From assembly GCA_017429325.1 (NCBI GenBank), contig JAFRPC010000005.1, positions 1-50,089 on the forward strand: a DNA stretch of 50,089 bases, given 5' to 3'. Below the pieces are notes generated by a model. That model was given only the letters and a program-made list of their open reading frames with translations. It made no database searches and had not been told where the DNA came from. Below are positions 1-50,089 of the stretch, piece by piece. Position 1 is the first letter of the stretch; each line of letters opens with the position of its first letter. The stretch comes from Oscillospiraceae bacterium. GTDB lineage: Bacteria > Bacillota > Clostridia > Oscillospirales > Oscillospiraceae. Both the position numbers and the translations under genes were made by a program.

Positions 1-1
1 A

Positions 2-136
2 ATCAACAACAAAATCAAAACCCTCCGCCGCCAAGGCTACGGCTATCCAGATGACGATTACTTCTTCCTCAAGCTTTTCGACGCAAGCCGCAAATCCTAT
101 ATCCGTAACCCTAAATCACACAAGAAAAATGATTGA
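2..136 (+). CDS. Transposase C-terminus (ISL3-like), cut by the window edge
   Basis: Only the last 44 residues are present, read in the frame beginning at base 2 and ending at a TGA at 134-136. The sequence begins INNKIKTLRRQGYGYP and continues with an aromatic-rich stretch. The NNKIK-xLKRxAYG pattern is what I know from the extreme C-terminus of ISL3-type DDE transposases, where it follows the last catalytic acidic residue. The basic tail RNPKSHKKND fits a DNA-binding protein end. The catalytic domain lies outside the window, so activity cannot be judged. The AT-rich composition of 1-200 differs from the GC-rich neighbourhood, as expected for an insertion sequence. Alternative: another IS family with a similar tail. 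Confidence 0.6.
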   Translation: MNNKIKTLRRQGYGYPDDDYFFLKLFDASRKSYIRNPKSHKKND

Positions 137-160
137 TCCAGAAAATTCGTAAATTCCCCG

Positions 161-189
161 TTGAATCTTAACAATAGTTGTGCTATGAT
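161..189 (+). promoter_or_regulatory. Sigma-A-type promoter, extended -10
   Basis: -35 TTGAAT (161-166), 17-bp spacer, -10 TATGAT (184-189) preceded by TGC, making an extended -10. It lies just after the transposase stop and points at the foldase gene at 370, so it may be an outward promoter carried by the element (inference). Confidence 0.6.
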
Positions 190-369
190 ACATTTACTGT
201 TGTATCTGTTCAGCTGCCCGTAGGCGCCCTCTTTTGTTAAAAGAGGGGCAGGGGAGATTTAACATTAATCTGTCGCCGAAGGCGATTTTCAAATTTTGTA
301 TCAAGCCCCCCCAAAAAAACCGTAGGGGCCGATGCCTACATCGGCCCTTGAAAGAGAGGAAACCATAAC
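190..369 (+). other. Leader of the foldase gene with two hairpins
   Basis: No gene is visible here. A 9-bp hairpin with CCCTCTTTT/AAAAGAGGG arms lies at 227-247. A GTAG-tagged palindrome at 322-347 has arms GGGCCGATG/CATCGGCCC and loop CCTA. A GAGAGGA ribosome-binding site follows just before the ATG at 370. Confidence 0.6.
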
Positions 370-1662
370 ATGAAACAGAAAAAAGTTCTTCTGCTGATCG
401 TCGGCGTCCTGCTGGCCGCCGCCGTGGCCGTTGGCCTGTTCTTTGGCATCAAAGCCCTGACGAAGGCCTCCGGTGAGACCCCGACCACCGAGGCGCTTGC
501 CTCCGGCGATGTCCCGGCCACGAAGCCCGCCGACTCCACAGGCTCCCCCGCGGCTCCCTTCGAGGCGTCCGTTGTCATCCAGGAGGATGAGGCCCTGCGC
601 GAGGCTGTCACGACCCGGGCGGATTACGTCGCCGAGGAGATCCCGGCGGAAGACAGCCGCTGGGAACAGGTCGTTGCCGCCTGCGGAGACTATACCATGA
701 ACAACCGCCTGCTTCAGGTCTTCTATTATTTCCAGTCCAACGACTACAATAACTGGATGACCATGATGAGCGGCGGCGTGGACATGGAATGGGACCAGTA
801 CTGTGTGTACCGCTCTCTGGACGATTTCCACCAGTATGCCGCCGTCGCGGCCCAGGCGGCTGCGGCGGGCCACAGCGCCTCGGAGGAGGAGATCGCCCAG
901 GTGGAGGAGGCCATTGAGAACGTGCGCACGGATGCGGAGGCAGCCGGGCTCACGCCGGACGCCTATCTCCAGCAGTACTTTGGCTCCGGCGTGCGGCTGA
1001 TGGACTATGAGTCCTTCCTGCGGCTCTACATCGAGACCTACTCCTATGAAATGAAGATGTATGAGAATATCACCTGGACCGACGACGATCTGCTGGGCTA
1101 TTACAACGAGCACCCCGAGGACTTTGAGGGCATTTCAATGGACACGGCCAACATCAATGTCCGCCATATCCTGATCACGCCCGAGGAGACCGAGCTGCCC
1201 GAGGACGCCACCGACGAGGAGAAGGCCGCCGCGGAAGCCGCCGCCCGGGAGACCGCCAAAGCCAAGGCAGAAGCGCTTTTGGAAAGTTATATGATCGACC
1301 CCTCGGAGGAGAATTTTGCCGCCCTGGCCCAGGAGAACTCCGAGGACCCCGGCTCCGTGGACAACGGCGGCCTCTATGAGGACGTGTACCCCGGCCAGAT
1401 GGTCGAGACCTTCAACGACTGGTGCTTTGACCCGGCCCGCCAGAGCGGCGACACCGGCATCGTGGAGACGGACTACGGCTTCCACATCATGTATTTCGTC
1501 GGCCAGACGGACAACTATCACTGGAAGACCATTGCCGAGGAGAACTACCCCAACAGTATCATGGACACCAATATCCGTAACGCCATGCGGGAGACCCCCC
1601 TCAATCTGCACTGCGAAGACATCGCCCTCGCCGCCCTCCCCAGCCAGGACGAGGCGGAATAA
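370..1662 (+). CDS. Secreted/membrane-anchored parvulin peptidyl-prolyl isomerase (PrsA/SurA-like)
   Basis: This 430-aa protein is predicted to assist folding of exported proteins outside the membrane. It starts with MKQKK and a hydrophobic segment (about residues 5-27) without an obvious lipobox, so it is probably anchored by an uncleaved N-terminal helix. An acidic, Ala-rich linker and a helical SurA_N-like region follow. The parvulin domain is at about residues 263-380, recognised from NVRHILITPEE, the SEDPGSVDNGGLY stretch and GIVETDYGFHIMYF. An Ala/Lys/Glu-rich helix (about 280-305) sits inside it, as in many clostridial PrsA proteins. Start: ATG 9 bases after GAGAGGA. It stands alone between an IS end and a bidirectional terminator. 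Symbol left blank because PrsA-type paralogs are common. Confidence 0.9.
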   Translation: MKQKKVLLLIVGVLLAAAVAVGLFFGIKALTKASGETPTTEALASGDVPATKPADSTGSPAAPFEASVVIQEDEALREAVTTRADYVAEEIPAEDSRWEQVVAACGDYTMNNRLLQVFYYFQSNDYNNWMTMMSGGVDMEWDQYCVYRSLDDFHQYAAVAAQAAAAGHSASEEEIAQVEEAIENVRTDAEAAGLTPDAYLQQYFGSGVRLMDYESFLRLYIETYSYEMKMYENITWTDDDLLGYYNEHPEDFEGISMDTANINVRHILITPEETELPEDATDEEKAAAEAAARETAKAKAEALLESYMIDPSEENFAALAQENSEDPGSVDNGGLYEDVYPGQMVETFNDWCFDPARQSGDTGIVETDYGFHIMYFVGQTDNYHWKTIAEENYPNSIMDTNIRNAMRETPLNLHCEDIALAALPSQDEAE

Positions 1663-1674
1663 GCCCGTCCCGCC

Positions 1675-1818
1675 GTAGGGGCGGTCATTGACCGCCCGCC
1701 GTTCCCCGCCCGAATGAGGCAACAGGCAACAGGCAACAGGCAACGGGCAACAGGCAACAGACCCGCCTGTAGGGACGGCTCTCAGCCGTCCGCCGTACCC
1801 CCGCTCCATACGAAAACA
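1675..1818. repeat. Palindrome - heptamer array - palindrome cluster
   Basis: Palindrome 1675-1697 (GTAGGG tag, arms GGGCGGTCA/TGACCGCCC with overlapping centre). Then an array of about six CAGGCAA heptamers at 1717-1760, with one unit changed to CGGGCAA. Then palindrome 1769-1791 with arms GGACGGCT/AGCCGTCC. The spacer ACCCGCCT between array and second palindrome recurs elsewhere in the window. Confidence 0.85.
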
Positions 1819-1861
1819 ACCGCAGAGACCCGACTGGGCCTCTGCGGTCGTTCATTTTTTT
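1819..1861. terminator. Bidirectional terminator between convergent genes
   Basis: A stem ACCGCAGAG/CTCTGCGGT (1819-1848) with partly paired loop is followed by TTCATTTTTTTA on the plus strand. On the minus strand it is followed by TGTTTTCG. It serves the foldase gene (plus) and the molybdenum hydroxylase gene (minus), whose stop codon lies in the T-run. Confidence 0.75.
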
Positions 1862-4439
1862 ACCGGCTGTATGGCGTTCCCTCTAAGGGGAGCTTTGTGC
1901 GGCGGAGGCCGTCGCGTTGGTAATAGGCTTCTGCGATGGCGGGGGCGGTGGGAATCGACGTGATCTCCCCGATGCCGATGGCTCCGTTGGCGTAGGGCAG
2001 GCCCGGCTTGTCCACCACGATGGCCTGGATCTCCGGGACCTGGTGGGCCCGGAAGAGGCCCAGGGTGCCGAATTTCCCCGTGGGTCTGCAATTGTCGTCG
2101 ATGGGGTAGCGCTCCGTCAGGGCGTAGCCCATGGACATCACCATGCCGCCCTCGATCTGCCCCTCGCAGGACAGGGGGTTCACGGCCTTACCCACGTCGT
2201 GGACGCCGATCAGCTTCTTGATCCGGCCCGTCTCCCGGTCCAGGACACACATCTGGGTGGCGTAGCCGTAGGCCACGTGGCTCACGGGATTGGGCACCTG
2301 GGCGCCTAACTTGTCGGTCTTCGCCAGGTACTCCCCGTAGAACTCCTGTCCCTGCAGCTCCGCCAGCTCCCGGCCCTTCAGGGCCTGGACCAGCTTCTCG
2401 CAGGCCAGGCGCACGGCCTCGCCGGTGATGAGGGTCTGGCGGGAGCCGGAGGTGTCGCCGGAGTCCGGGGCGATCCAGGTGTTGGAGCGCTCGTAAACGA
2501 TCTGCTCGGGGCGCAGCCCGGCGTTGGTGACGACCATCTGCACCAGCACGGTCCCCAGACCCTGGCCGATGCAGGAGGCGCCGGAGTAGATGTGCAGCTT
2601 CCCGTCCTCCCGGACGATGAGCTTCGCCCGGCCCCAGTCCGGAAGACCCACGCCCACCCCCGCGTTCTTCATGGCGCAGGCCAGACCCACCGGGTCCCCG
2701 GCGGCCAGAGCGGCGTCGTAATAGGGCTTCGCGGCCTCTAAGGTCTCCACCAGGCCCGTCTCCGGCCCCACGATCTGGCCGTTGGGCAGCACGCCGCCGG
2801 GGCGGATGGCGTTGCGCATCCGGAGCTCCCAGGGGGAGATTCCCACAAGCTCGGCCATCTCGTTCAGCAGGCTCTCGATGGCGAAGCAGGTCTGGGTCAC
2901 GCCGAAGCCCCGGAAGGCCCCGGCGGGGGGATTGTTGGTGTACCAGGCCTCGCCCTCAATCTCAAAGTTCTGATAGGCGTAGGGCCCCGCCGCGTGGGTG
3001 CAGGCCCGCTCCAGCACCGGCCCGCCCAGAGAGGCGAAGGCGCCGGTGTCCGAGACGACCTTGGCCCGGACGCCCTGAATGACGCCGTTTTCGTCGCAGC
3101 CCAGGGTGAAGTCCATGGAGAAGGGGTGGCGCTTGGGGTGGACCAGGATGGATTCAGCCCGGCTCAGCTTCACCTTGACGGGGACCCGGGCCACCCAGGC
3201 GATCAGGGCCGCGTGGTGCTGGACCGACATGTCCTCCTTGCCGCCGAAGCCGCCGCCCACGAGTTGATTTTCCACCAGGCAGTGCTCGAAGTCCGTCCCC
3301 AGCATAGCGGCGCACTCCCGCTGGGTGGTGTGGGCGCTCTGGTCCGTGGTCAGCAGCTTCACGCCGCCGTTCTCCAGGGGCAGGGCCACGCAGCACTCGG
3401 GCTCCAAAAAGGCGTGCTCGGTCCAGGGGGTCTCGAAGTGCCGGGTCAGCACGTGAGCGGAACGGGCAATGGCCCCCGCCGCATCCCCCCGGGAGACGTG
3501 CCGGTGGGCCTGAAGGTTGCTTTCTGTCCCCTTGAAGACCAGAGGCGCGTCCGGCGCGGCGGCCTCGGCGGGATTGTGGACCGCGGGCAGGACCTCGTAT
3601 TCCACCTTTACCAACTGTTTCGCGGCCTCTAAGGTCTCCCGATCCCGGGCGCAGACCAGGGCCACGGCGTCCCCCAAGTAGTGGGTCAGTTCGCCCACGC
3701 CGATCAGGGTGGGCTGGTCCTTCTGGATGTGGCCCACGTTGACCTGACCGGGGATGTCCTTCGCCGTCAGCACGCAGACCACGCCGGGCAGGGCCTCGGC
3801 CTGGGCCGTGTCGATGGACAGGACCCGGGCTCTGGGGTAGGCGCTCCGGACGGCGGAGCCGTAGCACATCCCCTCCACGTACACGTCGTCGGGGTACTTG
3901 CCGTAGCCCAGCACCTTCTCCCGCACGTCGATGCGGGGGACCCGGGCGCCCACCTGCCAGTCGGGGGCCGCGTCGTCGGGAATGCGCCCCGCCCGCAGGG
4001 CCTTCGCCGCCAGCAGGATGCCATCGATGATCTTGACGTAGCCGGTGCAGCGGCAGATGTTGTTGCGGATGGCGTAGCCCGCCTCCTCCCGGCTGGGGTC
4101 GGGGTTGACGTCCAGCAGGGCCTTGGCGGCCAGCACCATGCCGGGGATGCAGAAGCCGCACTGCACCGCCCCCGCCGCGCCGAAGGCGTAGACGAAGGCC
4201 TCCTTTTCAAAGTCGGACAGGCCTTCCACCGTCAGGACGGACTTGCCCGCCAGCTTGTCGGTCATGGGGACGCAGGCCTTGGTGAGTTTGCCGTCGATCA
4301 GCACGTGGCAGGTGCCGCAGGCGCCCTCGGAGCAGCCGTCCTTGACGCTGGTGAGGCCCAGCTCGTCCCGCAGAAAGCGCAGGAGCTTTTGATTGGTCGC
4401 GGCCTCGACCTGCCTGCCGTTTACAGTGAATGTCGTCAT
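1860..4439 (-). CDS. Molybdenum hydroxylase, xanthine dehydrogenase family, with fused [2Fe-2S] domains
   Basis: An 859-aa single-chain enzyme combining the iron-sulfur and molybdopterin subunits, laid out like the Desulfovibrio gigas aldehyde oxidoreductase and clostridial 'selenium-dependent xanthine dehydrogenase'. A plant-type ferredoxin domain comes first (C36, C41, C44, C56). The second [2Fe-2S] helical domain has C94, C97, C129 and C131 (CGFC and CRC). The Mo-cofactor region follows from about residue 165, with GGGFGGKE, the GAFRGFG loop, and GIGE near the C-terminus carrying the presumed catalytic Glu. Expected role: purine or aldehyde hydroxylation in the cytoplasm. No FAD-binding subunit or Mo-cofactor genes are nearby. 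It begins 42 bp after the ABC gene on the same strand, with a GGGAGG site before the ATG, so read-through from that operon is possible. Substrate cannot be fixed from sequence. Confidence 0.88.
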   Translation of the reverse strand: MTTFTVNGRQVEAATNQKLLRFLRDELGLTSVKDGCSEGACGTCHVLIDGKLTKACVPMTDKLAGKSVLTVEGLSDFEKEAFVYAFGAAGAVQCGFCIPGMVLAAKALLDVNPDPSREEAGYAIRNNICRCTGYVKIIDGILLAAKALRAGRIPDDAAPDWQVGARVPRIDVREKVLGYGKYPDDVYVEGMCYGSAVRSAYPRARVLSIDTAQAEALPGVVCVLTAKDIPGQVNVGHIQKDQPTLIGVGELTHYLGDAVALVCARDRETLEAAKQLVKVEYEVLPAVHNPAEAAAPDAPLVFKGTESNLQAHRHVSRGDAAGAIARSAHVLTRHFETPWTEHAFLEPECCVALPLENGGVKLLTTDQSAHTTQRECAAMLGTDFEHCLVENQLVGGGFGGKEDMSVQHHAALIAWVARVPVKVKLSRAESILVHPKRHPFSMDFTLGCDENGVIQGVRAKVVSDTGAFASLGGPVLERACTHAAGPYAYQNFEIEGEAWYTNNPPAGAFRGFGVTQTCFAIESLLNEMAELVGISPWELRMRNAIRPGGVLPNGQIVGPETGLVETLEAAKPYYDAALAAGDPVGLACAMKNAGVGVGLPDWGRAKLIVREDGKLHIYSGASCIGQGLGTVLVQMVVTNAGLRPEQIVYERSNTWIAPDSGDTSGSRQTLITGEAVRLACEKLVQALKGRELAELQGQEFYGEYLAKTDKLGAQVPNPVSHVAYGYATQMCVLDRETGRIKKLIGVHDVGKAVNPLSCEGQIEGGMVMSMGYALTERYPIDDNCRPTGKFGTLGLFRAHQVPEIQAIVVDKPGLPYANGAIGIGEITSIPTAPAIAEAYYQRDGLRRTKLPLEGTPYSR

Positions 4440-4481
4440 AATAAGCCTCCCGGAAGGTTGCGAAAACGATTCGCAAATCGT

Positions 4482-6368
4482 TTACGATTCCAGCAGCTTC
4501 TGTTTCGTGAACTGCAGCGTATACAGCTTGAAATACCGGCCCTTCTGGGCCAGGAGCGCCTGGTGGCTGCCCTGCTCGCAGATCTCGCCGTGGTCCAGGA
4601 CGATGATGTTGTCCGCGTGCTGGACCGTGGAAAGGCGGTGGGCCACGATGAGCATGGTGCCGATGGTCTTGATGCGCTCCAGGGAGTCCTGGATCAGCAG
4701 CTCCGTCTCGGTGTCGATGTTGGCGGTGGCCTCGTCCAGGATGATGACCGAGGGCTTGTGCAGGATGGTCCGGGCGAAGCTCAAAAGCTGGCGCTGGCCC
4801 GCGGAGAAGTTGTTGCCCCGCTCCCGGACCGGCTCGTCCAGGCCCTTTTCCAGCCGCTTGATGAAGGCGTCCGCGTTGACGTACTTGCAGGCCGCCATGA
4901 CCTCCTCGTCGCTGACGCCCTCCATCCGCAGCAGGAGATTGGAGCGGATGTCGCCGGAGAAAAGGAACACGTCCTGGAGCATCTGGCCGAAGTGCCGCCG
5001 CAGGGAGGCGATCTGAATGGTCTTGATGTCCCGACCGTCGATGAGGATCTGGCCCCGCTGGATGTCATAATTCCGGCAGATCAGGCTGAGGATGGTGGTC
5101 TTGCCGGAGCCGGTGGGCCCCACAAAGGCCACGGTCTGGCCGGGCAGGACGTGGAAGCTGACCCCCTTCAGCACCCATTCATCGGGCTTGTAGCAGAACC
5201 ACACGTCCCGGAACTCGATCTCGCCCCGGATCTCGTCCAGAGGCTTCGCGTCGGGCTCGTCCACGATCTCGGGCACGATGTCCAGCACCGAGAAGATCTT
5301 CTCCGCCGCGGCGAAGGACTTCTGGAGCATGTCAAACTGCTCCGCTAAGTTCTGGATGGGGTTGAAGAACTTGTTGAGGAACATGTAGAAGCTGACGATG
5401 ACGCCGGAGGAAATGCTCTGACCGAACCAGTGCAGGTCCTGGATGCTGCCCTTGGCGCCGAAGTAGAACAGACAGAGCACCGAAGAGATGTAGAGCATGT
5501 AGACCATGGGCCGGAAGATGCCGAAGACCATCATCCGGGCCATCTTGGCCTTCTTCAGCTCAGCGCTGCGGGCTCCGAATTCCTCCATCTTCCGTTCCTC
5601 CCGGTTGAAGCTCTGGGTGATCTTGATGCCCGAGAGGTTTTCGGAGAGGTAGGTGTTGATGGCCGTGGTGGCGTCGTTGACCCGGCGGTGGACCTTCCGG
5701 GAGAATTTGCGGAAGATGACCGTGAAGAGCACTACGAAGGGCACGAAGCAGAGGACCATCAGGGTCAGGGCGTAGTTCAGCACCAGCATGGCCCCCAGCA
5801 CGCCTAAAATCACCAGGGCGTTCTTTGCCACGGTGACAAGGATGTTGGTGAACATGTAGGAGATGGAGTTGGGGTCGTTGCTGACGCGGGTCACGAGCTT
5901 GCCCACGGGAAGCTTGCTGAGCTGCTCGTGGGAGAGACGCTCAATGTGGGTGAAGGTGTCCATGCGGATCTGAGAGAGGATCTTCTGGCCCACCTTTTGC
6001 AGCAGCATGGCCTGGGCATAGGTGCAGATCAGGCTCACCACTAAAATGCCCGCGTAGACGGCCACGTAGGAGAAGAGCTTCGACAGGGGGAAGCTGCCCT
6101 TGATGAGCTCCTCAATTTTGCCGATCAGCAGGGGAGAGGCCACGTCGTAGACAATGGAGAACAGCATCACGAAGAAGACCAGAACGAACTGGCTCCGGTA
6201 GGGCTTGGCATAGCGCAGCAGCCGCCGGATGATCTCGCCGTCGGCCATATGCCGCTCAAAGCCCATGGAGGTCTTTTTGTCCTTTTCCAGCAGGAAGGCC
6301 GTCAGGAAGACCACAGCGAAGACGCCGATGACGGCGCCGACGATCAGAACGGGAAGGTACTCAGGCAT
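4482..6368 (-). CDS. ABC exporter half-transporter with canonical ATP site
   Basis: A 628-aa protein with an N-terminal hydrophobic helix (residues 7-27), a six-helix exporter domain starting near RLLRYAKPYRSQF, and a C-terminal ATPase. Walker A is GPTGSGKTT, the signature is FSAGQRQ, and Walker B is VIILDEAT with the catalytic Glu present. It overlaps the next exporter gene upstream by 8 bp. The partner has a degenerate Walker B (LDDS), so the two fit a heterodimeric type IV exporter like TM287/288, BmrCD or YheHI, with this chain supplying the catalytic Glu. Likely substrates are amphipathic drugs or lipids, but this cannot be read from sequence. The upstream HTH gene is probably the operon regulator. 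Confidence 0.92.
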   Translation of the reverse strand: MPEYLPVLIVGAVIGVFAVVFLTAFLLEKDKKTSMGFERHMADGEIIRRLLRYAKPYRSQFVLVFFVMLFSIVYDVASPLLIGKIEELIKGSFPLSKLFSYVAVYAGILVVSLICTYAQAMLLQKVGQKILSQIRMDTFTHIERLSHEQLSKLPVGKLVTRVSNDPNSISYMFTNILVTVAKNALVILGVLGAMLVLNYALTLMVLCFVPFVVLFTVIFRKFSRKVHRRVNDATTAINTYLSENLSGIKITQSFNREERKMEEFGARSAELKKAKMARMMVFGIFRPMVYMLYISSVLCLFYFGAKGSIQDLHWFGQSISSGVIVSFYMFLNKFFNPIQNLAEQFDMLQKSFAAAEKIFSVLDIVPEIVDEPDAKPLDEIRGEIEFRDVWFCYKPDEWVLKGVSFHVLPGQTVAFVGPTGSGKTTILSLICRNYDIQRGQILIDGRDIKTIQIASLRRHFGQMLQDVFLFSGDIRSNLLLRMEGVSDEEVMAACKYVNADAFIKRLEKGLDEPVRERGNNFSAGQRQLLSFARTILHKPSVIILDEATANIDTETELLIQDSLERIKTIGTMLIVAHRLSTVQHADNIIVLDHGEICEQGSHQALLAQKGRYFKLYTLQFTKQKLLES

Positions 6369-8142
6369 GTCCGTTCCCTCCTTCCTCCTCCAACTTCTGG
6401 AGGTCCACCATCTTCCGGTAGCCGGGACAGCGCTCGTAGAGCTCCGCGTGGCTGCCCACGGCGGCGATGCGACCGTCCTCTAAGTAGAGCAGCTTGTCCA
6501 TCTCCTGAATAGTGGAGATGCGGTGGGCGATCAGGATGGTGGTCTTGCCCTTCCGGGTGGCCCGGAGGTTCGCCAGGATGGCCCGCTCGGTCTTGGTGTC
6601 CACGGCGGAGACGGAATCGTCCAAAATCAGGATGGGGGCCTGCTTCATCAGGGCCCGGGCAATGGAGATGCGCTGCTTCTGCCCGCCGGAGACCGTGACG
6701 CCCCGCTCGCCCAGCATGGTCTCGTAGCCCTGCTGGAACTCCCGGATGTTGTCGTCCACGTCCGCGAGCCTGCCCGCCTCCTCCACCTGCGCCTCGGTCC
6801 AGTCGTCCACGGCGAAGGCGATGTTTTTGGCGATGGTGTCGGAAAAGAGGTAGTTGTCCTGGGGCACGTAGGCGCAGCCCGCCCGCAGGGAGTGGATCGT
6901 CACAGTGTTTACGTCGTGACCGTCCACAAAGAGGGTGCCGTCGGGCACGTTGTAGGTCCGCAGGATCAGGTCCACCAGGGTGGTCTTGCCGCAGCCGGTC
7001 TTGCCCACCAGACCCACGTTCTCCCCGGCCTCGATGCGGAAGCTGACGTTCTTCAGCACGTCAAACTCCCCGTCGGGGTAGCGGAAAGTCAGGTCCCGGA
7101 ACTCGATCTCGCCCCGGACCTGTTCCAGAGGAACCGCGCCGGGGGCGTCCTTTACATCGGGCCGGGCGTCCAGCAGCTCGCCGATGCGTTTGAGGGAGGC
7201 CCTGCCCCGGGAGGTCATGTCGATGAGCTCCGACACGGCCATAACAGGCCAGATGACGGCGGTGAAATAGCCGATAAACTCCACCAGCTGCCCGGCGTTG
7301 AAGACGCCCTTCCAGACCAGATAGCCGCCGTAGCCCAGAATGATGCAGACCACGCTCTCCACGAACATGGTCACGAGCACCCGCAGCAGGACCGCGGCCT
7401 TGGTGTGGGCAATGTTGGCGGCCTCGTTCTCGTCGTTGAGCTTGCGGAAGGCCAGCAGCTCCCTGGCCTCCTTGACGAAGGCCTTGATGACGGCGATGCC
7501 CGAGAAACTCTCCTGGCTGAAGTCTGACAGTCGGGCGAAGGCCTCCTGCCGGATGTCCCACTTCTTCATCATGTACTTGCCCACCACCGTGGCAGAGGCC
7601 AGCAGCAGACCCGTAGGGATCAGGGAGAGGACTGTCAGCAGGACGTTCATGCGGAACATCTTGGTCATAGCCATCACCGCCAGCAGCAGGGCGTCGAAGA
7701 ACATCATGATGCCCCAGGCGAAGCACTCCAGCACCGTGTCCAGGTCGTTGGTGAAGAGGCTCATGAGGCTGCCGACTTTGTGGACCTGGTAGTAGCTCTG
7801 GCTGAGATAGCGAGCGTTGTCGAACATCCGGTTCCGCAGCTTCTCCTCCACCTTGTGGGAGGTGCCGAAGAACATGACGCGCCAGAGGAAGCGGCCCACC
7901 ACCATGGAGAAGATGATGAAGATCATGGGCATCAGGATGCGGCGCACCAGGAAGTCCATGTCGAAGGGCTGGGTCGCCCCGTCCACTGTGACGGTGCCGT
8001 CGTTGAGGCCGTTGACGACCATTTGATAGAGGTTGGGGATGATGAGCTGCAAATAGTCCACCGCGATCAGGGCCGCCAGCCCCAGCAGCAGCAGATGCAG
8101 GTACCGCAGATAGTAGCGGTTGATGTGGCGTCCGAAAATCAT
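6361..8142 (-). CDS. ABC exporter half-transporter with degenerate ATP site
   Basis: A 593-aa protein: exporter transmembrane domain, then a nucleotide-binding domain with Walker A VGKTGCGKTT, signature TVSGGQKQR and Walker B ILILDDSVSAVD. The residue after the Walker B Asp is Asp rather than Glu. This is the usual mark of the non-catalytic half of heterodimeric exporters (family knowledge). It pairs with the canonical half encoded immediately downstream with an 8-bp overlap. Its own ATG overlaps the end of the HTH gene by 4 bp. The three genes therefore form one translationally coupled unit driven from the strong promoter at 8478-8506. Confidence 0.92.
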   Translation of the reverse strand: MIFGRHINRYYLRYLHLLLLGLAALIAVDYLQLIIPNLYQMVVNGLNDGTVTVDGATQPFDMDFLVRRILMPMIFIIFSMVVGRFLWRVMFFGTSHKVEEKLRNRMFDNARYLSQSYYQVHKVGSLMSLFTNDLDTVLECFAWGIMMFFDALLLAVMAMTKMFRMNVLLTVLSLIPTGLLLASATVVGKYMMKKWDIRQEAFARLSDFSQESFSGIAVIKAFVKEARELLAFRKLNDENEAANIAHTKAAVLLRVLVTMFVESVVCIILGYGGYLVWKGVFNAGQLVEFIGYFTAVIWPVMAVSELIDMTSRGRASLKRIGELLDARPDVKDAPGAVPLEQVRGEIEFRDLTFRYPDGEFDVLKNVSFRIEAGENVGLVGKTGCGKTTLVDLILRTYNVPDGTLFVDGHDVNTVTIHSLRAGCAYVPQDNYLFSDTIAKNIAFAVDDWTEAQVEEAGRLADVDDNIREFQQGYETMLGERGVTVSGGQKQRISIARALMKQAPILILDDSVSAVDTKTERAILANLRATRKGKTTILIAHRISTIQEMDKLLYLEDGRIAAVGSHAELYERCPGYRKMVDLQKLEEEGGNGHA

Positions 8143-8396
8143 TCGTTTTCCCCCTCTCTGTCCGGCTGAGAATCAGACGCGGAGGCTTCTCCGCACTGGT
8201 ATTCTAAGATGTCCCCCGGCTGGCAGCCTAGGGCGTCGCAGATGGCGGCCAGGGTGGAGAAGCGGATCGCGCAGACCTTGCCGGTCTTCAGCTTGGAGAG
8301 ATTGACGTTGGCGATGCCGACCCGGTCAGCCAGCTCCTTGAGGCTGATCTTCCGGTCCGCCATGACCCGGTCCAAGCGCAAAACGATTTGTCCCAT
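8139..8396 (-). CDS. XRE/Cro-CI family regulator, YozG-like
   Basis: An 85-aa DNA-binding protein. The helix-turn-helix is evident in LKELADRVGIANVNLSKLK and LAAICDALGCQPGDILEY, the pattern of the Bacillus YozG group of very short Cro/CI regulators. I chose the ATG at 8396 because GGGGAGG lies 6 bases upstream and the family starts right there; an upstream in-frame ATG would put the start codon inside the promoter. The tail after LEYQC is Ser/Asp/Glu-rich and ends 4 bp into the ABC gene. It probably controls the exporter and itself. A GATAAAC direct repeat 18 bp apart downstream of the -10 is a possible operator. Confidence 0.85.
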   Translation of the reverse strand: MGQIVLRLDRVMADRKISLKELADRVGIANVNLSKLKTGKVCAIRFSTLAAICDALGCQPGDILEYQCGEASASDSQPDREGENE

Positions 8397-8477
8397 AAGG
8401 TACCTCCCCTCCGCGAATGCTCGCGTAGTATGTGAAAACTCGTTAATAATTATATGTTTATCGTTAATTGTGCGTTT

Positions 8478-8506
8478 ATCATACCGCACCGAACGCCAAT
8501 TGTCAA
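8478..8506 (-). promoter_or_regulatory. Consensus promoter for the regulator-exporter operon
   Basis: On the minus strand: TTGACA (8501-8506), 17-bp spacer, TATGAT (8478-8483). Two GATAAAC copies 18 bp apart overlap and follow the -10, a possible binding site for the XRE protein. The leader to 8397 is AT-rich. Confidence 0.8.
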
Positions 8507-8554
8507 GAGAAAGACGCAAAGCAAAGCCTTCCCCGATAGGGAAGGCCTTGCCAA

Positions 8555-8984
8555 TTTGTCATTGCGCGCCAGTGCGCACACTGGCGCGGCAATCCGCATC
8601 CCCCGTTCCCTGTTGCCTGTTGCCCGTTGCCTGTTGCCTTGTCCAGGCGGGGGACGCCGGACGGCTGAGAGCCGTCCCTACGGGCGGGGACGTCCCGTTT
8701 TGTCATTGCGAGCCAGTGCGCACACTGGCGCGGCAATCCGCATCCCCCGTTCCCTGTTGCCTGTTGCCCGTTGCCTGTTGCCTTGTCCAGGCGGGGGACG
8801 CCGGACGGCTGAGAGCCGTCCCTACGGGCGGGGATGTCCCGTTTTGTCATTGCGAGCCAGTGCGCACACTGGCGCGGCAATCCGCATCCCCCGTCCCCTG
8901 TTGCCTGTTGCCCGTTGCCTGTTGCCTCGTACGTGCGGGGGACAGTGGCCGGCTGATAGCCGGCGCTACAGGCGGCCGCCGTCA
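8555..8984. repeat. Three tandem copies of a 144-bp composite repeat
   Basis: Copies begin at 8555, 8699 and 8843 with exactly 144-bp period. Each contains, in order: TTTGTCATTGCG; a hairpin built on CCAGTGCGCACACTGG; CGGCAATCCGCATCCCC; a CCTGTTG heptamer array (8609-8640 in copy 1); and a GTAG-tagged palindrome read on the minus strand (8659-8681, 8803-8825). Copies 1 and 2 are nearly identical. Copy 3 ends with different palindrome arms (GGCCGGCT/AGCCGGC at 8947-8969), so its hairpin changed on both sides. Confidence 0.9.
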
Positions 8985-9911
8985 GATCTTGACCTTCTCC
9001 GCAATGACAGCGTCGGCGGCGGTGGTGAGGGCGCCGGAGAATTCCACCCGGTCGATGACACACTCCGGCCCGATGTGGACGTTGACGCCCCGGACGGTCT
9101 CGCAGTCCGTGTATTCCAGCTCGATCTCGTCGGCCTCGATCAGCTCCGCGTGCAGGCGGGGCGTACCTTTGGAAAAATACGATTTACAATTCTTGCCGAA
9201 ATCGAAGAAGAAATTGAAGCTCAGACCGCCGCGGGAGACGGCGGAATCCGCCTTTTTCACCTTGACGCTGCCGCCCACGATGGACTCGATCTCGTCGCTG
9301 CCGGTCAGCTCCAGCTCCACCAGGTCCGCGTTGAGCTCGCCGTCGATCTCCACCTTACCCCTGGCCCGGAAGGTCTCGGCCTGGACGCCGCTCTCCGCGC
9401 TGAGCCTGCCGTCGATCTCTATGTTCTCGGCCCGCAGGGCGGCCTCCGCGGTCAGGGAACCGGCCACCCGGAGGCTGCCGGCCCGAATGTCGCCCTCGCC
9501 TGTCATGGTGCCGTTGATCTGGGTCTGCGGGCCCAGGGTGCAGGGCCCCTCCACGCTCATGCTGCCGCTCACGCCGACCTTTCCCCGGATCTCGCAGGGG
9601 CCCTCGATCTCCAGGCGCCCGGCGACCTCCGCGTCGCCGTTCACCAGGCAGCCGCCATCCGCGCAGAAGGCGCCGAAGACCGCCAGCTTGTCGGCCTGGA
9701 CTGTGCCCTCCACGCTGCCGCTGCCGTAGCAGCTCAGGGGCCCGTGGACCAGTACGCAGCCCTCTTCGATTTTCCCGGAGCCGGGAATGCTGAGCTCGTC
9801 GCACTCCACGTCGCCCTCAATTTTCCCGGCCCCTGCGATGAGGACCTTGCCAAAGCGTCCGCCTCTCCGTCTGCCGACGCCTAAAATCTCCAGATTTTCA
9901 TATTCACTCAT
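8982..9911 (-). CDS. Bactofilin-like polymer-forming beta-helix protein (YhbE/YhbF-type)
   Basis: A 309-aa cytoplasmic protein made largely of short repeats rich in Gly, Glu and small hydrophobics, such as VLIAGAGKIEGDVECDELSI and LEIEGPCEIRGKVGVSG. These are the rungs of a right-handed beta-helix as in bactofilins. The repeat region covers about residues 20-215. A less regular C-terminal part (FNFFFDFGKN, then ELIEADEIELEYTD) follows. In Bacillus the yhbD-yhbE-yhbF cluster joins a YhbD regulator to two bactofilin-like proteins; here one long protein follows YhbD with an 8-bp overlap. Likely role: a scaffold or polymer, possibly linked to envelope or motility as in Bacillus (inference). Confidence 0.75.
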   Translation of the reverse strand: MSEYENLEILGVGRRRGGRFGKVLIAGAGKIEGDVECDELSIPGSGKIEEGCVLVHGPLSCYGSGSVEGTVQADKLAVFGAFCADGGCLVNGDAEVAGRLEIEGPCEIRGKVGVSGSMSVEGPCTLGPQTQINGTMTGEGDIRAGSLRVAGSLTAEAALRAENIEIDGRLSAESGVQAETFRARGKVEIDGELNADLVELELTGSDEIESIVGGSVKVKKADSAVSRGGLSFNFFFDFGKNCKSYFSKGTPRLHAELIEADEIELEYTDCETVRGVNVHIGPECVIDRVEFSGALTTAADAVIAEKVKI

Positions 9912-10290
9912 GGGTAAACGCTCCTTTCAAGCTGTCCAATAATTGTATCTGCTCGTCGCCCAGCATCAGGCTCACGGCCTCCAGCTCCTCCAGCGGGAAG
10001 CGGTGGACGCCATAGCGGTTCCGCACCACCAGCAGAGGCTTCGGGGCCTCGGTCTGGGGGGGATTCATCTGGTTCGCCAGCTCCTCCAGGGAGGCGCTGC
10101 GGTCCAGGATCTGTTCCAGCCGGGGGATGATCTGCTCCCGGCGGAAGAAGGTCTCCTGCCCGGTGGAGGTGGATTTTCGGAGAAACCAGTCCTCGGGGAT
10201 CAGCCCCATCCGCTTCCACCGATAGAGGGCGCCGTAGGAGACGCCGAACATCTCCAGCAGCTCCCGCTTGGAAATATAAGTCGGGTCCAT
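9904..10290 (-). CDS. yhbD: YhbD-type MerR-like regulator (DUF4004)
   Basis: A 128-aa protein. Its N-terminus YISKRELLEMFGVSYGALYR followed by a Trp/Lys and a hydrophobic helix, then STGQETFFRREQIIPR, matches the YhbD family, whose winged-helix region resembles MerR proteins. I chose ATG 10290 because AAAGGAG sits 7-8 bases upstream; the alternative at 10311 lacks a site. It overlaps the bactofilin-like gene by 8 bp, so the pair is one operon. The promoter upstream carries three 13-bp dyads that are good candidates for its own binding sites, suggesting autoregulation (inference). Confidence 0.82.
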   Translation of the reverse strand: MDPTYISKRELLEMFGVSYGALYRWKRMGLIPEDWFLRKSTSTGQETFFRREQIIPRLEQILDRSASLEELANQMNPPQTEAPKPLLVVRNRYGVHRFPLEELEAVSLMLGDEQIQLLDSLKGAFTHE

Positions 10291-10304
10291 AGCTGCTCCT
10301 TTCT

Positions 10305-10366
10305 TTAACATTGTTACGTAACATTGTTACTATTTGCACTATAGCATAACATTGTTACGTTGTCAA
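10305..10366 (-). promoter_or_regulatory. yhbD promoter with three 13-bp operator dyads
   Basis: Minus strand: TTGACA (10361-10366), 17-bp spacer, TATAGT (10338-10343). The dyad GTAACATTGTTAC occurs perfectly at 10318-10330. Near-perfect copies lie at 10305-10317 (directly abutting) and at 10346-10358, the last inside the -35/-10 spacer. One copy between the hexamers and two in the transcribed start is a layout suited to repression. Confidence 0.8.
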
Positions 10367-10408
10367 GCGTTAAATTTCAGTTTTTGGATATTTTTTGGCG
10401 GTCGGGGG

Positions 10409-10861
10409 CAGTCACCAGTGACCAGTGACCAGTCACCAGTCACCAAACCCGCCTGTAGGGACGGCTCTCAGCCGTCCGCAGTCCCCCGCCCGGACGCCCT
10501 CTCAACCGTCATCGGGCTTCCGTGAGACGCCCGATGCCACCTTCCCCCCAAGGGGAAGGCTATCCCGCCAGTAGGGACGGCTCTCATGACTGCCCCTACG
10601 ACGGGGGGACGGCGGGCAGATTACCCGCACCCGCAATCGGTAGCGCCGATTATCAATCGGCCCGGGTCGGCATATTGCCGACGCTACAGGCGGCGGGGAA
10701 TGCGGCGGCCAAGGTCTGGCCGCCCTACGGTGGGAACGGCGGGACGGGAGACCCGTCCCCTACAGGCGGGACCGTGGCGCACACTGTGCGCCGCTACCGG
10801 GCGGTTACTCCTAACTTCTTACCTCTTCCTTCTTACTTCTAACTTTTTCCTTCTTACTTCC
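10409..10861. repeat. Dense array of palindromes and heptamers
   Basis: No gene is visible. Heptamers CAGTGAC/CAGTCAC at 10409-10445. GTAG palindromes at 10455-10477, a degenerate one at 10571-10599, then 10640-10662. Reverse-oriented ones at 10665-10687, 10703-10727, 10741-10763 and 10774-10797, each with different arms. A CTTCTTA-type heptamer array at about 10811-10861. A CCTTCCCC/GGGGAAGG hairpin lies at about 10541-10560. Confidence 0.85.
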
Positions 10862-10881
10862 ACTGCCGCCAGAACGGTATG

Positions 10882-10919
10882 AAAAACTTCCCCGCCGCCG
10901 GTGATGGCGTCGGGGAAGT
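10882..10919 (-). terminator. Terminator of glnS
   Basis: On the minus strand, arms ACTTCCCCGACGCC and GGCGGCGGGGAAGT (one mismatch) with loop ATCACC are followed by a T-run (plus-strand A-run 10882-10886). It lies 16 bp after the glnS stop. Confidence 0.85.
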
Positions 10920-10934
10920 CGGAAACAAATTGGA

Positions 10935-12635
10935 TTAGACCGTCGGCTTGAAGCTGTCCTTCAGGCTGACGCTGCGGTTGAAGACCAGATGGCTCTCGCG
11001 GCTGTCCTTGCTGTCCAGGCAGAAATAGCCCAGGCGCATGAACTGGAAGTGGCCGGGGGGCACGACGCCCGCCAGGGAGGCTTCCACCTTGCAGCCCGTC
11101 AGGATCTCCAGGGAGTCCGGGTTCAGACAGCTTAAGAAATCCTTGTCGGCGGCGTCGGGCTCGGGGTCGGAGAAGAGGTTGTCGTAGAGCCGGACCTCGG
11201 CGTCCTTGGCGGTCAGGGCGTCTACCCAGTGGATGGTCGCGCCCTTGACCTTCCGCCCGTCGGCGGGGTTGCCGCCCCGGGAGTTGGGGTCGTACTCGGC
11301 GTAGATCTCGGCAATGCTGCCGTCGGGGTTCTTTTTGCAGCCGGTGCAGGTGACGAGATAGGCGCCTTTCAGCCGGACCTCGTTGCCGGGGTAGAGCCGC
11401 TTATACTTGGGGATGGGGGCCTCTAAGAAGTCCTCGGCCTCGATCCAAAGCTCCCGGCTGAAGCTGACTTCCCGGGTCCCGTCCTCGGGCCGGTTGGGGT
11501 TGTTCTCCACGTCGAAGAGCTCGGTCTTGCCCGCGGGGTAGTTGGTGATGACCAGCTTGACCGGGTGCAGCACCGCCATGACCCGCTGGGCGGTCTCGTT
11601 CAGGTCCTCCCGCAGGCAGTGCTCCAGGAAGGCGTACTCCACCGTGGAGGGGTTTTTCGCCACGCCGATGCGCTCGCAGAAGTTCCGGATGGACTGGGGC
11701 GTATAGCCCCGGCGGCGCAGGCCGCAGAGGGTGGGCATCCGGGGGTCGTCCCAGCCGGAGACCCGGCCTTCCTCCACTAACTTGCGGAGCTTGCGCTTGG
11801 ACATGACGGTGTGGTCGATGCCCAGCCGGGCGAACTCAATTTGACGGGGCTTGTGGTAGGGGATGGAGACGTTGGAGACCACCCAGTCGTAGAGGGGCCG
11901 GTGCTCCTCATACTCAAGGGAGCAGAGGGAGTGGGTGATGCCCTCCAAAGCGTCCTGGATGGGGTGGGCGAAGTCGTACATGGGGAAGATGCACCACTTG
12001 GTCCCCTGGCGGTGGTGGTCGATGTAGCGGATGCGGTACATGACCGGGTCCCGCATGTTGAAGTTGCCGGAGGCCAGGTCGATCTTGGCCCGGAGGGTGC
12101 GGCTGCCCTCGGGGAACTCCCCGGCCCGCATCCGCCGGAAGAGGTCCAGGTTCTCCTCCACGGGGCGGTCCCGATAGGGGGAGACGGCGGGCACGCCGAT
12201 GTCGCCCCGGTTGGCCTTGAACTCCTCGGGGGAGAGGTCGCAGACGTAGGCCAGGCCCTTTTTAATGAGCTCCTCGGCAAACTGATAGGTCTGTTCAAAG
12301 TAGTCGCTGCCGTAGAAGAAACGGTCGCCCCAGTCGAAGCCCAGCCAGTGGATGTCCTCCTGGATGGCCTCGACGAACTCGGTGTCCTCCTTGGCGGGGT
12401 TGGTGTCGTCCATGCGGAGGTTGCACAGGCCGCCGTACTTCTCCGCGGTGCCGAAGTCGATGACCAGGGCCTTGCAGTGGCCGATGTGCAGGTAGCCGTT
12501 GGGCTCCGGCGGGAAGCGGGTGTGGACGGTCATGCCGGCAAACTGTCCGCCGGGAGCCAGGTCCTCGTCGATGAAGGCGTGGATAAAGTTTCTGGATTCC
12601 GCCTTGAGCTCCGGATTTTTCAGTTCTTCTTCCAT
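10935..12635 (-). CDS. glnS: Glutaminyl-tRNA synthetase
   Basis: A 566-aa cytoplasmic class I enzyme charging tRNA-Gln. The class signature is PPEPNGYLHIGH (HIGH at residues 50-53) and the KMSKS equivalent is VMSKRKL. ARLGIDHTVMSKR and the C-terminal beta-barrel anticodon-binding region are as in E. coli GlnS, and length is normal. I chose ATG 12635 because GGGAGGAA precedes it closely; an upstream in-frame ATG overlaps the promoter. Many Firmicutes instead use GatCAB to make Gln-tRNA, so a GlnRS here marks a lineage that acquired it (family knowledge). It is transcribed divergently from pyrH and has its own promoter and terminator. Confidence 0.95.
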   Translation of the reverse strand: MEEELKNPELKAESRNFIHAFIDEDLAPGGQFAGMTVHTRFPPEPNGYLHIGHCKALVIDFGTAEKYGGLCNLRMDDTNPAKEDTEFVEAIQEDIHWLGFDWGDRFFYGSDYFEQTYQFAEELIKKGLAYVCDLSPEEFKANRGDIGVPAVSPYRDRPVEENLDLFRRMRAGEFPEGSRTLRAKIDLASGNFNMRDPVMYRIRYIDHHRQGTKWCIFPMYDFAHPIQDALEGITHSLCSLEYEEHRPLYDWVVSNVSIPYHKPRQIEFARLGIDHTVMSKRKLRKLVEEGRVSGWDDPRMPTLCGLRRRGYTPQSIRNFCERIGVAKNPSTVEYAFLEHCLREDLNETAQRVMAVLHPVKLVITNYPAGKTELFDVENNPNRPEDGTREVSFSRELWIEAEDFLEAPIPKYKRLYPGNEVRLKGAYLVTCTGCKKNPDGSIAEIYAEYDPNSRGGNPADGRKVKGATIHWVDALTAKDAEVRLYDNLFSDPEPDAADKDFLSCLNPDSLEILTGCKVEASLAGVVPPGHFQFMRLGYFCLDSKDSRESHLVFNRSVSLKDSFKPTV

Positions 12636-12666
12636 GATCTCATTCCTCCCGGAAAAAATTTTCTCT

Positions 12667-12695
12667 ATTATACTACATCTTATATTGTAATGCAA
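12667..12695 (-). promoter_or_regulatory. glnS promoter
   Basis: Minus strand: TTGCAT (12690-12695), 17-bp spacer, TATAAT (12667-12672), giving a leader of about 25 bases before the ATG at 12635. Confidence 0.75.
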
Positions 12696-12762
12696 TTCTT
12701 TTTTTTCAAAAACGGCGGAGGCGGTTCGTCACAAAAAATTAACGGATTTCCAAAAATTTTTG

Positions 12763-12791
12763 TTGTCAATTGCATGGAAATACGGTAAAAT
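12763..12791 (+). promoter_or_regulatory. pyrH-frr promoter
   Basis: TTGTCA (12763-12768), 17-bp spacer, TAAAAT (12786-12791), about 33 bp before the GTG start of pyrH. Confidence 0.7.
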
Positions 12792-12823
12792 ATACAGGAA
12801 TGAAACGCAAAGGAGTGGTTTCC

Positions 12824-13543
12824 GTGGCAAAGGACATCAAATTCAAGCGCGTGCTGCTGAAGGTCAGCGGCGAGGCGCTGGCGGGCGACGCCCACCGGGG
12901 CCTGGATTTCGCTGTCATTGGCGAGGTCTGCGAGGTCGTAAAGCGCTGCGTGGAGGCCGGGGTCCAGATCGGCGTCGTCGTAGGCGGCGGCAACTTCTGG
13001 CGCGGGCTCAAGGACGGCGGCGACAAGATGCAGCGGGTCCGGGCCGACTACATGGGGATGCTGGCGACGGCCATCAACGCCCTGGCGGTCTGCGACGCCC
13101 TGGAGCAGCACGGCGTTCCCGCCCGGGTCATGACCGCCATCGATATGCCCCGCATCGCGGAGCCCTACGTCCGGGACAAGGCCATCCGCCACCTGGAGAA
13201 GGGCCGCGTTGTGGTCTTCGGCTGCGGCACCGGCAACCCCTTCTTCTCCACCGACACCGGCGCGGTGCTCAAGGCCGTGGAGATCAGCGCCGACGCCATC
13301 CTGCTGGCCAAGAACATCGACGGCGTCTACTCCGCCGACCCGGCCAAGGATCCCACGGCAGTCAAGTTCGACCGCATCAGCTTCGAGGAGGTCCTGGCCC
13401 GCCGCCTGGGGGTCATGGACTCCACCGCCACCAGTCTCGCCATGGACAACCACATGCCCATTCTCGTCTTCGCCCTGAAGGACCCGGAGAACATCTACCG
13501 GGCCGTCACCGGCGCGGAGATCGGAACCCTCGTATCGGAATAA
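12824..13543 (+). CDS. pyrH: UMP kinase
   Basis: A 239-aa cytoplasmic hexameric nucleoside monophosphate kinase (UMP to UDP) of the amino-acid kinase fold. Visible motifs: LLKVSGEAL (phosphate loop), [32 protein letters not shown], and [13 protein letters not shown] chose the GTG at 12824 because AAAGGAG lies 8 bases upstream and [13 protein letters not shown] is the normal family start; an ATG at 12770 would begin inside the promoter spacer. frr follows after 27 bp, the universal pyrH-frr pairing. uppS, normally next, is displaced by an accessory segment. Confidence 0.96.
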
Positions 13544-13570
13544 GGACAATCAGAAAAGGAGGAACAGAAT

Positions 13571-14125
13571 ATGTCAGTTGATTTCAAGGAATTCACCAGA
13601 AAAATGGAAAAGACCCTGGACGTGCTCCAGGAGGACTTCGGCGCCATCCGCACGGGCCGTCCCAACGCCCGGGTCCTGGACCGTATCACCGTGCCCTACT
13701 ACGGCGTGGATACCCCCATCGGCCAGGTGGGCACCATCAACTCCCCCGACGCCCGGACCCTGATGATCCAGCCCTGGGACAACAGCCTGCTGAAGCCCAT
13801 TGAGAAGGCCATCCAGGTCTCCGACCTGGGCATCAACCCCCAGAACGACGGTCGCGTGATCCGGCTGATCTTCCCCCAGCTCACCGAGGAGCGCCGCAAG
13901 GAGCTGACCAAGCAGGTCAAGAACCTGGGCGAGGGCGGCAAGGTCGCCATGCGCAACATCCGCCGGGACGCTATGGACTACATCAAGAAGCTGAAGAAGA
14001 ACTCGGAGATCACCGAGGACGACCAGAAGAAAGCGGAGAAGGATTTGCAGGAGCTCACCGACAAGTACATCAAGAAGGTGGACGAGGCCTGCGCCGTCAA
14101 GGAAAAGGAGCTCATGGAGCTGTGA
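13571..14125 (+). CDS. frr: Ribosome recycling factor
   Basis: A 184-aa cytoplasmic protein that splits post-termination ribosomes together with EF-G. Length and the family signatures GRPNARVLDRITVPYYG, IRLIFPQLTEERRKELTKQ and NIRRDAMDYIKKLKK are all normal. An AGGAGGAA site precedes the ATG. It is co-transcribed with pyrH and followed at once by a strong terminator, which separates it from the inserted accessory genes and uppS. Confidence 0.97.
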   Translation: MSVDFKEFTRKMEKTLDVLQEDFGAIRTGRPNARVLDRITVPYYGVDTPIGQVGTINSPDARTLMIQPWDNSLLKPIEKAIQVSDLGINPQNDGRVIRLIFPQLTEERRKELTKQVKNLGEGGKVAMRNIRRDAMDYIKKLKKNSEITEDDQKKAEKDLQELTDKYIKKVDEACAVKEKELMEL

Positions 14126-14126
14126 G

Positions 14127-14154
14127 AAAAAGCGGGCCTAAGGGCCCGCTTTTT
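14127..14154 (+). terminator. Terminator after frr
   Basis: Arms AAAAAGCGGGCC/GGCCCGCTTTTT with a 4-base loop, the T-run being part of the stem end. It begins right after the frr stop codon. Confidence 0.92.
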
Positions 14155-14156
14155 CA

Positions 14157-14290
14157 GGGACTAGTGACTAGTGACTAGGGACTAGGGAGCAGGCGGCAGG
14201 CACGCATGTAGCGCGGGCAATCTGCCCGCTCAAAGCCTTCCCCTTGAGGGGAAGGTGCCCCAGTGCGCACACTGGGGCGGATGAGGTGGC
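14157..14290. repeat. Heptamers and hairpins at the left edge of the accessory insert
   Basis: TAGTGAC-type heptamers drifting to CAGGCGG at 14157-14201; a GTAGCG palindrome at 14208-14229; an AAGCCTTCCCC/GGGGAAGG hairpin; and a CCCCAGTGCGCACACTGGGG hairpin at about 14252-14275. From 14291 to 14414 I see no gene; the sequence turns AT-rich toward the HNH gene. Confidence 0.75.
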
Positions 14291-14414
14291 CCATCGATCT
14301 GAACCGGGTCACGACAGGAGCGGCCCCGTAGCGGGTGGAAAAAAACGCCCCTTCTTGCAGGGCCCAGTAGTCTGGGAGGACAGTTGGGAGTTAGATAAAT
14401 AATGGTGATTAACA

Positions 14415-15413
14415 ATGGCAAGAGAAAGAAAAACAACATCTAAAATAAAAATATATGCTCCTGAACTCTTGCATTCGGAAGCAGAAGTCATAAAGTGGTA
14501 TATGCCAGTTATCGATGCATTGCTCAGACTAGATGGTGAAGCAAGCAAAAAGGATGCGATTAACAAAGTTATTGAACTGAACAAAGTAACGAGCGAAGAA
14601 TTATCTAGAACCATCAAGAGCGGCGAATCAGCATTGATTAGAAGAATTGAGTTTGCAAGAAATGATCTTCGCGTAGAAGGGTTTATTGATGGCACTGTTA
14701 GAGGTATTTGGAAGCTAACAGAGCTTGGAAAAAGAATTATTATTACAGAAGATTTGGCAGGGAAAATAAGAGCTAAGTCTATAAGAATTTCAGGTATTCT
14801 TAGAAAGAACAAAAAACTTATTGAACCATTGCCTATCCCTCAGATTGATCTTTCCGCATATTATTTGTTTAGAAACAGCAAACAATCATACAATCAAGTT
14901 ATTGACGAACAAGCCGTAAAAGCAGAACGAGATGCTGACGAAGGGCTATTGAATGATTTAGCAGAATCGGCAGTTCTGGTTGCTTCAAAACCATTACAGT
15001 ATAATACTCTTCCCAAGAGGAGAAGTGACCCAATTGAACTTCATGGGCGCATGACATACCCTCGAAGCAAGACTACAGCAATTAATGCTCTATCGTGGGC
15101 AAATTATTGTTGTGAGATTGATTCAGCGCATTCAACTTTTTTGCGCCGTAATTCAACATGCCAATACACAGAACCGCACCACCTTGTTCTTATGGCATAT
15201 CAAAGTCAGTTTGAAGTGTCGCTTGATGTAGAAGAAAACATTGTTTCACTCTGTTGCTCTTGCCACAAGCAAATTCATTACGGAGCTGATTCTGAACGGC
15301 TATTGCAACAACTCTTTCTGGAACGAGAAGAGCGGTTGATATCTGTAGGAATAATTATAACTATGAAACAGTTGTTATCAATGTACGCTTTATGTGATAA
15401 CCTAGACCAGTAA
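14415..15413 (+). CDS. Mrr-N-like winged helix plus HNH endonuclease (restriction-type)
   Basis: A 332-aa protein, probably a DNA endonuclease of a restriction or defence type. Residues about 15-125 resemble the N-terminal winged-helix domain of Mrr-type restriction enzymes (VIKWYMPVIDALLRLDG, then FARNDLRVEGFID and GIWKLTELGK). The C-terminal part about 225-300 has an HNH layout: EPHHLVLM as the catalytic His-His step, an Asn in EENIVSL, and CCSCHKQIHYG with the metal/zinc-site Cys and the last His. Base composition is visibly AT-rich with AGA, TTA and ATA codons, unlike all neighbours, so recent transfer is likely. GGTGAT 4-9 bases before the ATG is a modest ribosome-binding site. No methyltransferase is present. 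Confidence 0.7.
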   Translation: MARERKTTSKIKIYAPELLHSEAEVIKWYMPVIDALLRLDGEASKKDAINKVIELNKVTSEELSRTIKSGESALIRRIEFARNDLRVEGFIDGTVRGIWKLTELGKRIIITEDLAGKIRAKSIRISGILRKNKKLIEPLPIPQIDLSAYYLFRNSKQSYNQVIDEQAVKAERDADEGLLNDLAESAVLVASKPLQYNTLPKRRSDPIELHGRMTYPRSKTTAINALSWANYCCEIDSAHSTFLRRNSTCQYTEPHHLVLMAYQSQFEVSLDVEENIVSLCCSCHKQIHYGADSERLLQQLFLEREERLISVGIIITMKQLLSMYALCDNLDQ

Positions 15414-15445
15414 GCAAATGCAAAAGCAAATCAGGAGTTTATTCC

Positions 15446-15505
15446 ATGAAAAAAATGGATACTTGTGATGATTGTACTTGTTCTACTATTGACAGCCTGC
15501 GCTAA
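15446..15505 (+). other. Frameshifted lipoprotein signal sequence (A7 tract)
   Basis: AGGAG then ATG at 15446-15448 is followed by seven A residues (15449-15455). With seven A the frame gives 19 codons and stops at 15503-15505. With six A it would read MKKWILVMIVLVLLLTACAN, a textbook lipoprotein signal with LTAC lipobox, and run on into the SGNH hydrolase below. So this is a one-base shift in a homopolymer, either a true mutation, phase variation, slippage or a sequencing error. Confidence 0.7.
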
Positions 15506-15536
15506 TTCAAATAACGAACAAACGGAGGAAGTGGCA

Positions 15537-16130
15537 ATGGAAAAGACAACAATCAAATGTATTTCCTCTTTCGCCTGCGACGCTGTATTTTTCGGCGACT
15601 CCATCACCGCGGACGGGAACTTCGACGAACTGTTTCCGGACTTGAATATCGTCAATCTCGGCGTCTACGGCGATACCCTGGACGACCTTCTGCGCCGGGT
15701 CCCGGCAGTGAAGGCCCGAAACCCCGCCCGCATCTTTCTGCTGGGGGGAATCAACAGTCTCACCGGAGGCAACACTTCCGTTTGCCTGTCAAAATACAGG
15801 GCGCTGGTCGCCGCCCTGCGCGAGGCCTGCCCTCGGGCGGAGCTCATCGTCCAATCCGTGCTCCCCGTTGGTGCAGAGCTTGAAGCCCTCTATGACATCC
15901 GAAATGAGGAGGTCCGGGCCTTCAACGCAGGTCTCCGGGCCCTGGCCGAACGCCGCGGTCTGGCCTTCGCGGACCTGTACGCCGCCTACGAAAAGGACGG
16001 CGCCTTGGACCCCGCCCTGACCCGGGACGGGCTGCATCTGAACTTCAACGCCTACGGCCCCTGGGCGGAGGCCATTTCTCCGCTTTTGCCCTGCAAGCAG
16101 GATCGAGACAAGGGAAGGGAACAACGATGA
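15537..16130 (+). CDS. SGNH/GDSL-family hydrolase
   Basis: A 197-aa esterase/lipase-like hydrolase. Block I is VFFGDSITADG (nucleophile Ser), block III is LGGINSLTGG (oxyanion Asn), and the C-terminal Asp-His pair lies in TRDGLHLN. I give the start at ATG 15537 because GGAGGA lies 7 bases upstream and this frame is intact; the upstream lipoprotein signal is out of frame by one A. A GTG at 15465 would add 24 residues with the lipobox but has no site. If translated from 15537 the enzyme is cytoplasmic; if slippage restores the frame it is a surface lipoprotein. It ends with a 4-bp overlap with the DUF1016 gene. Confidence 0.8.
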   Translation: MEKTTIKCISSFACDAVFFGDSITADGNFDELFPDLNIVNLGVYGDTLDDLLRRVPAVKARNPARIFLLGGINSLTGGNTSVCLSKYRALVAALREACPRAELIVQSVLPVGAELEALYDIRNEEVRAFNAGLRALAERRGLAFADLYAAYEKDGALDPALTRDGLHLNFNAYGPWAEAISPLLPCKQDRDKGREQR

Positions 16131-16816
16131 ATGATCTGACTGTATCGGAAGCTGAACAGACCCTGTACCGCCGTCTTTCGACGCTGATCGAGGACAGGAA
16201 GCACGCGCTGTCCCAGGCGGTCAATACGGCGATGGTGTTTCTCTATTGGGAGATCGGCGAGATGATCAGCAGCGAGATCCTGGACTCCGGCAGAGCGGAT
16301 TACGGGAAGCAGATCGTCGGGCAGCTCTCGGAGAAGCTGAGCCAGCAATATGGAAAGAGTTTCCACAAGTCCTCGGTCTTCCGGATGATCCAGTTCTATG
16401 AGGAATTCCCGAACAAGCAGATTGTTGCGACGCTGTCGCAACAATTGACGTGGTCCCATTTCGTGCTGGACGGGAAGGACTATTATATGGACCTCCTGTT
16501 CTATCACCGCTCCCTCCACCGTCTGGTCCTGATCGAGTTGAAGCTCGGACCCTTCGAGCCGGAACACAAGGGACAGGTCGAGCTGTATCTGCGCTGGCTG
16601 AAAAAGCACGAGACCTGCGAGGGCGAAGAAGACCCGATCGCGCTGATCCTCTGCGCGGAAAAATCAAGAGAGACCGTAGAGCTGATGGAGCTGAACGAAA
16701 GCAGGATCCATGTGGCGCAGTATTTGACAAAAATGCCGCCTAAGAAGCTTTTGGAAGAAAAACTTGCCATTGCCATCGCCAGCGCGAGAGAGCAATTGGA
16801 GCAGCGAGGGATATAA
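16127..16816 (+). CDS. DUF1016/YhcG-family PD-(D/E)xK nuclease, internally shortened
   Basis: A 229-aa protein. The N-terminal half (SEAEQTLYRRL to LSQQLTWSH, residues 7-111) is the typical YhcG N-domain. The C-terminal half starts at once with VLDGKDYYMDLLFYHR and LVLIELKLGPF, retaining the nuclease Asp (D122) and ExK (E137, K139). Full family members are about 340-370 aa, with a long helical linker and the start of the nuclease domain between these parts. Here about 110-140 residues are missing without loss of frame. The family is a putative endonuclease often found near restriction loci. It overlaps the SGNH gene by 4 bp, and uppS starts 2 bp after its stop, so it is coupled to both. Confidence 0.82.
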   Translation: MNDLTVSEAEQTLYRRLSTLIEDRKHALSQAVNTAMVFLYWEIGEMISSEILDSGRADYGKQIVGQLSEKLSQQYGKSFHKSSVFRMIQFYEEFPNKQIVATLSQQLTWSHFVLDGKDYYMDLLFYHRSLHRLVLIELKLGPFEPEHKGQVELYLRWLKKHETCEGEEDPIALILCAEKSRETVELMELNESRIHVAQYLTKMPPKKLLEEKLAIAIASAREQLEQRGI

Positions 16817-16817
16817 T

Positions 16818-17558
16818 ATGCCGATCTTCAACAAAAAGAACCCCGAGGCCGCCCCGCAGGCGGTGCCCACCCACATCGCCATCATCATGGACGGCAACGG
16901 ACGCTGGGCGAAAAAGCGGGGTCTGCCCCGGACCGCGGGGCACAAGGTGGGAGCCGAGGCCTTCCGCACCATTGCCAACTACGCCAAGTCCATCGGCCTG
17001 CGCTATCTGACGGTCTACGCCTTCTCCACCGAGAACTGGAAGCGCTCTGAGGAGGAGGTCAGTGCCATTATGGAGCTGCTGGAGAAGTACCTCCGGGAGG
17101 CCATCCGGGACATGGACAAGAACCGGGTCCGCTTCTGCTTCTTCGGGGACCTGACCCGCCTCTCCCCGGCCCTCCAGGCCGAGGCCGCCGAGGCCGTGGA
17201 GCGCTCCCGGCAGTACGAGGGCGTCCAGGTCAACTTCTGCCTGAACTACGGAGGCCGGGACGAGATCCTCCGGGCTGCCCGGGCCTTTGCGGCCCGCTGC
17301 GCCGCCGGGGAGGCGAAGCCCGAGGACCTGACCGAGGAGGCCTTCTCAAATCTGCTCTGGTCCGCCGGGGTCCCGGACCCGGACCTGGTGATCCGGCCCA
17401 GTGGGGAGGAGCGCATCTCCAACTTCCTGCTCTGGCAGAGCGCCTATGCCGAGTACTATTTCACCGACACCCTCTGGCCGGACTTCGGGCCGAAGGACCT
17501 GGATCTGGCCATCGAGGCCTACAACAAGCGCAGCCGCCGCTACGGCGGCGCGAAATAG
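16818..17558 (+). CDS. uppS: Isoprenyl transferase (undecaprenyl diphosphate synthase)
   Basis: A 246-aa cis-prenyltransferase making the C55 lipid carrier for peptidoglycan from FPP and IPP. The signature IAIIMDGNGRWAKKRG contains the catalytic Asp (D25). YAFSTENWKR, VNFCLNYGGRDEI and DLVIRPSGEERISNFLLWQS are all intact. The start ATG 16818 lies 2 bp after the DUF1016 stop, and its ribosome-binding site GCGAGGG sits inside the last codons of that gene. In most Firmicutes uppS directly follows pyrH-frr; here 2.7 kb of accessory genes intervene, so expression probably depends on the inserted genes. cdsA and dxr do not follow. Confidence 0.96.
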   Translation: MPIFNKKNPEAAPQAVPTHIAIIMDGNGRWAKKRGLPRTAGHKVGAEAFRTIANYAKSIGLRYLTVYAFSTENWKRSEEEVSAIMELLEKYLREAIRDMDKNRVRFCFFGDLTRLSPALQAEAAEAVERSRQYEGVQVNFCLNYGGRDEILRAARAFAARCAAGEAKPEDLTEEAFSNLLWSAGVPDPDLVIRPSGEERISNFLLWQSAYAEYYFTDTLWPDFGPKDLDLAIEAYNKRSRRYGGAK

Positions 17559-17632
17559 CGGCGATCGGCCTCCGGCGCGGAGGCTCAGGCTGTCAAAGAA
17601 CGATCTGCACAAAATTCCCGGAAGAGCAGGAC

Positions 17633-17858
17633 AAGTTGAAAGTTGAAAGTGAAAAATTGAAAGTTGTGGTATCGTTCAAATTGCGATTTGAACGATGAGA
17701 AAAGAAACATAGAAATACGGACGGTTCATTCGCTGTAATGAACTGGTATCTGCACGATAGAGCAGGAAGCGGCCTGTTTTAAGGTTTTTTCCTTTTTTCA
17801 AATGGCAATTTGAAAAACTCCTCCATTTTCAACTTTCAACTATCAATTTTCAACTATA
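17633..17858. repeat. AAGTTGA heptamers, hairpin block and TTTTCAA heptamers
   Basis: The gap 17559-17933 holds no gene. Heptamers 17633-17667; a hairpin with 11-bp arms ATCGTTCAAAT/ATTTGAACGAT at 17671-17696; a further heptamer array on the opposite sense at 17824-17858. The block 17641-17713 recurs almost exactly at 20957-21029. Confidence 0.8.
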
Positions 17859-17933
17859 TTTGATACACGGAATCGGCCTCCGATACGGAGGCTGATCGCA
17901 TCTGAGACAATTCTGAGAGAACGAGGAACAACG

Positions 17934-20819
17934 ATGAACCAAGCAACCATCCACGGCTTTGCGCCTGTCCGGGCGCGGGCCTTCCCGGAGCTGGAGGGCA
18001 GCCTGCGGGAGTACGTCCACGAGAAGACCGGCGCCCAGCTCTGCTGGCTGGACCGGCCCGACGAGAACAAGAGCTTTGCCATTGCCTTCAAGACCGTCCC
18101 CGAGGATTCCACCGGCGTCTTCCACATCTTAGAGCACGCTGTCCTCTGCGGCTCCGACAAATACCCCCTCCGGGATCCCTTCGTGGAGCTGCTAAAGACC
18201 TCGGTGCAGACCTACCTCAACGCCTCCACCTACCCGGACAAGACGGTCTATCCGGTCTCCAGCCGCAACGACCGGGACCTGCTGAACCTGATGGACATCT
18301 ATCTGGACGCGGTGTTCCACCCCGCCGTCTACCGCAGGCCCGAGATTTTCCTGCAGGAGGGCTGGCGCTGGGAAGGGGAGGGGGAAGCCCTCTGCCTCCA
18401 GGGCGTCGTGCTCAACGAGATGAAGGGCTCCCTGGCCGCTCCCCAGCGGGTGCTGGAGCGGGAGCTGGACCGGCTGCTCTATCCCGACACCTGCTACCGC
18501 TTCTGCGCCGGAGGCGAACCGGCCCACATCCCGGAGCTGAGCTGGGAGCGGCTTTTGGACTGTCACCGGAGCTTCTACCACCCCTCTAACGCCCGCATCT
18601 GCCTGGTGGGCTCCGTGGACCTGGAGGCCTGTCTGGAAAAGCTCGACGGCTTCCTGCGGGACTATGACCGGCGGGAGCTCTGCTTCGACATCCCCATGCA
18701 GGGGCCTCTGCCCGCCCAGCGCCGCACCGTGCCCTATGCCATCGGCGCCGGGGAGGACCCGGCGGAGCGGGCCGTCGTGGCCTGCGCCGTCCAGCTTGCC
18801 CGATTTGACGACGATTTGCGGAACAATCTCTTCTCCCTGCTCTGCGACTACCTGACCGACGACGATGACGCGCCCCTGAAGCGGGCCGTGCTGGACGCGG
18901 GCCTGGCCCAGGACTTTGAGATGGACCTGATGGACGGGGTTCAGCAGAGCGTGGGCTACTGGGCCGCCTGGAACACCGACCCCGCGGAGCAGCCCGCTCT
19001 GGAGCGGCTGGTCCGGGAGACCCTGACCCGGCTCACGGCCCAGGGCCTGGACCGGGAGCGGCTGGAGGCCTGCTTCCGCCGCTTTGCCTTTGAGCTCCGG
19101 GACCGGGACAGCGGTTCCACCCCCCGCAGTCTGGCGGAGGCGCTGGACATGCTGGACACCTGGCTCTACGGCGGAGACCCCGCCCAGGGCCTGCTGGCGG
19201 AGGAGGCCCTGGCGGAGCTGGAGGCGGCCCTGCAAACCGACGCCCCGGAGCGCCTGCTGCGGGAGCTCTTTTTGGACGATTCCCACGCCGCCGTGCTGAC
19301 CCTGCTGCCCTCCACGACCCTGGCGGCGGAGCAGGCCGCGGCGGAGCGGGCCCTGTTCCGGGCCGAGGCTGCCCGTCGGAGCGCGGCGGACTGGGCCCGG
19401 CAGGCGGAAGAGGCTGAGGCCCTGCACCGCTGGCAGCAGACGCCGGACAGCCCGGAGGCCCTGGCCTCCATCCCCCTGCTGCGGCTTTCGGACCTGGCGC
19501 AGGAGCCGGAGCCCCTGCCCGTGACCGAGGCTCGGCTGGCGGGGACCCCGGTGCTGCGCCATCGCACGGGCGGCAGTCTGGCCTTTCTGCGGGCCCACTT
19601 TGAGGCCTCGGACCTGGACCTGGAGGAGCTGCCCCGGCTGGCGCTGCTCTGCGAGCTCCTGGGCTGCATGGGGACCCGACGCTATGACAGGGGCCGTCTG
19701 CCCCTGGAGCTGATGCGGAACCTGGGCCGTCTGGATTTCCGGCCCACGATTTTGGAGGGCCGGGAGCCGGGCCATTGCCGGGTCCTGCTGACCGGCCTGC
19801 TGGCCTGCCTGCCGGAGCAGGCGGAGGCCGCGGCGGAGCTGCTGTCCGAGCTGCTCACCGCCACGGTCTGGGAGGACCTGCCCCTGCTGCGGGACAACCT
19901 CCAGCAGATGGCCTTGGAGGCCGGGAAGCGCCTGACCGGCGCCGGACAGCGCTATGCCATCACCCGCGCCTCCGCCCGGCTCAGCGCCCGCGGCGCGGCC
20001 AATGAGTATAAGGGCGGCCTGGAATACCTCCGCTGGCTCAGGACGGTCAGCGCTGCCGACGACGCAGCCCTTCGGGACCTGCTGGGGGAGCTGTCCGCTC
20101 TGGCCCGGCGCCTGGTGACGCGGGAACGGCTGACCCTCTCCTGCAACGAGCGGGTCTCCGACGCGGCCCTGAATGCGCTGCTCCGGGCAGTGCCCGTGTC
20201 GGGACTGCCTCTTCCCCCCGAGGCGGCCTACGCTATGGGCGGCGCCCGGCGGGAAGGCGCGGCCATCCCTGCCGCCGTGGGCTTTGCCGCCGCCGCGGGG
20301 AATCTGCGCCGCCGGGGCAGAGCCTTCAACGGCCACTATCCCGTCCTGTGCACGGTGCTGAACTACCTCTACCTCTGGCAGGAGATCCGGGTCCGGGGCG
20401 GGGCCTACGGCTGCGGCTTCAGCGCCTACGGAAACGGGGACCTGAACTGCTACAGCTATCGGGACCCACAGCCGGGCCGTTCCCTCCGCATCTTCCGCGG
20501 GGCCGCCCGGTGGCTGCGGGACTACTGCGCCGGGGAGCCGGACCTGACGGGCTTCATCCTGGGCTCCGCCTCGGCTTTGGACCCCCTGCGGGACGCGGAG
20601 ACGAAGCTCAGCACCGCGGAGCAGCGCCGCCTGCGGGGCCTGTCCGAGGAGACCGTGAATCGCTGGTATCGGGAGCTGCTGGAGACCACCCCCGCCGACC
20701 TGCTGGCCCTGGCTCCGGCGCTGGAGGAGCTGGCCGAGGAGAACGCCGTCTGCGTCGTGGCCTCCGCCCCCCTGCTGGAGCCCTGCGGGGTAACGCAGGT
20801 GAGAATGGACAACGAATGA
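17934..20819 (+). CDS. M16C metallopeptidase (presequence-protease/insulinase type)
   Basis: A 961-aa zinc peptidase of the large single-chain 'cryptidase' kind that degrades peptides inside a closed chamber. The inverted zinc motif HILEH is at residues 64-68, followed by the third ligand Glu in VLNEMKG (E162). FKTVPEDSTGVFHILEHAVLCG and the RDPFVELLKTS, LNASTYPDKTVYP stretches identify the M16C/PreP branch. The length matches two catalytic-like halves, the second inactive (RGGAYGCGFSAYG near 820). No signal peptide is present, so it is cytoplasmic. It is Leu/Glu/Arg-rich with very GC-rich codons, like the neighbours. GAACGAGGA precedes the ATG. No clear promoter was seen. Confidence 0.93.
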   Translation: MNQATIHGFAPVRARAFPELEGSLREYVHEKTGAQLCWLDRPDENKSFAIAFKTVPEDSTGVFHILEHAVLCGSDKYPLRDPFVELLKTSVQTYLNASTYPDKTVYPVSSRNDRDLLNLMDIYLDAVFHPAVYRRPEIFLQEGWRWEGEGEALCLQGVVLNEMKGSLAAPQRVLERELDRLLYPDTCYRFCAGGEPAHIPELSWERLLDCHRSFYHPSNARICLVGSVDLEACLEKLDGFLRDYDRRELCFDIPMQGPLPAQRRTVPYAIGAGEDPAERAVVACAVQLARFDDDLRNNLFSLLCDYLTDDDDAPLKRAVLDAGLAQDFEMDLMDGVQQSVGYWAAWNTDPAEQPALERLVRETLTRLTAQGLDRERLEACFRRFAFELRDRDSGSTPRSLAEALDMLDTWLYGGDPAQGLLAEEALAELEAALQTDAPERLLRELFLDDSHAAVLTLLPSTTLAAEQAAAERALFRAEAARRSAADWARQAEEAEALHRWQQTPDSPEALASIPLLRLSDLAQEPEPLPVTEARLAGTPVLRHRTGGSLAFLRAHFEASDLDLEELPRLALLCELLGCMGTRRYDRGRLPLELMRNLGRLDFRPTILEGREPGHCRVLLTGLLACLPEQAEAAAELLSELLTATVWEDLPLLRDNLQQMALEAGKRLTGAGQRYAITRASARLSARGAANEYKGGLEYLRWLRTVSAADDAALRDLLGELSALARRLVTRERLTLSCNERVSDAALNALLRAVPVSGLPLPPEAAYAMGGARREGAAIPAAVGFAAAAGNLRRRGRAFNGHYPVLCTVLNYLYLWQEIRVRGGAYGCGFSAYGNGDLNCYSYRDPQPGRSLRIFRGAARWLRDYCAGEPDLTGFILGSASALDPLRDAETKLSTAEQRRLRGLSEETVNRWYRELLETTPADLLALAPALEELAEENAVCVVASAPLLEPCGVTQVRMDNE

Positions 20820-20826
20820 CCCGCCT

Positions 20827-21029
20827 GTAGGGACGAGCATTGCTTGTCCGCCGTTCCCCGTACGGGCGAGGTAAGAAGTAAGAGGTAAGAAGTAAGAGGT
20901 AAGCCGTAGGGGCGCTCACTGAGCGCCCGCCGTCCCCCCGTCCGGAAACAGTTGAAAGTTGAAAGTGAAAAGTTGAAAGTTGTGGTATCGTTCAAATTGC
21001 GATTTGAACGATGAGAAAAGAACCATAGA
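20827..21029. repeat. Two palindromes, two heptamer arrays, hairpin block
   Basis: GTAG palindromes at 20827-20849 (arms with GACGAGC/GCTTGTC, one G-T pair) and 20906-20928 (arms GGGCGCTCA/TGAGCGCCC). AAGAAGT/AAGAGGT heptamers at 20869-20903. AAGTTGA heptamers at 20949-20985. The 11-bp-arm hairpin at 20987-21012, a second copy of the block at 17641-17713. A degenerate palindrome fragment follows at about 21057-21080. Confidence 0.8.
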
Positions 21030-21148
21030 ATTACGAATACGTTCTCTGACAGTCTGGGGTCAAGCATTGCCTGTCCGCCGTTCCCCGCAGTATAACTTTC
21101 CCTCATAACCGAAATAAAAACAATTCATGCCTTCCTTCGGGAAAGGGC

Positions 21149-21177
21149 TTGCAAAATCTGCGCGGAGCTTGTATAAT
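21149..21177 (+). promoter_or_regulatory. Promoter of the aconitase-like gene
   Basis: TTGCAA (21149-21154), 17-bp spacer, TATAAT (21172-21177), leaving a leader of about 95 bases with AAAAGGAGA before the ATG at 21280. Confidence 0.75.
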
Positions 21178-21279
21178 AGCCTGTGGGGAGTTTGTCGGGC
21201 GAATTCGCCGCTCCGGCCTCCCGGAAAATATATGGGTCGTCTGACCCCTGCGCGATCAATACGCAAAAGGAGAAGAATC

Positions 21280-23535
21280 ATGCTGAAACTCTACGAAACC
21301 GGTATCTATCTTGTTGACGGCGAGAAGATCGTTACGGATCCCGCCCAGCTTCCCAAGCAGGTCTCTCAGGAAGAAGCCAGCAAGGGCACCATGGCCTATG
21401 GCATCCTGAAGGCCCACAACACCACGGACGACATGGAGAACCTCAAGCTGAAGTACGACTCCATGGCCTCCCACGACATCACCTATGTCGGCATCATCCA
21501 GACGGCCCGGGCCTCCGGCATGAAGGAGTTCCCCCTGCCCTACCTGCTGACCAACTGCCACAACTCCCTCTGCGCTGTCGGCGGCACCATCAACGAGGAC
21601 GACCACAAGTTCGCCCTGTCCTGCGCCCACAAGTACGGCGGCATCTATGTTCCCACCAACCTGGGCAACATCCACTCCCTGAACCGGGAGCTCATGGCCG
21701 GCTGCGGCAAGATGATTCTGGGCTCCGACTCCCACACCCGCTACGGCGCCCTCGGCACCCTGGCCGTAGGCGAAGGCGGCGGCGAGCTGGCCAAGCAGCT
21801 GGTTGGCCGTACCTACGACTTCAAGCGTCCCGGCGTCATCGCCATCTACCTGACCGGCAAGCCCAAGCCCGGCGTCGGCCCCCACGACGTGGCCCTGACC
21901 CTGGTGGGCGAGACCTACAAGAACGGCTACGTGAAGAACAAGGTCATGGAGTTCGTCGGCCCCGGCATCGCCAACCTGCCCATCGAGTACCGCAACGCCA
22001 TTGACGTTATGACCACCGAGACCACCTGCTGGTCCTCCATCTGGGTCACGGACGACGAGACCAAGCGCTACCTCACCATCCACGGCCGTCCCGAGGACTA
22101 CAAGGAGCTGAAGCCCGCCCCCATCACCTACTATGACGGCTGCGTCTACGTGGACCTCTCCAAGATCGAGTGCACCATCGCCATGCCCATGCACCCCTCC
22201 AACATCTACACCATCCATGAGCTCCAGGAGAACGCTGCGGACATCCTCCATCTGGTGGAAGAGAACGCCAACAAGCAGCTCAAGAAGGTCAAGATGGACC
22301 TCTCCTCCAAGTTCCATGACGGCGCCATCTGGTGCGACCAGGGCGAGATCGCCGGCTGCTCCGGCGGTACCTACGACTCCATCTGCGCCGCCGCCGACAT
22401 TCTGAAGGGCAAGTCCACCGGCAACGGCGTCTTCTCCCTGAGCTTCTATCCCGGCTCCATGCCCGCCCTGGCCTCCCTGATCAAGACCGGCCGTGCGCTG
22501 GACATCGTCTCCTCCGGCGCTCTGCTCCGCGAGTGCTTCTGCGGTCCCTGCTTCGGCGCCGGCGACACCCCCGCCAACGGCGAGTTCTCCATCCGTCATA
22601 CCACCCGGAACTTCCCCAACCGCGAGGGCTCCAAGCCCGGCGAGGGCCAGATCTCCGCGGTCGCCCTGATGGACTCCCGCTCCATCGCCGCCACCGCCGC
22701 CAACGGCGGCAAGCTGACCGCCGCCTCCGACATCGAGGTGGAGTACACCGATCCCGCCTACTTCTTCGACAAGGGCATCTACGAGAAGCGCATCTACAAC
22801 GGCTGGCAGAAGGCCGAGCCCGAGCATGAGCTGAAGTTCGGTCCCAACATCAAGGACTGGCCCGACATGCCCGCTCTGACCGACGACCTGCTGGTCAAGG
22901 TCTGCTCCTACATCACCGACCCCGTCACCACCACCGACGAGCTGATCCCCTCCGGCGAGACCTCCTCCTACCGCTCCAACCCCGAGCGTCTGTCCGAGTT
23001 TGCCCTGTCCCGCCGCGACCCCGAGTACGTGGGCCGCTCCAAGGTCCTGCGTCAGTTCGACCGCGACCGCCGCGCCGGCAAGGGCCTGAGCGACGAGGTT
23101 ATCAAGGTTTACGAGGCTCTGGAGAAGGCCGGCTTCAAGGTTGACCGCGAGGGCACCGACATCGGCTCCACCATCTACGCCAACTGCCCCGGCGACGGCT
23201 CTGCCCGTGAGCAGGCCGCCTCCTGCCAGCGCGTCATGGGCGCCTCCGCCAACCTGGCCCGCTCCTACGCCACCAAGCGCTATCGCTCCAACTGCATCAA
23301 CTGGGGCATGGTCCCGTTCCTGACCGAGGACAACGAGGAATTCGAGCTGGGCGACTACGTCTTCATCCCCGGCGTCCGTGAGGCCGTTCTCGAGGCGAAG
23401 GACAACTTCCCCGCCTACGTCGTCAAGGCCGACGGCACCGTCAAGGAGATCAAGCTCTCCCTGGGCGGTCTGACCAAGGACGAGCGCCAGATCATCGCCG
23501 ACGGCTGCCTGATCAACTACTACCGCAACAACTAA
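21280..23535 (+). CDS. Aconitase-superfamily hydratase (YbhJ-like)
   Basis: A 751-aa cytoplasmic [4Fe-4S] hydro-lyase of the aconitase fold. Cluster ligands are visible as GCSGGTYDS (first Cys) and CFCGPCFGAGD (two Cys). LGSDSHTRYGALGTLAVGEGG is the substrate/Asp-His region, and the swivelling C-domain carries GDGSAREQAASCQR. In true aconitases that last motif is GSSREHA; here the second Ser is Ala and the His is Gln. With the unusual N-terminus this points to the YbhJ-like group, generally annotated only as 'hydratase', so citrate/isocitrate activity is uncertain. Clean codon usage with C-ending codons suggests high expression. I chose ATG 21280 for its AAAAGGAGA site. It has its own promoter and terminator. 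Confidence 0.85.
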   Translation: MLKLYETGIYLVDGEKIVTDPAQLPKQVSQEEASKGTMAYGILKAHNTTDDMENLKLKYDSMASHDITYVGIIQTARASGMKEFPLPYLLTNCHNSLCAVGGTINEDDHKFALSCAHKYGGIYVPTNLGNIHSLNRELMAGCGKMILGSDSHTRYGALGTLAVGEGGGELAKQLVGRTYDFKRPGVIAIYLTGKPKPGVGPHDVALTLVGETYKNGYVKNKVMEFVGPGIANLPIEYRNAIDVMTTETTCWSSIWVTDDETKRYLTIHGRPEDYKELKPAPITYYDGCVYVDLSKIECTIAMPMHPSNIYTIHELQENAADILHLVEENANKQLKKVKMDLSSKFHDGAIWCDQGEIAGCSGGTYDSICAAADILKGKSTGNGVFSLSFYPGSMPALASLIKTGRALDIVSSGALLRECFCGPCFGAGDTPANGEFSIRHTTRNFPNREGSKPGEGQISAVALMDSRSIAATAANGGKLTAASDIEVEYTDPAYFFDKGIYEKRIYNGWQKAEPEHELKFGPNIKDWPDMPALTDDLLVKVCSYITDPVTTTDELIPSGETSSYRSNPERLSEFALSRRDPEYVGRSKVLRQFDRDRRAGKGLSDEVIKVYEALEKAGFKVDREGTDIGSTIYANCPGDGSAREQAASCQRVMGASANLARSYATKRYRSNCINWGMVPFLTEDNEEFELGDYVFIPGVREAVLEAKDNFPAYVVKADGTVKEIKLSLGGLTKDERQIIADGCLINYYRNN

Positions 23536-23544
23536 GCTTTGCTG

Positions 23545-23577
23545 AAAGCGCCTCCCGGCCACCGGGAGGCGCTTTTT
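23545..23577 (+). terminator. Terminator of the aconitase-like gene
   Basis: Arms AAAGCGCCTCCCGG/CCGGGAGGCGCTTT with a 3-base loop, ending in five T. Confidence 0.92.
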
Positions 23578-23622
23578 CATAAACCCCGCTGATTTTCAAT
23601 TGAAAATCAGCGGGGTTTATGA
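23577..23622. repeat. 46-bp perfect palindrome
   Basis: Two 23-bp arms with no loop, centred on CAATTG between 23599 and 23600; the left arm starts TCATAAACCCCGCTGATT. It follows the T-run of the preceding terminator directly. Its right arm contains the -35 and the whole spacer of the next promoter. Confidence 0.95.
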
Positions 23623-23628
23623 TATAAT
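23600..23628 (+). promoter_or_regulatory. Promoter of the TIGR04255 gene, built in the palindrome
   Basis: TTGAAA (23600-23605), 17-bp spacer, TATAAT (23623-23628). The -35 and spacer are the right arm of the 46-bp palindrome, so folding or a dyad-binding protein would compete with polymerase. Confidence 0.75.
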
Positions 23629-23652
23629 AGCTAAAAAGGAGGTATCGACGTT

Positions 23653-24441
23653 ATGTTTTTGGACCGTGAACGCTATCTGTACCGCAAGCCGCAGCTTGTG
23701 GAGGTCATCTGCCAGCTCCGCTTCCCCACCATTCTCTCCATTTCCGCCCGGGAGCCCGCCGACTTCCAGGAGGCCATTCGCCGGGATTTCCCCCAGTACC
23801 AGCGGCTCCAGGAGCAGCCGCAGCCCAAGCTGACCGGCGTGCCCGGCAGCTTCCGGGTGGAGGAGAGCCCCAGGGTCATCAACTACCAGTTCCTCTCCGC
23901 CGACGGGAAATGGAAGGTCAATCTGACCAACACCTTCATCTCCCTGGCGACCCCGGCCTATACCAAGTGGGAGGACTTCGCCGCCAAGCTGGACCTGGTG
24001 CTGTCCCAGTTCATCCCCATCTACCAGCCCGCCTATTTTGAACGGGTGGGGCTGCGCTACATCAACGTCTTCTCCCGCAAGGCCCTGGACCTGGAGGAGG
24101 TGCCCTTCCGCGAGCTCTTCCAGCCCGGCTATCTGGGTCTGCTGGGGGAGGAGGACGTGCGGGAGGAGAGCTTCGCCCGCTCCGGCCAGGACATCGAGAT
24201 GCAGGCCTCCGGCGGCTGCAGGATCAAGATGCACGTGGGCCCCGGCATGATCCAGCGGGGCAAGGTCAAGGACCAGGAGATCAAGTTCATCTTGGACAAC
24301 GACGTGTTCATGAACGGCAAGCTGCCCGTGGCCCAGTGCGCCCCGGCCCTGCAAACCGTCCACATCCAGGCGGACCGGCTCTTCGCCGGCGCCCTGACCC
24401 AGCGCCTCCACGAGGCCATGGAGCCCGCGCTTATAGAGTGA
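23653..24441 (+). CDS. TIGR04255-family protein of unknown function
   Basis: A 262-aa cytoplasmic protein. The start LDRERYLYRKPQLVEVICQLRFP, the middle RVINYQFLSADGKWKVNLT and LRYINVFSRK fit the TIGR04255 family. This is a sporadically distributed group of unknown role, in my recollection sometimes near toxin-antitoxin or defence genes. No catalytic motif is evident, and a mostly beta, ligand-binding-like fold seems likely. AAGGAGG lies 9 bases before the ATG. The promoter overlaps a 46-bp perfect palindrome, and an inverted repeat follows the stop. It is convergent with the SLH-NlpC gene. Confidence 0.75.
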   Translation: MFLDRERYLYRKPQLVEVICQLRFPTILSISAREPADFQEAIRRDFPQYQRLQEQPQPKLTGVPGSFRVEESPRVINYQFLSADGKWKVNLTNTFISLATPAYTKWEDFAAKLDLVLSQFIPIYQPAYFERVGLRYINVFSRKALDLEEVPFRELFQPGYLGLLGEEDVREESFARSGQDIEMQASGGCRIKMHVGPGMIQRGKVKDQEIKFILDNDVFMNGKLPVAQCAPALQTVHIQADRLFAGALTQRLHEAMEPALIE

Positions 24442-24456
24442 AGCTTCGCAGAATAA

Positions 24457-24492
24457 TAGGAGGGACCGCGGAAAAATCCGCGGTCCCTCCTA
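24457..24492. terminator. Stem-loop between convergent genes
   Basis: A perfect 16-bp stem beginning TAGGAGGGACCGCGGA with an AAAA loop. There is no T-run on either strand, so it is a weak or pausing terminator serving both directions. Confidence 0.7.
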
Positions 24493-24508
24493 ATAATCAT
24501 CCATGGAT

Positions 24509-25642
24509 TTACGGCTCCGGCGTATAGCGCAGTACGCCGTGGAGCCGCTTGATGTAGCCGGAGCCCGGCGGGAAGAGGGAATAGGTGACGCCCAGGCCGG
24601 AGACGGAGTGCAGCACCAGCAGGCCCTCGTCCCGGAGCTCCAGATAGACCATGATGTGCCAGCCCGATTCGGGGTCGTGGTCCAGCAGCAGGTCCCCCGG
24701 CTTCAGCTCGTCTGAGATGCGTGCCAGATAGTCCGCCCCCTCCTCGTACTTGCCCCGGTCCAGAACGTGCTCAAAGGTCTCGGAGTTCCAAAGGGCCTTA
24801 CAGACCAGGTCCTCATAGGGCCGGAACCCGGAGTAGGTGAACATCCAGTTTACATAACCCGAACAGTCGATGACCGTGGGAATGCCTTCCTCCCCCAGCT
24901 CGTAGGCGTCGTCCACCCACTCCGCCCCTAAGGCCAGCTCGGCGGTCTCCAGCAGCTTCCGCTGCCAGCCCCGGACCGCCAGGCCGTACTCGGTCTCGCA
25001 TTGCAGGGCCGGAGCGCCCGGATAGCGGCTGTAACGGTACAGCAGGCACAGGAAGTCCAGGCGGGTCATGGGCTTGTCGGGGGAGAGGGTATAGGCGGTG
25101 GTGCCGGGGAGCAGAGCCTCCGTCAGGGCCCAGCGCCAGGCTGCCAGCTCCTCCGGGTCCGCGGGGAGGTCCACATAGCGCCCCTCCTCCGGGGCGGCCT
25201 CGGCCTCCGCGCCGCGGCGCTCCCAGCCTTGGACATAGCGCCGGAGGAGCAGCAGGGCGTCGGTTCGGCTCAGGACCCGGTTGGGCTCCGCCTCGGAGAC
25301 GGCGACCAGGCCCTGCTCCGCGCACCAGTGCAGCGGCGCATACCAGCGGGCCGCCTCCGGCCAGGCCGGGAGGGCGTCAGCGCAGCGGGAATGGGGGACG
25401 GGCTCGTAGGCATAGCGGTGGAGCCAAAGGGCAGCCTGTTTCAGGGTGAGGCGGCTGCCTAAGGTGCTCAGGATGCAGTCGGCAGGGGCAGTGATCCCGG
25501 CCTCCTGGGCCCAGCAGAGGGCGTCATAAGCGTCCGCGTCCGGCGGGAAAAGCCGAGACAAGCCGCCTGCCGCGGGGACCACCGACGCCGCCAGCAGGCA
25601 GAGCGCCAGAAAGAGCAGAAAGAACCTGCGCCGGATGTGCAT
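24509..25642 (-). CDS. Secreted SLH-like and NlpC/P60 (C40) cell-wall peptidase
   Basis: A 377-aa exported protein. A signal peptide (RRRFFLLFLALCLLAASV, probable cut near residue 25) is followed by three diverged S-layer-homology modules at about 32-78, 93-140 and 155-208. Each has the A..W....GI/L....TR.D.L.LLYRY pattern that binds secondary wall polymers. The C-terminal NlpC/P60 domain has DCSGYVNW (nucleophile C260) and SGWHIMVYLE (His329), so a gamma-D-glutamyl-diamino acid endopeptidase acting on peptidoglycan is likely. I chose ATG 25642 for AAAGGAG 8 bases upstream. The three modules are cysteine-containing and poor SLH matches, so wall binding is inferred. Confidence 0.85.
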   Translation of the reverse strand: MHIRRRFFLLFLALCLLAASVVPAAGGLSRLFPPDADAYDALCWAQEAGITAPADCILSTLGSRLTLKQAALWLHRYAYEPVPHSRCADALPAWPEAARWYAPLHWCAEQGLVAVSEAEPNRVLSRTDALLLLRRYVQGWERRGAEAEAAPEEGRYVDLPADPEELAAWRWALTEALLPGTTAYTLSPDKPMTRLDFLCLLYRYSRYPGAPALQCETEYGLAVRGWQRKLLETAELALGAEWVDDAYELGEEGIPTVIDCSGYVNWMFTYSGFRPYEDLVCKALWNSETFEHVLDRGKYEEGADYLARISDELKPGDLLLDHDPESGWHIMVYLELRDEGLLVLHSVSGLGVTYSLFPPGSGYIKRLHGVLRYTPEP

Positions 25643-25659
25643 GACGGGAACTCCTTTCG

Positions 25660-25815
25660 TTGAGGCTGAAAAGCCTTCCCCTTGGGGGCACAACAGTCCG
25701 GGGGACTGTTGTGTGTTTTATCACCATTTGCGCAGCTATGCTGCGGAAATGGTATCCTTCACGAAATAGGTGGCAGCGCCGGAGGCGCTGACGGATGAGG
25801 GGACGTCCGTGCGGG
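25660..25815. repeat. Non-coding hairpin-rich repeat element
   Basis: A chain of hairpins without a gene: AAGCCTTCCCC with GGGGGCAC; ACAACAGTCC/GGACTGTTGT; a CATTTGCGCAG and CTGCGGAAATG pair; GGCAGCGCCGGAGGCGCTG; then ACGGATGAGGGGACGTCC. The ends (CCTTCCCC and CGGATGAGG) are the same as those of the 102-bp units at 36489-36693, so it is a longer member of that family. Confidence 0.65.
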
Positions 25816-25827
25816 GGACGACGGCCC

Positions 25828-26181
25828 CTACGTGGGCACCGCCGGTTCGGCCTGGCAGGCCGTTTCCACGGCGGCCAGGAAGGCCTTTGCGCCTCGGAAG
25901 GCCTGGAAGCTCAGGCAGCCCTGGGCCGTTTCCAGCCGCAGGGAGAAGGGGATCAGGAAGCGTTTGACCTCGGCCTTCGCCCCGCCCAGCTCCACGGACC
26001 GCAGCCCTAAGCCCAGCCCCGCCGGGAACTCCAGCTCCGCCAGGGTGAGGACGGAACCGTTCAGAAAGGCCCAGACCCGGCCCAGCGGCTTTTCGTCAAC
26101 GGCGACGCTGGCGGAGATGTAGAGCCCCCGCTGGTCCGCATAGCCCCGCGCCCGAGCCTCTTTCAATAAATTGTCTTCCAT
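25828..26181 (-). CDS. Hypothetical 117-aa protein
   Basis: I do not recognise this family. The ATG at 26181 has GGAGGAAA 4-8 bases upstream, and codon use is normal for the window. The sequence begins MEDNLLKEARARGYADQRGL and shows short beta-like stretches (LYISASVAVDEKPLG, VLTLAELEFP, CLSFQAF) with no signal, TM segment or cysteine motif; it is probably cytoplasmic and mixed alpha/beta. It lies alone between two repeat clusters, both of which are free of other genes. The frame stays open far upstream of 26181 only because the repeats there lack stops. Confidence 0.6.
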   Translation of the reverse strand: MEDNLLKEARARGYADQRGLYISASVAVDEKPLGRVWAFLNGSVLTLAELEFPAGLGLGLRSVELGGAKAEVKRFLIPFSLRLETAQGCLSFQAFRGAKAFLAAVETACQAEPAVPT

Positions 26182-26239
26182 ACAGTTTCCTCCAAACAAT
26201 CGAAACAAGGCCCCGCAGCGTCCCCGCTCGGACAAGGTT

Positions 26240-26620
26240 GTAGGGACGGCTCTCGGTCGTCCGCAGGACCCCGCGCCTGTAGGGGCGGTCATTGGCCGCC
26301 CGCAGGACCCCTCGCCTGTTGGGGCGGTCAGCCGTCCGCATCCCTCCGCCCGGTAGCGGCGCACAGTGTGCGCTACGGGACTGCCGTAGGGGACGGGTCC
26401 CCCGTCCCGCCGTCCGTCCCCCGCCGTAGGGCGGCCAGACCCTGGCCGCCGTCTGCACGGGGCGTCGTGGGCGCCGCCCCCTACGATTTCTCCCACCGTA
26501 AGGGCGGTTCTGTAGGGACGGCTCTCAGCCGTCCGCGGTTCCTCTTTAAGAGCCGTATCGGATTCACCTCCGGCGAATTGTCCGCCTGCGGCGGACCGGG
26601 CGCTTGATAAGCGCCCCTAC
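26240..26620. repeat. Array of about eight GTAG palindromes
   Basis: No gene lies in 26182-26643. Palindromes at 26240-26262, 26279-26301, 26353-26375, 26385-26408, 26426-26450, 26461-26485 (imperfect), 26512-26534 and, reversed, 26598-26620. Arms differ: GACGGCT, GGCGGTC, GCGGCGCAC, GGGACGGG, GGCGGCCAG and GGGCGCTT among them. AATTGTCCGCCTGCGGCGGA lies at about 26576-26595 and recurs near 49904. Confidence 0.85.
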
Positions 26621-26643
26621 GGCGTGAATGGGCAATGCTCCGC

Positions 26644-27276
26644 TCAGGCGAGGCCCCGCAGGGCCAGGAGGGCGGCGGCAATGCCGAAGCTCAGGGCCAG
26701 CATCGCGGCGAGGGATACATACCACTTCCCGCCCGCGTTGAAGCGGTAGAAGTCCTCCCACTGTTTTTTCACCAGGACCATCCAGACGTACACCGCCCCG
26801 TAGAGGAGGGTGGGGACCAGGCCCAGCAGCGCCCAGCCGAAGGCCAGGGGCTCCCCCCGTTCCGTCAGAGCCCAGGCGGCCATCGCCGCCAGGGGACAGA
26901 GGGCGTGGAGGAAGAAATTCCGTCCGGCGTACATCAGCCGGAAGTCGAAGTGGGTGACGGGCAGCAGGTAGAAGAGCACCGTGAAGAAGGTGACGCCCAC
27001 GGCGGTCGCAGCGGCCAGCTTGCAGAGGTCCAGCCAGCGGGGGAGCAGAGCGCCGTCGCCCCGAATCAGGGCCAGGGCCTCCCAGACCGCGGCGGCCAGA
27101 CAGCTCAGCGCACACAGGAGGTTGGAGTCCACGGTGAAATAGACCAGGGCCTTCCAGCGGCTTTGCTGCATATTGCCCTGCCCGCCCCGCAGGAAAAAGG
27201 CCCCACAGCCCCCCAGCACGGCCAGCGCCACAAAGGCGTTGAGCAGCAGGGACAGCCAGAGCTGCGTGTTCGTCAT
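26644..27276 (-). CDS. Six-TM membrane protein, Pr6Pr/FAR-17a-like
   Basis: A 210-aa integral membrane protein with about six hydrophobic helices: near residues 8-28, 45-70, 85-107, 120-140, 150-170 and 188-208. The segment KALVYFTVDSNLLCALSCL resembles the 'YFTxxSNLL' signature I associate with Pr6Pr membrane proteins, distantly related to eukaryotic FAR-17a/AIG1. HFDFRLMYAGRNFFLHALCP and the late KKQWEDFYRFNAGGKW loop also fit. Function unknown. A GGGGGTGG stretch precedes the ATG. It is divergent from glnA and preceded by the repeat array. Confidence 0.65.
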   Translation of the reverse strand: MTNTQLWLSLLLNAFVALAVLGGCGAFFLRGGQGNMQQSRWKALVYFTVDSNLLCALSCLAAAVWEALALIRGDGALLPRWLDLCKLAAATAVGVTFFTVLFYLLPVTHFDFRLMYAGRNFFLHALCPLAAMAAWALTERGEPLAFGWALLGLVPTLLYGAVYVWMVLVKKQWEDFYRFNAGGKWYVSLAAMLALSFGIAAALLALRGLA

Positions 27277-27335
27277 GGAAGTCCACCCCCCTTTTTCAAA
27301 ATATTATACCTCTCTGGGATCGGACTGTCAAGTGA

Positions 27336-27385
27336 TCCGCATACGGAGACAACAAGTAAGTCCGCATATGGAGACATCAAATAAG
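27336..27385. repeat. Two 25-bp direct repeats upstream of glnA
   Basis: Copies at 27336-27360 and 27361-27385 abut exactly and share TCCGCATA, GGAGACA, AA and TAAG, differing at about four positions. The core TCCG-CATA-CGGA is a short dyad. A third, weaker copy (CCGC-TTATGG) begins about 27387. They end 45 bp upstream of the glnA -35. Confidence 0.75.
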
Positions 27386-27429
27386 CGCCGCTTATGGGAA
27401 GCTTTACAAATTATTCTACCCAATCGACC

Positions 27430-27458
27430 TTTACTTTTTTCGGTATTTCGTGTATGAT
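27430..27458 (+). promoter_or_regulatory. glnA promoter
   Basis: TTTACT (27430-27435), 17-bp spacer, TATGAT (27453-27458). The weak -35 is compatible with an activator at the upstream 25-bp repeats. Confidence 0.6.
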
Positions 27459-27519
27459 ATGTGTGAAAGAAGGCCCTTGTCGGGTCTCTCGAATCTATAC
27501 AGATATGAGGTGCGCAGCT

Positions 27520-28944
27520 ATGGCAAGAACAGCACAGGACATCATGAAGCTTATCCGGGACGAGGATATCAAGATGGTGGACTTCAAGGTCGTGGATATC
27601 AACGGCCAGTTCCGCCACGTCACCATTCCCGCCGTCCATTTCAACGAGGAAACCATGGTCAACGGCATCGGCTTCGACGCCTCCAACTATGGCTACGCCG
27701 TGGTAGAGAAGTCCGACATGGTCTACATCCCCGACCTGGACACCGCCGCCATTGACCCCTTCTGCGAGGTCAAGACCCTGTCCATGATCGGCAACGCCAT
27801 GATCATCGACTACCCCGAGAACCGGCCCCTGGCCCAGTACCCCCGCAACATCGTGGCCGCCGCCAAGAAATATATGCAGGATTCCGGCATTGCCGACACC
27901 ATGCTGATTCTCCCCGAGTTTGAGTTCTATCTGTTCGACCAGGTGGGCTGGACCGTGGAGAACAACCGCGTCGCCTTCGCGGTGGACACCCAGCAGGCCT
28001 ACTGGAACAGTGAGGTGGAGGGCAGCGGCAATGTCGTCCCCTTCCAGAAGAACTACCACATCGCCAAGCCCCTGGACACCACCTACGAGTGCCGCAGCGA
28101 GATGTGCATGGAGATCGAGAAGGCCGGTATCCCCGTCAAGTACCACCACCCCGAGGTGGGCGGCGCCGGTCAGTTTGAGATCGAGCCCCTGCTCTGCGAG
28201 CTGGAGAAAATGGCCGACGGCACCATGATGGTCAAGTACATCATCCACAACGTCGCCAAGAAGTACGGCCTGGCCGCCACCCTGATGCCCAAGCCCGTCT
28301 ACGGCGAGGCCGGCAGCGGGATGCACGTCCACATGCTGCTTCTGAAGGACGGCGAGCCCGTCTTCTCCGACGACAACGGCTATTCCCACCTGTCCAAGGA
28401 GGCCCACTGGTTCATGGGCGGTTTGCTGAAGCACATCGCCTCCCTCTGCGCCATCACGAACCCCTCCACCAACTCCTTCAAGCGGCTGGTGCCCGGCTTT
28501 GAGGCCCCCGTCACCGTGGGCTACGCCACCTCCAACCGCAGCGCCGTCATCCGCATCCCCGCCTACGCCAAGTCCCCGAAGCTGCGCCGCTTCGAGCTGC
28601 GGAACCCCGACGCCACCTGCAACCCCTACTTCTGCTACGCGGCCATCCTGATGGCGGGCCTGGACGGCATCAAGAACCAGATCGACCCCCACGAGAACGG
28701 CTGGGGTCCCTACGACTGCAACCTCTTCGAGCTCCCCGAGGAGGAGAAGAAGAAGCTCCATCAGCTTCCCACCCGGCTGGAGGACGCCCTGGACGCCCTG
28801 GAGGCGGACCACGACTACCTGACCGCCGGCGGCGTCTTCCCCGAGAGTCTCATCAACAACTTCCTCAAGCGCAAGCGCGCCGAGTGCGCCGAGCTGAGCC
28901 GCATCCCCCATCCCGCGGAGTTCGACAAGTACTTCAACCTGTAA
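27520..28944 (+). CDS. glnA: Glutamine synthetase type I
   Basis: A 474-aa cytoplasmic dodecameric enzyme that makes glutamine from glutamate, ammonia and ATP. Family motifs: DASNYGY near the N-terminus, LPEFEFYLF (metal site), GEAGSGMHVHMLL, KRLVPGFEAPVTVGY, and SAVIRIPAY (Arg site). At the position of the Tyr adenylylated in E. coli (NLYDLP) this protein has Phe (F403 in CNLFELP), so control by adenylylation is excluded. I chose ATG 27520 because GAGGTG lies 7 bases upstream. The gene has its own promoter behind 25-bp repeats and a strong shared terminator hairpin, consistent with nitrogen control. Confidence 0.95.
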   Translation: MARTAQDIMKLIRDEDIKMVDFKVVDINGQFRHVTIPAVHFNEETMVNGIGFDASNYGYAVVEKSDMVYIPDLDTAAIDPFCEVKTLSMIGNAMIIDYPENRPLAQYPRNIVAAAKKYMQDSGIADTMLILPEFEFYLFDQVGWTVENNRVAFAVDTQQAYWNSEVEGSGNVVPFQKNYHIAKPLDTTYECRSEMCMEIEKAGIPVKYHHPEVGGAGQFEIEPLLCELEKMADGTMMVKYIIHNVAKKYGLAATLMPKPVYGEAGSGMHVHMLLLKDGEPVFSDDNGYSHLSKEAHWFMGGLLKHIASLCAITNPSTNSFKRLVPGFEAPVTVGYATSNRSAVIRIPAYAKSPKLRRFELRNPDATCNPYFCYAAILMAGLDGIKNQIDPHENGWGPYDCNLFELPEEEKKKLHQLPTRLEDALDALEADHDYLTAGGVFPESLINNFLKRKRAECAELSRIPHPAEFDKYFNL

Positions 28945-28955
28945 GAATATATACA

Positions 28956-29001
28956 ATATACACAGCGCCCGGACGGTTCGCCGTCCGGGCGCTGTGTATA
29001 T
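28956..29001. terminator. 21-bp hairpin between convergent glnA and prfC
   Basis: Perfect arms beginning ATATACACAGCGCCCGGACG with loop TTCG. No long T-run, but the AT-rich stem end on each side suits termination in both directions. Confidence 0.8.
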
Positions 29002-29005
29002 GGGA

Positions 29006-30583
29006 TCAGTTCATTTCCGCCAGCTCCAGGCCGGGGTTCTTGCGTTTTGTGAAGTCGATGGCCCAGTAGGAGGAGAAGACCAGGAGCTTCCGGCCCCGGT
29101 AGTCCTCTAAGAGCTCCGCGTCGGAGGAGAGGTTCAGGTCCTTCTCCGCCACGGGGCTGGCGGTGATCAGCCGCAGCTCCTCGTAGGGCAGGTTCTCCAT
29201 CCGCAGCTCCACGCCGTACTCGCTCTTCATCCGGTACTGGAACACGTCGAATTGCAGGGTGCCCACGACGCCTACGATGACCTCCTCCATGCCGGTCTCC
29301 GGCTTCTTGAAGATCTGGATGGCGCCCTCCTGGGCGATCTGCTCGGTGCCCTTGATGAACTGCTTGCGCTTCATAGTGTCCCGGGGGCTGACCCGGCAAA
29401 AGTGCTCCGGGGCGAAGGTGGGGATGCCCGCGTAGCGGAACTTCTGCCCCGGCACGGTGATGGTGTCGCCGATGGCGAAGATGCCGGGGTCGAAGACGCC
29501 GATGATGTCCCCGGCGTAGGCCTCGTCCACGATCTCACGCTCCGAGGCCATGAGCTGCTGGGGCTGGCTCAGGCGCATTTTCTTCCCCGCCTGGACGTGG
29601 TAGTACTCCGCGTCCCGCTGGAAGTGGCCGGAGCAGATGCGCATAAAGGCCAGCCGGTCCCGGTGGGCCTTGTTCATGTTGGCCTGGATCTTGAAGACGA
29701 AAGCGGAGAAGTCCGGGGAGAAGGCGTCGATGACGCCGCAGTCGGCGGTGCGGGACAGGGGCGGGGGCGTCATCCGCAGGAATTCCTCCAAAAAGGGCTC
29801 GATGCCGAAGTTGTTCAGGGCGGAGCCGAAGAACACAGGGCTGAGCTCGCCCGCCCGGACCTCGTCCAAATTCAGCTCCCGGCCCGCGGAGAGCAGCTCC
29901 ACCTCGTCGATGAGCTGGGCGTGGCGGCTCTGGCCCAGAAGCTCGTCCAGAGCGGGGTCGTAGAGGTCCACCTCCTGCTTTTCGGCCTTGCTTTTGCCGC
30001 TGACGCCGGAGAAGAGCAGGAGCTGGGAGCCCTGGCGGTCATAGACGCCCCGGAACTCCTTGCCGGAGCCAATGGGCCAGTTCATCGCGCAGGTCTCAAT
30101 GCCCAGCTCATGCTCCAGCTCGTCCAGCAGGTCAAAGGGGTCCTTGGTCTCCCGGTCCATCTTGTTGATGAAGGTGAAGATGGGGATGTGCCGCATGGCG
30201 CAGACCTTGAAGAGCTTCCGGGTCTGGGGCTCCACGCCCTTGGCACCGTCGATGACCATGACGGCGGAGTCGGCGGCCATCAGGGTCCGGTAGGTGTCCT
30301 CGGAGAAGTCCTGGTGGCCCGGGGTGTCCAGGATGTTGATGCAGAAGCCGTTGTACTGGAACTGCATGACGGAGGAGGTGACGGAGATGCCGCGCTGCTT
30401 CTCGATCTCCATCCAGTCCGAGACCGCGGCCCGTGCGTTCTTTTTGCCCTTGACGGCCCCCGCCTGGGCAATGGCCCCGCCGTAGAGCAGGAATTTTTCG
30501 GTCAAAGTGGTTTTACCGGCGTCCGGATGGGAGATAATGGCGAAGGTGCGCCGCCGGGAGATCTCTTGTTGTAAAGTGGACAT
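29006..30583 (-). CDS. prfC: Peptide chain release factor 3
   Basis: A 525-aa translational GTPase that removes RF1/RF2 from the ribosome. G-motifs: SHPDAGKTT (G1), a switch region around EKQRGISVTSSVM, DTPGHQDFSEDTYR (G3), NKMDRE (G4). The N-terminal GTPase, domain II with VFKIQANMNKAHRDRLAFMR and the RF3 C-domain are of standard length. An AAAGGAG site precedes ATG 30583 by 8 bases. It is divergent from murI with back-to-back promoters and convergent with glnA. Confidence 0.96.
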   Translation of the reverse strand: MSTLQQEISRRRTFAIISHPDAGKTTLTEKFLLYGGAIAQAGAVKGKKNARAAVSDWMEIEKQRGISVTSSVMQFQYNGFCINILDTPGHQDFSEDTYRTLMAADSAVMVIDGAKGVEPQTRKLFKVCAMRHIPIFTFINKMDRETKDPFDLLDELEHELGIETCAMNWPIGSGKEFRGVYDRQGSQLLLFSGVSGKSKAEKQEVDLYDPALDELLGQSRHAQLIDEVELLSAGRELNLDEVRAGELSPVFFGSALNNFGIEPFLEEFLRMTPPPLSRTADCGVIDAFSPDFSAFVFKIQANMNKAHRDRLAFMRICSGHFQRDAEYYHVQAGKKMRLSQPQQLMASEREIVDEAYAGDIIGVFDPGIFAIGDTITVPGQKFRYAGIPTFAPEHFCRVSPRDTMKRKQFIKGTEQIAQEGAIQIFKKPETGMEEVIVGVVGTLQFDVFQYRMKSEYGVELRMENLPYEELRLITASPVAEKDLNLSSDAELLEDYRGRKLLVFSSYWAIDFTKRKNPGLELAEMN

Positions 30584-30609
30584 ATCTTGACTCCTTTCGA
30601 TAAGGGAGA

Positions 30610-30685
30610 TGCTGGCTGATAGGTGATAGGTGCTGGTTGCTGGGTGCTAGGGATTCTTAGGGTAGCGGCGCACAGTGTGCGCCAC
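30610..30685. repeat. Heptamer array and palindrome in the prfC leader
   Basis: TAGGTGA/TGGTTGC heptamers at 30610-30652 and a GTAGCG palindrome at 30662-30685 (arms GGCGCAC/GTGCGCC). Both lie between the prfC promoter and its start, so they are transcribed as its 5' leader. Confidence 0.8.
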
Positions 30686-30715
30686 GGTTTCCGGTCTCAT
30701 GGAAAGCCGCAAAAT

Positions 30716-30744
30716 ATCATAACACAAGAAACTCAGAATTACAA
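30716..30744 (-). promoter_or_regulatory. prfC promoter
   Basis: Minus strand: TTGTAA (30739-30744), 17-bp spacer, TATGAT (30716-30721). Confidence 0.7.
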
Positions 30745-30755
30745 GGAAAAATCGG

Positions 30756-30784
30756 TTGCAAAATCAGAAAAAACGGAGTAAAAT
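30756..30784 (+). promoter_or_regulatory. murI promoter
   Basis: TTGCAA (30756-30761), 17-bp spacer, TAAAAT (30779-30784). It is back to back with the prfC promoter, 11 bp apart. Confidence 0.7.
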
Positions 30785-30819
30785 ATTGATGTGAAATCAT
30801 GATAGACATCAGAAATCCC

Positions 30820-30922
30820 GTGGCGCACACTGTGCGCCGCTACAGAACGGCGGGCGCTCACTGAACGCCCCTACGAACCCAAGACCTATAACCCCCAGCC
30901 CCCAGCCCTTAGCCCCTAGCAC
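30820..30922. repeat. Palindromes and heptamers in the murI leader
   Basis: Reverse-oriented palindromes at 30820-30843 (arms GGCGCAC/GTGCGCC) and 30852-30874, then CAGCCCC/TAGCCCC heptamers at about 30880-30922, ending just before the AAAGGAGG of murI. Confidence 0.8.
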
Positions 30923-30943
30923 CTTGAAAGGAGGCGTACAAAA

Positions 30944-32350
30944 GTGGACAAGAACTCCCCCATCGTCGTCTTCGACTCCGGCGTGGGGGGCGTCAGCGTG
31001 CTGCGCGCCCTGGTGCGGGAGCTGCCGGACGAGGCCTTCGTCTACTTCGGCGACTCCGCCAACGCCCCCTACGGTTCCCGGCCTACCGAGGAGATCCGGG
31101 CCCTGACCCTGGCGGCCCTGACCCGGCTCAAGGCCGAGTACGACTTCAAGGCCGCCGTCATCGCCTGCAACACCGCCACCTCGGCCGCCATTGAGGTCCT
31201 GCGGGCCGCCTGGCCGGAGCTCCCCGTCATCGGCATCGAGCCCGCCCTGAAGCCCGCCGCGGACCGCCACCCCGGCGGCACCGTGGTGGTGATGGCCACC
31301 GAGACCACCCTGCGGGAGGAGAAGTTCGACGCCCTGAGCCGCAGGATGGAGAGCCGCTGCAAGGTGGTGCGCCTGCCCTGCCCCCAGCTGGTGGAGTTTG
31401 TGGAGCGGGGCGAGACCGACAGCCCGGCCTTAGAGGTCTATCTCCGGGGCGTCTTAGGCCCCTACGTCAACGGCAAGGCCGACGCGGTGGTCTTAGGCTG
31501 CACCCACTTCCCCTTCGCCTCTAAGGTGCTGCGCCGGGTCCTGTCCCCGGCCACGGAGCTGCTGGACGGCAGCGAGGGCACGGCCCGCAACACCCGCTCG
31601 CAGCTGGCCGAGCGCTCCCTGCTCCGGGAGGCGGGGGAGGGGAGCGTCCGCTTCCTCAATTCCAGCCCGGACCCCGAGGCGGCGGAGCGCTGCCGCCGCC
31701 TGCTGACTGCCGACCTGATCCCCGCCCCCCAGCGGGCGGAACAACCGATAAGGAGAATCACCATGGACCCCAAAGAACGCTTTGTCGCCGTATTCCGCCA
31801 GTACATCCGCCGCGAAGGCGCGGAGGAGCTTTTGAACTGGCTGCTCACCACCGACTTCTTCGAGGCGCCCGCCAGCGCCCGCTACCACTCCGCCGTGGCG
31901 GGCGGGCTCTGCCAGCACAGCCTCAACGTCTACGACTGCCTGCGGGCCTACCTGGCCCGGCCCCGGGTCCAGCAGGTCTACGGCCTGACCGGGGAGGACT
32001 ACTCCGAGGAGAGCATCGCCATCGCGGCCCTGCTCCACGACCTGTGCAAGATCGGCTGCTACCGGCCCGGCTTCCGCAACGTCAAGGACGAGCGGGGCGT
32101 CTGGCAGAAGGTCGCCACCTACAACTTTGAGGACGAGTTCCCCTTCGGCCACGGCGAAAAGTCCGTCTGGATGGTCATGAAGTACATGAAGCTCACGGAC
32201 CAGGAGGCCTTCGCCATCCGCTACCATATGGGCTTCTCCGGCGAGGAGGACGCCCGCACCGTGGGCCAGGCCCTGGCAAGGTTCCCCCTGGCCTTCGCCC
32301 TCAACGTGGCCGACTCCGAGGCCACCTACTTCCTGGAGGAGACGCCGTAA
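30944..32350 (+). CDS. murI: Glutamate racemase fused to an HD-domain phosphohydrolase
   Basis: One 468-aa frame with two complete proteins. Residues 1 to about 262 are MurI, which makes D-glutamate for peptidoglycan: FDSGVGG, YFGDSANAPYG, and the two catalytic Cys in ACNTATS (C75) and LGCTHFP (C186). From residue 274 (MDPKERFVAVFRQYIRR) an HD hydrolase begins, with metal residues H325 in CQHSLNVYDC and HD at 365-366 in LLHDLCKIG. Its own AAGGAGA site and ATG are at 31750-31765, so the HD part is probably also made alone. A TAA in the +1 frame (31749-31751) overlaps that site and looks like the ancestral murI stop. Start GTG 30944 has AAAGGAGG 9 bases upstream. Confidence 0.88.
   Translation: MDKNSPIVVFDSGVGGVSVLRALVRELPDEAFVYFGDSANAPYGSRPTEEIRALTLAALTRLKAEYDFKAAVIACNTATSAAIEVLRAAWPELPVIGIEPALKPAADRHPGGTVVVMATETTLREEKFDALSRRMESRCKVVRLPCPQLVEFVERGETDSPALEVYLRGVLGPYVNGKADAVVLGCTHFPFASKVLRRVLSPATELLDGSEGTARNTRSQLAERSLLREAGEGSVRFLNSSPDPEAAERCRRLLTADLIPAPQRAEQPIRRITMDPKERFVAVFRQYIRREGAEELLNWLLTTDFFEAPASARYHSAVAGGLCQHSLNVYDCLRAYLARPRVQQVYGLTGEDYSEESIAIAALLHDLCKIGCYRPGFRNVKDERGVWQKVATYNFEDEFPFGHGEKSVWMVMKYMKLTDQEAFAIRYHMGFSGEEDARTVGQALARFPLAFALNVADSEATYFLEETP
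31750..31765 (+). promoter_or_regulatory. Internal ribosome-binding site and ATG for the HD domain
   Basis: AAGGAGA (31750-31756), six bases, then ATG (31763-31765) in frame with murI. It would give a 195-aa HD protein (31763-32350) of the normal length for this stand-alone clostridial family. Confidence 0.75.
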
Positions 32351-32368
32351 GTCGCAATGCCCCCGCCC

Positions 32369-32465
32369 GTAGGGGACGGGTCTCCCGTCCCGCTGTCCCC
32401 CGCCCGTAGGGGACGGGTCTCCCGTCCCGTTGTCCCCCGCCCGTAGGGAAGGCTCTCAGCTGTCC
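32369..32465. repeat. Three tandem 37-bp palindrome units
   Basis: GTAG tags at 32369, 32406 and 32443, an exact 37-bp period. Units 1 and 2 have arms GGGACGGG/CCCGTCCC; unit 3 has a diverged, partly paired AGGCT/AGCTGT hairpin. Spacers are CTGTCCCCCGCCC-like. The rest of the gap 32466-32604 contains the promoter only. Confidence 0.85.
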
Positions 32466-32527
32466 GCGTTTCCCAACGCCGGAGCGCTGCGAAATTGCCC
32501 GGCGAAGGAAAAAACATGAATTCCCTA

Positions 32528-32556
32528 TTGACAAAAAACCACAAAATATAGATAAT
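32528..32556 (+). promoter_or_regulatory. Promoter of the membrane protein-DUF937 pair
   Basis: TTGACA (32528-32533), 17-bp A-rich spacer, GATAAT (32551-32556), then TTGGAGGAA before the ATG at 32605. Confidence 0.75.
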
Positions 32557-32604
32557 AAAAGAAGCAAAGCCCCAAGATTTCGAGAAAGAATTGGAGGAAT
32601 CCCT

Positions 32605-33522
32605 ATGGCAGAAAAGAATACGAACACCCCGCAGAAGCCGGACGCGCCCAAGAAGGTGACGCAGACTGCCAAGAAGGTGACGGATACCGCCAAGCAGGCG
32701 GAGAACGCCCCCAAGAAGGTCAGCCAGACCGCCAAGAGGCCCCAGCAGACCATCGCCGTGACCACCCCCACCGGCGGCAGCACCACCGGTCTGCGCATCG
32801 GCGCCGTCGTCCTGTGGCTCCTGGCCATCGTGTGCGAGGTCTTCGCCATCATGGCCCTGCTGCAGTACTTCATCCCGCCCTTCGGCATGAGTATGCTGGT
32901 CTTCCTGATTATCATGATCGTCCTGGACCTGGCCTTTGCCATCCTGGCGGCCCAGCTCTGGAAGAAGGCCAACCACATCCACCCCATGAGCGAGAAGCGC
33001 GGCAAGTTCCTGTTCTACGTCTGGAACGAGCTGGGCGTCATTATGGCCTGCATCTGCTTCATTCCCCTGATCATCCTGCTGCTCAAGAACGACAAGCTGG
33101 ACAAGAAGACCAAGACCATCGCCGCCATCGTGGCCGCCGTGGCCCTGCTGATCACCGGCGTCGCCTCCGCGGACTTCCATCCCATCACCGCCGAGCAGAA
33201 GGAAGAGGCCGAGGCCCAGATCACCACCAACGTCTACTGGACCGAGTTCGGCCACAAGTACCACCTGAAGTGGAGCCCGGACGACAGCGACGAGCCCTGC
33301 TGCCCCTACATCAGCGGCAAGGAGCCCTATGAGGGCACCGTCACCCAGGCCATCGAGCTGGGCCGTACCGCCATCTGCTCCTACTGCGCCACCCACTTTG
33401 CCGAGGAAATGGGCTTAGAGCTGACAGAACTGAACGTGGAAGACGGTGCGGAGCTCAAGGACGCCGTCGAGCCCAACATCGTCGTCAACACCGGCGAGGC
33501 TGGGAATACGGAGGGCAATTAA
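32605..33522 (+). CDS. Membrane protein with Lys/Thr repeat N-terminus and Cys-rich C-terminus
   Basis: I do not recognise a named family for the whole 305-aa protein. Residues 15-45 hold imperfect repeats (KKVTQTAKKVTDTAKQ, KKVSQTAK), basic and probably cytoplasmic. Hydrophobic helices lie at about 63-90, 94-117, 138-160 and 170-189. The C-terminal soluble part (about 205-265) reads YWTEFGHKYHLKW, then CCPYISG, VTQAIELGRTAICSYC. This is the 'xYHxxxCxx...CxxC' pattern of small Ada-like or ComEC-tail metal-binding modules. A TTGGAGG site precedes the ATG. The next gene starts at the base after its stop, so they are co-translated. Confidence 0.7.
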   Translation: MAEKNTNTPQKPDAPKKVTQTAKKVTDTAKQAENAPKKVSQTAKRPQQTIAVTTPTGGSTTGLRIGAVVLWLLAIVCEVFAIMALLQYFIPPFGMSMLVFLIIMIVLDLAFAILAAQLWKKANHIHPMSEKRGKFLFYVWNELGVIMACICFIPLIILLLKNDKLDKKTKTIAAIVAAVALLITGVASADFHPITAEQKEEAEAQITTNVYWTEFGHKYHLKWSPDDSDEPCCPYISGKEPYEGTVTQAIELGRTAICSYCATHFAEEMGLELTELNVEDGAELKDAVEPNIVVNTGEAGNTEGN

Positions 33523-34275
33523 ATGGCTTTTGACCTCAATGCCATCGGCGCATTGATCTCCGGCGGCGGTCTCGACGCCCTGAGCAAGCGCACCAAGGTT
33601 GGCAAGGAGGACATCGCGAAGGTGCTCTCCGTCGGTATCCCCGCCCTGGTGGGCGGAATGCGCCGCAATGCCGGCGCCGAGGCCGGAGCCCAGTCCCTGG
33701 CGAAGGCTCTGGCGGACCACAGCGCCGCCGACACCTCCGACGCCGCGGCCTTTTTGAAGAATGCGGACCTCAAGGACGGCAAGAAGATCTTAGGCCACGT
33801 CCTGGGCGACGACCAGAAGAAGTTAGTGGACGAGCTCTCCCGCGCCACCGGCGTCACCAAGGGCAAGACCACCTCTCTGCTGGCCCTGGCGGCCCCGCTG
33901 CTGCTCTCGGTGCTGGGCAGCCAGAACAACAGCCAGCAGCAGCAACAGAGCAGCTCCGACAGCGGCCTTATGGGCCTGCTGGGCGGTCTGCTGGGCGGCG
34001 GACAGAGCTCCGGCGGCAGCCTGCTGGGCGGCCTCCTGGGCGGCGGCAGCAGCCAGCAGCAGAGCAGCAGCTCCGGCGGCAGCCTCCTGGGCTCCCTGCT
34101 GGGCGGCAGCTCCGACAGCAACGCCTCCATGGCCTCCGGCCTCTTCTCCTCCCTGCTGGGCGGCGGCGGCAGCGCCTCCAACGTCGGCGGCAGCACCATC
34201 CAGCTGGTGGAGCAGCAAGCCCAGGAGCCCGAATCCGGCGGCCTGCTGAGCAGCGTCCTGAATCTGTTCCATTGA
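33523..34275 (+). CDS. DUF937 (YidB-like) protein with Gly/Leu/Ser/Gln low-complexity tail
   Basis: A 250-aa protein of unknown function. The N-terminal 130 residues are DUF937: a helical bundle with VGKEDIAKVLSVGIPALVGGM, AAAFLKNADLKDGKKILGHVLG and TSLLALAAPLLLSVLG. From about residue 138 it becomes low complexity, with runs of Gln/Ser and repeated GGLLGGG/SLLGGLLG, probably flexible or self-associating. The ATG follows the upstream stop without a gap, and GGAGGG lies inside the end of that gene. YidB-type proteins are uncharacterised; a partnership with the membrane protein is suggested only by the tight coupling. Confidence 0.85.
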   Translation: MAFDLNAIGALISGGGLDALSKRTKVGKEDIAKVLSVGIPALVGGMRRNAGAEAGAQSLAKALADHSAADTSDAAAFLKNADLKDGKKILGHVLGDDQKKLVDELSRATGVTKGKTTSLLALAAPLLLSVLGSQNNSQQQQQSSSDSGLMGLLGGLLGGGQSSGGSLLGGLLGGGSSQQQSSSSGGSLLGSLLGGSSDSNASMASGLFSSLLGGGGSASNVGGSTIQLVEQQAQEPESGGLLSSVLNLFH

Positions 34276-34282
34276 GCGTAAT

Positions 34283-34321
34283 AAAATACCCTCGCGCCAA
34301 ACCGGCGCGAGGGTATTTTTT
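34283..34321 (+). terminator. Terminator after the DUF937 gene
   Basis: Arms AAAATACCCTCGCGCC/GGCGCGAGGGTATTTT, 5-base loop, ending in a T-run. Confidence 0.95.
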
Positions 34322-34329
34322 GAGGTTTT

Positions 34330-34387
34330 GCGGGCGGCCAATGACCGCCCCTACAGGGGAACGGGCGGGCAGATTGCCCGCGCTACA
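34330..34387. repeat. Two palindromes at the 3' end of the ABC-F gene
   Basis: Reverse-oriented GTAG palindromes at about 34333-34355 (one arm mismatched) and 34366-34387. On the minus strand the second reads CTGTAGCGCGGGCAATCTGC, and its TAG is the ABC-F stop codon. Confidence 0.8.
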
Positions 34388-36263
34388 GCTCGAGCTGGGC
34401 AGCAGCAGCCTCCCACTGCGCCATCAAGTCGGCCAGGGCGGTCTCGGCGGCCTCTTTTTCCGCTGTCAGGCGCAGCAGCTCCTTGTAGTCGGAGGCGGCG
34501 GCCAGGAGCTGTTCGTCCAGGGCGGCGAGGCTCTGCTCCTGCTTGTCGATCTCCCGCTCCAGGCGGCGGACCTCCTTCTCCAGGGCCTTGCTGTCCGTCT
34601 TCTGGACGGGCTTTTCCTTTTTCGCGGGCTTCTCGGTCTGGGGAATGGGCCGGATGGCGGCGTTCTCCTTCAGGCTCCGGTACTTGGCGTAGCCGCAGAG
34701 GTAGTCCTTGATGGTCCCGTCCTCTAACTCCCAGATGCGCGTGGCGAACTTGTCCACGAAATAGCGGTCGTGGGAGACGAAGATCAGGGTCCCCTCGTAC
34801 TCCTCAATGGCGCACTCCACCCACTCCCTGGAGGCGATGTCCAGGTGGTTGGTGGGCTCGTCCAGAATCAGCAGGTTGATCTTCTCGTCCATCAGCATAC
34901 ACAGCCGCAGCCGGGACTGCTCGCCGCCGGAGAGGGTCCCGACGGTCTTGAACACGTCCTCGCCGGAGAAGAGGAAGGCGCCCAGCCGGTCCCGGGCCTG
35001 CTGGGGGGTGCAGTTCTTCTCATAGAGCATGGTGTCGTAGAGGGTGCGCTCCGGGTGCTCGAAGTGCATGATCTGGGGCAGGTAGGCGAGCTTCACCGTG
35101 GGGCCGAAGCGGATGCGGCCCGCGTCCACGGGCTCCTCCCCCAGCAGGCAGCGGAGGAAGGTGGTCTTGCCGGTGCCGTTGTCGCCTAAGATGGCGATGC
35201 GCTCGCCGCCCTCCACCAAAAGTTCCACGTGGTCAAAGAGCTTCTTTTCCCCAAAGGACTTCTCCATGCCCTTGACGGAGAACACGGAATCCCCGAAGAA
35301 CTCCTTCTCCCCGAAGCGGGCCTTCATGGTCTTCTCGGTCTTGGGCCGCTCGGTCTTCCGGATGCGTTCCATCCGGTGCTGCATCGCCATTGCCCGGCGG
35401 AAGAGGACCCGGTTGTTGATGCCCCAGCCCTTCATCCGCTCAATGGTGAAGCTGAGCTGGCCGATCTTGGCCTGCTCCTGCTGGTACTGCTTCATTTGCA
35501 GGTCGAAGCGGGCCTGCTTCTCCTCCAAGTAGAAGGAGTAGTTGCCGTTGTAGTGCTCCGCGTGGCCGTCGTGGATCTCGATGATGCGCTCCACCACCCG
35601 GTCCAGGAAGTAGCGGTCGTGGGAGATGGTCAGGGTCGTGCCCTTGAACTGCTTGATGTAGCTCTCCAGCCACTCCACGCTGCGCAGGTCCAGGTGGTTG
35701 GTGGGCTCGTCCAGCAGCAGGATGTCGGTGTTCTCCAGCAGCAGCCGGGCCAGGTTCACCCGGGTCTTCTCGCCCCCGGAGAGGGAGGAGAAGAGCTGCT
35801 CCCGCATGGGGGCCGGGATGCCCAGGCCGTTGCAGATCTTGTCCACGGCGGTGTCCATTTCGTAGCCGCCTCCGACCTCGTAGGCGGTGCAGAGGCGGTC
35901 ATATTCCGAGAGGAGGGCCTGCGCTGAGGAAACGGTCATCCGGTGCTCCAGCTCCTCCATCCGTTTTTTCATAGCAAAGAGGTCCCGATAGGCCGAGCGG
36001 AGGACGTTCTCCACCGTGTAGCCCGCGGGATAGACCGGGATCTGGGAGATCAGGCCGATTTTCCGGCCCGGCGCGAAGACGATGCTGCCGTCGTCGGGCT
36101 CCAGCTCCCCGGTGAGCATCCGGAAGAGGGTGGTCTTGCCGCAGCCGTTGCGTCCCATGATGCCGACGCACTCGCCGGTCCGGATCTCAAAGGAAAGGCC
36201 GTCCAGCAGGATCTCTCCCACCTCGAAGGATTTTTTCAGATTTTGAACACTTATTTCAATCAT
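34383..36263 (-). CDS. ABC-F family ATPase (ribosome-associated type)
   Basis: A 626-aa soluble protein with two ATPase domains and no membrane segment. Walker A GRNGCGKTT and GDNGTGKTT, signatures LSGGEKTR and LSGGEQSR, and Walker B LLLDEPTNHLDLR and LILDEPTNHLDI all keep the catalytic Glu. The inter-domain linker (about 250-310) is long, basic and helical, as in ABC-F proteins that reach the ribosomal P site. A Lys/Glu coiled coil (KALEKEVRRLEREIDKQEQS) closes the protein, as in Uup/YdiF. Likely a translation factor; antibiotic protection is possible but not implied. The ATG at 36263 follows a weak AGGGAA site at the edge of a GTAG palindrome. Its TAG stop lies inside another. Confidence 0.92.
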   Translation of the reverse strand: MIEISVQNLKKSFEVGEILLDGLSFEIRTGECVGIMGRNGCGKTTLFRMLTGELEPDDGSIVFAPGRKIGLISQIPVYPAGYTVENVLRSAYRDLFAMKKRMEELEHRMTVSSAQALLSEYDRLCTAYEVGGGYEMDTAVDKICNGLGIPAPMREQLFSSLSGGEKTRVNLARLLLENTDILLLDEPTNHLDLRSVEWLESYIKQFKGTTLTISHDRYFLDRVVERIIEIHDGHAEHYNGNYSFYLEEKQARFDLQMKQYQQEQAKIGQLSFTIERMKGWGINNRVLFRRAMAMQHRMERIRKTERPKTEKTMKARFGEKEFFGDSVFSVKGMEKSFGEKKLFDHVELLVEGGERIAILGDNGTGKTTFLRCLLGEEPVDAGRIRFGPTVKLAYLPQIMHFEHPERTLYDTMLYEKNCTPQQARDRLGAFLFSGEDVFKTVGTLSGGEQSRLRLCMLMDEKINLLILDEPTNHLDIASREWVECAIEEYEGTLIFVSHDRYFVDKFATRIWELEDGTIKDYLCGYAKYRSLKENAAIRPIPQTEKPAKKEKPVQKTDSKALEKEVRRLEREIDKQEQSLAALDEQLLAAASDYKELLRLTAEKEAAETALADLMAQWEAAAAQLEL

Positions 36264-36276
36264 CGTTTCATTCCCT

Positions 36277-36700
36277 GTAGGGGCGCTCATTGAGCGCCCG
36301 CCGAATTTCGTGAAGCGTATCTTGTAGGGGCGGTCATTGGCTGTCCGCCTCGCCTCGCCTGTAGCGCCGGCAATCTGCCGGCTTCATCGTCTCCCGCCTG
36401 TACGAGGCAACAGGCAACGGGCAACAGGCAACAGACCCGCCTGTAGGGACGGCTCTCAGCCGTCCGCGGTTCCCCGCACGGACGTCCCCTCATCCGCCTC
36501 GCTTTGCTCGGCACCTTCCCCCCAGGGGGAAGGCTTTCCCGCCTGTAGGGACGGCTCTCAGCCGTCCGCGGTTCCCCGCAGGGACGCCCCCTCATCCGCC
36601 TCGCTTTGCTCGGCACCTTCCCCCCAGGGGGAAGGCTTTCCCGCCTGTAGGGACGGCTCGCAGCCGTCCGCGTTTCCCCGCACGGACGCCCCCTCATCCG
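36277..36700. repeat. Palindromes, heptamers and a 102-bp tandem repeat
   Basis: No gene lies in 36264-36693. GTAG palindromes at 36277-36299, 36324-36346, 36361-36382, 36443-36465, 36545-36567 and 36647-36669. CAGGCAA heptamers at 36405-36434. CTCATCCG begins at 36489, 36591 and 36693, an exact 102-bp period. Each unit holds a CGCCTCGCTTTGCTCGG stretch, a CCTTCCCCCC/GGGGGAAGG hairpin and a GTAG palindrome. Confidence 0.9.
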
Positions 36701-37236
36701 TCATCGGGCTTGCGGGGGACGCCCGATGCCACCTTCCCCCCAGGGGGAAGGCGAAGTGCGGCCTTCCGGACTGCCGCGAGGGTACCGGCGTATCGCAGGC
36801 TCTTCCCGGAGGCGGTCTCCCCGGCGGGGCGGAGGCCCAGCCCTTCCGCCAGCCGGGCGGAGCGGAGGTTGTCTCGATGGATGAAAGCGGACACTGTCTC
36901 CACCCCGGGGGGAAGCTGGGCCCAAAGCTCGCGGAACAGGCCCCGCAGGATGCCGAAGCGGACCTGATATTCCGGGGCGATCTCGATCTCCTCGATCAGG
37001 AGCGCAGCCTGCCGGACCGAGTATTGGAGATACCCGGCGAGCCGGGGGCCGTCCTCCGCCAGCAGGAAGCGCTTCTCGGCAAAGCTCCCGGTCTGATACC
37101 AGAGCCAAAGGCGGAAGTCGTCGTCGGAAAGCCGTTCCTCCGGGTGGAGGGCCAGCATATTGCCGGACAGGAGGGCGAAAATCTGCGGCGCCAGGGTCTC
37201 CCATTCGGAGAGGGGGAGCAGTCGGTAGTTTATCAT
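36694..37236 (-). CDS. GNAT-like N-acetyltransferase with repeat-derived C-terminus
   Basis: A 180-aa protein I read as a GNAT acetyltransferase: an N-terminal helix (WETLAPQIFALL), central strands (KRFLLAEDGPRLAGYLQYS, ALLIEEIEIAPEYQVRFGI), then GLFRELWAQLPPGVETVSAFIH and NLRSARLAEGLGLRPAGE. The usual Q/RxxGxG/A acetyl-CoA loop is not clear, so the family call is moderate. It overlaps rnmV by 4 bp (ATGA), so it ends the holA-rnmV unit. The last about 20 residues (RLPPGGKVASGVPRKPDDG) and the stop codon are encoded by the CCTTCCCC/CTCATCCG repeat at 36693-36752, so the native C-terminus was replaced or extended by repeat invasion. Confidence 0.65.
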   Translation of the reverse strand: MINYRLLPLSEWETLAPQIFALLSGNMLALHPEERLSDDDFRLWLWYQTGSFAEKRFLLAEDGPRLAGYLQYSVRQAALLIEEIEIAPEYQVRFGILRGLFRELWAQLPPGVETVSAFIHRDNLRSARLAEGLGLRPAGETASGKSLRYAGTLAAVRKAALRLPPGGKVASGVPRKPDDG

Positions 37237-37913
37237 TCCGGTGTACCTCGCAGGAGCGTGAGCAGCTCTTCCCGGGTCAGAATACAGTTCAGGGCCGTCA
37301 GCAGGGCGTTGGCGGAGAGCTTTTCCGGCAGCTTCAGGCGTTTTTGCAGGGCCCGCCGTTTTTCCCGGCTGTCCGGCCCGCCGGAGAGGCCCAGGTCGTA
37401 GAGGTCGGTCTTGGTAATAAGGGAGGCGGTTTTCGGGCGGCCAATGAGCGCCCCTACGGCGGTGGACGGGACGAGCGGACGGCAGAGTGCCGTCCCTACG
37501 CCTGTTGCCTGTTGCCTGTTGCCTGTTGCCTCATCCAAAAACGTCGCCCCGGCGTTTTTCAGCGCGGTCAGCAGGGTCTCGGGGTCCATGCCCTCCACGC
37601 CTAACTTGCCCTCCTTGCCGGGGGCGGCCTTGCGCTTCTCCTTGCCGGGCACGTCGGGGATGTAGGCGTGCTTCACCAGCTCCGGGGGGAGGGCCCCCTT
37701 CAGGTGGTTGCGGATCACCAGGCCCGCGCCGTCGCTGTCCGTCAGAATGATGAGGCCGCGCTTTTCCGCCGCGCTCCGCAGCAGGGCCAGAGTCGCCGGG
37801 TCCTTGAAGACGCCGAAGCCGTTGGTAACGAAAATCGGCGCGTCCACCAGCTGGGCGAGGGTGTTTTTGTCATAGCGGCCCTCCACCACGAGGGCCTCCT
37901 TAATTTTAACCAT
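37233..37913 (-). CDS. rnmV: Ribonuclease M5 with an in-frame repeat insertion
   Basis: A 226-aa Toprim endonuclease that matures the 5S rRNA. The Toprim domain (residues 1-115) has EALVVEGRYDK (Glu11) and LTDSDGAG (DxD at 59-61). The C-terminal RNase M5 domain restarts at about 162 with SLITKTDLYDLGLSGGPDS and ends KLSANALLTALN. Between them, residues 128-160 (EATGNRQQATGVG to GRP) are read from a heptamer array and two GTAG palindromes (37435-37531). Neither frame nor domains are broken. I chose ATG 37913 with GGAGAG upstream; it overlaps holA by 8 bp. The C-domain is shorter and less typical than in Bacillus, so activity is inferred. Confidence 0.88.
   Translation of the reverse strand: MVKIKEALVVEGRYDKNTLAQLVDAPIFVTNGFGVFKDPATLALLRSAAEKRGLIILTDSDGAGLVIRNHLKGALPPELVKHAYIPDVPGKEKRKAAPGKEGKLGVEGMDPETLLTALKNAGATFLDEATGNRQQATGVGTALCRPLVPSTAVGALIGRPKTASLITKTDLYDLGLSGGPDSREKRRALQKRLKLPEKLSANALLTALNCILTREELLTLLRGTPE
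37435..37531. repeat. Composite repeat inside the rnmV coding sequence
   Basis: Read on plus: palindrome 37435-37456 (imperfect, GGGCGGCCA and GAGCGCCCC), spacer, palindrome 37477-37499 (arms GGACGGCA/TGCCGTCC), and CCTGTTG heptamers 37501-37531. Same order and orientation as the intergenic composites, yet without a stop in the rnmV frame. Confidence 0.9.
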
Positions 37914-38928
37914 TTCTTGACTCTCCTGCCAGCTCCAAAACCAGCAGCTCCAGCACCCGGGACGGGGTATCATAGGAGGTCTTGAGCCGGAGGTCGGCTT
38001 CGAGGCAGAGCTCCACGGCCCGGGCGCAGAAGCGGGGAGAGAGGCGCCGGGCCTTCTCCATGGACTTCTGGGCGGGGTAGCTCTTGATGCCGCAGAGCTG
38101 CATCAGGTCCTGCTGCCGCTTGCCCGCGTCCATCAGCCGCTTCGCCGCGAGCAGCCGCCGCATCTGGGCCCCCACGGAGCCCAAGATTTTGCCGGGCTCC
38201 TCCTGCTTTTGCAGCAGGGTCCGCAGGAGCTGAAGGGCCGTCTCATAGCGTCCGTCGGCGATGGCGTCGGTCAGGTCCCAGGTCTCGGCCTCCAGGGCCG
38301 GTTCCACCAGCAGGTCGATGTGGGAGCGGGTCACGGTCTCGTCCTCCACGTAGGCCGCCAGCTTGCCGATCTCCCCCAGCAGGGCCGTCATGCCCCCGCC
38401 GGTGCGGTGGATCAGGTATTCGGCGTCGTCCACGGTGATGTGCTTGCCGTGCTTTTTCAGGTGGCGGCCCACCCAGGTGATGAGCTCCCGGTCCGAGGGC
38501 TGGGTGAACTCCACTGTCACGGCCCGGTCAAAGGCCTCGGCCAGGGCCTTCTTTCGGCGGTCCAGCTTGAACTCCACGGTCTCATAGACCAGGACCACGG
38601 TGCAGTAGTCCGGGATGTCGGAGAAGAACTTGGCATAGGCGGCCCCGTCCTCCCCCATGGTGAAGAAATTCACGTCGTCGATCTGGACCATGGAGCGCTG
38701 GGCCATCATGGGCAGGGCCTCCAGACTGTCCAGCACCCCCTGGAGGGAGATGGTCTGGGCGTTGAAGCGGTGGAAGTTGAAGGCCTCGGCGAAGTCCTCC
38801 ACCACCAGCCTGCGCAGACTGTCCAGGTAGTAGTTCCGCAGATAGGCCTCCTCGCCGTAAAACACGTAGAAGCGTGCGGGCGTATTCAGTTTCAGGTCCG
38901 ATTTGAGCCGGTCCAGATTGTTGTCCAT
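37906..38928 (-). CDS. holA: DNA polymerase III delta subunit (clamp-loader)
   Basis: A 340-aa clamp-loader subunit that opens the beta clamp. It lacks Walker motifs, as expected for delta. Typical features: FYVFYGEEAYLRNYYLDSLR at the start, QRSMVQIDDVNFF, DYCTVVLVYETVEFKLDRRKK, GKHITVDDAEYLIHRTGGGM, and a C-terminal collar domain (LRTLLQKQEEPGKILGSV). holA downstream of comEC is a classic Firmicutes arrangement and is kept here, with 90 bp of paired palindromes between. Its 3' end overlaps rnmV by 8 bp. Confidence 0.95.
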   Translation of the reverse strand: MDNNLDRLKSDLKLNTPARFYVFYGEEAYLRNYYLDSLRRLVVEDFAEAFNFHRFNAQTISLQGVLDSLEALPMMAQRSMVQIDDVNFFTMGEDGAAYAKFFSDIPDYCTVVLVYETVEFKLDRRKKALAEAFDRAVTVEFTQPSDRELITWVGRHLKKHGKHITVDDAEYLIHRTGGGMTALLGEIGKLAAYVEDETVTRSHIDLLVEPALEAETWDLTDAIADGRYETALQLLRTLLQKQEEPGKILGSVGAQMRRLLAAKRLMDAGKRQQDLMQLCGIKSYPAQKSMEKARRLSPRFCARAVELCLEADLRLKTSYDTPSRVLELLVLELAGESRNG

Positions 38929-38941
38929 GGTGGTTCCTTTC

Positions 38942-39014
38942 GTAGGGCGGCCAGACCTCTGGCCGCCGCTCGTTTGTCAAAGGCACACGGCGGCCTGGGG
39001 TCAGGCCGCCCTAC
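38942..39014. repeat. Two palindromes in opposite orientation between comEC and holA
   Basis: GTAGGG-tagged hairpin 38942-38967 (arms GGCGGCCAG/CTGGCCGCC) and a CCCTAC-tagged one at about 38990-39014 (arms GGCGGCCT/AGGCCGCC), separated by CGTTTGTCAAAGGCAC. The two could also pair with each other as a long stem. Confidence 0.85.
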
Positions 39015-39018
39015 GGCG

Positions 39019-41343
39019 TTAATGTACAGATATTTCCAAGGTTCCGCACAGGTCCGTGCGGTAGACGGTGGCGCCGCAGGCCTCCAGCCGGGCCAGGGCC
39101 GCTTCGCTGGGCAGGCCGTAGTGGTTCCGGCCCGCGCTGACGAAGACCGTGTCCGGTTGGACGGCTGCCAGCAGCGCCTCCGAGGAGGAGCGGGCGGAGC
39201 CGTGATGCCCCGCCACGTAGAGCTCCACCTGGGGCAGACTGAGCTGCTCCAGCAGGGCGTACTCGCCGCCCGCGTCCAAATCGCCCGTAATCAGCATATC
39301 ATATTCTCCCGCGGAATACAAGACGGAAACGCAGGCCGCGTTGTCGCTCCGCCCGGAGACCGGGGCGAAGAGCCGCAGGCTCCCGCCTGGGAAGGACAGG
39401 GTTTCGTCCCCCCGGATGTACCGGAGCTCCGCGCCAGTCTCCAGAGCGGTCCGCTCCAGGGCGGCCCGGCTCTCGGGATTGAAGTCCACATCGGGCAGGT
39501 AGAGGGCGGCCACTGGCATGGTCTCCAGCAGGGCCGCGGCCCCGTTCACGTGGTCCGCGTCGTAGTGGGTCAGGATCAGGGCGTCTACCTGCGAGGCCCC
39601 GTGCTGCCGCAGCCAGCCTGCGGCCTCGGCTCCGGCGGCGCTGCCGTCGGAGCCGCCGCAGTCCACCACCGCCGCAAAGCCGGAGCTGACCATGCACACG
39701 CACTGGCCCTGGCCCACGTCCAAGGCGGCTATGGAGAAGCGGGCGGAGGCGGCGTCCAGTCCCTGGACACAGACAGCCAGGACCAGGGCCGCCAGCACCG
39801 CCCCAAGGGGGCGGAGCCAGTTCGATTCCCGCCGCAGCAGGGCAAAGAGCAGCAGGCCGCCCGCAAAGAGCAGGAAGGCGACGCCGAAGAGGTCCATGGA
39901 GAGGCGGCTGCCGGGCAGGGAGGCCACGGCCTTGCAGATCCCGTAAATCGCCCGGACCGGCCAGGCCAGGAGCCAACCCGCCAGACCGCCTAAGGCGGAG
40001 CTGACCAGGCCCAGGGCCAGCACGGCCAGGGCTCCCGTCAGGCAGAGGGTCGCCAGGGGCAGGACGAAGAGATTCGTCAGCAGGCCGTAGACCGGGACGG
40101 AGCCGAAGGCCGCCGCCGCAATGGGGGTGGTGAAGAGCAGGGCGCCGCAGGTGGCGGCGAGGCTCCCGCAGACGAAGCGGACGAAGCCCCGGAGTGTCCG
40201 GACCAGCAGGTACCGAGGTCTGCGGGGCAGGGAAGGGGCCTTCCAGCGCAGCAGTTTTTCCAGGGCGGGCAGGGCCAGCAGGGCCCTTTCCAGCCGCCGG
40301 GAGACCAGCAGCAGACCCGCCACCGCGGCGAAGGAGAGCTGGAAGCTGAGATTGGAGACGGCCCAGGGATTCGCCAGCAGGCAGAGCAGGGCCGCCAGAG
40401 CCAGGGCAGTGGGCGGGTCGTTCTCCCGGCCCAGCAGGGGACCTAAGAGCAGCAGACCCAGCATCAGGGCCGCCCGGACCACCGAGGGCGAGGCCCCGGT
40501 CATCAGCACGTAGAGCAGCAAAAGCAGGCCGCCGGGCAGGGCCGTCTGCCAGCCCCGATTTCCCAGCAGCAGGAGCAGGACCCCGAAGAGCATCGCCACG
40601 TGCAGGCCGGAGACCGCCACGATGTGGGAGGCGCCGGAGGCCGAAAGGGCCTCCTGCACGGCGGCGGAGAGGCCGCTGCGATTCCCGCAGAGCATAGCCT
40701 GGGGCAGGCCCGCCGCGTCGGCGGGAAGCAGGGCCCCCAGCCTGTCAAAGATGCGCCGGGAGAGCCGGGCCGGGAAGTACCGGAGCGGTGCGCCGCCGGG
40801 TTCGACTGTCTCCACCTTGCCGGAGCCCGTCAGGAGGATGCCCTTGGCCCGGAGGCTCAGGGTCTCCAGACCCGCGGCGGTCCGGTCCGAGGAGCGGAGG
40901 GTGAAGCGGCCTGCAAGGCGGTCTCCGGGCTCCAACTCCGGCGTTTTGCCGTAGAGGTAGAGCCGCGTGGGGACCCGCCGCCCGTCGGCCTCGCTCAGCA
41001 CGTCCACCCGGAGGCCGTAGTCCGTCTTCACCGGCCAGCCGCTGACCTCCACGGTCAGCGCCCGGTCCTTCCCCGCCAGCTCCCGGGCAGGGGAGAGGGC
41101 CAGCCGGACATAGCCCAGGCACCAGAGCAGCCCGACAGTGAGACCCAATATGAGAAACCTTGTGATGCGAATGTAGGGACAAGCATTGCTTGTCCGCTCC
41201 CGACGGCGAAGCAGAAGCGTTCCGATGACACAGACACCGATTCCTGTCAGCGCGGCCCAGGGCAGCCACCCCTCGGGCAGCGCGTAGACAGCCAGGAGGC
41301 AGGCGCATACGAAGCCGACGGCGAACCACATTAGTTTTCGCAT
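39019..41343 (-). CDS. comEC: ComEC/Rec2 DNA-uptake channel with metallo-beta-lactamase domain
   Basis: A 774-aa polytopic membrane protein for uptake of single-stranded DNA. Two N-terminal helices and an OB-like soluble domain (DUF4131; DRALTVEVSGWPVKTDYGLRV) precede the competence domain with many helices (VSGLHVAMLFGVLLLLLG, TGASPSVVRAALM, NPWAVSNLSFQLSFAAVAG). The C-terminal MBL domain has IAALDVGQGQC, ILTHYDADHVNGAA, ITGDLD and VAGHHGS, so the nuclease metal site is complete. Start ATG 41343 with GGAGGC. Residues 50-57 (RTSNACPY) are encoded by a GTAG palindrome at 41173-41195. It precedes holA as usual. Natural transformation needs other genes not seen here. Confidence 0.94.
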   Translation of the reverse strand: MRKLMWFAVGFVCACLLAVYALPEGWLPWAALTGIGVCVIGTLLLRRRERTSNACPYIRITRFLILGLTVGLLWCLGYVRLALSPARELAGKDRALTVEVSGWPVKTDYGLRVDVLSEADGRRVPTRLYLYGKTPELEPGDRLAGRFTLRSSDRTAAGLETLSLRAKGILLTGSGKVETVEPGGAPLRYFPARLSRRIFDRLGALLPADAAGLPQAMLCGNRSGLSAAVQEALSASGASHIVAVSGLHVAMLFGVLLLLLGNRGWQTALPGGLLLLLYVLMTGASPSVVRAALMLGLLLLGPLLGRENDPPTALALAALLCLLANPWAVSNLSFQLSFAAVAGLLLVSRRLERALLALPALEKLLRWKAPSLPRRPRYLLVRTLRGFVRFVCGSLAATCGALLFTTPIAAAAFGSVPVYGLLTNLFVLPLATLCLTGALAVLALGLVSSALGGLAGWLLAWPVRAIYGICKAVASLPGSRLSMDLFGVAFLLFAGGLLLFALLRRESNWLRPLGAVLAALVLAVCVQGLDAASARFSIAALDVGQGQCVCMVSSGFAAVVDCGGSDGSAAGAEAAGWLRQHGASQVDALILTHYDADHVNGAAALLETMPVAALYLPDVDFNPESRAALERTALETGAELRYIRGDETLSFPGGSLRLFAPVSGRSDNAACVSVLYSAGEYDMLITGDLDAGGEYALLEQLSLPQVELYVAGHHGSARSSSEALLAAVQPDTVFVSAGRNHYGLPSEAALARLEACGATVYRTDLCGTLEISVH
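41173..41195. repeat. GTAG palindrome inside comEC
   Basis: A GTAGGG tag and arms GGACAAGCA/TGCTTGTCC overlapping at the centre, almost the same as the copy at 44567-44589. It lies in frame in the loop between the second and third membrane helices of ComEC. Confidence 0.88.
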
Positions 41344-41394
41344 TCGACTGCCTCCTCTCCTGTTAGCAGATGCTTTTCGATACCTTACCCCTCC

Positions 41395-41440
41395 GCCCCA
41401 GTGTGCGCACTGGGGCACCTCCCCTGCAAGCAGGGGAGGT
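41395..41440. terminator. Two adjacent hairpins between HIT and comEC genes
   Basis: GCCCCAGTG/CACTGGGGC (41395-41416) and ACCTCCCCTG/CAGGGGAGGT (41417-41440). Both belong to repeat families seen elsewhere (14252, 8565). They may attenuate transcription from the HIT gene into comEC, but there is no T-run. Confidence 0.55.
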
Positions 41441-41453
41441 ATAAAGGAAAAGA

Positions 41454-41792
41454 TTAATTAAATGCGCCAAGCTCCCGACCGGCCAGCACGTGGAAATGCA
41501 GATGGTGCACGGTCTGGCCTGCGAGGGCGCCGACGTTGGTGACGACCCGGAAGCCCTCGGCAAAGCCCAGCTCCGCGGCCAGCTTTGCGATGACGGCGTA
41601 GATGTGGCCCACGAGAAGCGCGTCTTCCTCGCCGACCTCGGCGGCGGAGGCCAGGTGCTTCTTCGGCACCACCAGGAAGTGCATGGGCGCCAGGGGGTTG
41701 ATGTCGTAGAAGGCGAAGCAGAGCTCGTCCTCGTAGATCTTCTTCGAGGGGATGTCCCCGGCAATGATCTTACAGAAAATGCAGTCGTTCAT
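41454..41792 (-). CDS. HIT-family nucleotide hydrolase (HinT-like)
   Basis: A 112-aa cytoplasmic purine nucleotide phosphoramidase-type protein. NDCIFCKIIAGDIPSKKIYE at the start has the CxxC seen in many bacterial HinT proteins. FYDINPLAPMHFLVVPKKH and the catalytic triad motif HHLHFHVL near the end are complete. I chose ATG 41792, which has GGAG upstream. It lies between alaS and comEC, all on the minus strand; the gap to alaS is filled by a palindrome and heptamers. Confidence 0.95.
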   Translation of the reverse strand: MNDCIFCKIIAGDIPSKKIYEDELCFAFYDINPLAPMHFLVVPKKHLASAAEVGEEDALLVGHIYAVIAKLAAELGFAEGFRVVTNVGALAGQTVHHLHFHVLAGRELGAFN

Positions 41793-41864
41793 AGTTCGTT
41801 CTCCTTCAATCATTTTGCATGATTTCCTTTGTGTTTTGTATTTCGCGTCCAAGCGGGGCACGGC

Positions 41865-41924
41865 GGACGGCTGAGAGCCGTCCCTACAGGCGGGTCTGTT
41901 GCCTGTTGCCCGTTGCCTGTTGCC

Positions 41925-41926
<2 letters not shown>
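41865..41926. repeat. Palindrome plus heptamers after alaS
   Basis: Reverse GTAG palindrome 41865-41887 (arms GGACGGCT/AGCCGTCC), spacer AGGCGGGT, and CCTGTTG heptamers 41896-41926. The array begins directly at the alaS stop codon (TAA at 41925-41927), so the element is inserted flush with the gene end. Confidence 0.88.
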
Positions 41927-44543
<2,617 letters not shown>

Positions 44544-44566
44544 AAAATTAACCTCCTTGAAGGAAT

Positions 44567-44589
44567 GTAGGGACAAGCATCGCTTGTCC
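44567..44589. repeat. GTAG palindrome in the alaS leader
   Basis: GTAGGG tag and arms GGACAAGC/GCTTGTCC with loop ATC. It lies 24 bp upstream of the alaS ATG, downstream of the T-box terminator, so it is part of the mRNA only after read-through. Confidence 0.85.
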
Positions 44590-44611
44590 GCCGGTTTCGC
44601 TTTTGATAAAA

Positions 44612-44815
44612 AAATACACCCCGCCCCTCGATAGGGGCGAAGTGCTCGCGGTACCACCCTAATTTGGTCTCTGGGCTCTGTAACGGGAGCGCCCGTCCTG
44701 CTCCTCGCAGGCCGCTTGGAAGTGGCTGACTGATTCCGAAACGCCGGGGCTCACACCCTCCCCCGTTCGCTGCCGTTCCGCTGTCCGGTCTCGTTTCCGC
44801 AACGCATTTAACATC
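44612..44815 (-). ncRNA. T-box riboswitch of alaS
   Basis: On the minus strand the leader begins just after the TATAAT box and holds a long stem I region (about 44700-44815). The hallmark T-box sequence AGGGTGGTACCGCG (plus coordinates 44647-44660) is the antiterminator bulge that pairs with uncharged tRNA NCCA. A terminator CGCCCCT/AGGGGCG and a T7 run (44612-44640) follow. A GCC triplet after GGTGTGA is a candidate alanine specifier, but I cannot fold stem I well enough to be certain. Uncharged tRNA-Ala should raise alaS expression. Confidence 0.93.
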
Positions 44816-44818
44816 CCT

Positions 44819-44847
44819 ATTATATGGATTGCAGGCAGAAATGTCAA
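44819..44847 (-). promoter_or_regulatory. alaS T-box promoter
   Basis: Minus strand: TTGACA (44842-44847), 17-bp spacer, TATAAT (44819-44824), both hexamers perfect. Confidence 0.9.
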
Positions 44848-45032
44848 TCCTTTTTTTGATACAGAATCAGAGCGTACCGGGAAGCGCGATTGTTCCGGCC
44901 AGAGGGGGAGAAGGGGATAATCATGCAGGTATATTATGTATATACAAAAAATAATTGCAGATTTGTGAATAATTTACAAATATATTCCCCCAAAATTTTC
45001 CATTCTGCGCGGCGAAAAACGGAAAATTATTC

Positions 45033-45061
45033 TGTACAGATGAATAGTTGTATGCTATAAT
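45033..45061 (+). promoter_or_regulatory. Promoter of the large secreted protein
   Basis: TGTACA (45033-45038), 17-bp spacer, TATAAT (45056-45061) with TGC before it (extended -10). The leader of about 70 bases ends AAAAAGGAGAAAAACAC before the ATG. The rest of 44858-45032 is AT-rich without a gene. Confidence 0.7.
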
Positions 45062-45139
45062 GTTGCATGGAGTGAACAGGAAATCTTGTTCGCGATTCTA
45101 ATCTAAGACAGGAAATAATTGTAAAAAGGAGAAAAACAC

Positions 45140-48100
45140 ATGAGCAAACAGTTCAAACGCATCTTCGCACTTCTGCTCGTCCTCGCAATGGTCCTCAGCG
45201 TCCTGCCCACCGCCTTCGCAGCCGGTGTCGGCGTCTCCGGTCGTGCGGATGCCGAACACGTCTACACCGAAGAAGAGAACGCAATCCTTGACAACGACGT
45301 TTTCGCAAAGATCGAGGCCGTCAAGGCCAATGCCGCGTCCACCATGGGCGGCATCAGCAGAATGACCGAGGCCAACTACGTCTCCCTGGTCCCCGATGTC
45401 ATCGAGGCCATCAAAAGCTCCGAGACCTACGTTCCCGGCACCCTCCAGCAGAACGGCAACTTCCTGGTGTGGATGACCACCACCGGTATGCCCTGCTGCT
45501 ACGACCCCAGAATGGAAGCTGAACTGCACAACACCGTCAACGATCCCACTCCCGAAGAGATTGCCCGCGTCGAAGCCGACGCCGCTGCTCTGATCGAGAC
45601 CTACGCCACCCGCGGCGGCAGCGCCAACTCCACCAAGATCGGTCTGATCCAGCCCTACTGGGAGTCCAGCTCCTCCTACTCTGACTCCTCCTTTACCAGT
45701 TATTCCCCCTACTATAAGACCATGTGGCAGAACCTCTACGGCGCCACCGGCGGCAGCGGAATGCGTTACTCCATGACCAACGCTACCGTTGACAATATCG
45801 CCTCCACCATCAGCCAGTGCGGCCTGGTCATCTTCGACTCCCACGGCACCACGGACTACTCCGGCTCCAACGGCGACTACACCTCCCGCGCCAACTGCTC
45901 CTACCTCTGCCTGACCACCAACTCCGGCGTCACCTCCGCCGATACCGCGGCCCAGAGCGGTCCCTACGGCACCTACTACCACTGCATGAAGGGCTCCGGC
46001 TACGCCTACGTGGACGGCACCTGCATCGCCAACCACATGAGCTCCAGCGCTCCTCACTCCCTGGTCTACATGGGCATTTGCCTTGGCATGGCCACCGACG
46101 GCATGTACAAGGGCCTGCGCAACAAGGGCGTCGAGGTCGTCTACGGCTACTCCCAGTCCGTCTCCTTCACCGGTGAGAAGCAGTACATGCAGTCCATCCT
46201 GGGCTACGTGAAGGACGGCGACTCCTTCGGCACTGCTCTTTCCAAGGCCAAGTCCTCCCTCGGCAAGTGGGACCCCGCCTACAGCTCCTACAGCCAGTCT
46301 CAGGCCGTGGCCAACTACGTTGCCTTCCCCATTGCCGTCTCCTCTGAGGACAGCTATCCCGGCCACGGCAACGTGGACGCCGTCCAGAACGTCTACTCCA
46401 CCTGGACCCTCTTCGGCGGCTCCTCCAGCAACTACACCGTGACCGCCACCACCAACAACTCCAACTACGGCACCGTCTCCGTCAGCGGCTACACCATCAC
46501 CGCTTCCCCGAAGACCGGCTACTATGCCTCCGGCTATACCGTCACCAGCGGCTCCGCCACCGTGACCCAGAACGGCAACACCTTCACCGTGAATCCGTCC
46601 TCCAACTGCACGGTCCGCATCAACTTCGCCGCCAAGACCCAGTACACCGTGACCCTGAAGGCCAACGGCTCCACCTACAGCACCCTGAGCTGCTACTCCG
46701 GCCAGTCCGTGACCCTGCCCAGCACCGCCACCTCCGTCAGCGGCTACAGCTTCGCGGGCTGGTGCGCCAGCACCGTGGCACAGACCACCACCCGTCCCAC
46801 CATCCTGAGCGGCTCCTACACGCCCAGCGGCAGCGTCACCCTCTACGCCGTCTACTCCAAGTCCGAGGGCAGCGGCGGCACCACCACCTACCAGCAGGCG
46901 AGCTCCGTTGAGAGCGGCGCCCAGTACATCCTGGTCGCGGCCGACTCCATCTCCGGCTCCACCGGCTACGCCGTGGGCAACACCGTCGTGAGCAACAGCC
47001 ACTTCCTCAGCGCGGTGTCCGTCACCGTCAGCAACGGCGTCTGCACGCCTTCCTCCTCCAACCTGGCCAAGGTTCTGTGGACGGCCTCCGGCAACAGCTC
47101 CAACGGCTACTCCTTCTACAACTCCTCTGTCGGCAAGTACATGGGCCTCGACTCCTCCGAGTACCTGGCTCCCAGCTCCACCGCCCTGAAGTGGAAGTAC
47201 ACCTCCAACGGCTACCTCGACAACCAGGTTGACAGCGAGGGCTACTACTACCTGTCCTACTCCTCCAGCAGCACCCGCCGCTACACCACAAGCAAGTCCG
47301 GCGCGGCCATCAACCTCTACAAGGCAACCTCCTCCGGCACCACCTACTACACCACCAGCCCCAGCACCACCACGCCTGATCCCGAGCCCACCTACTACAC
47401 CGTGACCTTCTCCACGCCCAGCGGCGTTTCCACTCCCTCCAGTCAGACTGTGGCTGCCGGCGGCTCCATCACCCTGCCCACTGCCGGCGCTCCCTCCGGC
47501 TACACCTTCCTCGGCTGGGTCTCTTCCACTGTGAGCAACACCACCACCCAGCCCACCACCTACACCGGCACCGTGACTGTCAACGGCAACGTCACCCTGT
47601 ACGCTCTGTACTCCTACACCTCCACCTCCGGCGGCGGCAGCAGCACCACTGCTTACGAGCTCCTGGGCTCCGCTCCCAGCTCCTGGGCCGGCAGCTACAT
47701 CATCACCTACGGCACCAGCACCTCCAGCCTCTACGTTCTGAAGGGCCTGAGCGGCAACACCAAGTATGAGTCCGCCTCCGCCGGCGGCGCCGTCCTGTAC
47801 AGCAACGCGGGTATGACCTACGCTGACGGCTACATGACCGGCGTGACCAACGCCTATGTCTGGAACGTCGCCGCGGACAGCTCCTACTACAAGATCCAGA
47901 ACGCCTCCACCGGCACCTACCTGGGCAGCTACAACAGCTACCTGTACAGCCGTTCCTCCTACTCCTCCAGCTACTGCCGTTGGACCCTCTCCATGGACAG
48001 CAGCGGCAACGTGACCGCCAAGAACAATGCTTCCAGCAGCTATCCCTACCTGAGCTTCTCCAGCAGCAACTACTTCATGGTCAATAGAACCGCTCCCACC

Positions 48101-48172
48101 GGCCTGTACTTCTGGAAGCAGACCACCACCTCCTCCGGCGGCACCAGCACCACCTACTACACCACCGGCTAA
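45140..48172 (+). CDS. Large secreted protein: caspase-fold-like domain plus InlB-type repeats
   Basis: A 1010-aa exported protein. The signal peptide (KQFKRIFALLLVLAMVLSVL, cut after about residue 27) is followed by a helical propeptide-like region to about 160. Residues 165-350 resemble a clan CD (caspase/gingipain) fold: strand CGLVIFDSHGTTDYSG with His235, and strand SLVYMGICLGMATDG with Cys314, placed as the catalytic His/Cys pair; then GVEVVYGYSQS. From about 425: a beta module (YTVTATTNNSNYGTVSVSG), InlB/Flg_new repeat 1 (GYSFAGWCAS...TLYAVYS, about 505-575), a beta-trefoil-like part (about 585-735), InlB repeat 2 (GYTFLGWVSS...TLYALYS, about 750-830) and a second trefoil-like part. 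No LPxTG or SLH anchor, so it is probably released or loosely bound. Ser/Thr/Tyr/Gly-rich with highly biased codons. Confidence 0.75.
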   Translation: MSKQFKRIFALLLVLAMVLSVLPTAFAAGVGVSGRADAEHVYTEEENAILDNDVFAKIEAVKANAASTMGGISRMTEANYVSLVPDVIEAIKSSETYVPGTLQQNGNFLVWMTTTGMPCCYDPRMEAELHNTVNDPTPEEIARVEADAAALIETYATRGGSANSTKIGLIQPYWESSSSYSDSSFTSYSPYYKTMWQNLYGATGGSGMRYSMTNATVDNIASTISQCGLVIFDSHGTTDYSGSNGDYTSRANCSYLCLTTNSGVTSADTAAQSGPYGTYYHCMKGSGYAYVDGTCIANHMSSSAPHSLVYMGICLGMATDGMYKGLRNKGVEVVYGYSQSVSFTGEKQYMQSILGYVKDGDSFGTALSKAKSSLGKWDPAYSSYSQSQAVANYVAFPIAVSSEDSYPGHGNVDAVQNVYSTWTLFGGSSSNYTVTATTNNSNYGTVSVSGYTITASPKTGYYASGYTVTSGSATVTQNGNTFTVNPSSNCTVRINFAAKTQYTVTLKANGSTYSTLSCYSGQSVTLPSTATSVSGYSFAGWCASTVAQTTTRPTILSGSYTPSGSVTLYAVYSKSEGSGGTTTYQQASSVESGAQYILVAADSISGSTGYAVGNTVVSNSHFLSAVSVTVSNGVCTPSSSNLAKVLWTASGNSSNGYSFYNSSVGKYMGLDSSEYLAPSSTALKWKYTSNGYLDNQVDSEGYYYLSYSSSSTRRYTTSKSGAAINLYKATSSGTTYYTTSPSTTTPDPEPTYYTVTFSTPSGVSTPSSQTVAAGGSITLPTAGAPSGYTFLGWVSSTVSNTTTQPTTYTGTVTVNGNVTLYALYSYTSTSGGGSSTTAYELLGSAPSSWAGSYIITYGTSTSSLYVLKGLSGNTKYESASAGGAVLYSNAGMTYADGYMTGVTNAYVWNVAADSSYYKIQNASTGTYLGSYNSYLYSRSSYSSSYCRWTLSMDSSGNVTAKNNASSSYPYLSFSSSNYFMVNRTAPTGLYFWKQTTTSSGGTSTTYYTTG

Positions 48173-48201
48173 TCGGAGACTGAACATCGCATAACAAACA
48201 G

Positions 48202-48234
48202 ACGCCCGCCGCGACCCCGCGGCGGGCGTTTTTT
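48202..48234 (+). terminator. Terminator of the large secreted protein
   Basis: Arms ACGCCCGCCGCG/CGCGGCGGGCGT, loop ACCC, then a T6 run. Confidence 0.95.
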
Positions 48235-48262
48235 GCCAGAGGAAAAGGTTTTCCCATGGAGT

Positions 48263-49039
48263 TCAGGAGACAATCGCCTTCTTCAACCGGTTCAGGGCGC
48301 CTTTTTCCAGGCGAGAGACCTGGGCCTGGGAGATGCCGATGGCGTTGGCGACCTCCACCTGGGTCTTGCCGTCGTAGTAGCGCAGGGACAGAATCGCTTT
48401 CTCCCGCTCCCCGAGGGAGGCCATTGCGTCCTTCAAGGCCAGCTCCTCCAGCCAGCGCTCGTCGCTGCTGCGGGGGTCGCTGATCTGGTCCATCACCAGC
48501 AGGGGATCCCCGCCCTCGGTGTGGACGGGCTCATAGAGGGAGATGGGGGCGGAGATGGCGTCCATTGCCTCTGCCACCGCGGCCAGGGGCAGGTCCATGG
48601 CCTTTGCCAGCTCCTCCTGAGTGGCCTCCCGGCCCAGCTCTGTCAGCAGCCGCTCCTTGCACTGGAGGACCCGATAGGCGGTGTCCCGGACCGACCGGCT
48701 CACCCGAATGGCCGAGTTGTCCCGCAGATACCGCCGGATCTCCCCACAAATCATGGGCACCCCATAGGTCGAGAACTTGACGTCCAGCGCGGGGTCGAAG
48801 TTCTGAATGGCCTTCAGCAGGCCCACGCAGCCCACCTGGAAGAGGTCGTCCGGGTTCTCGCCCCGCCCGGCAAAGCGCTGGATGACGGACAGCACCAGCC
48901 GCAGATTCCCCTCGATGAGGCGGTTCCGGGCCTCCCGGTCCCCGGCCCGGCTCCGCCGCAGCAGCGCCTCCGTCTCTCCCGGCTTCAACGTCCCCAACTT
49001 TGCGGTGTTCACCCCGCAAATCTCAACCTTCGCCTGCAT
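48263..49039 (-). CDS. sigG: Sporulation sigma factor G
   Basis: A 258-aa late forespore sigma factor. The N-terminal KVEICGVNTAKL is the SigG-specific stretch recognised by the Gin/CsfB-type inhibitor. Region 2 (NLRLVLSVIQRFAGRGENPD, FSTYGVPMICGEIRRYLRD), region 3 (ELGREATQEELAKAMDL) and region 4 (LGEREKAILSLRYYDGKTQV, ISQAQVSRLEKGALNRLKK) are complete. I chose ATG 49039, which has GGAGG upstream and follows a sigma-G-type promoter. It stands alone; sigE and spoIIGA, its partners in Bacillus, are not adjacent. Its presence indicates an endospore-former. Confidence 0.96.
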   Translation of the reverse strand: MQAKVEICGVNTAKLGTLKPGETEALLRRSRAGDREARNRLIEGNLRLVLSVIQRFAGRGENPDDLFQVGCVGLLKAIQNFDPALDVKFSTYGVPMICGEIRRYLRDNSAIRVSRSVRDTAYRVLQCKERLLTELGREATQEELAKAMDLPLAAVAEAMDAISAPISLYEPVHTEGGDPLLVMDQISDPRSSDERWLEELALKDAMASLGEREKAILSLRYYDGKTQVEVANAIGISQAQVSRLEKGALNRLKKAIVS

Positions 49040-49067
49040 AGCTGCCTCCTGTTCACGTTTCTTCCGG

Positions 49068-49097
49068 TAGTATGTCCCAAGGAAGGGAATTTCATGC
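49068..49097 (-). promoter_or_regulatory. Sigma-G-type promoter of sigG
   Basis: Minus strand: -35 GCATG (49093-49097), 18-bp spacer, -10 CATACTA (49068-49074). This fits the GHATR-N18-CATNHTA sigma-G consensus, about 29 bp before the ATG, so autoregulation is expected. Confidence 0.82.
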
Positions 49098-49166
49098 AAA
49101 GCTCCGAAAGCGGGAGTAATCCTGCGTCTGTTGTATTGTCTGCCCTGGTGTTTGTACAATGTTTGA

Positions 49167-49195
49167 TAGACAAACGCGGTATTTTGTGGTATGAT
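49167..49195 (+). promoter_or_regulatory. Promoter of the C_GCAxxG_C_C gene
   Basis: TAGACA (49167-49172), 17-bp spacer, TATGAT (49190-49195), then GGAGG before the ATG at 49234. Confidence 0.7.
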
Positions 49196-49233
49196 AAAAG
49201 CCAAAGAAACAACAGAAAACGGAGGCTTGACCT

Positions 49234-49629
49234 ATGAGCAAATATTTGGAAAGAGCAATGCAGCTGCGGGCCATTGTCACCCCGCATTACAACTGCGGTC
49301 AGTCCGTGGTGCTTCCCTTCGCCGAGGACGCGGGGCTCACCGAGGCCCAGGCAATGGGGATCTGTGCGAACTTCGGCAGGGGTCTGAAGCGGGAGGCTGC
49401 CTGCGGGGCCGTGACCGGGGGCCTGGTGGTGCTGGGCCTGTTCGGCATCGACGACCCGGCGGAGTACTACGAGGCGCTCCGGGCCAGCCACGAGGGGATG
49501 TTGGAATGCGGCGAGCTGCTGCGCAAAAACGAGGCCCTGGGCCGGGAGCGCAAGCCCCACTGCGACGCCCTGGTCTATGAGTGCGTCACCCTGGTCGAAA
49601 ATCTCCTGCGGCAGCGCGGAAAGCTGTAG
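49234..49629 (+). CDS. C_GCAxxG_C_C-type cysteine-rich protein
   Basis: A 131-aa cytoplasmic protein of the family named for its spaced cysteines. Visible are YNCGQSV (first Cys), ICANFGRG, REAACGAVTGGLVVLG (the CGAxxGG core), ECGELL, PHCDAL and YECVTL. Members are thought to be redox or metal proteins and are often near membrane oxidoreductases, but no function is proven. The usual Gly-Cys pair before GAxxG reads ACGAVTGG here. Start ATG with GGAGG 9 bases upstream. Its TAG stop is in CTGTAGG, which resembles the start of the GTAG palindromes that follow. It is divergent from sigG. Confidence 0.82.
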   Translation: MSKYLERAMQLRAIVTPHYNCGQSVVLPFAEDAGLTEAQAMGICANFGRGLKREAACGAVTGGLVVLGLFGIDDPAEYYEALRASHEGMLECGELLRKNEALGRERKPHCDALVYECVTLVENLLRQRGKL

Positions 49630-49640
49630 GCAGATGCGCT

Positions 49641-50089
49641 GTAGGGAGGCATCCCCAGATGCCTCCGGGCCGCATCGTAGGGAGGCATCCCCAGATGCCT
49701 CCGGGACACATTGTAGGGGACGGCGGATTGACGCCGTAGGGGCGCTTATCAAGCGCCCGCGGATGTGCTGTGCTGTAGGGTGCGGCTCTTATCCGCCGCA
49801 GGTGGATGAGCCGCCCGGTTTGCGGAGCAAACAATCGTTTGCGTCAGCAAACGATCCAGCCGGGTCTTCCTTTCGGGACCGTGCCGGATTTGCCTGCGGC
49901 AAATTGTCCGCCTGCGGCGGACCGGGTCGCTCACCCCTACGGGGTAAGAGCGACCCCTACAGGGGGAAACGCGGGACCTGTGGCGCACACTGTGCGCCGC
50001 TACGCTGCGGTCACTTCTTACCTCTTATTTTTTACCTGGTCCGGGCGGGGAACGGCGGACGGCTGAGAGCCGTCCCTACAGGCGGGTCT
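49641..50089. repeat. Palindrome array to the window end
   Basis: No gene is visible. GTAGGG palindromes at 49641-49666 and 49677-49702 (same arms GGAGGCATC/GATGCCTCC), 49736-49758, about 49775-49799, a nested CGCTC...GAGCG pair at about 49926-49962, 49980-50003 and 50057-50079. Between them are AAACAATCGTTTGCGTCAGC-type hairpins at 49818-49856. CCTCTTA-type heptamers lie at 50011-50036. Confidence 0.85.

Follow-up and report, generated by a model that had tools for sequence, protein, structure and literature searches.

The window, by which we mean the whole stretch of 50,089 nucleotides analysed here, contains dispersed hairpins that are GTAG REPs, with a 7-10 bp stem, a short loop and a mostly intergenic position. 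The diversity of their arms is best read as the result of many RAYT/REP families residing together in one genome, a situation that is already known. It is very probable that each family owes its stem and first loop base to the RAYT by which it was amplified, and the genome holds about 13 such recurrent families. Computed support comes from the tag, the pairing, the dispersal of the copies, the arm types shared with RAYT-associated hairpins, and the tracking of the RAYT tree by arm type.

Tagged hairpins and their pairing

A strict scan of the window (a GTAG tag, 7 bp or more of stem, a loop of 2-8 and no more than one mismatch) returned 40 GTAG-tagged hairpins on both strands, spanning 322-50079 (Table 1). 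Perfect stems of 7-10 bp make up 39 of the 40, in a scan that is blind to strongly bulged hairpins; the remaining one contains a mismatch, falls within a long ORF and probably arose by chance. By a mechanical gene set that covers 86% of the window, 29 hairpins are intergenic, nine lie in ORFs and two overlap them. GTAG REPs are defined by GT(A/G)G at the foot of a palindrome, and the window elements, scanned for with GTAG, have the GTAG form of this foot. The original prediction had counted about fifty hairpins behind a fixed GTAGGG or GTAGCG tag: 40 are recovered strictly, the probable chance match included, and fifty is reached with degenerate copies, while GTAG only is invariant. The six hairpins that it offered as examples do have the coordinates and arms it gave them. 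An Rfam scan of the window found no family at the gathering score, and a tRNA scan of it found none.

Table 1. GTAG-tagged hairpins in the window and their counterparts at RAYT genes
Hairpin	Position	Strand	RAYT match and remarks
REP arm GGGCCGATG	322..347	+	same hairpin at RAYTs L247, L249, L251
REP arm GGGCGGTC	1675..1697	+	looser match only: RAYT L142, other loop
REP arm GGACGGCT	1769..1791	+	same hairpin at RAYT L236
REP arm GGACGGCT	8659..8681	-	
REP arm GGACGGCT	8803..8825	-	
REP GTAGC + GCCGGCT	8948..8969	-	none
REP arm GGACGGCT	10455..10477	+	
REP GTAGC + GCCGATT	10640..10661	+	none
REP GTAGC + GTCGGCA	10666..10687	-	none
REP arm GGCGGCCA	10704..10728	-	none
REP arm GGGACGGG	10741..10763	-	type also at RAYTs L094, L212, L248
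REP GTAGC + GGCGCAC	10776..10797	-	type also at RAYTs L209, L231
REP GTAGC + GCGGGCA	14208..14229	+	type of own-genome RAYT L090 (C56)
REP arm GGGCGCTC	20906..20928	+	type of own-genome RAYT L060 (C31)
REP arm GGGACGGG	26386..26408	+	
REP arm GGCGGCCAG	26426..26450	+	none
REP arm GGACGGCT	26512..26534	+	
REP arm GGGCGCTT	26598..26620	-	looser matches only, longer stem
REP GTAGC + GGCGCAC	30662..30683	+	
REP GTAGC + GGCGCAC	30822..30843	-	inverted partner of 30662
REP arm GGGACGGG	32369..32391	+	
REP arm GGGACGGG	32406..32428	+	tandem copy of 32369..32391
REP GTAGC + GCGGGCA	34365..34386	-	
Hairpin with mismatch	35862-35887		inside long ORF, probably chance
REP arm GGGCGCTC	36277..36299	+	
REP GTAGC + GCCGGCA	36361..36382	+	type also at RAYTs L215, L217, L218, L221
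REP arm GGACGGCT	36443..36465	+	first in 102-bp tandem array
REP arm GGACGGCT	36545..36567	+	second in 102-bp tandem array
REP arm GGACGGCT	36647..36669	+	third in 102-bp tandem array
REP arm GGACGGCA	37477..37499	-	type also at RAYTs L223, L230, L236
REP arm GGCGGCCAGA	38942..38967	+	none
REP arm GGCGGCCTG	38989..39014	-	type at RAYT L254, one side only; inverted partner of 38942
REP arm GGACAAGC	41173..41195	+	type also at RAYTs L093, L212, L213
REP arm GGACGGCT	41865..41887	-	
REP arm GGACAAGC	44567..44589	+	
REP arm GGAGGCATC	49641..49666	+	none
REP arm GGAGGCATC	49677..49702	+	tandem copy of 49641..49666
REP arm GGGCGCTT	49736..49758	+	
REP GTAGC + GGCGCAC	49982..50003	-	
REP arm GGACGGCT	50057..50079	-	

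Pairing was assessed without choosing elements by pairing, over all 367 GTAG sites of the window, by re-dealing their 3' sides. An exact 8-bp partner is present at 24 of the 367 sites, against a re-dealt mean of 0.55 and maximum of 4 (500 shuffles), and six other tetramers gave 0 each in the same test; the proposal of real, dispersed tagged hairpins that keep their pairing while their arms differ is thus borne out. When up to two mismatches are allowed, an 8-nt partner is found at 49 of the 367 sites, and at 11.7 after re-dealing. Since the 24 exact sites comprise only 8 distinct arms, re-dealing among these 24 still pairs a mean of 5.6 (maximum 12). In the fraction of sites followed by a hairpin, GTAG stands second of 256 tetramers, behind the overlapping TAGG (0.109), the median being 0.011. 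Among 32 equal-length elements, representing 18 distinct rows, six of eight stem pairs have changed on both sides and none on one side; the lowest stem position is unpaired in seven of the 18 rows, these being the GTAGC types. The statistical check of covariation suggested earlier came out positively for the covariation score and the percentage paired, which were equalled in 0/500 shuffles; the number of doubly changed pairs was equalled in 77/500 and that of pair types in 197/500. As these 32 elements were preselected for pairing, the re-dealing over all 367 sites is the fair test.

Arm types and copy number

Of 84 hairpins in the initial 350 kb of the sample, 62 belong to ten arm types, as do 244 of 305 in 730 kb that were partly chosen for REPs. 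The 730 kb contain 53 perfect copies of GGACGGCT, 43 of GCGGGCA and 37 of GGGCGCTC; the constancy of arm sequence in ordinary REP elements, which the original prediction had used as a contrast, is therefore seen within each type here as well. Exact copies of four arm types number 73 (for GGACGGCT), 53, 34 and 54 in the genome from which the window comes, reversed-pattern controls giving 0, and the 28-nt flanks are distinct in all 52 GGACGGCT copies with readable flanks. High copy number, dispersal and a mostly intergenic position, all expected of GTAG REPs, are found together. The first loop base is invariant in 220 of 220 elements from ten families with 3-nt loops, and later loop bases vary in most; a short perfect palindrome with a fixed loop position 1, the mark of Group 3 (subclass 2.5) REPtrons, is accordingly present. 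Loop position 1 is the critical base in S. maltophilia too, according to PMC8266576. Eight sites of the sampled genome have double-foot REPs, with GTAG and CTAC ends, and TAGG loops are the opposite strand of such copies.

RAYT genes of the genome and its relatives

A Pfam Y1_Tnp search of the same genome gave one match below the cut-off, which led to the RAYT at C31, and with this protein as query three RAYTs (L060, L090 and L091) were found; among 150 genomes of the family, 59 had a Pfam match. GGGCGCTC REPs lie on both flanks of the RAYT at C31, and GCGGGCA REPs on both flanks of that at C56, both types being present in the window. The suggestion of a RAYT transposase flanked by the same element thus holds at two loci, which also supply the cognate gene with the same flanking REP by which GTAG REPs are recognised. 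The RAYT at C33 has no hairpin in or beside the gene, and in this assembly, which is 73% complete, no RAYT was found with GGACGGCT beside it despite the many copies of this type. All 18 aligned RAYTs are matched by NCBIfam REP_Tyr_transpos with E up to 0.001 (the C31 protein reaches 69 bits, below the curated 80), and the closest solved structure, by sequence and by fold, is 4ER8, in which a REP hairpin is bound by a RAYT. By eye, most aligned rows carry NH[IVL]H and YIxxNP, and L060 carries DHVH and YVAYNA.

For the analysis of reading frames, 150 RAYT loci gave 137 distinct proteins, 133 of them intact; for the tree, 194 loci with a gene gave 169 distinct proteins, of which 163 entered. Several intact genes are near-duplicates (L155/L177/L187/L190, L150/L183, L141/L146, L108/L109), so that gene counts do not equal event counts. 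No hairpin was found in or adjoining 50 of the 163 RAYTs, that at C33 among them; the 44 tree genes from the same genus divide into 31 with a flanking hairpin, three with one internal site and 10 with none (C33 included).

Under a strict rule, by which the tag, the stem, the length of the loop and its first base must all agree, 10 of the 20 window types, comprising 28 of the 40 elements, equal a RAYT-associated hairpin of the genome itself or of its relatives, against 0.11 types (maximum 2) in a permuted-arm null; for the other 10 types (12 elements) no equal RAYT-associated hairpin was found under this rule. For nine types, with 27 elements, the strict match recurs at a second place in or beside a single RAYT gene. 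By a looser 12-base rule, 12 of 18 window types were matched to RAYTs and six were not. Arm type follows the RAYT tree and its clades: on a tree built from 146 columns, with many forks open, 38 changes of type are required over the 80 genes and 17 types of the test set (arm types seen at least three times), compared with a mean of 63.5 and a minimum of 58 in 200 shuffles. Across 23 genomes of the genus, copy number was also ranked against the presence of a RAYT with the same REP (mean rank 19.0 on a scale of 0-22; random 11.0; as high in 0/20,000 random draws), a result given little weight because copies at RAYT sites were counted, only four arm types were used and genomes were assigned by hand, G311 being placed with the RAYT-bearing ones by one hairpin 474 bp away.

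REPs inside RAYT reading frames

In relatives only, 53 of the 133 intact RAYT genes carry two REPs within the reading frame, bracketing the HUH codons; L060, L090 and L091 have no internal REP. The two hairpins stand in opposite orientation at fixed sites, usually with the same arms. They are unlike each other in 13 of the 53 genes, in 10 of these by one stem pair (four of the ten being close copies of one gene), and each unlike hairpin is still paired within the one mismatch allowed by the detector. The presence of REPs inside RAYT genes is already published (Quentin 2018, PMC6006769), and an internal REP between HuH and Y, a trait of subclass 2.4, occurs in many of the relatives; for the two-site arrangement we found no printed account in the literature compared, some of it accessible in part. 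In the predicted model of L140, one of these RAYTs, the two peptides encoded by REPs begin at codon 45 and codon 101. They coincide with its two lowest-confidence inner blocks, residues 41-50 (mean pLDDT 55) and 101-110 (mean 60), which would speak for tolerant loops more than for residues that read DNA. GTA codons at the first internal tag were also counted, but this was discarded as an argument, since the tag itself forces GTA. One may speculate, with considerable reserve, that four arms, two protein loops and the DNA specificity are tied together in these genes, and that the hairpins might let a RAYT cut its own gene or serve as a self-limiting switch through mRNA folding. According to this speculation, changing the REP arm would mean rewriting two loops of the enzyme.

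Discussion

The hairpins resemble the super-family of GTAG-tagged REPs (Di Nocera 2013, PMC3733652; Nunvar 2010, PMC2817692) in their GTAG foot, 7-10 bp stem, short loop, high copy number and intergenic position, and also in dimers, clusters, RAYT genes with the same flanking repeats and sub-families marked by complementary stem changes. Those publications already report several REP classes per genome, such sub-families and 'selection for complementary mutations'. Unlike in those accounts, the host here belongs to the Clostridia; the words Firmicutes, Clostridi, Faecalibacterium and Oscillibacter were searched for in the main text of PMC3733652 and are absent from it. With the Group 3 (subclass 2.5) REPs of Stenotrophomonas and Pseudomonas, as portrayed in PMC8266576, the elements share a perfect 8-bp stem immediately after GTAG, a 3-nt loop and a fixed first loop base. 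However, stems of 9-10 bp and loops of 2 or 4 nt also occur among the families here, and the RAYTs, as judged by eye, mostly carry NHxH and YIxxNP-like motifs, nearer to the printed motifs of subclass 2.4 than to the DH[LF]H and YI[VI]ANP of subclass 2.5. The subclass 2.4 motifs NH[IFV]H, WQ and YIxNNP largely agree with these RAYTs, by eye and against printed motifs rather than profiles. Like the TnpA_REP of that subclass in PMC6006769, the relatives have in-frame internal REPs past the HuH motif, and double-foot REPs are shared as well. The relatives differ in a second internal REP before HuH, after the first strand, whereas Table 1 of that paper places the subclass 2.4 insertion between beta3 and alphaC, and apparently none between beta1 and alphaA. 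The long stem with a conserved bulge that marks E. coli-type (group 2) REPs was not seen among the 40 hairpins of the window scan.

If the hairpins belong, as is very probable, to multiple RAYT/REP families, they would be small, non-autonomous pieces of DNA that RAYT (TnpA_REP) HUH/tyrosine nucleases recognise and spread. By analogy with other species, single-strand folding, GTAG-guided cleavage and strand transfer would be involved, the REP being cut and joined as a single strand by the RAYT. The stem and first loop base of each family would be set by the RAYT that amplified it, and RAYT paralogues would diverge and be gained or lost together with their REPs, leaving bursts of near-identical copies. 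Such turnover and bursts would result in a window with many unlike, internally paired arms behind a constant tag. The arms would differ and yet pair because they represent separate REP families, most copies (28/40) matching a RAYT-side hairpin.

An alternative that we regard as improbable is a single family of hairpins in which the arms mutate where they stand and are then made to match again. Compensatory selection could do this, or template switching at quasi-palindromes that copies one arm onto the other. Template switching reportedly creates and maintains hairpins (PMC8794818), and around nine master arms we found, beside 208 perfect copies, 18 compensated single-pair variants, 19 variants broken on one side and 12 with two uncompensated changes; the one-pair differences between internal hairpins in 10 RAYT genes, with pairing kept (at most one mismatch), point in the same direction. 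However, the single master GGGCGCTC accounts for 11 of the 18 compensated variants, and GGGCGGTC, its recurrent one-pair neighbour, has 11 copies in the census, so the compensating events were probably few. The arm variation is moreover discrete and tracks RAYT clades. Inverted loops, expected from some switches, were not seen in the main types of the genome itself. At RAYTs they are rare, and AAT next to ATT can there equally be read as one point change. Arm-to-arm copying, which the original prediction had put forward, is therefore not supported and is unneeded, the diversity lying mainly between families, about half of which match a RAYT-side hairpin; it is a possible route for the origin of new types. 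That prediction had opposed a varying family to a few fixed arm types lacking compensatory pairs: the types are fixed and, loosely speaking, few (about 13 recurrent ones), but compensatory pairs do exist between them.

Less probable still is that the hairpins are kept for an action at the RNA level, as terminators, in protection of mRNA ends or in attenuation, their spread being secondary. Their mostly intergenic position in the window would suit such a role, as would the statement, in PMC3733652, that REPs lie mainly downstream of genes and that many are plausibly transcribed. Against it stand the lack of an Rfam family at the gathering score, the presence of both orientations and of tandem arrays, and the near-identity of copies of one type at unrelated sites; a fixed, one-sided GTAG would also be left unexplained by RNA pairing alone. 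A mixed metagenome bin, in which contigs from several species would merely simulate the diversity of arms, has next to no probability as an explanation and is rejected, even for a 68-contig draft with 3.9% estimated contamination, since the main arm types are common to many contigs, several types lie within one array (e.g. 10455-10797, 26386-26620) and several of the four arm types counted above are also present in further genomes of the genus.

With multiple RAYT/REP families as the preferred reading, the co-changing arms become a readable record of the RAYTs active in a lineage, and a multi-family REP system is placed in an uncultured genus of Oscillospiraceae. The two-REP genes of the relatives offer a natural system for studying the switching of RAYT/REP specificity and a possible action of a RAYT on its own gene.

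The window and its tagged hairpins

It was originally predicted that the window holds about fifty tagged hairpins whose arms change and yet stay paired, and the six examples offered were all recovered where they had been placed. A strict scan gave 40 GTAG hairpins, 39 of which were taken as REPs; the one at 35862 was judged to be a chance occurrence. Such a scan favours paired sites by design, and a fair test has to start from all GTAG sites and ask whether the 8 bases that follow have an exact partner 2-5 bases further on. This was so at 24 of 367 sites; re-dealing the 3' sides among sites (500 shuffles) gave a mean of only 0.55 and never more than 4, and the tagged, paired hairpins are thus real. 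Six other tetramers gave 0 exact partners each in the same test of the window, and with one mismatch allowed 38 GTAG sites were paired versus 2.06 after re-dealing.

The 24 exactly paired elements carry 8 distinct arms, and re-dealing among these 24 alone pairs a mean of 5.6 (maximum 12). Among 32 elements of equal length (18 distinct), both sides changed at 6 of 8 stem pairs and one side only at 0; their covariation score was above all 500 shuffles, while a simple tally of pairs altered on both sides was not, being reached in 77 of 500. With gene boundaries set by a mechanical choice of ORFs, 29 of the 40 hairpins are intergenic, 2 overlap an ORF end and 9 lie inside ORFs; in our judgement six of these nine are in ORFs whose length or codon-position composition makes them doubtful, and two are close to the 5' portion of long ORFs.

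Other repeats lie near these REPs. The REPs at 1769, 36443, 37499 and 41887 (GGACGGCT or GGACGGCA arms) are preceded, within ~15 bp, by the GGCAACAGGCAAC motif, repeated in 14-bp steps; the motif also lies near the three REPs at 8659-8969, as if repeats and REPs were parts of one longer repeated unit. Between REPs, inside the same arrays, a second palindrome without a tag recurs, made up of CACCTTCCCCC and then an inverted arm resembling GGGGAAGG.

Coordinates of REP-related features (L numbers, own-genome stretches or RAYT genes)
Feature	Location	Positions
GGCAACAGGCAAC repeats, 14-bp steps	window	1718-1758, 8612-8926, 36406-36432, 37504-37530, 41898-41924
CACCTTCCCCC/GGGGAAGG palindrome	window	10538, 36512, 36614, 36730
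Double-foot GGGCCGATG REPs (GTAG one end, CTAC other)	L013	789-817
Double-foot GGGCCGATG REP	L018	9727-9755
Double-foot GGGCCGATG REPs	L274	2898-2926, 9920-9948, 15156-15184
Double-foot GGGCCGATG REPs	L281	2662-2690, 7719-7747
Double-foot GGGCCGATG REP	L286	8444-8472
RAYT genes of relatives with two inverted in-frame REPs around HUH	L063, L066, L067, L069, L141, others among L060-L209	

Arm types in the genome

The draft genome comprises 2.03 Mb in 68 contigs (completeness 72.8%, contamination 3.9%; the window is C3:1-50089). Loci of two named records, JAEEZZ010000057.1 (Oscillospiraceae bacterium Tb.RUG.97) and JAEEKA010000069.1 (Tb.RUG.182), have long exact stretches in common with loci of G301 and G300, respectively, both of the same genus, which is therefore an uncultured one of NCBI's Oscillospiraceae, class Clostridia.

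Stretches for the arm census were not randomly drawn. The first census covered 350 kb, made up of the window plus 20 stretches, and gave 84 hairpins of 25 arm types, 62 of them in ten types; REP density was higher in the window than in the other stretches of this non-random sample, the window having 40 of the 84 hairpins but 14% of the sequence. The enlarged census (730,475 bases, ~36% of the draft) added 20 stretches chosen largely at listed copies of four types, hence enriched for those, and gave 305 perfect-stem elements of 39 types, with 244 in ten types and 20 types as singletons. Thirteen types had at least 6 copies, a fourteenth being the opposite strand of the double-foot copies, which are of the REP type described for subclass 2.4. 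REP arms in this genome fall into discrete types.

In the whole draft, exact copies number 73 for GGACGGCT, 53 for GGGCGCTC, 34 for GTAGC-GGCGCAC and 54 for GTAGC-GCGGGCA, with 0 matches to the reversed-pattern controls of these four. The members of a type are scattered over unrelated sites: the 28-nt flanks were distinct in 52 of 52 GGACGGCT copies, although a few bases adjoining the hairpin are common to them. Around nine master arms, perfect copies numbered 208; of the variants, 19 had pairing broken by a change on one side, 18 had a compensated change and 12 had two changes without compensation. One master accounts for 11 of the 18 compensated variants, and its recurrent one-pair neighbour type has 11 copies. 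The first loop base is constant within type, without exception among the 220 elements of ten families that have 3-nt loops, and the second or third varies in most of these families.

RAYT genes and their REPs

Three RAYT genes were found in the draft. The one on C31 has GGGCGCTC REPs on both sides and that on C56 has GCGGGCA REPs, both types being present in the window; no REP hairpins were found near the one on C33. No RAYT for GGACGGCT was found in this 72.8% complete draft, which is weak evidence since the genome is incomplete. The NCBIfam REP-associated tyrosine transposase model matches 18 of 18 aligned relatives, with the C31 protein under the curated cut-off; the proteins also match E. 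coli TnpA_REP (4ER8) in sequence (E 2.5e-13) and, for one relative, in predicted fold. RAYT matches occur in 19 of 23 genomes of the genus.

RAYT counts come from a convenience sample of 30 loci chosen automatically, 40 picked by hand and the 80 best of at least 511 matches, genus RAYT loci being added for window-type matching, the RAYT tree and the position-and-tag stem test. The window's hairpins were compared with those that lie in, or no more than 700 bp from, 169 distinct RAYT genes. When the whole stem, the loop length and the first loop base all had to agree, 10 of 20 window types (28 of 40 elements) match, against a permuted-arm mean of 0.11 types (maximum 2); for 9 types (27 elements) a single RAYT gene has the matching hairpin twice, around or inside it. 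By a looser rule (tag and first arm bases) 12 of 18 types and 31 of 40 elements match, with a permuted-arm mean of 0.34.

On a tree of 163 RAYTs, most REP-coded columns left out, the arm types with 3 or more occurrences require 38 changes, as against a mean of 63.5 and a minimum of 58 after shuffling. RAYT clades share related arms, for example GGCGCAC in L220, L231 and L233 (loops differ), GCGGGCA/T in L062, L090, L214, L221 and L240, GGACAAGC in L097, L212 and L213, and GGGCCGATG in L247, L249 and L251. REPs at or near the RAYT genes L098, L117 and L121 have a common off-centre stem mismatch (GGC/GAC side), which recalls the irregular stem of E. coli REPs.

REPs within RAYT reading frames

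In 53 of 133 intact distinct RAYT genes of relatives, two internal REPs stand astride the HUH codons; no internal hairpins were found in the three own-genome RAYT genes examined. The first most often lies 132 nt before the HUH codons and the second 36-39 nt after their start, in opposite orientation in 52 of the 53 genes (the exception, L144, is an overlapping detection). Internal hairpins numbered 130, versus a mean of 2.03 and a maximum of 8 after within-gene synonymous codon shuffling (100 shuffles), and 40 of the 53 genes have the same tag and arm at both sites (re-dealt expectation 2.05, maximum 9). When GTAGs were chosen only for their tag and their position, at most one stem mismatch was present in 91 of 91 at the first site and in 94 of 99 at the second, against mostly three to five at background positions; 73 and 65 of 164 genes, respectively, have no GTAG there.

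No flanking hairpins were found within 700 bp either side of 40 of the 53 two-site genes. On the RAYT tree, 13 changes between the internal and the flanking state are required (shuffled mean 35, minimum 27), indicating repeated but not free switching. Hairpins of the internal kind also occur dispersed in genomes: Flavonifractor sp. An10 has 47 matches to its RAYT-internal hairpin, the two internal ones included (control 0), and G098, another relative, just 13, including three at its RAYT. In the L140 protein model the REP-coded stretches coincide with two low-confidence loops. The frame of L100 (G258:C7) holds five in-frame REPs after HUH (GTAGC tag, GGACGGG arms), which lengthen the protein by a repeated peptide.

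The available text of PMC6006769 describes REPs within tnpA_REP genes of subclass 2.4, most of them located between HuH and Y. We found no account of a matched internal pair with a site before HuH in that text, nor in the titles and opening abstract lines of other papers listed on the subject, and the two-site arrangement is likely to be new.

Relation to known REPs

The available text of PMC3733652 and PMC2817692 already describes GTAG REPs with their RAYTs, genomes that have several REP classes, and complementary variation of the stems; the co-changing paired arms, the surprise of the original prediction, had therefore already been noted in 2010 (PMC2817692). The window hairpins are additional GTAG REPs, a class already described, and the available parts of PMC12306157 and PMC8049555 hold nothing against placing them there. 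The arms most probably differ because many RAYT/REP families coexist in one genome, and their lasting pairing would reflect recognition of the folded hairpin by the RAYT, as the biochemistry of the E. coli and S. maltophilia enzymes suggests (available text of PMC8266576).
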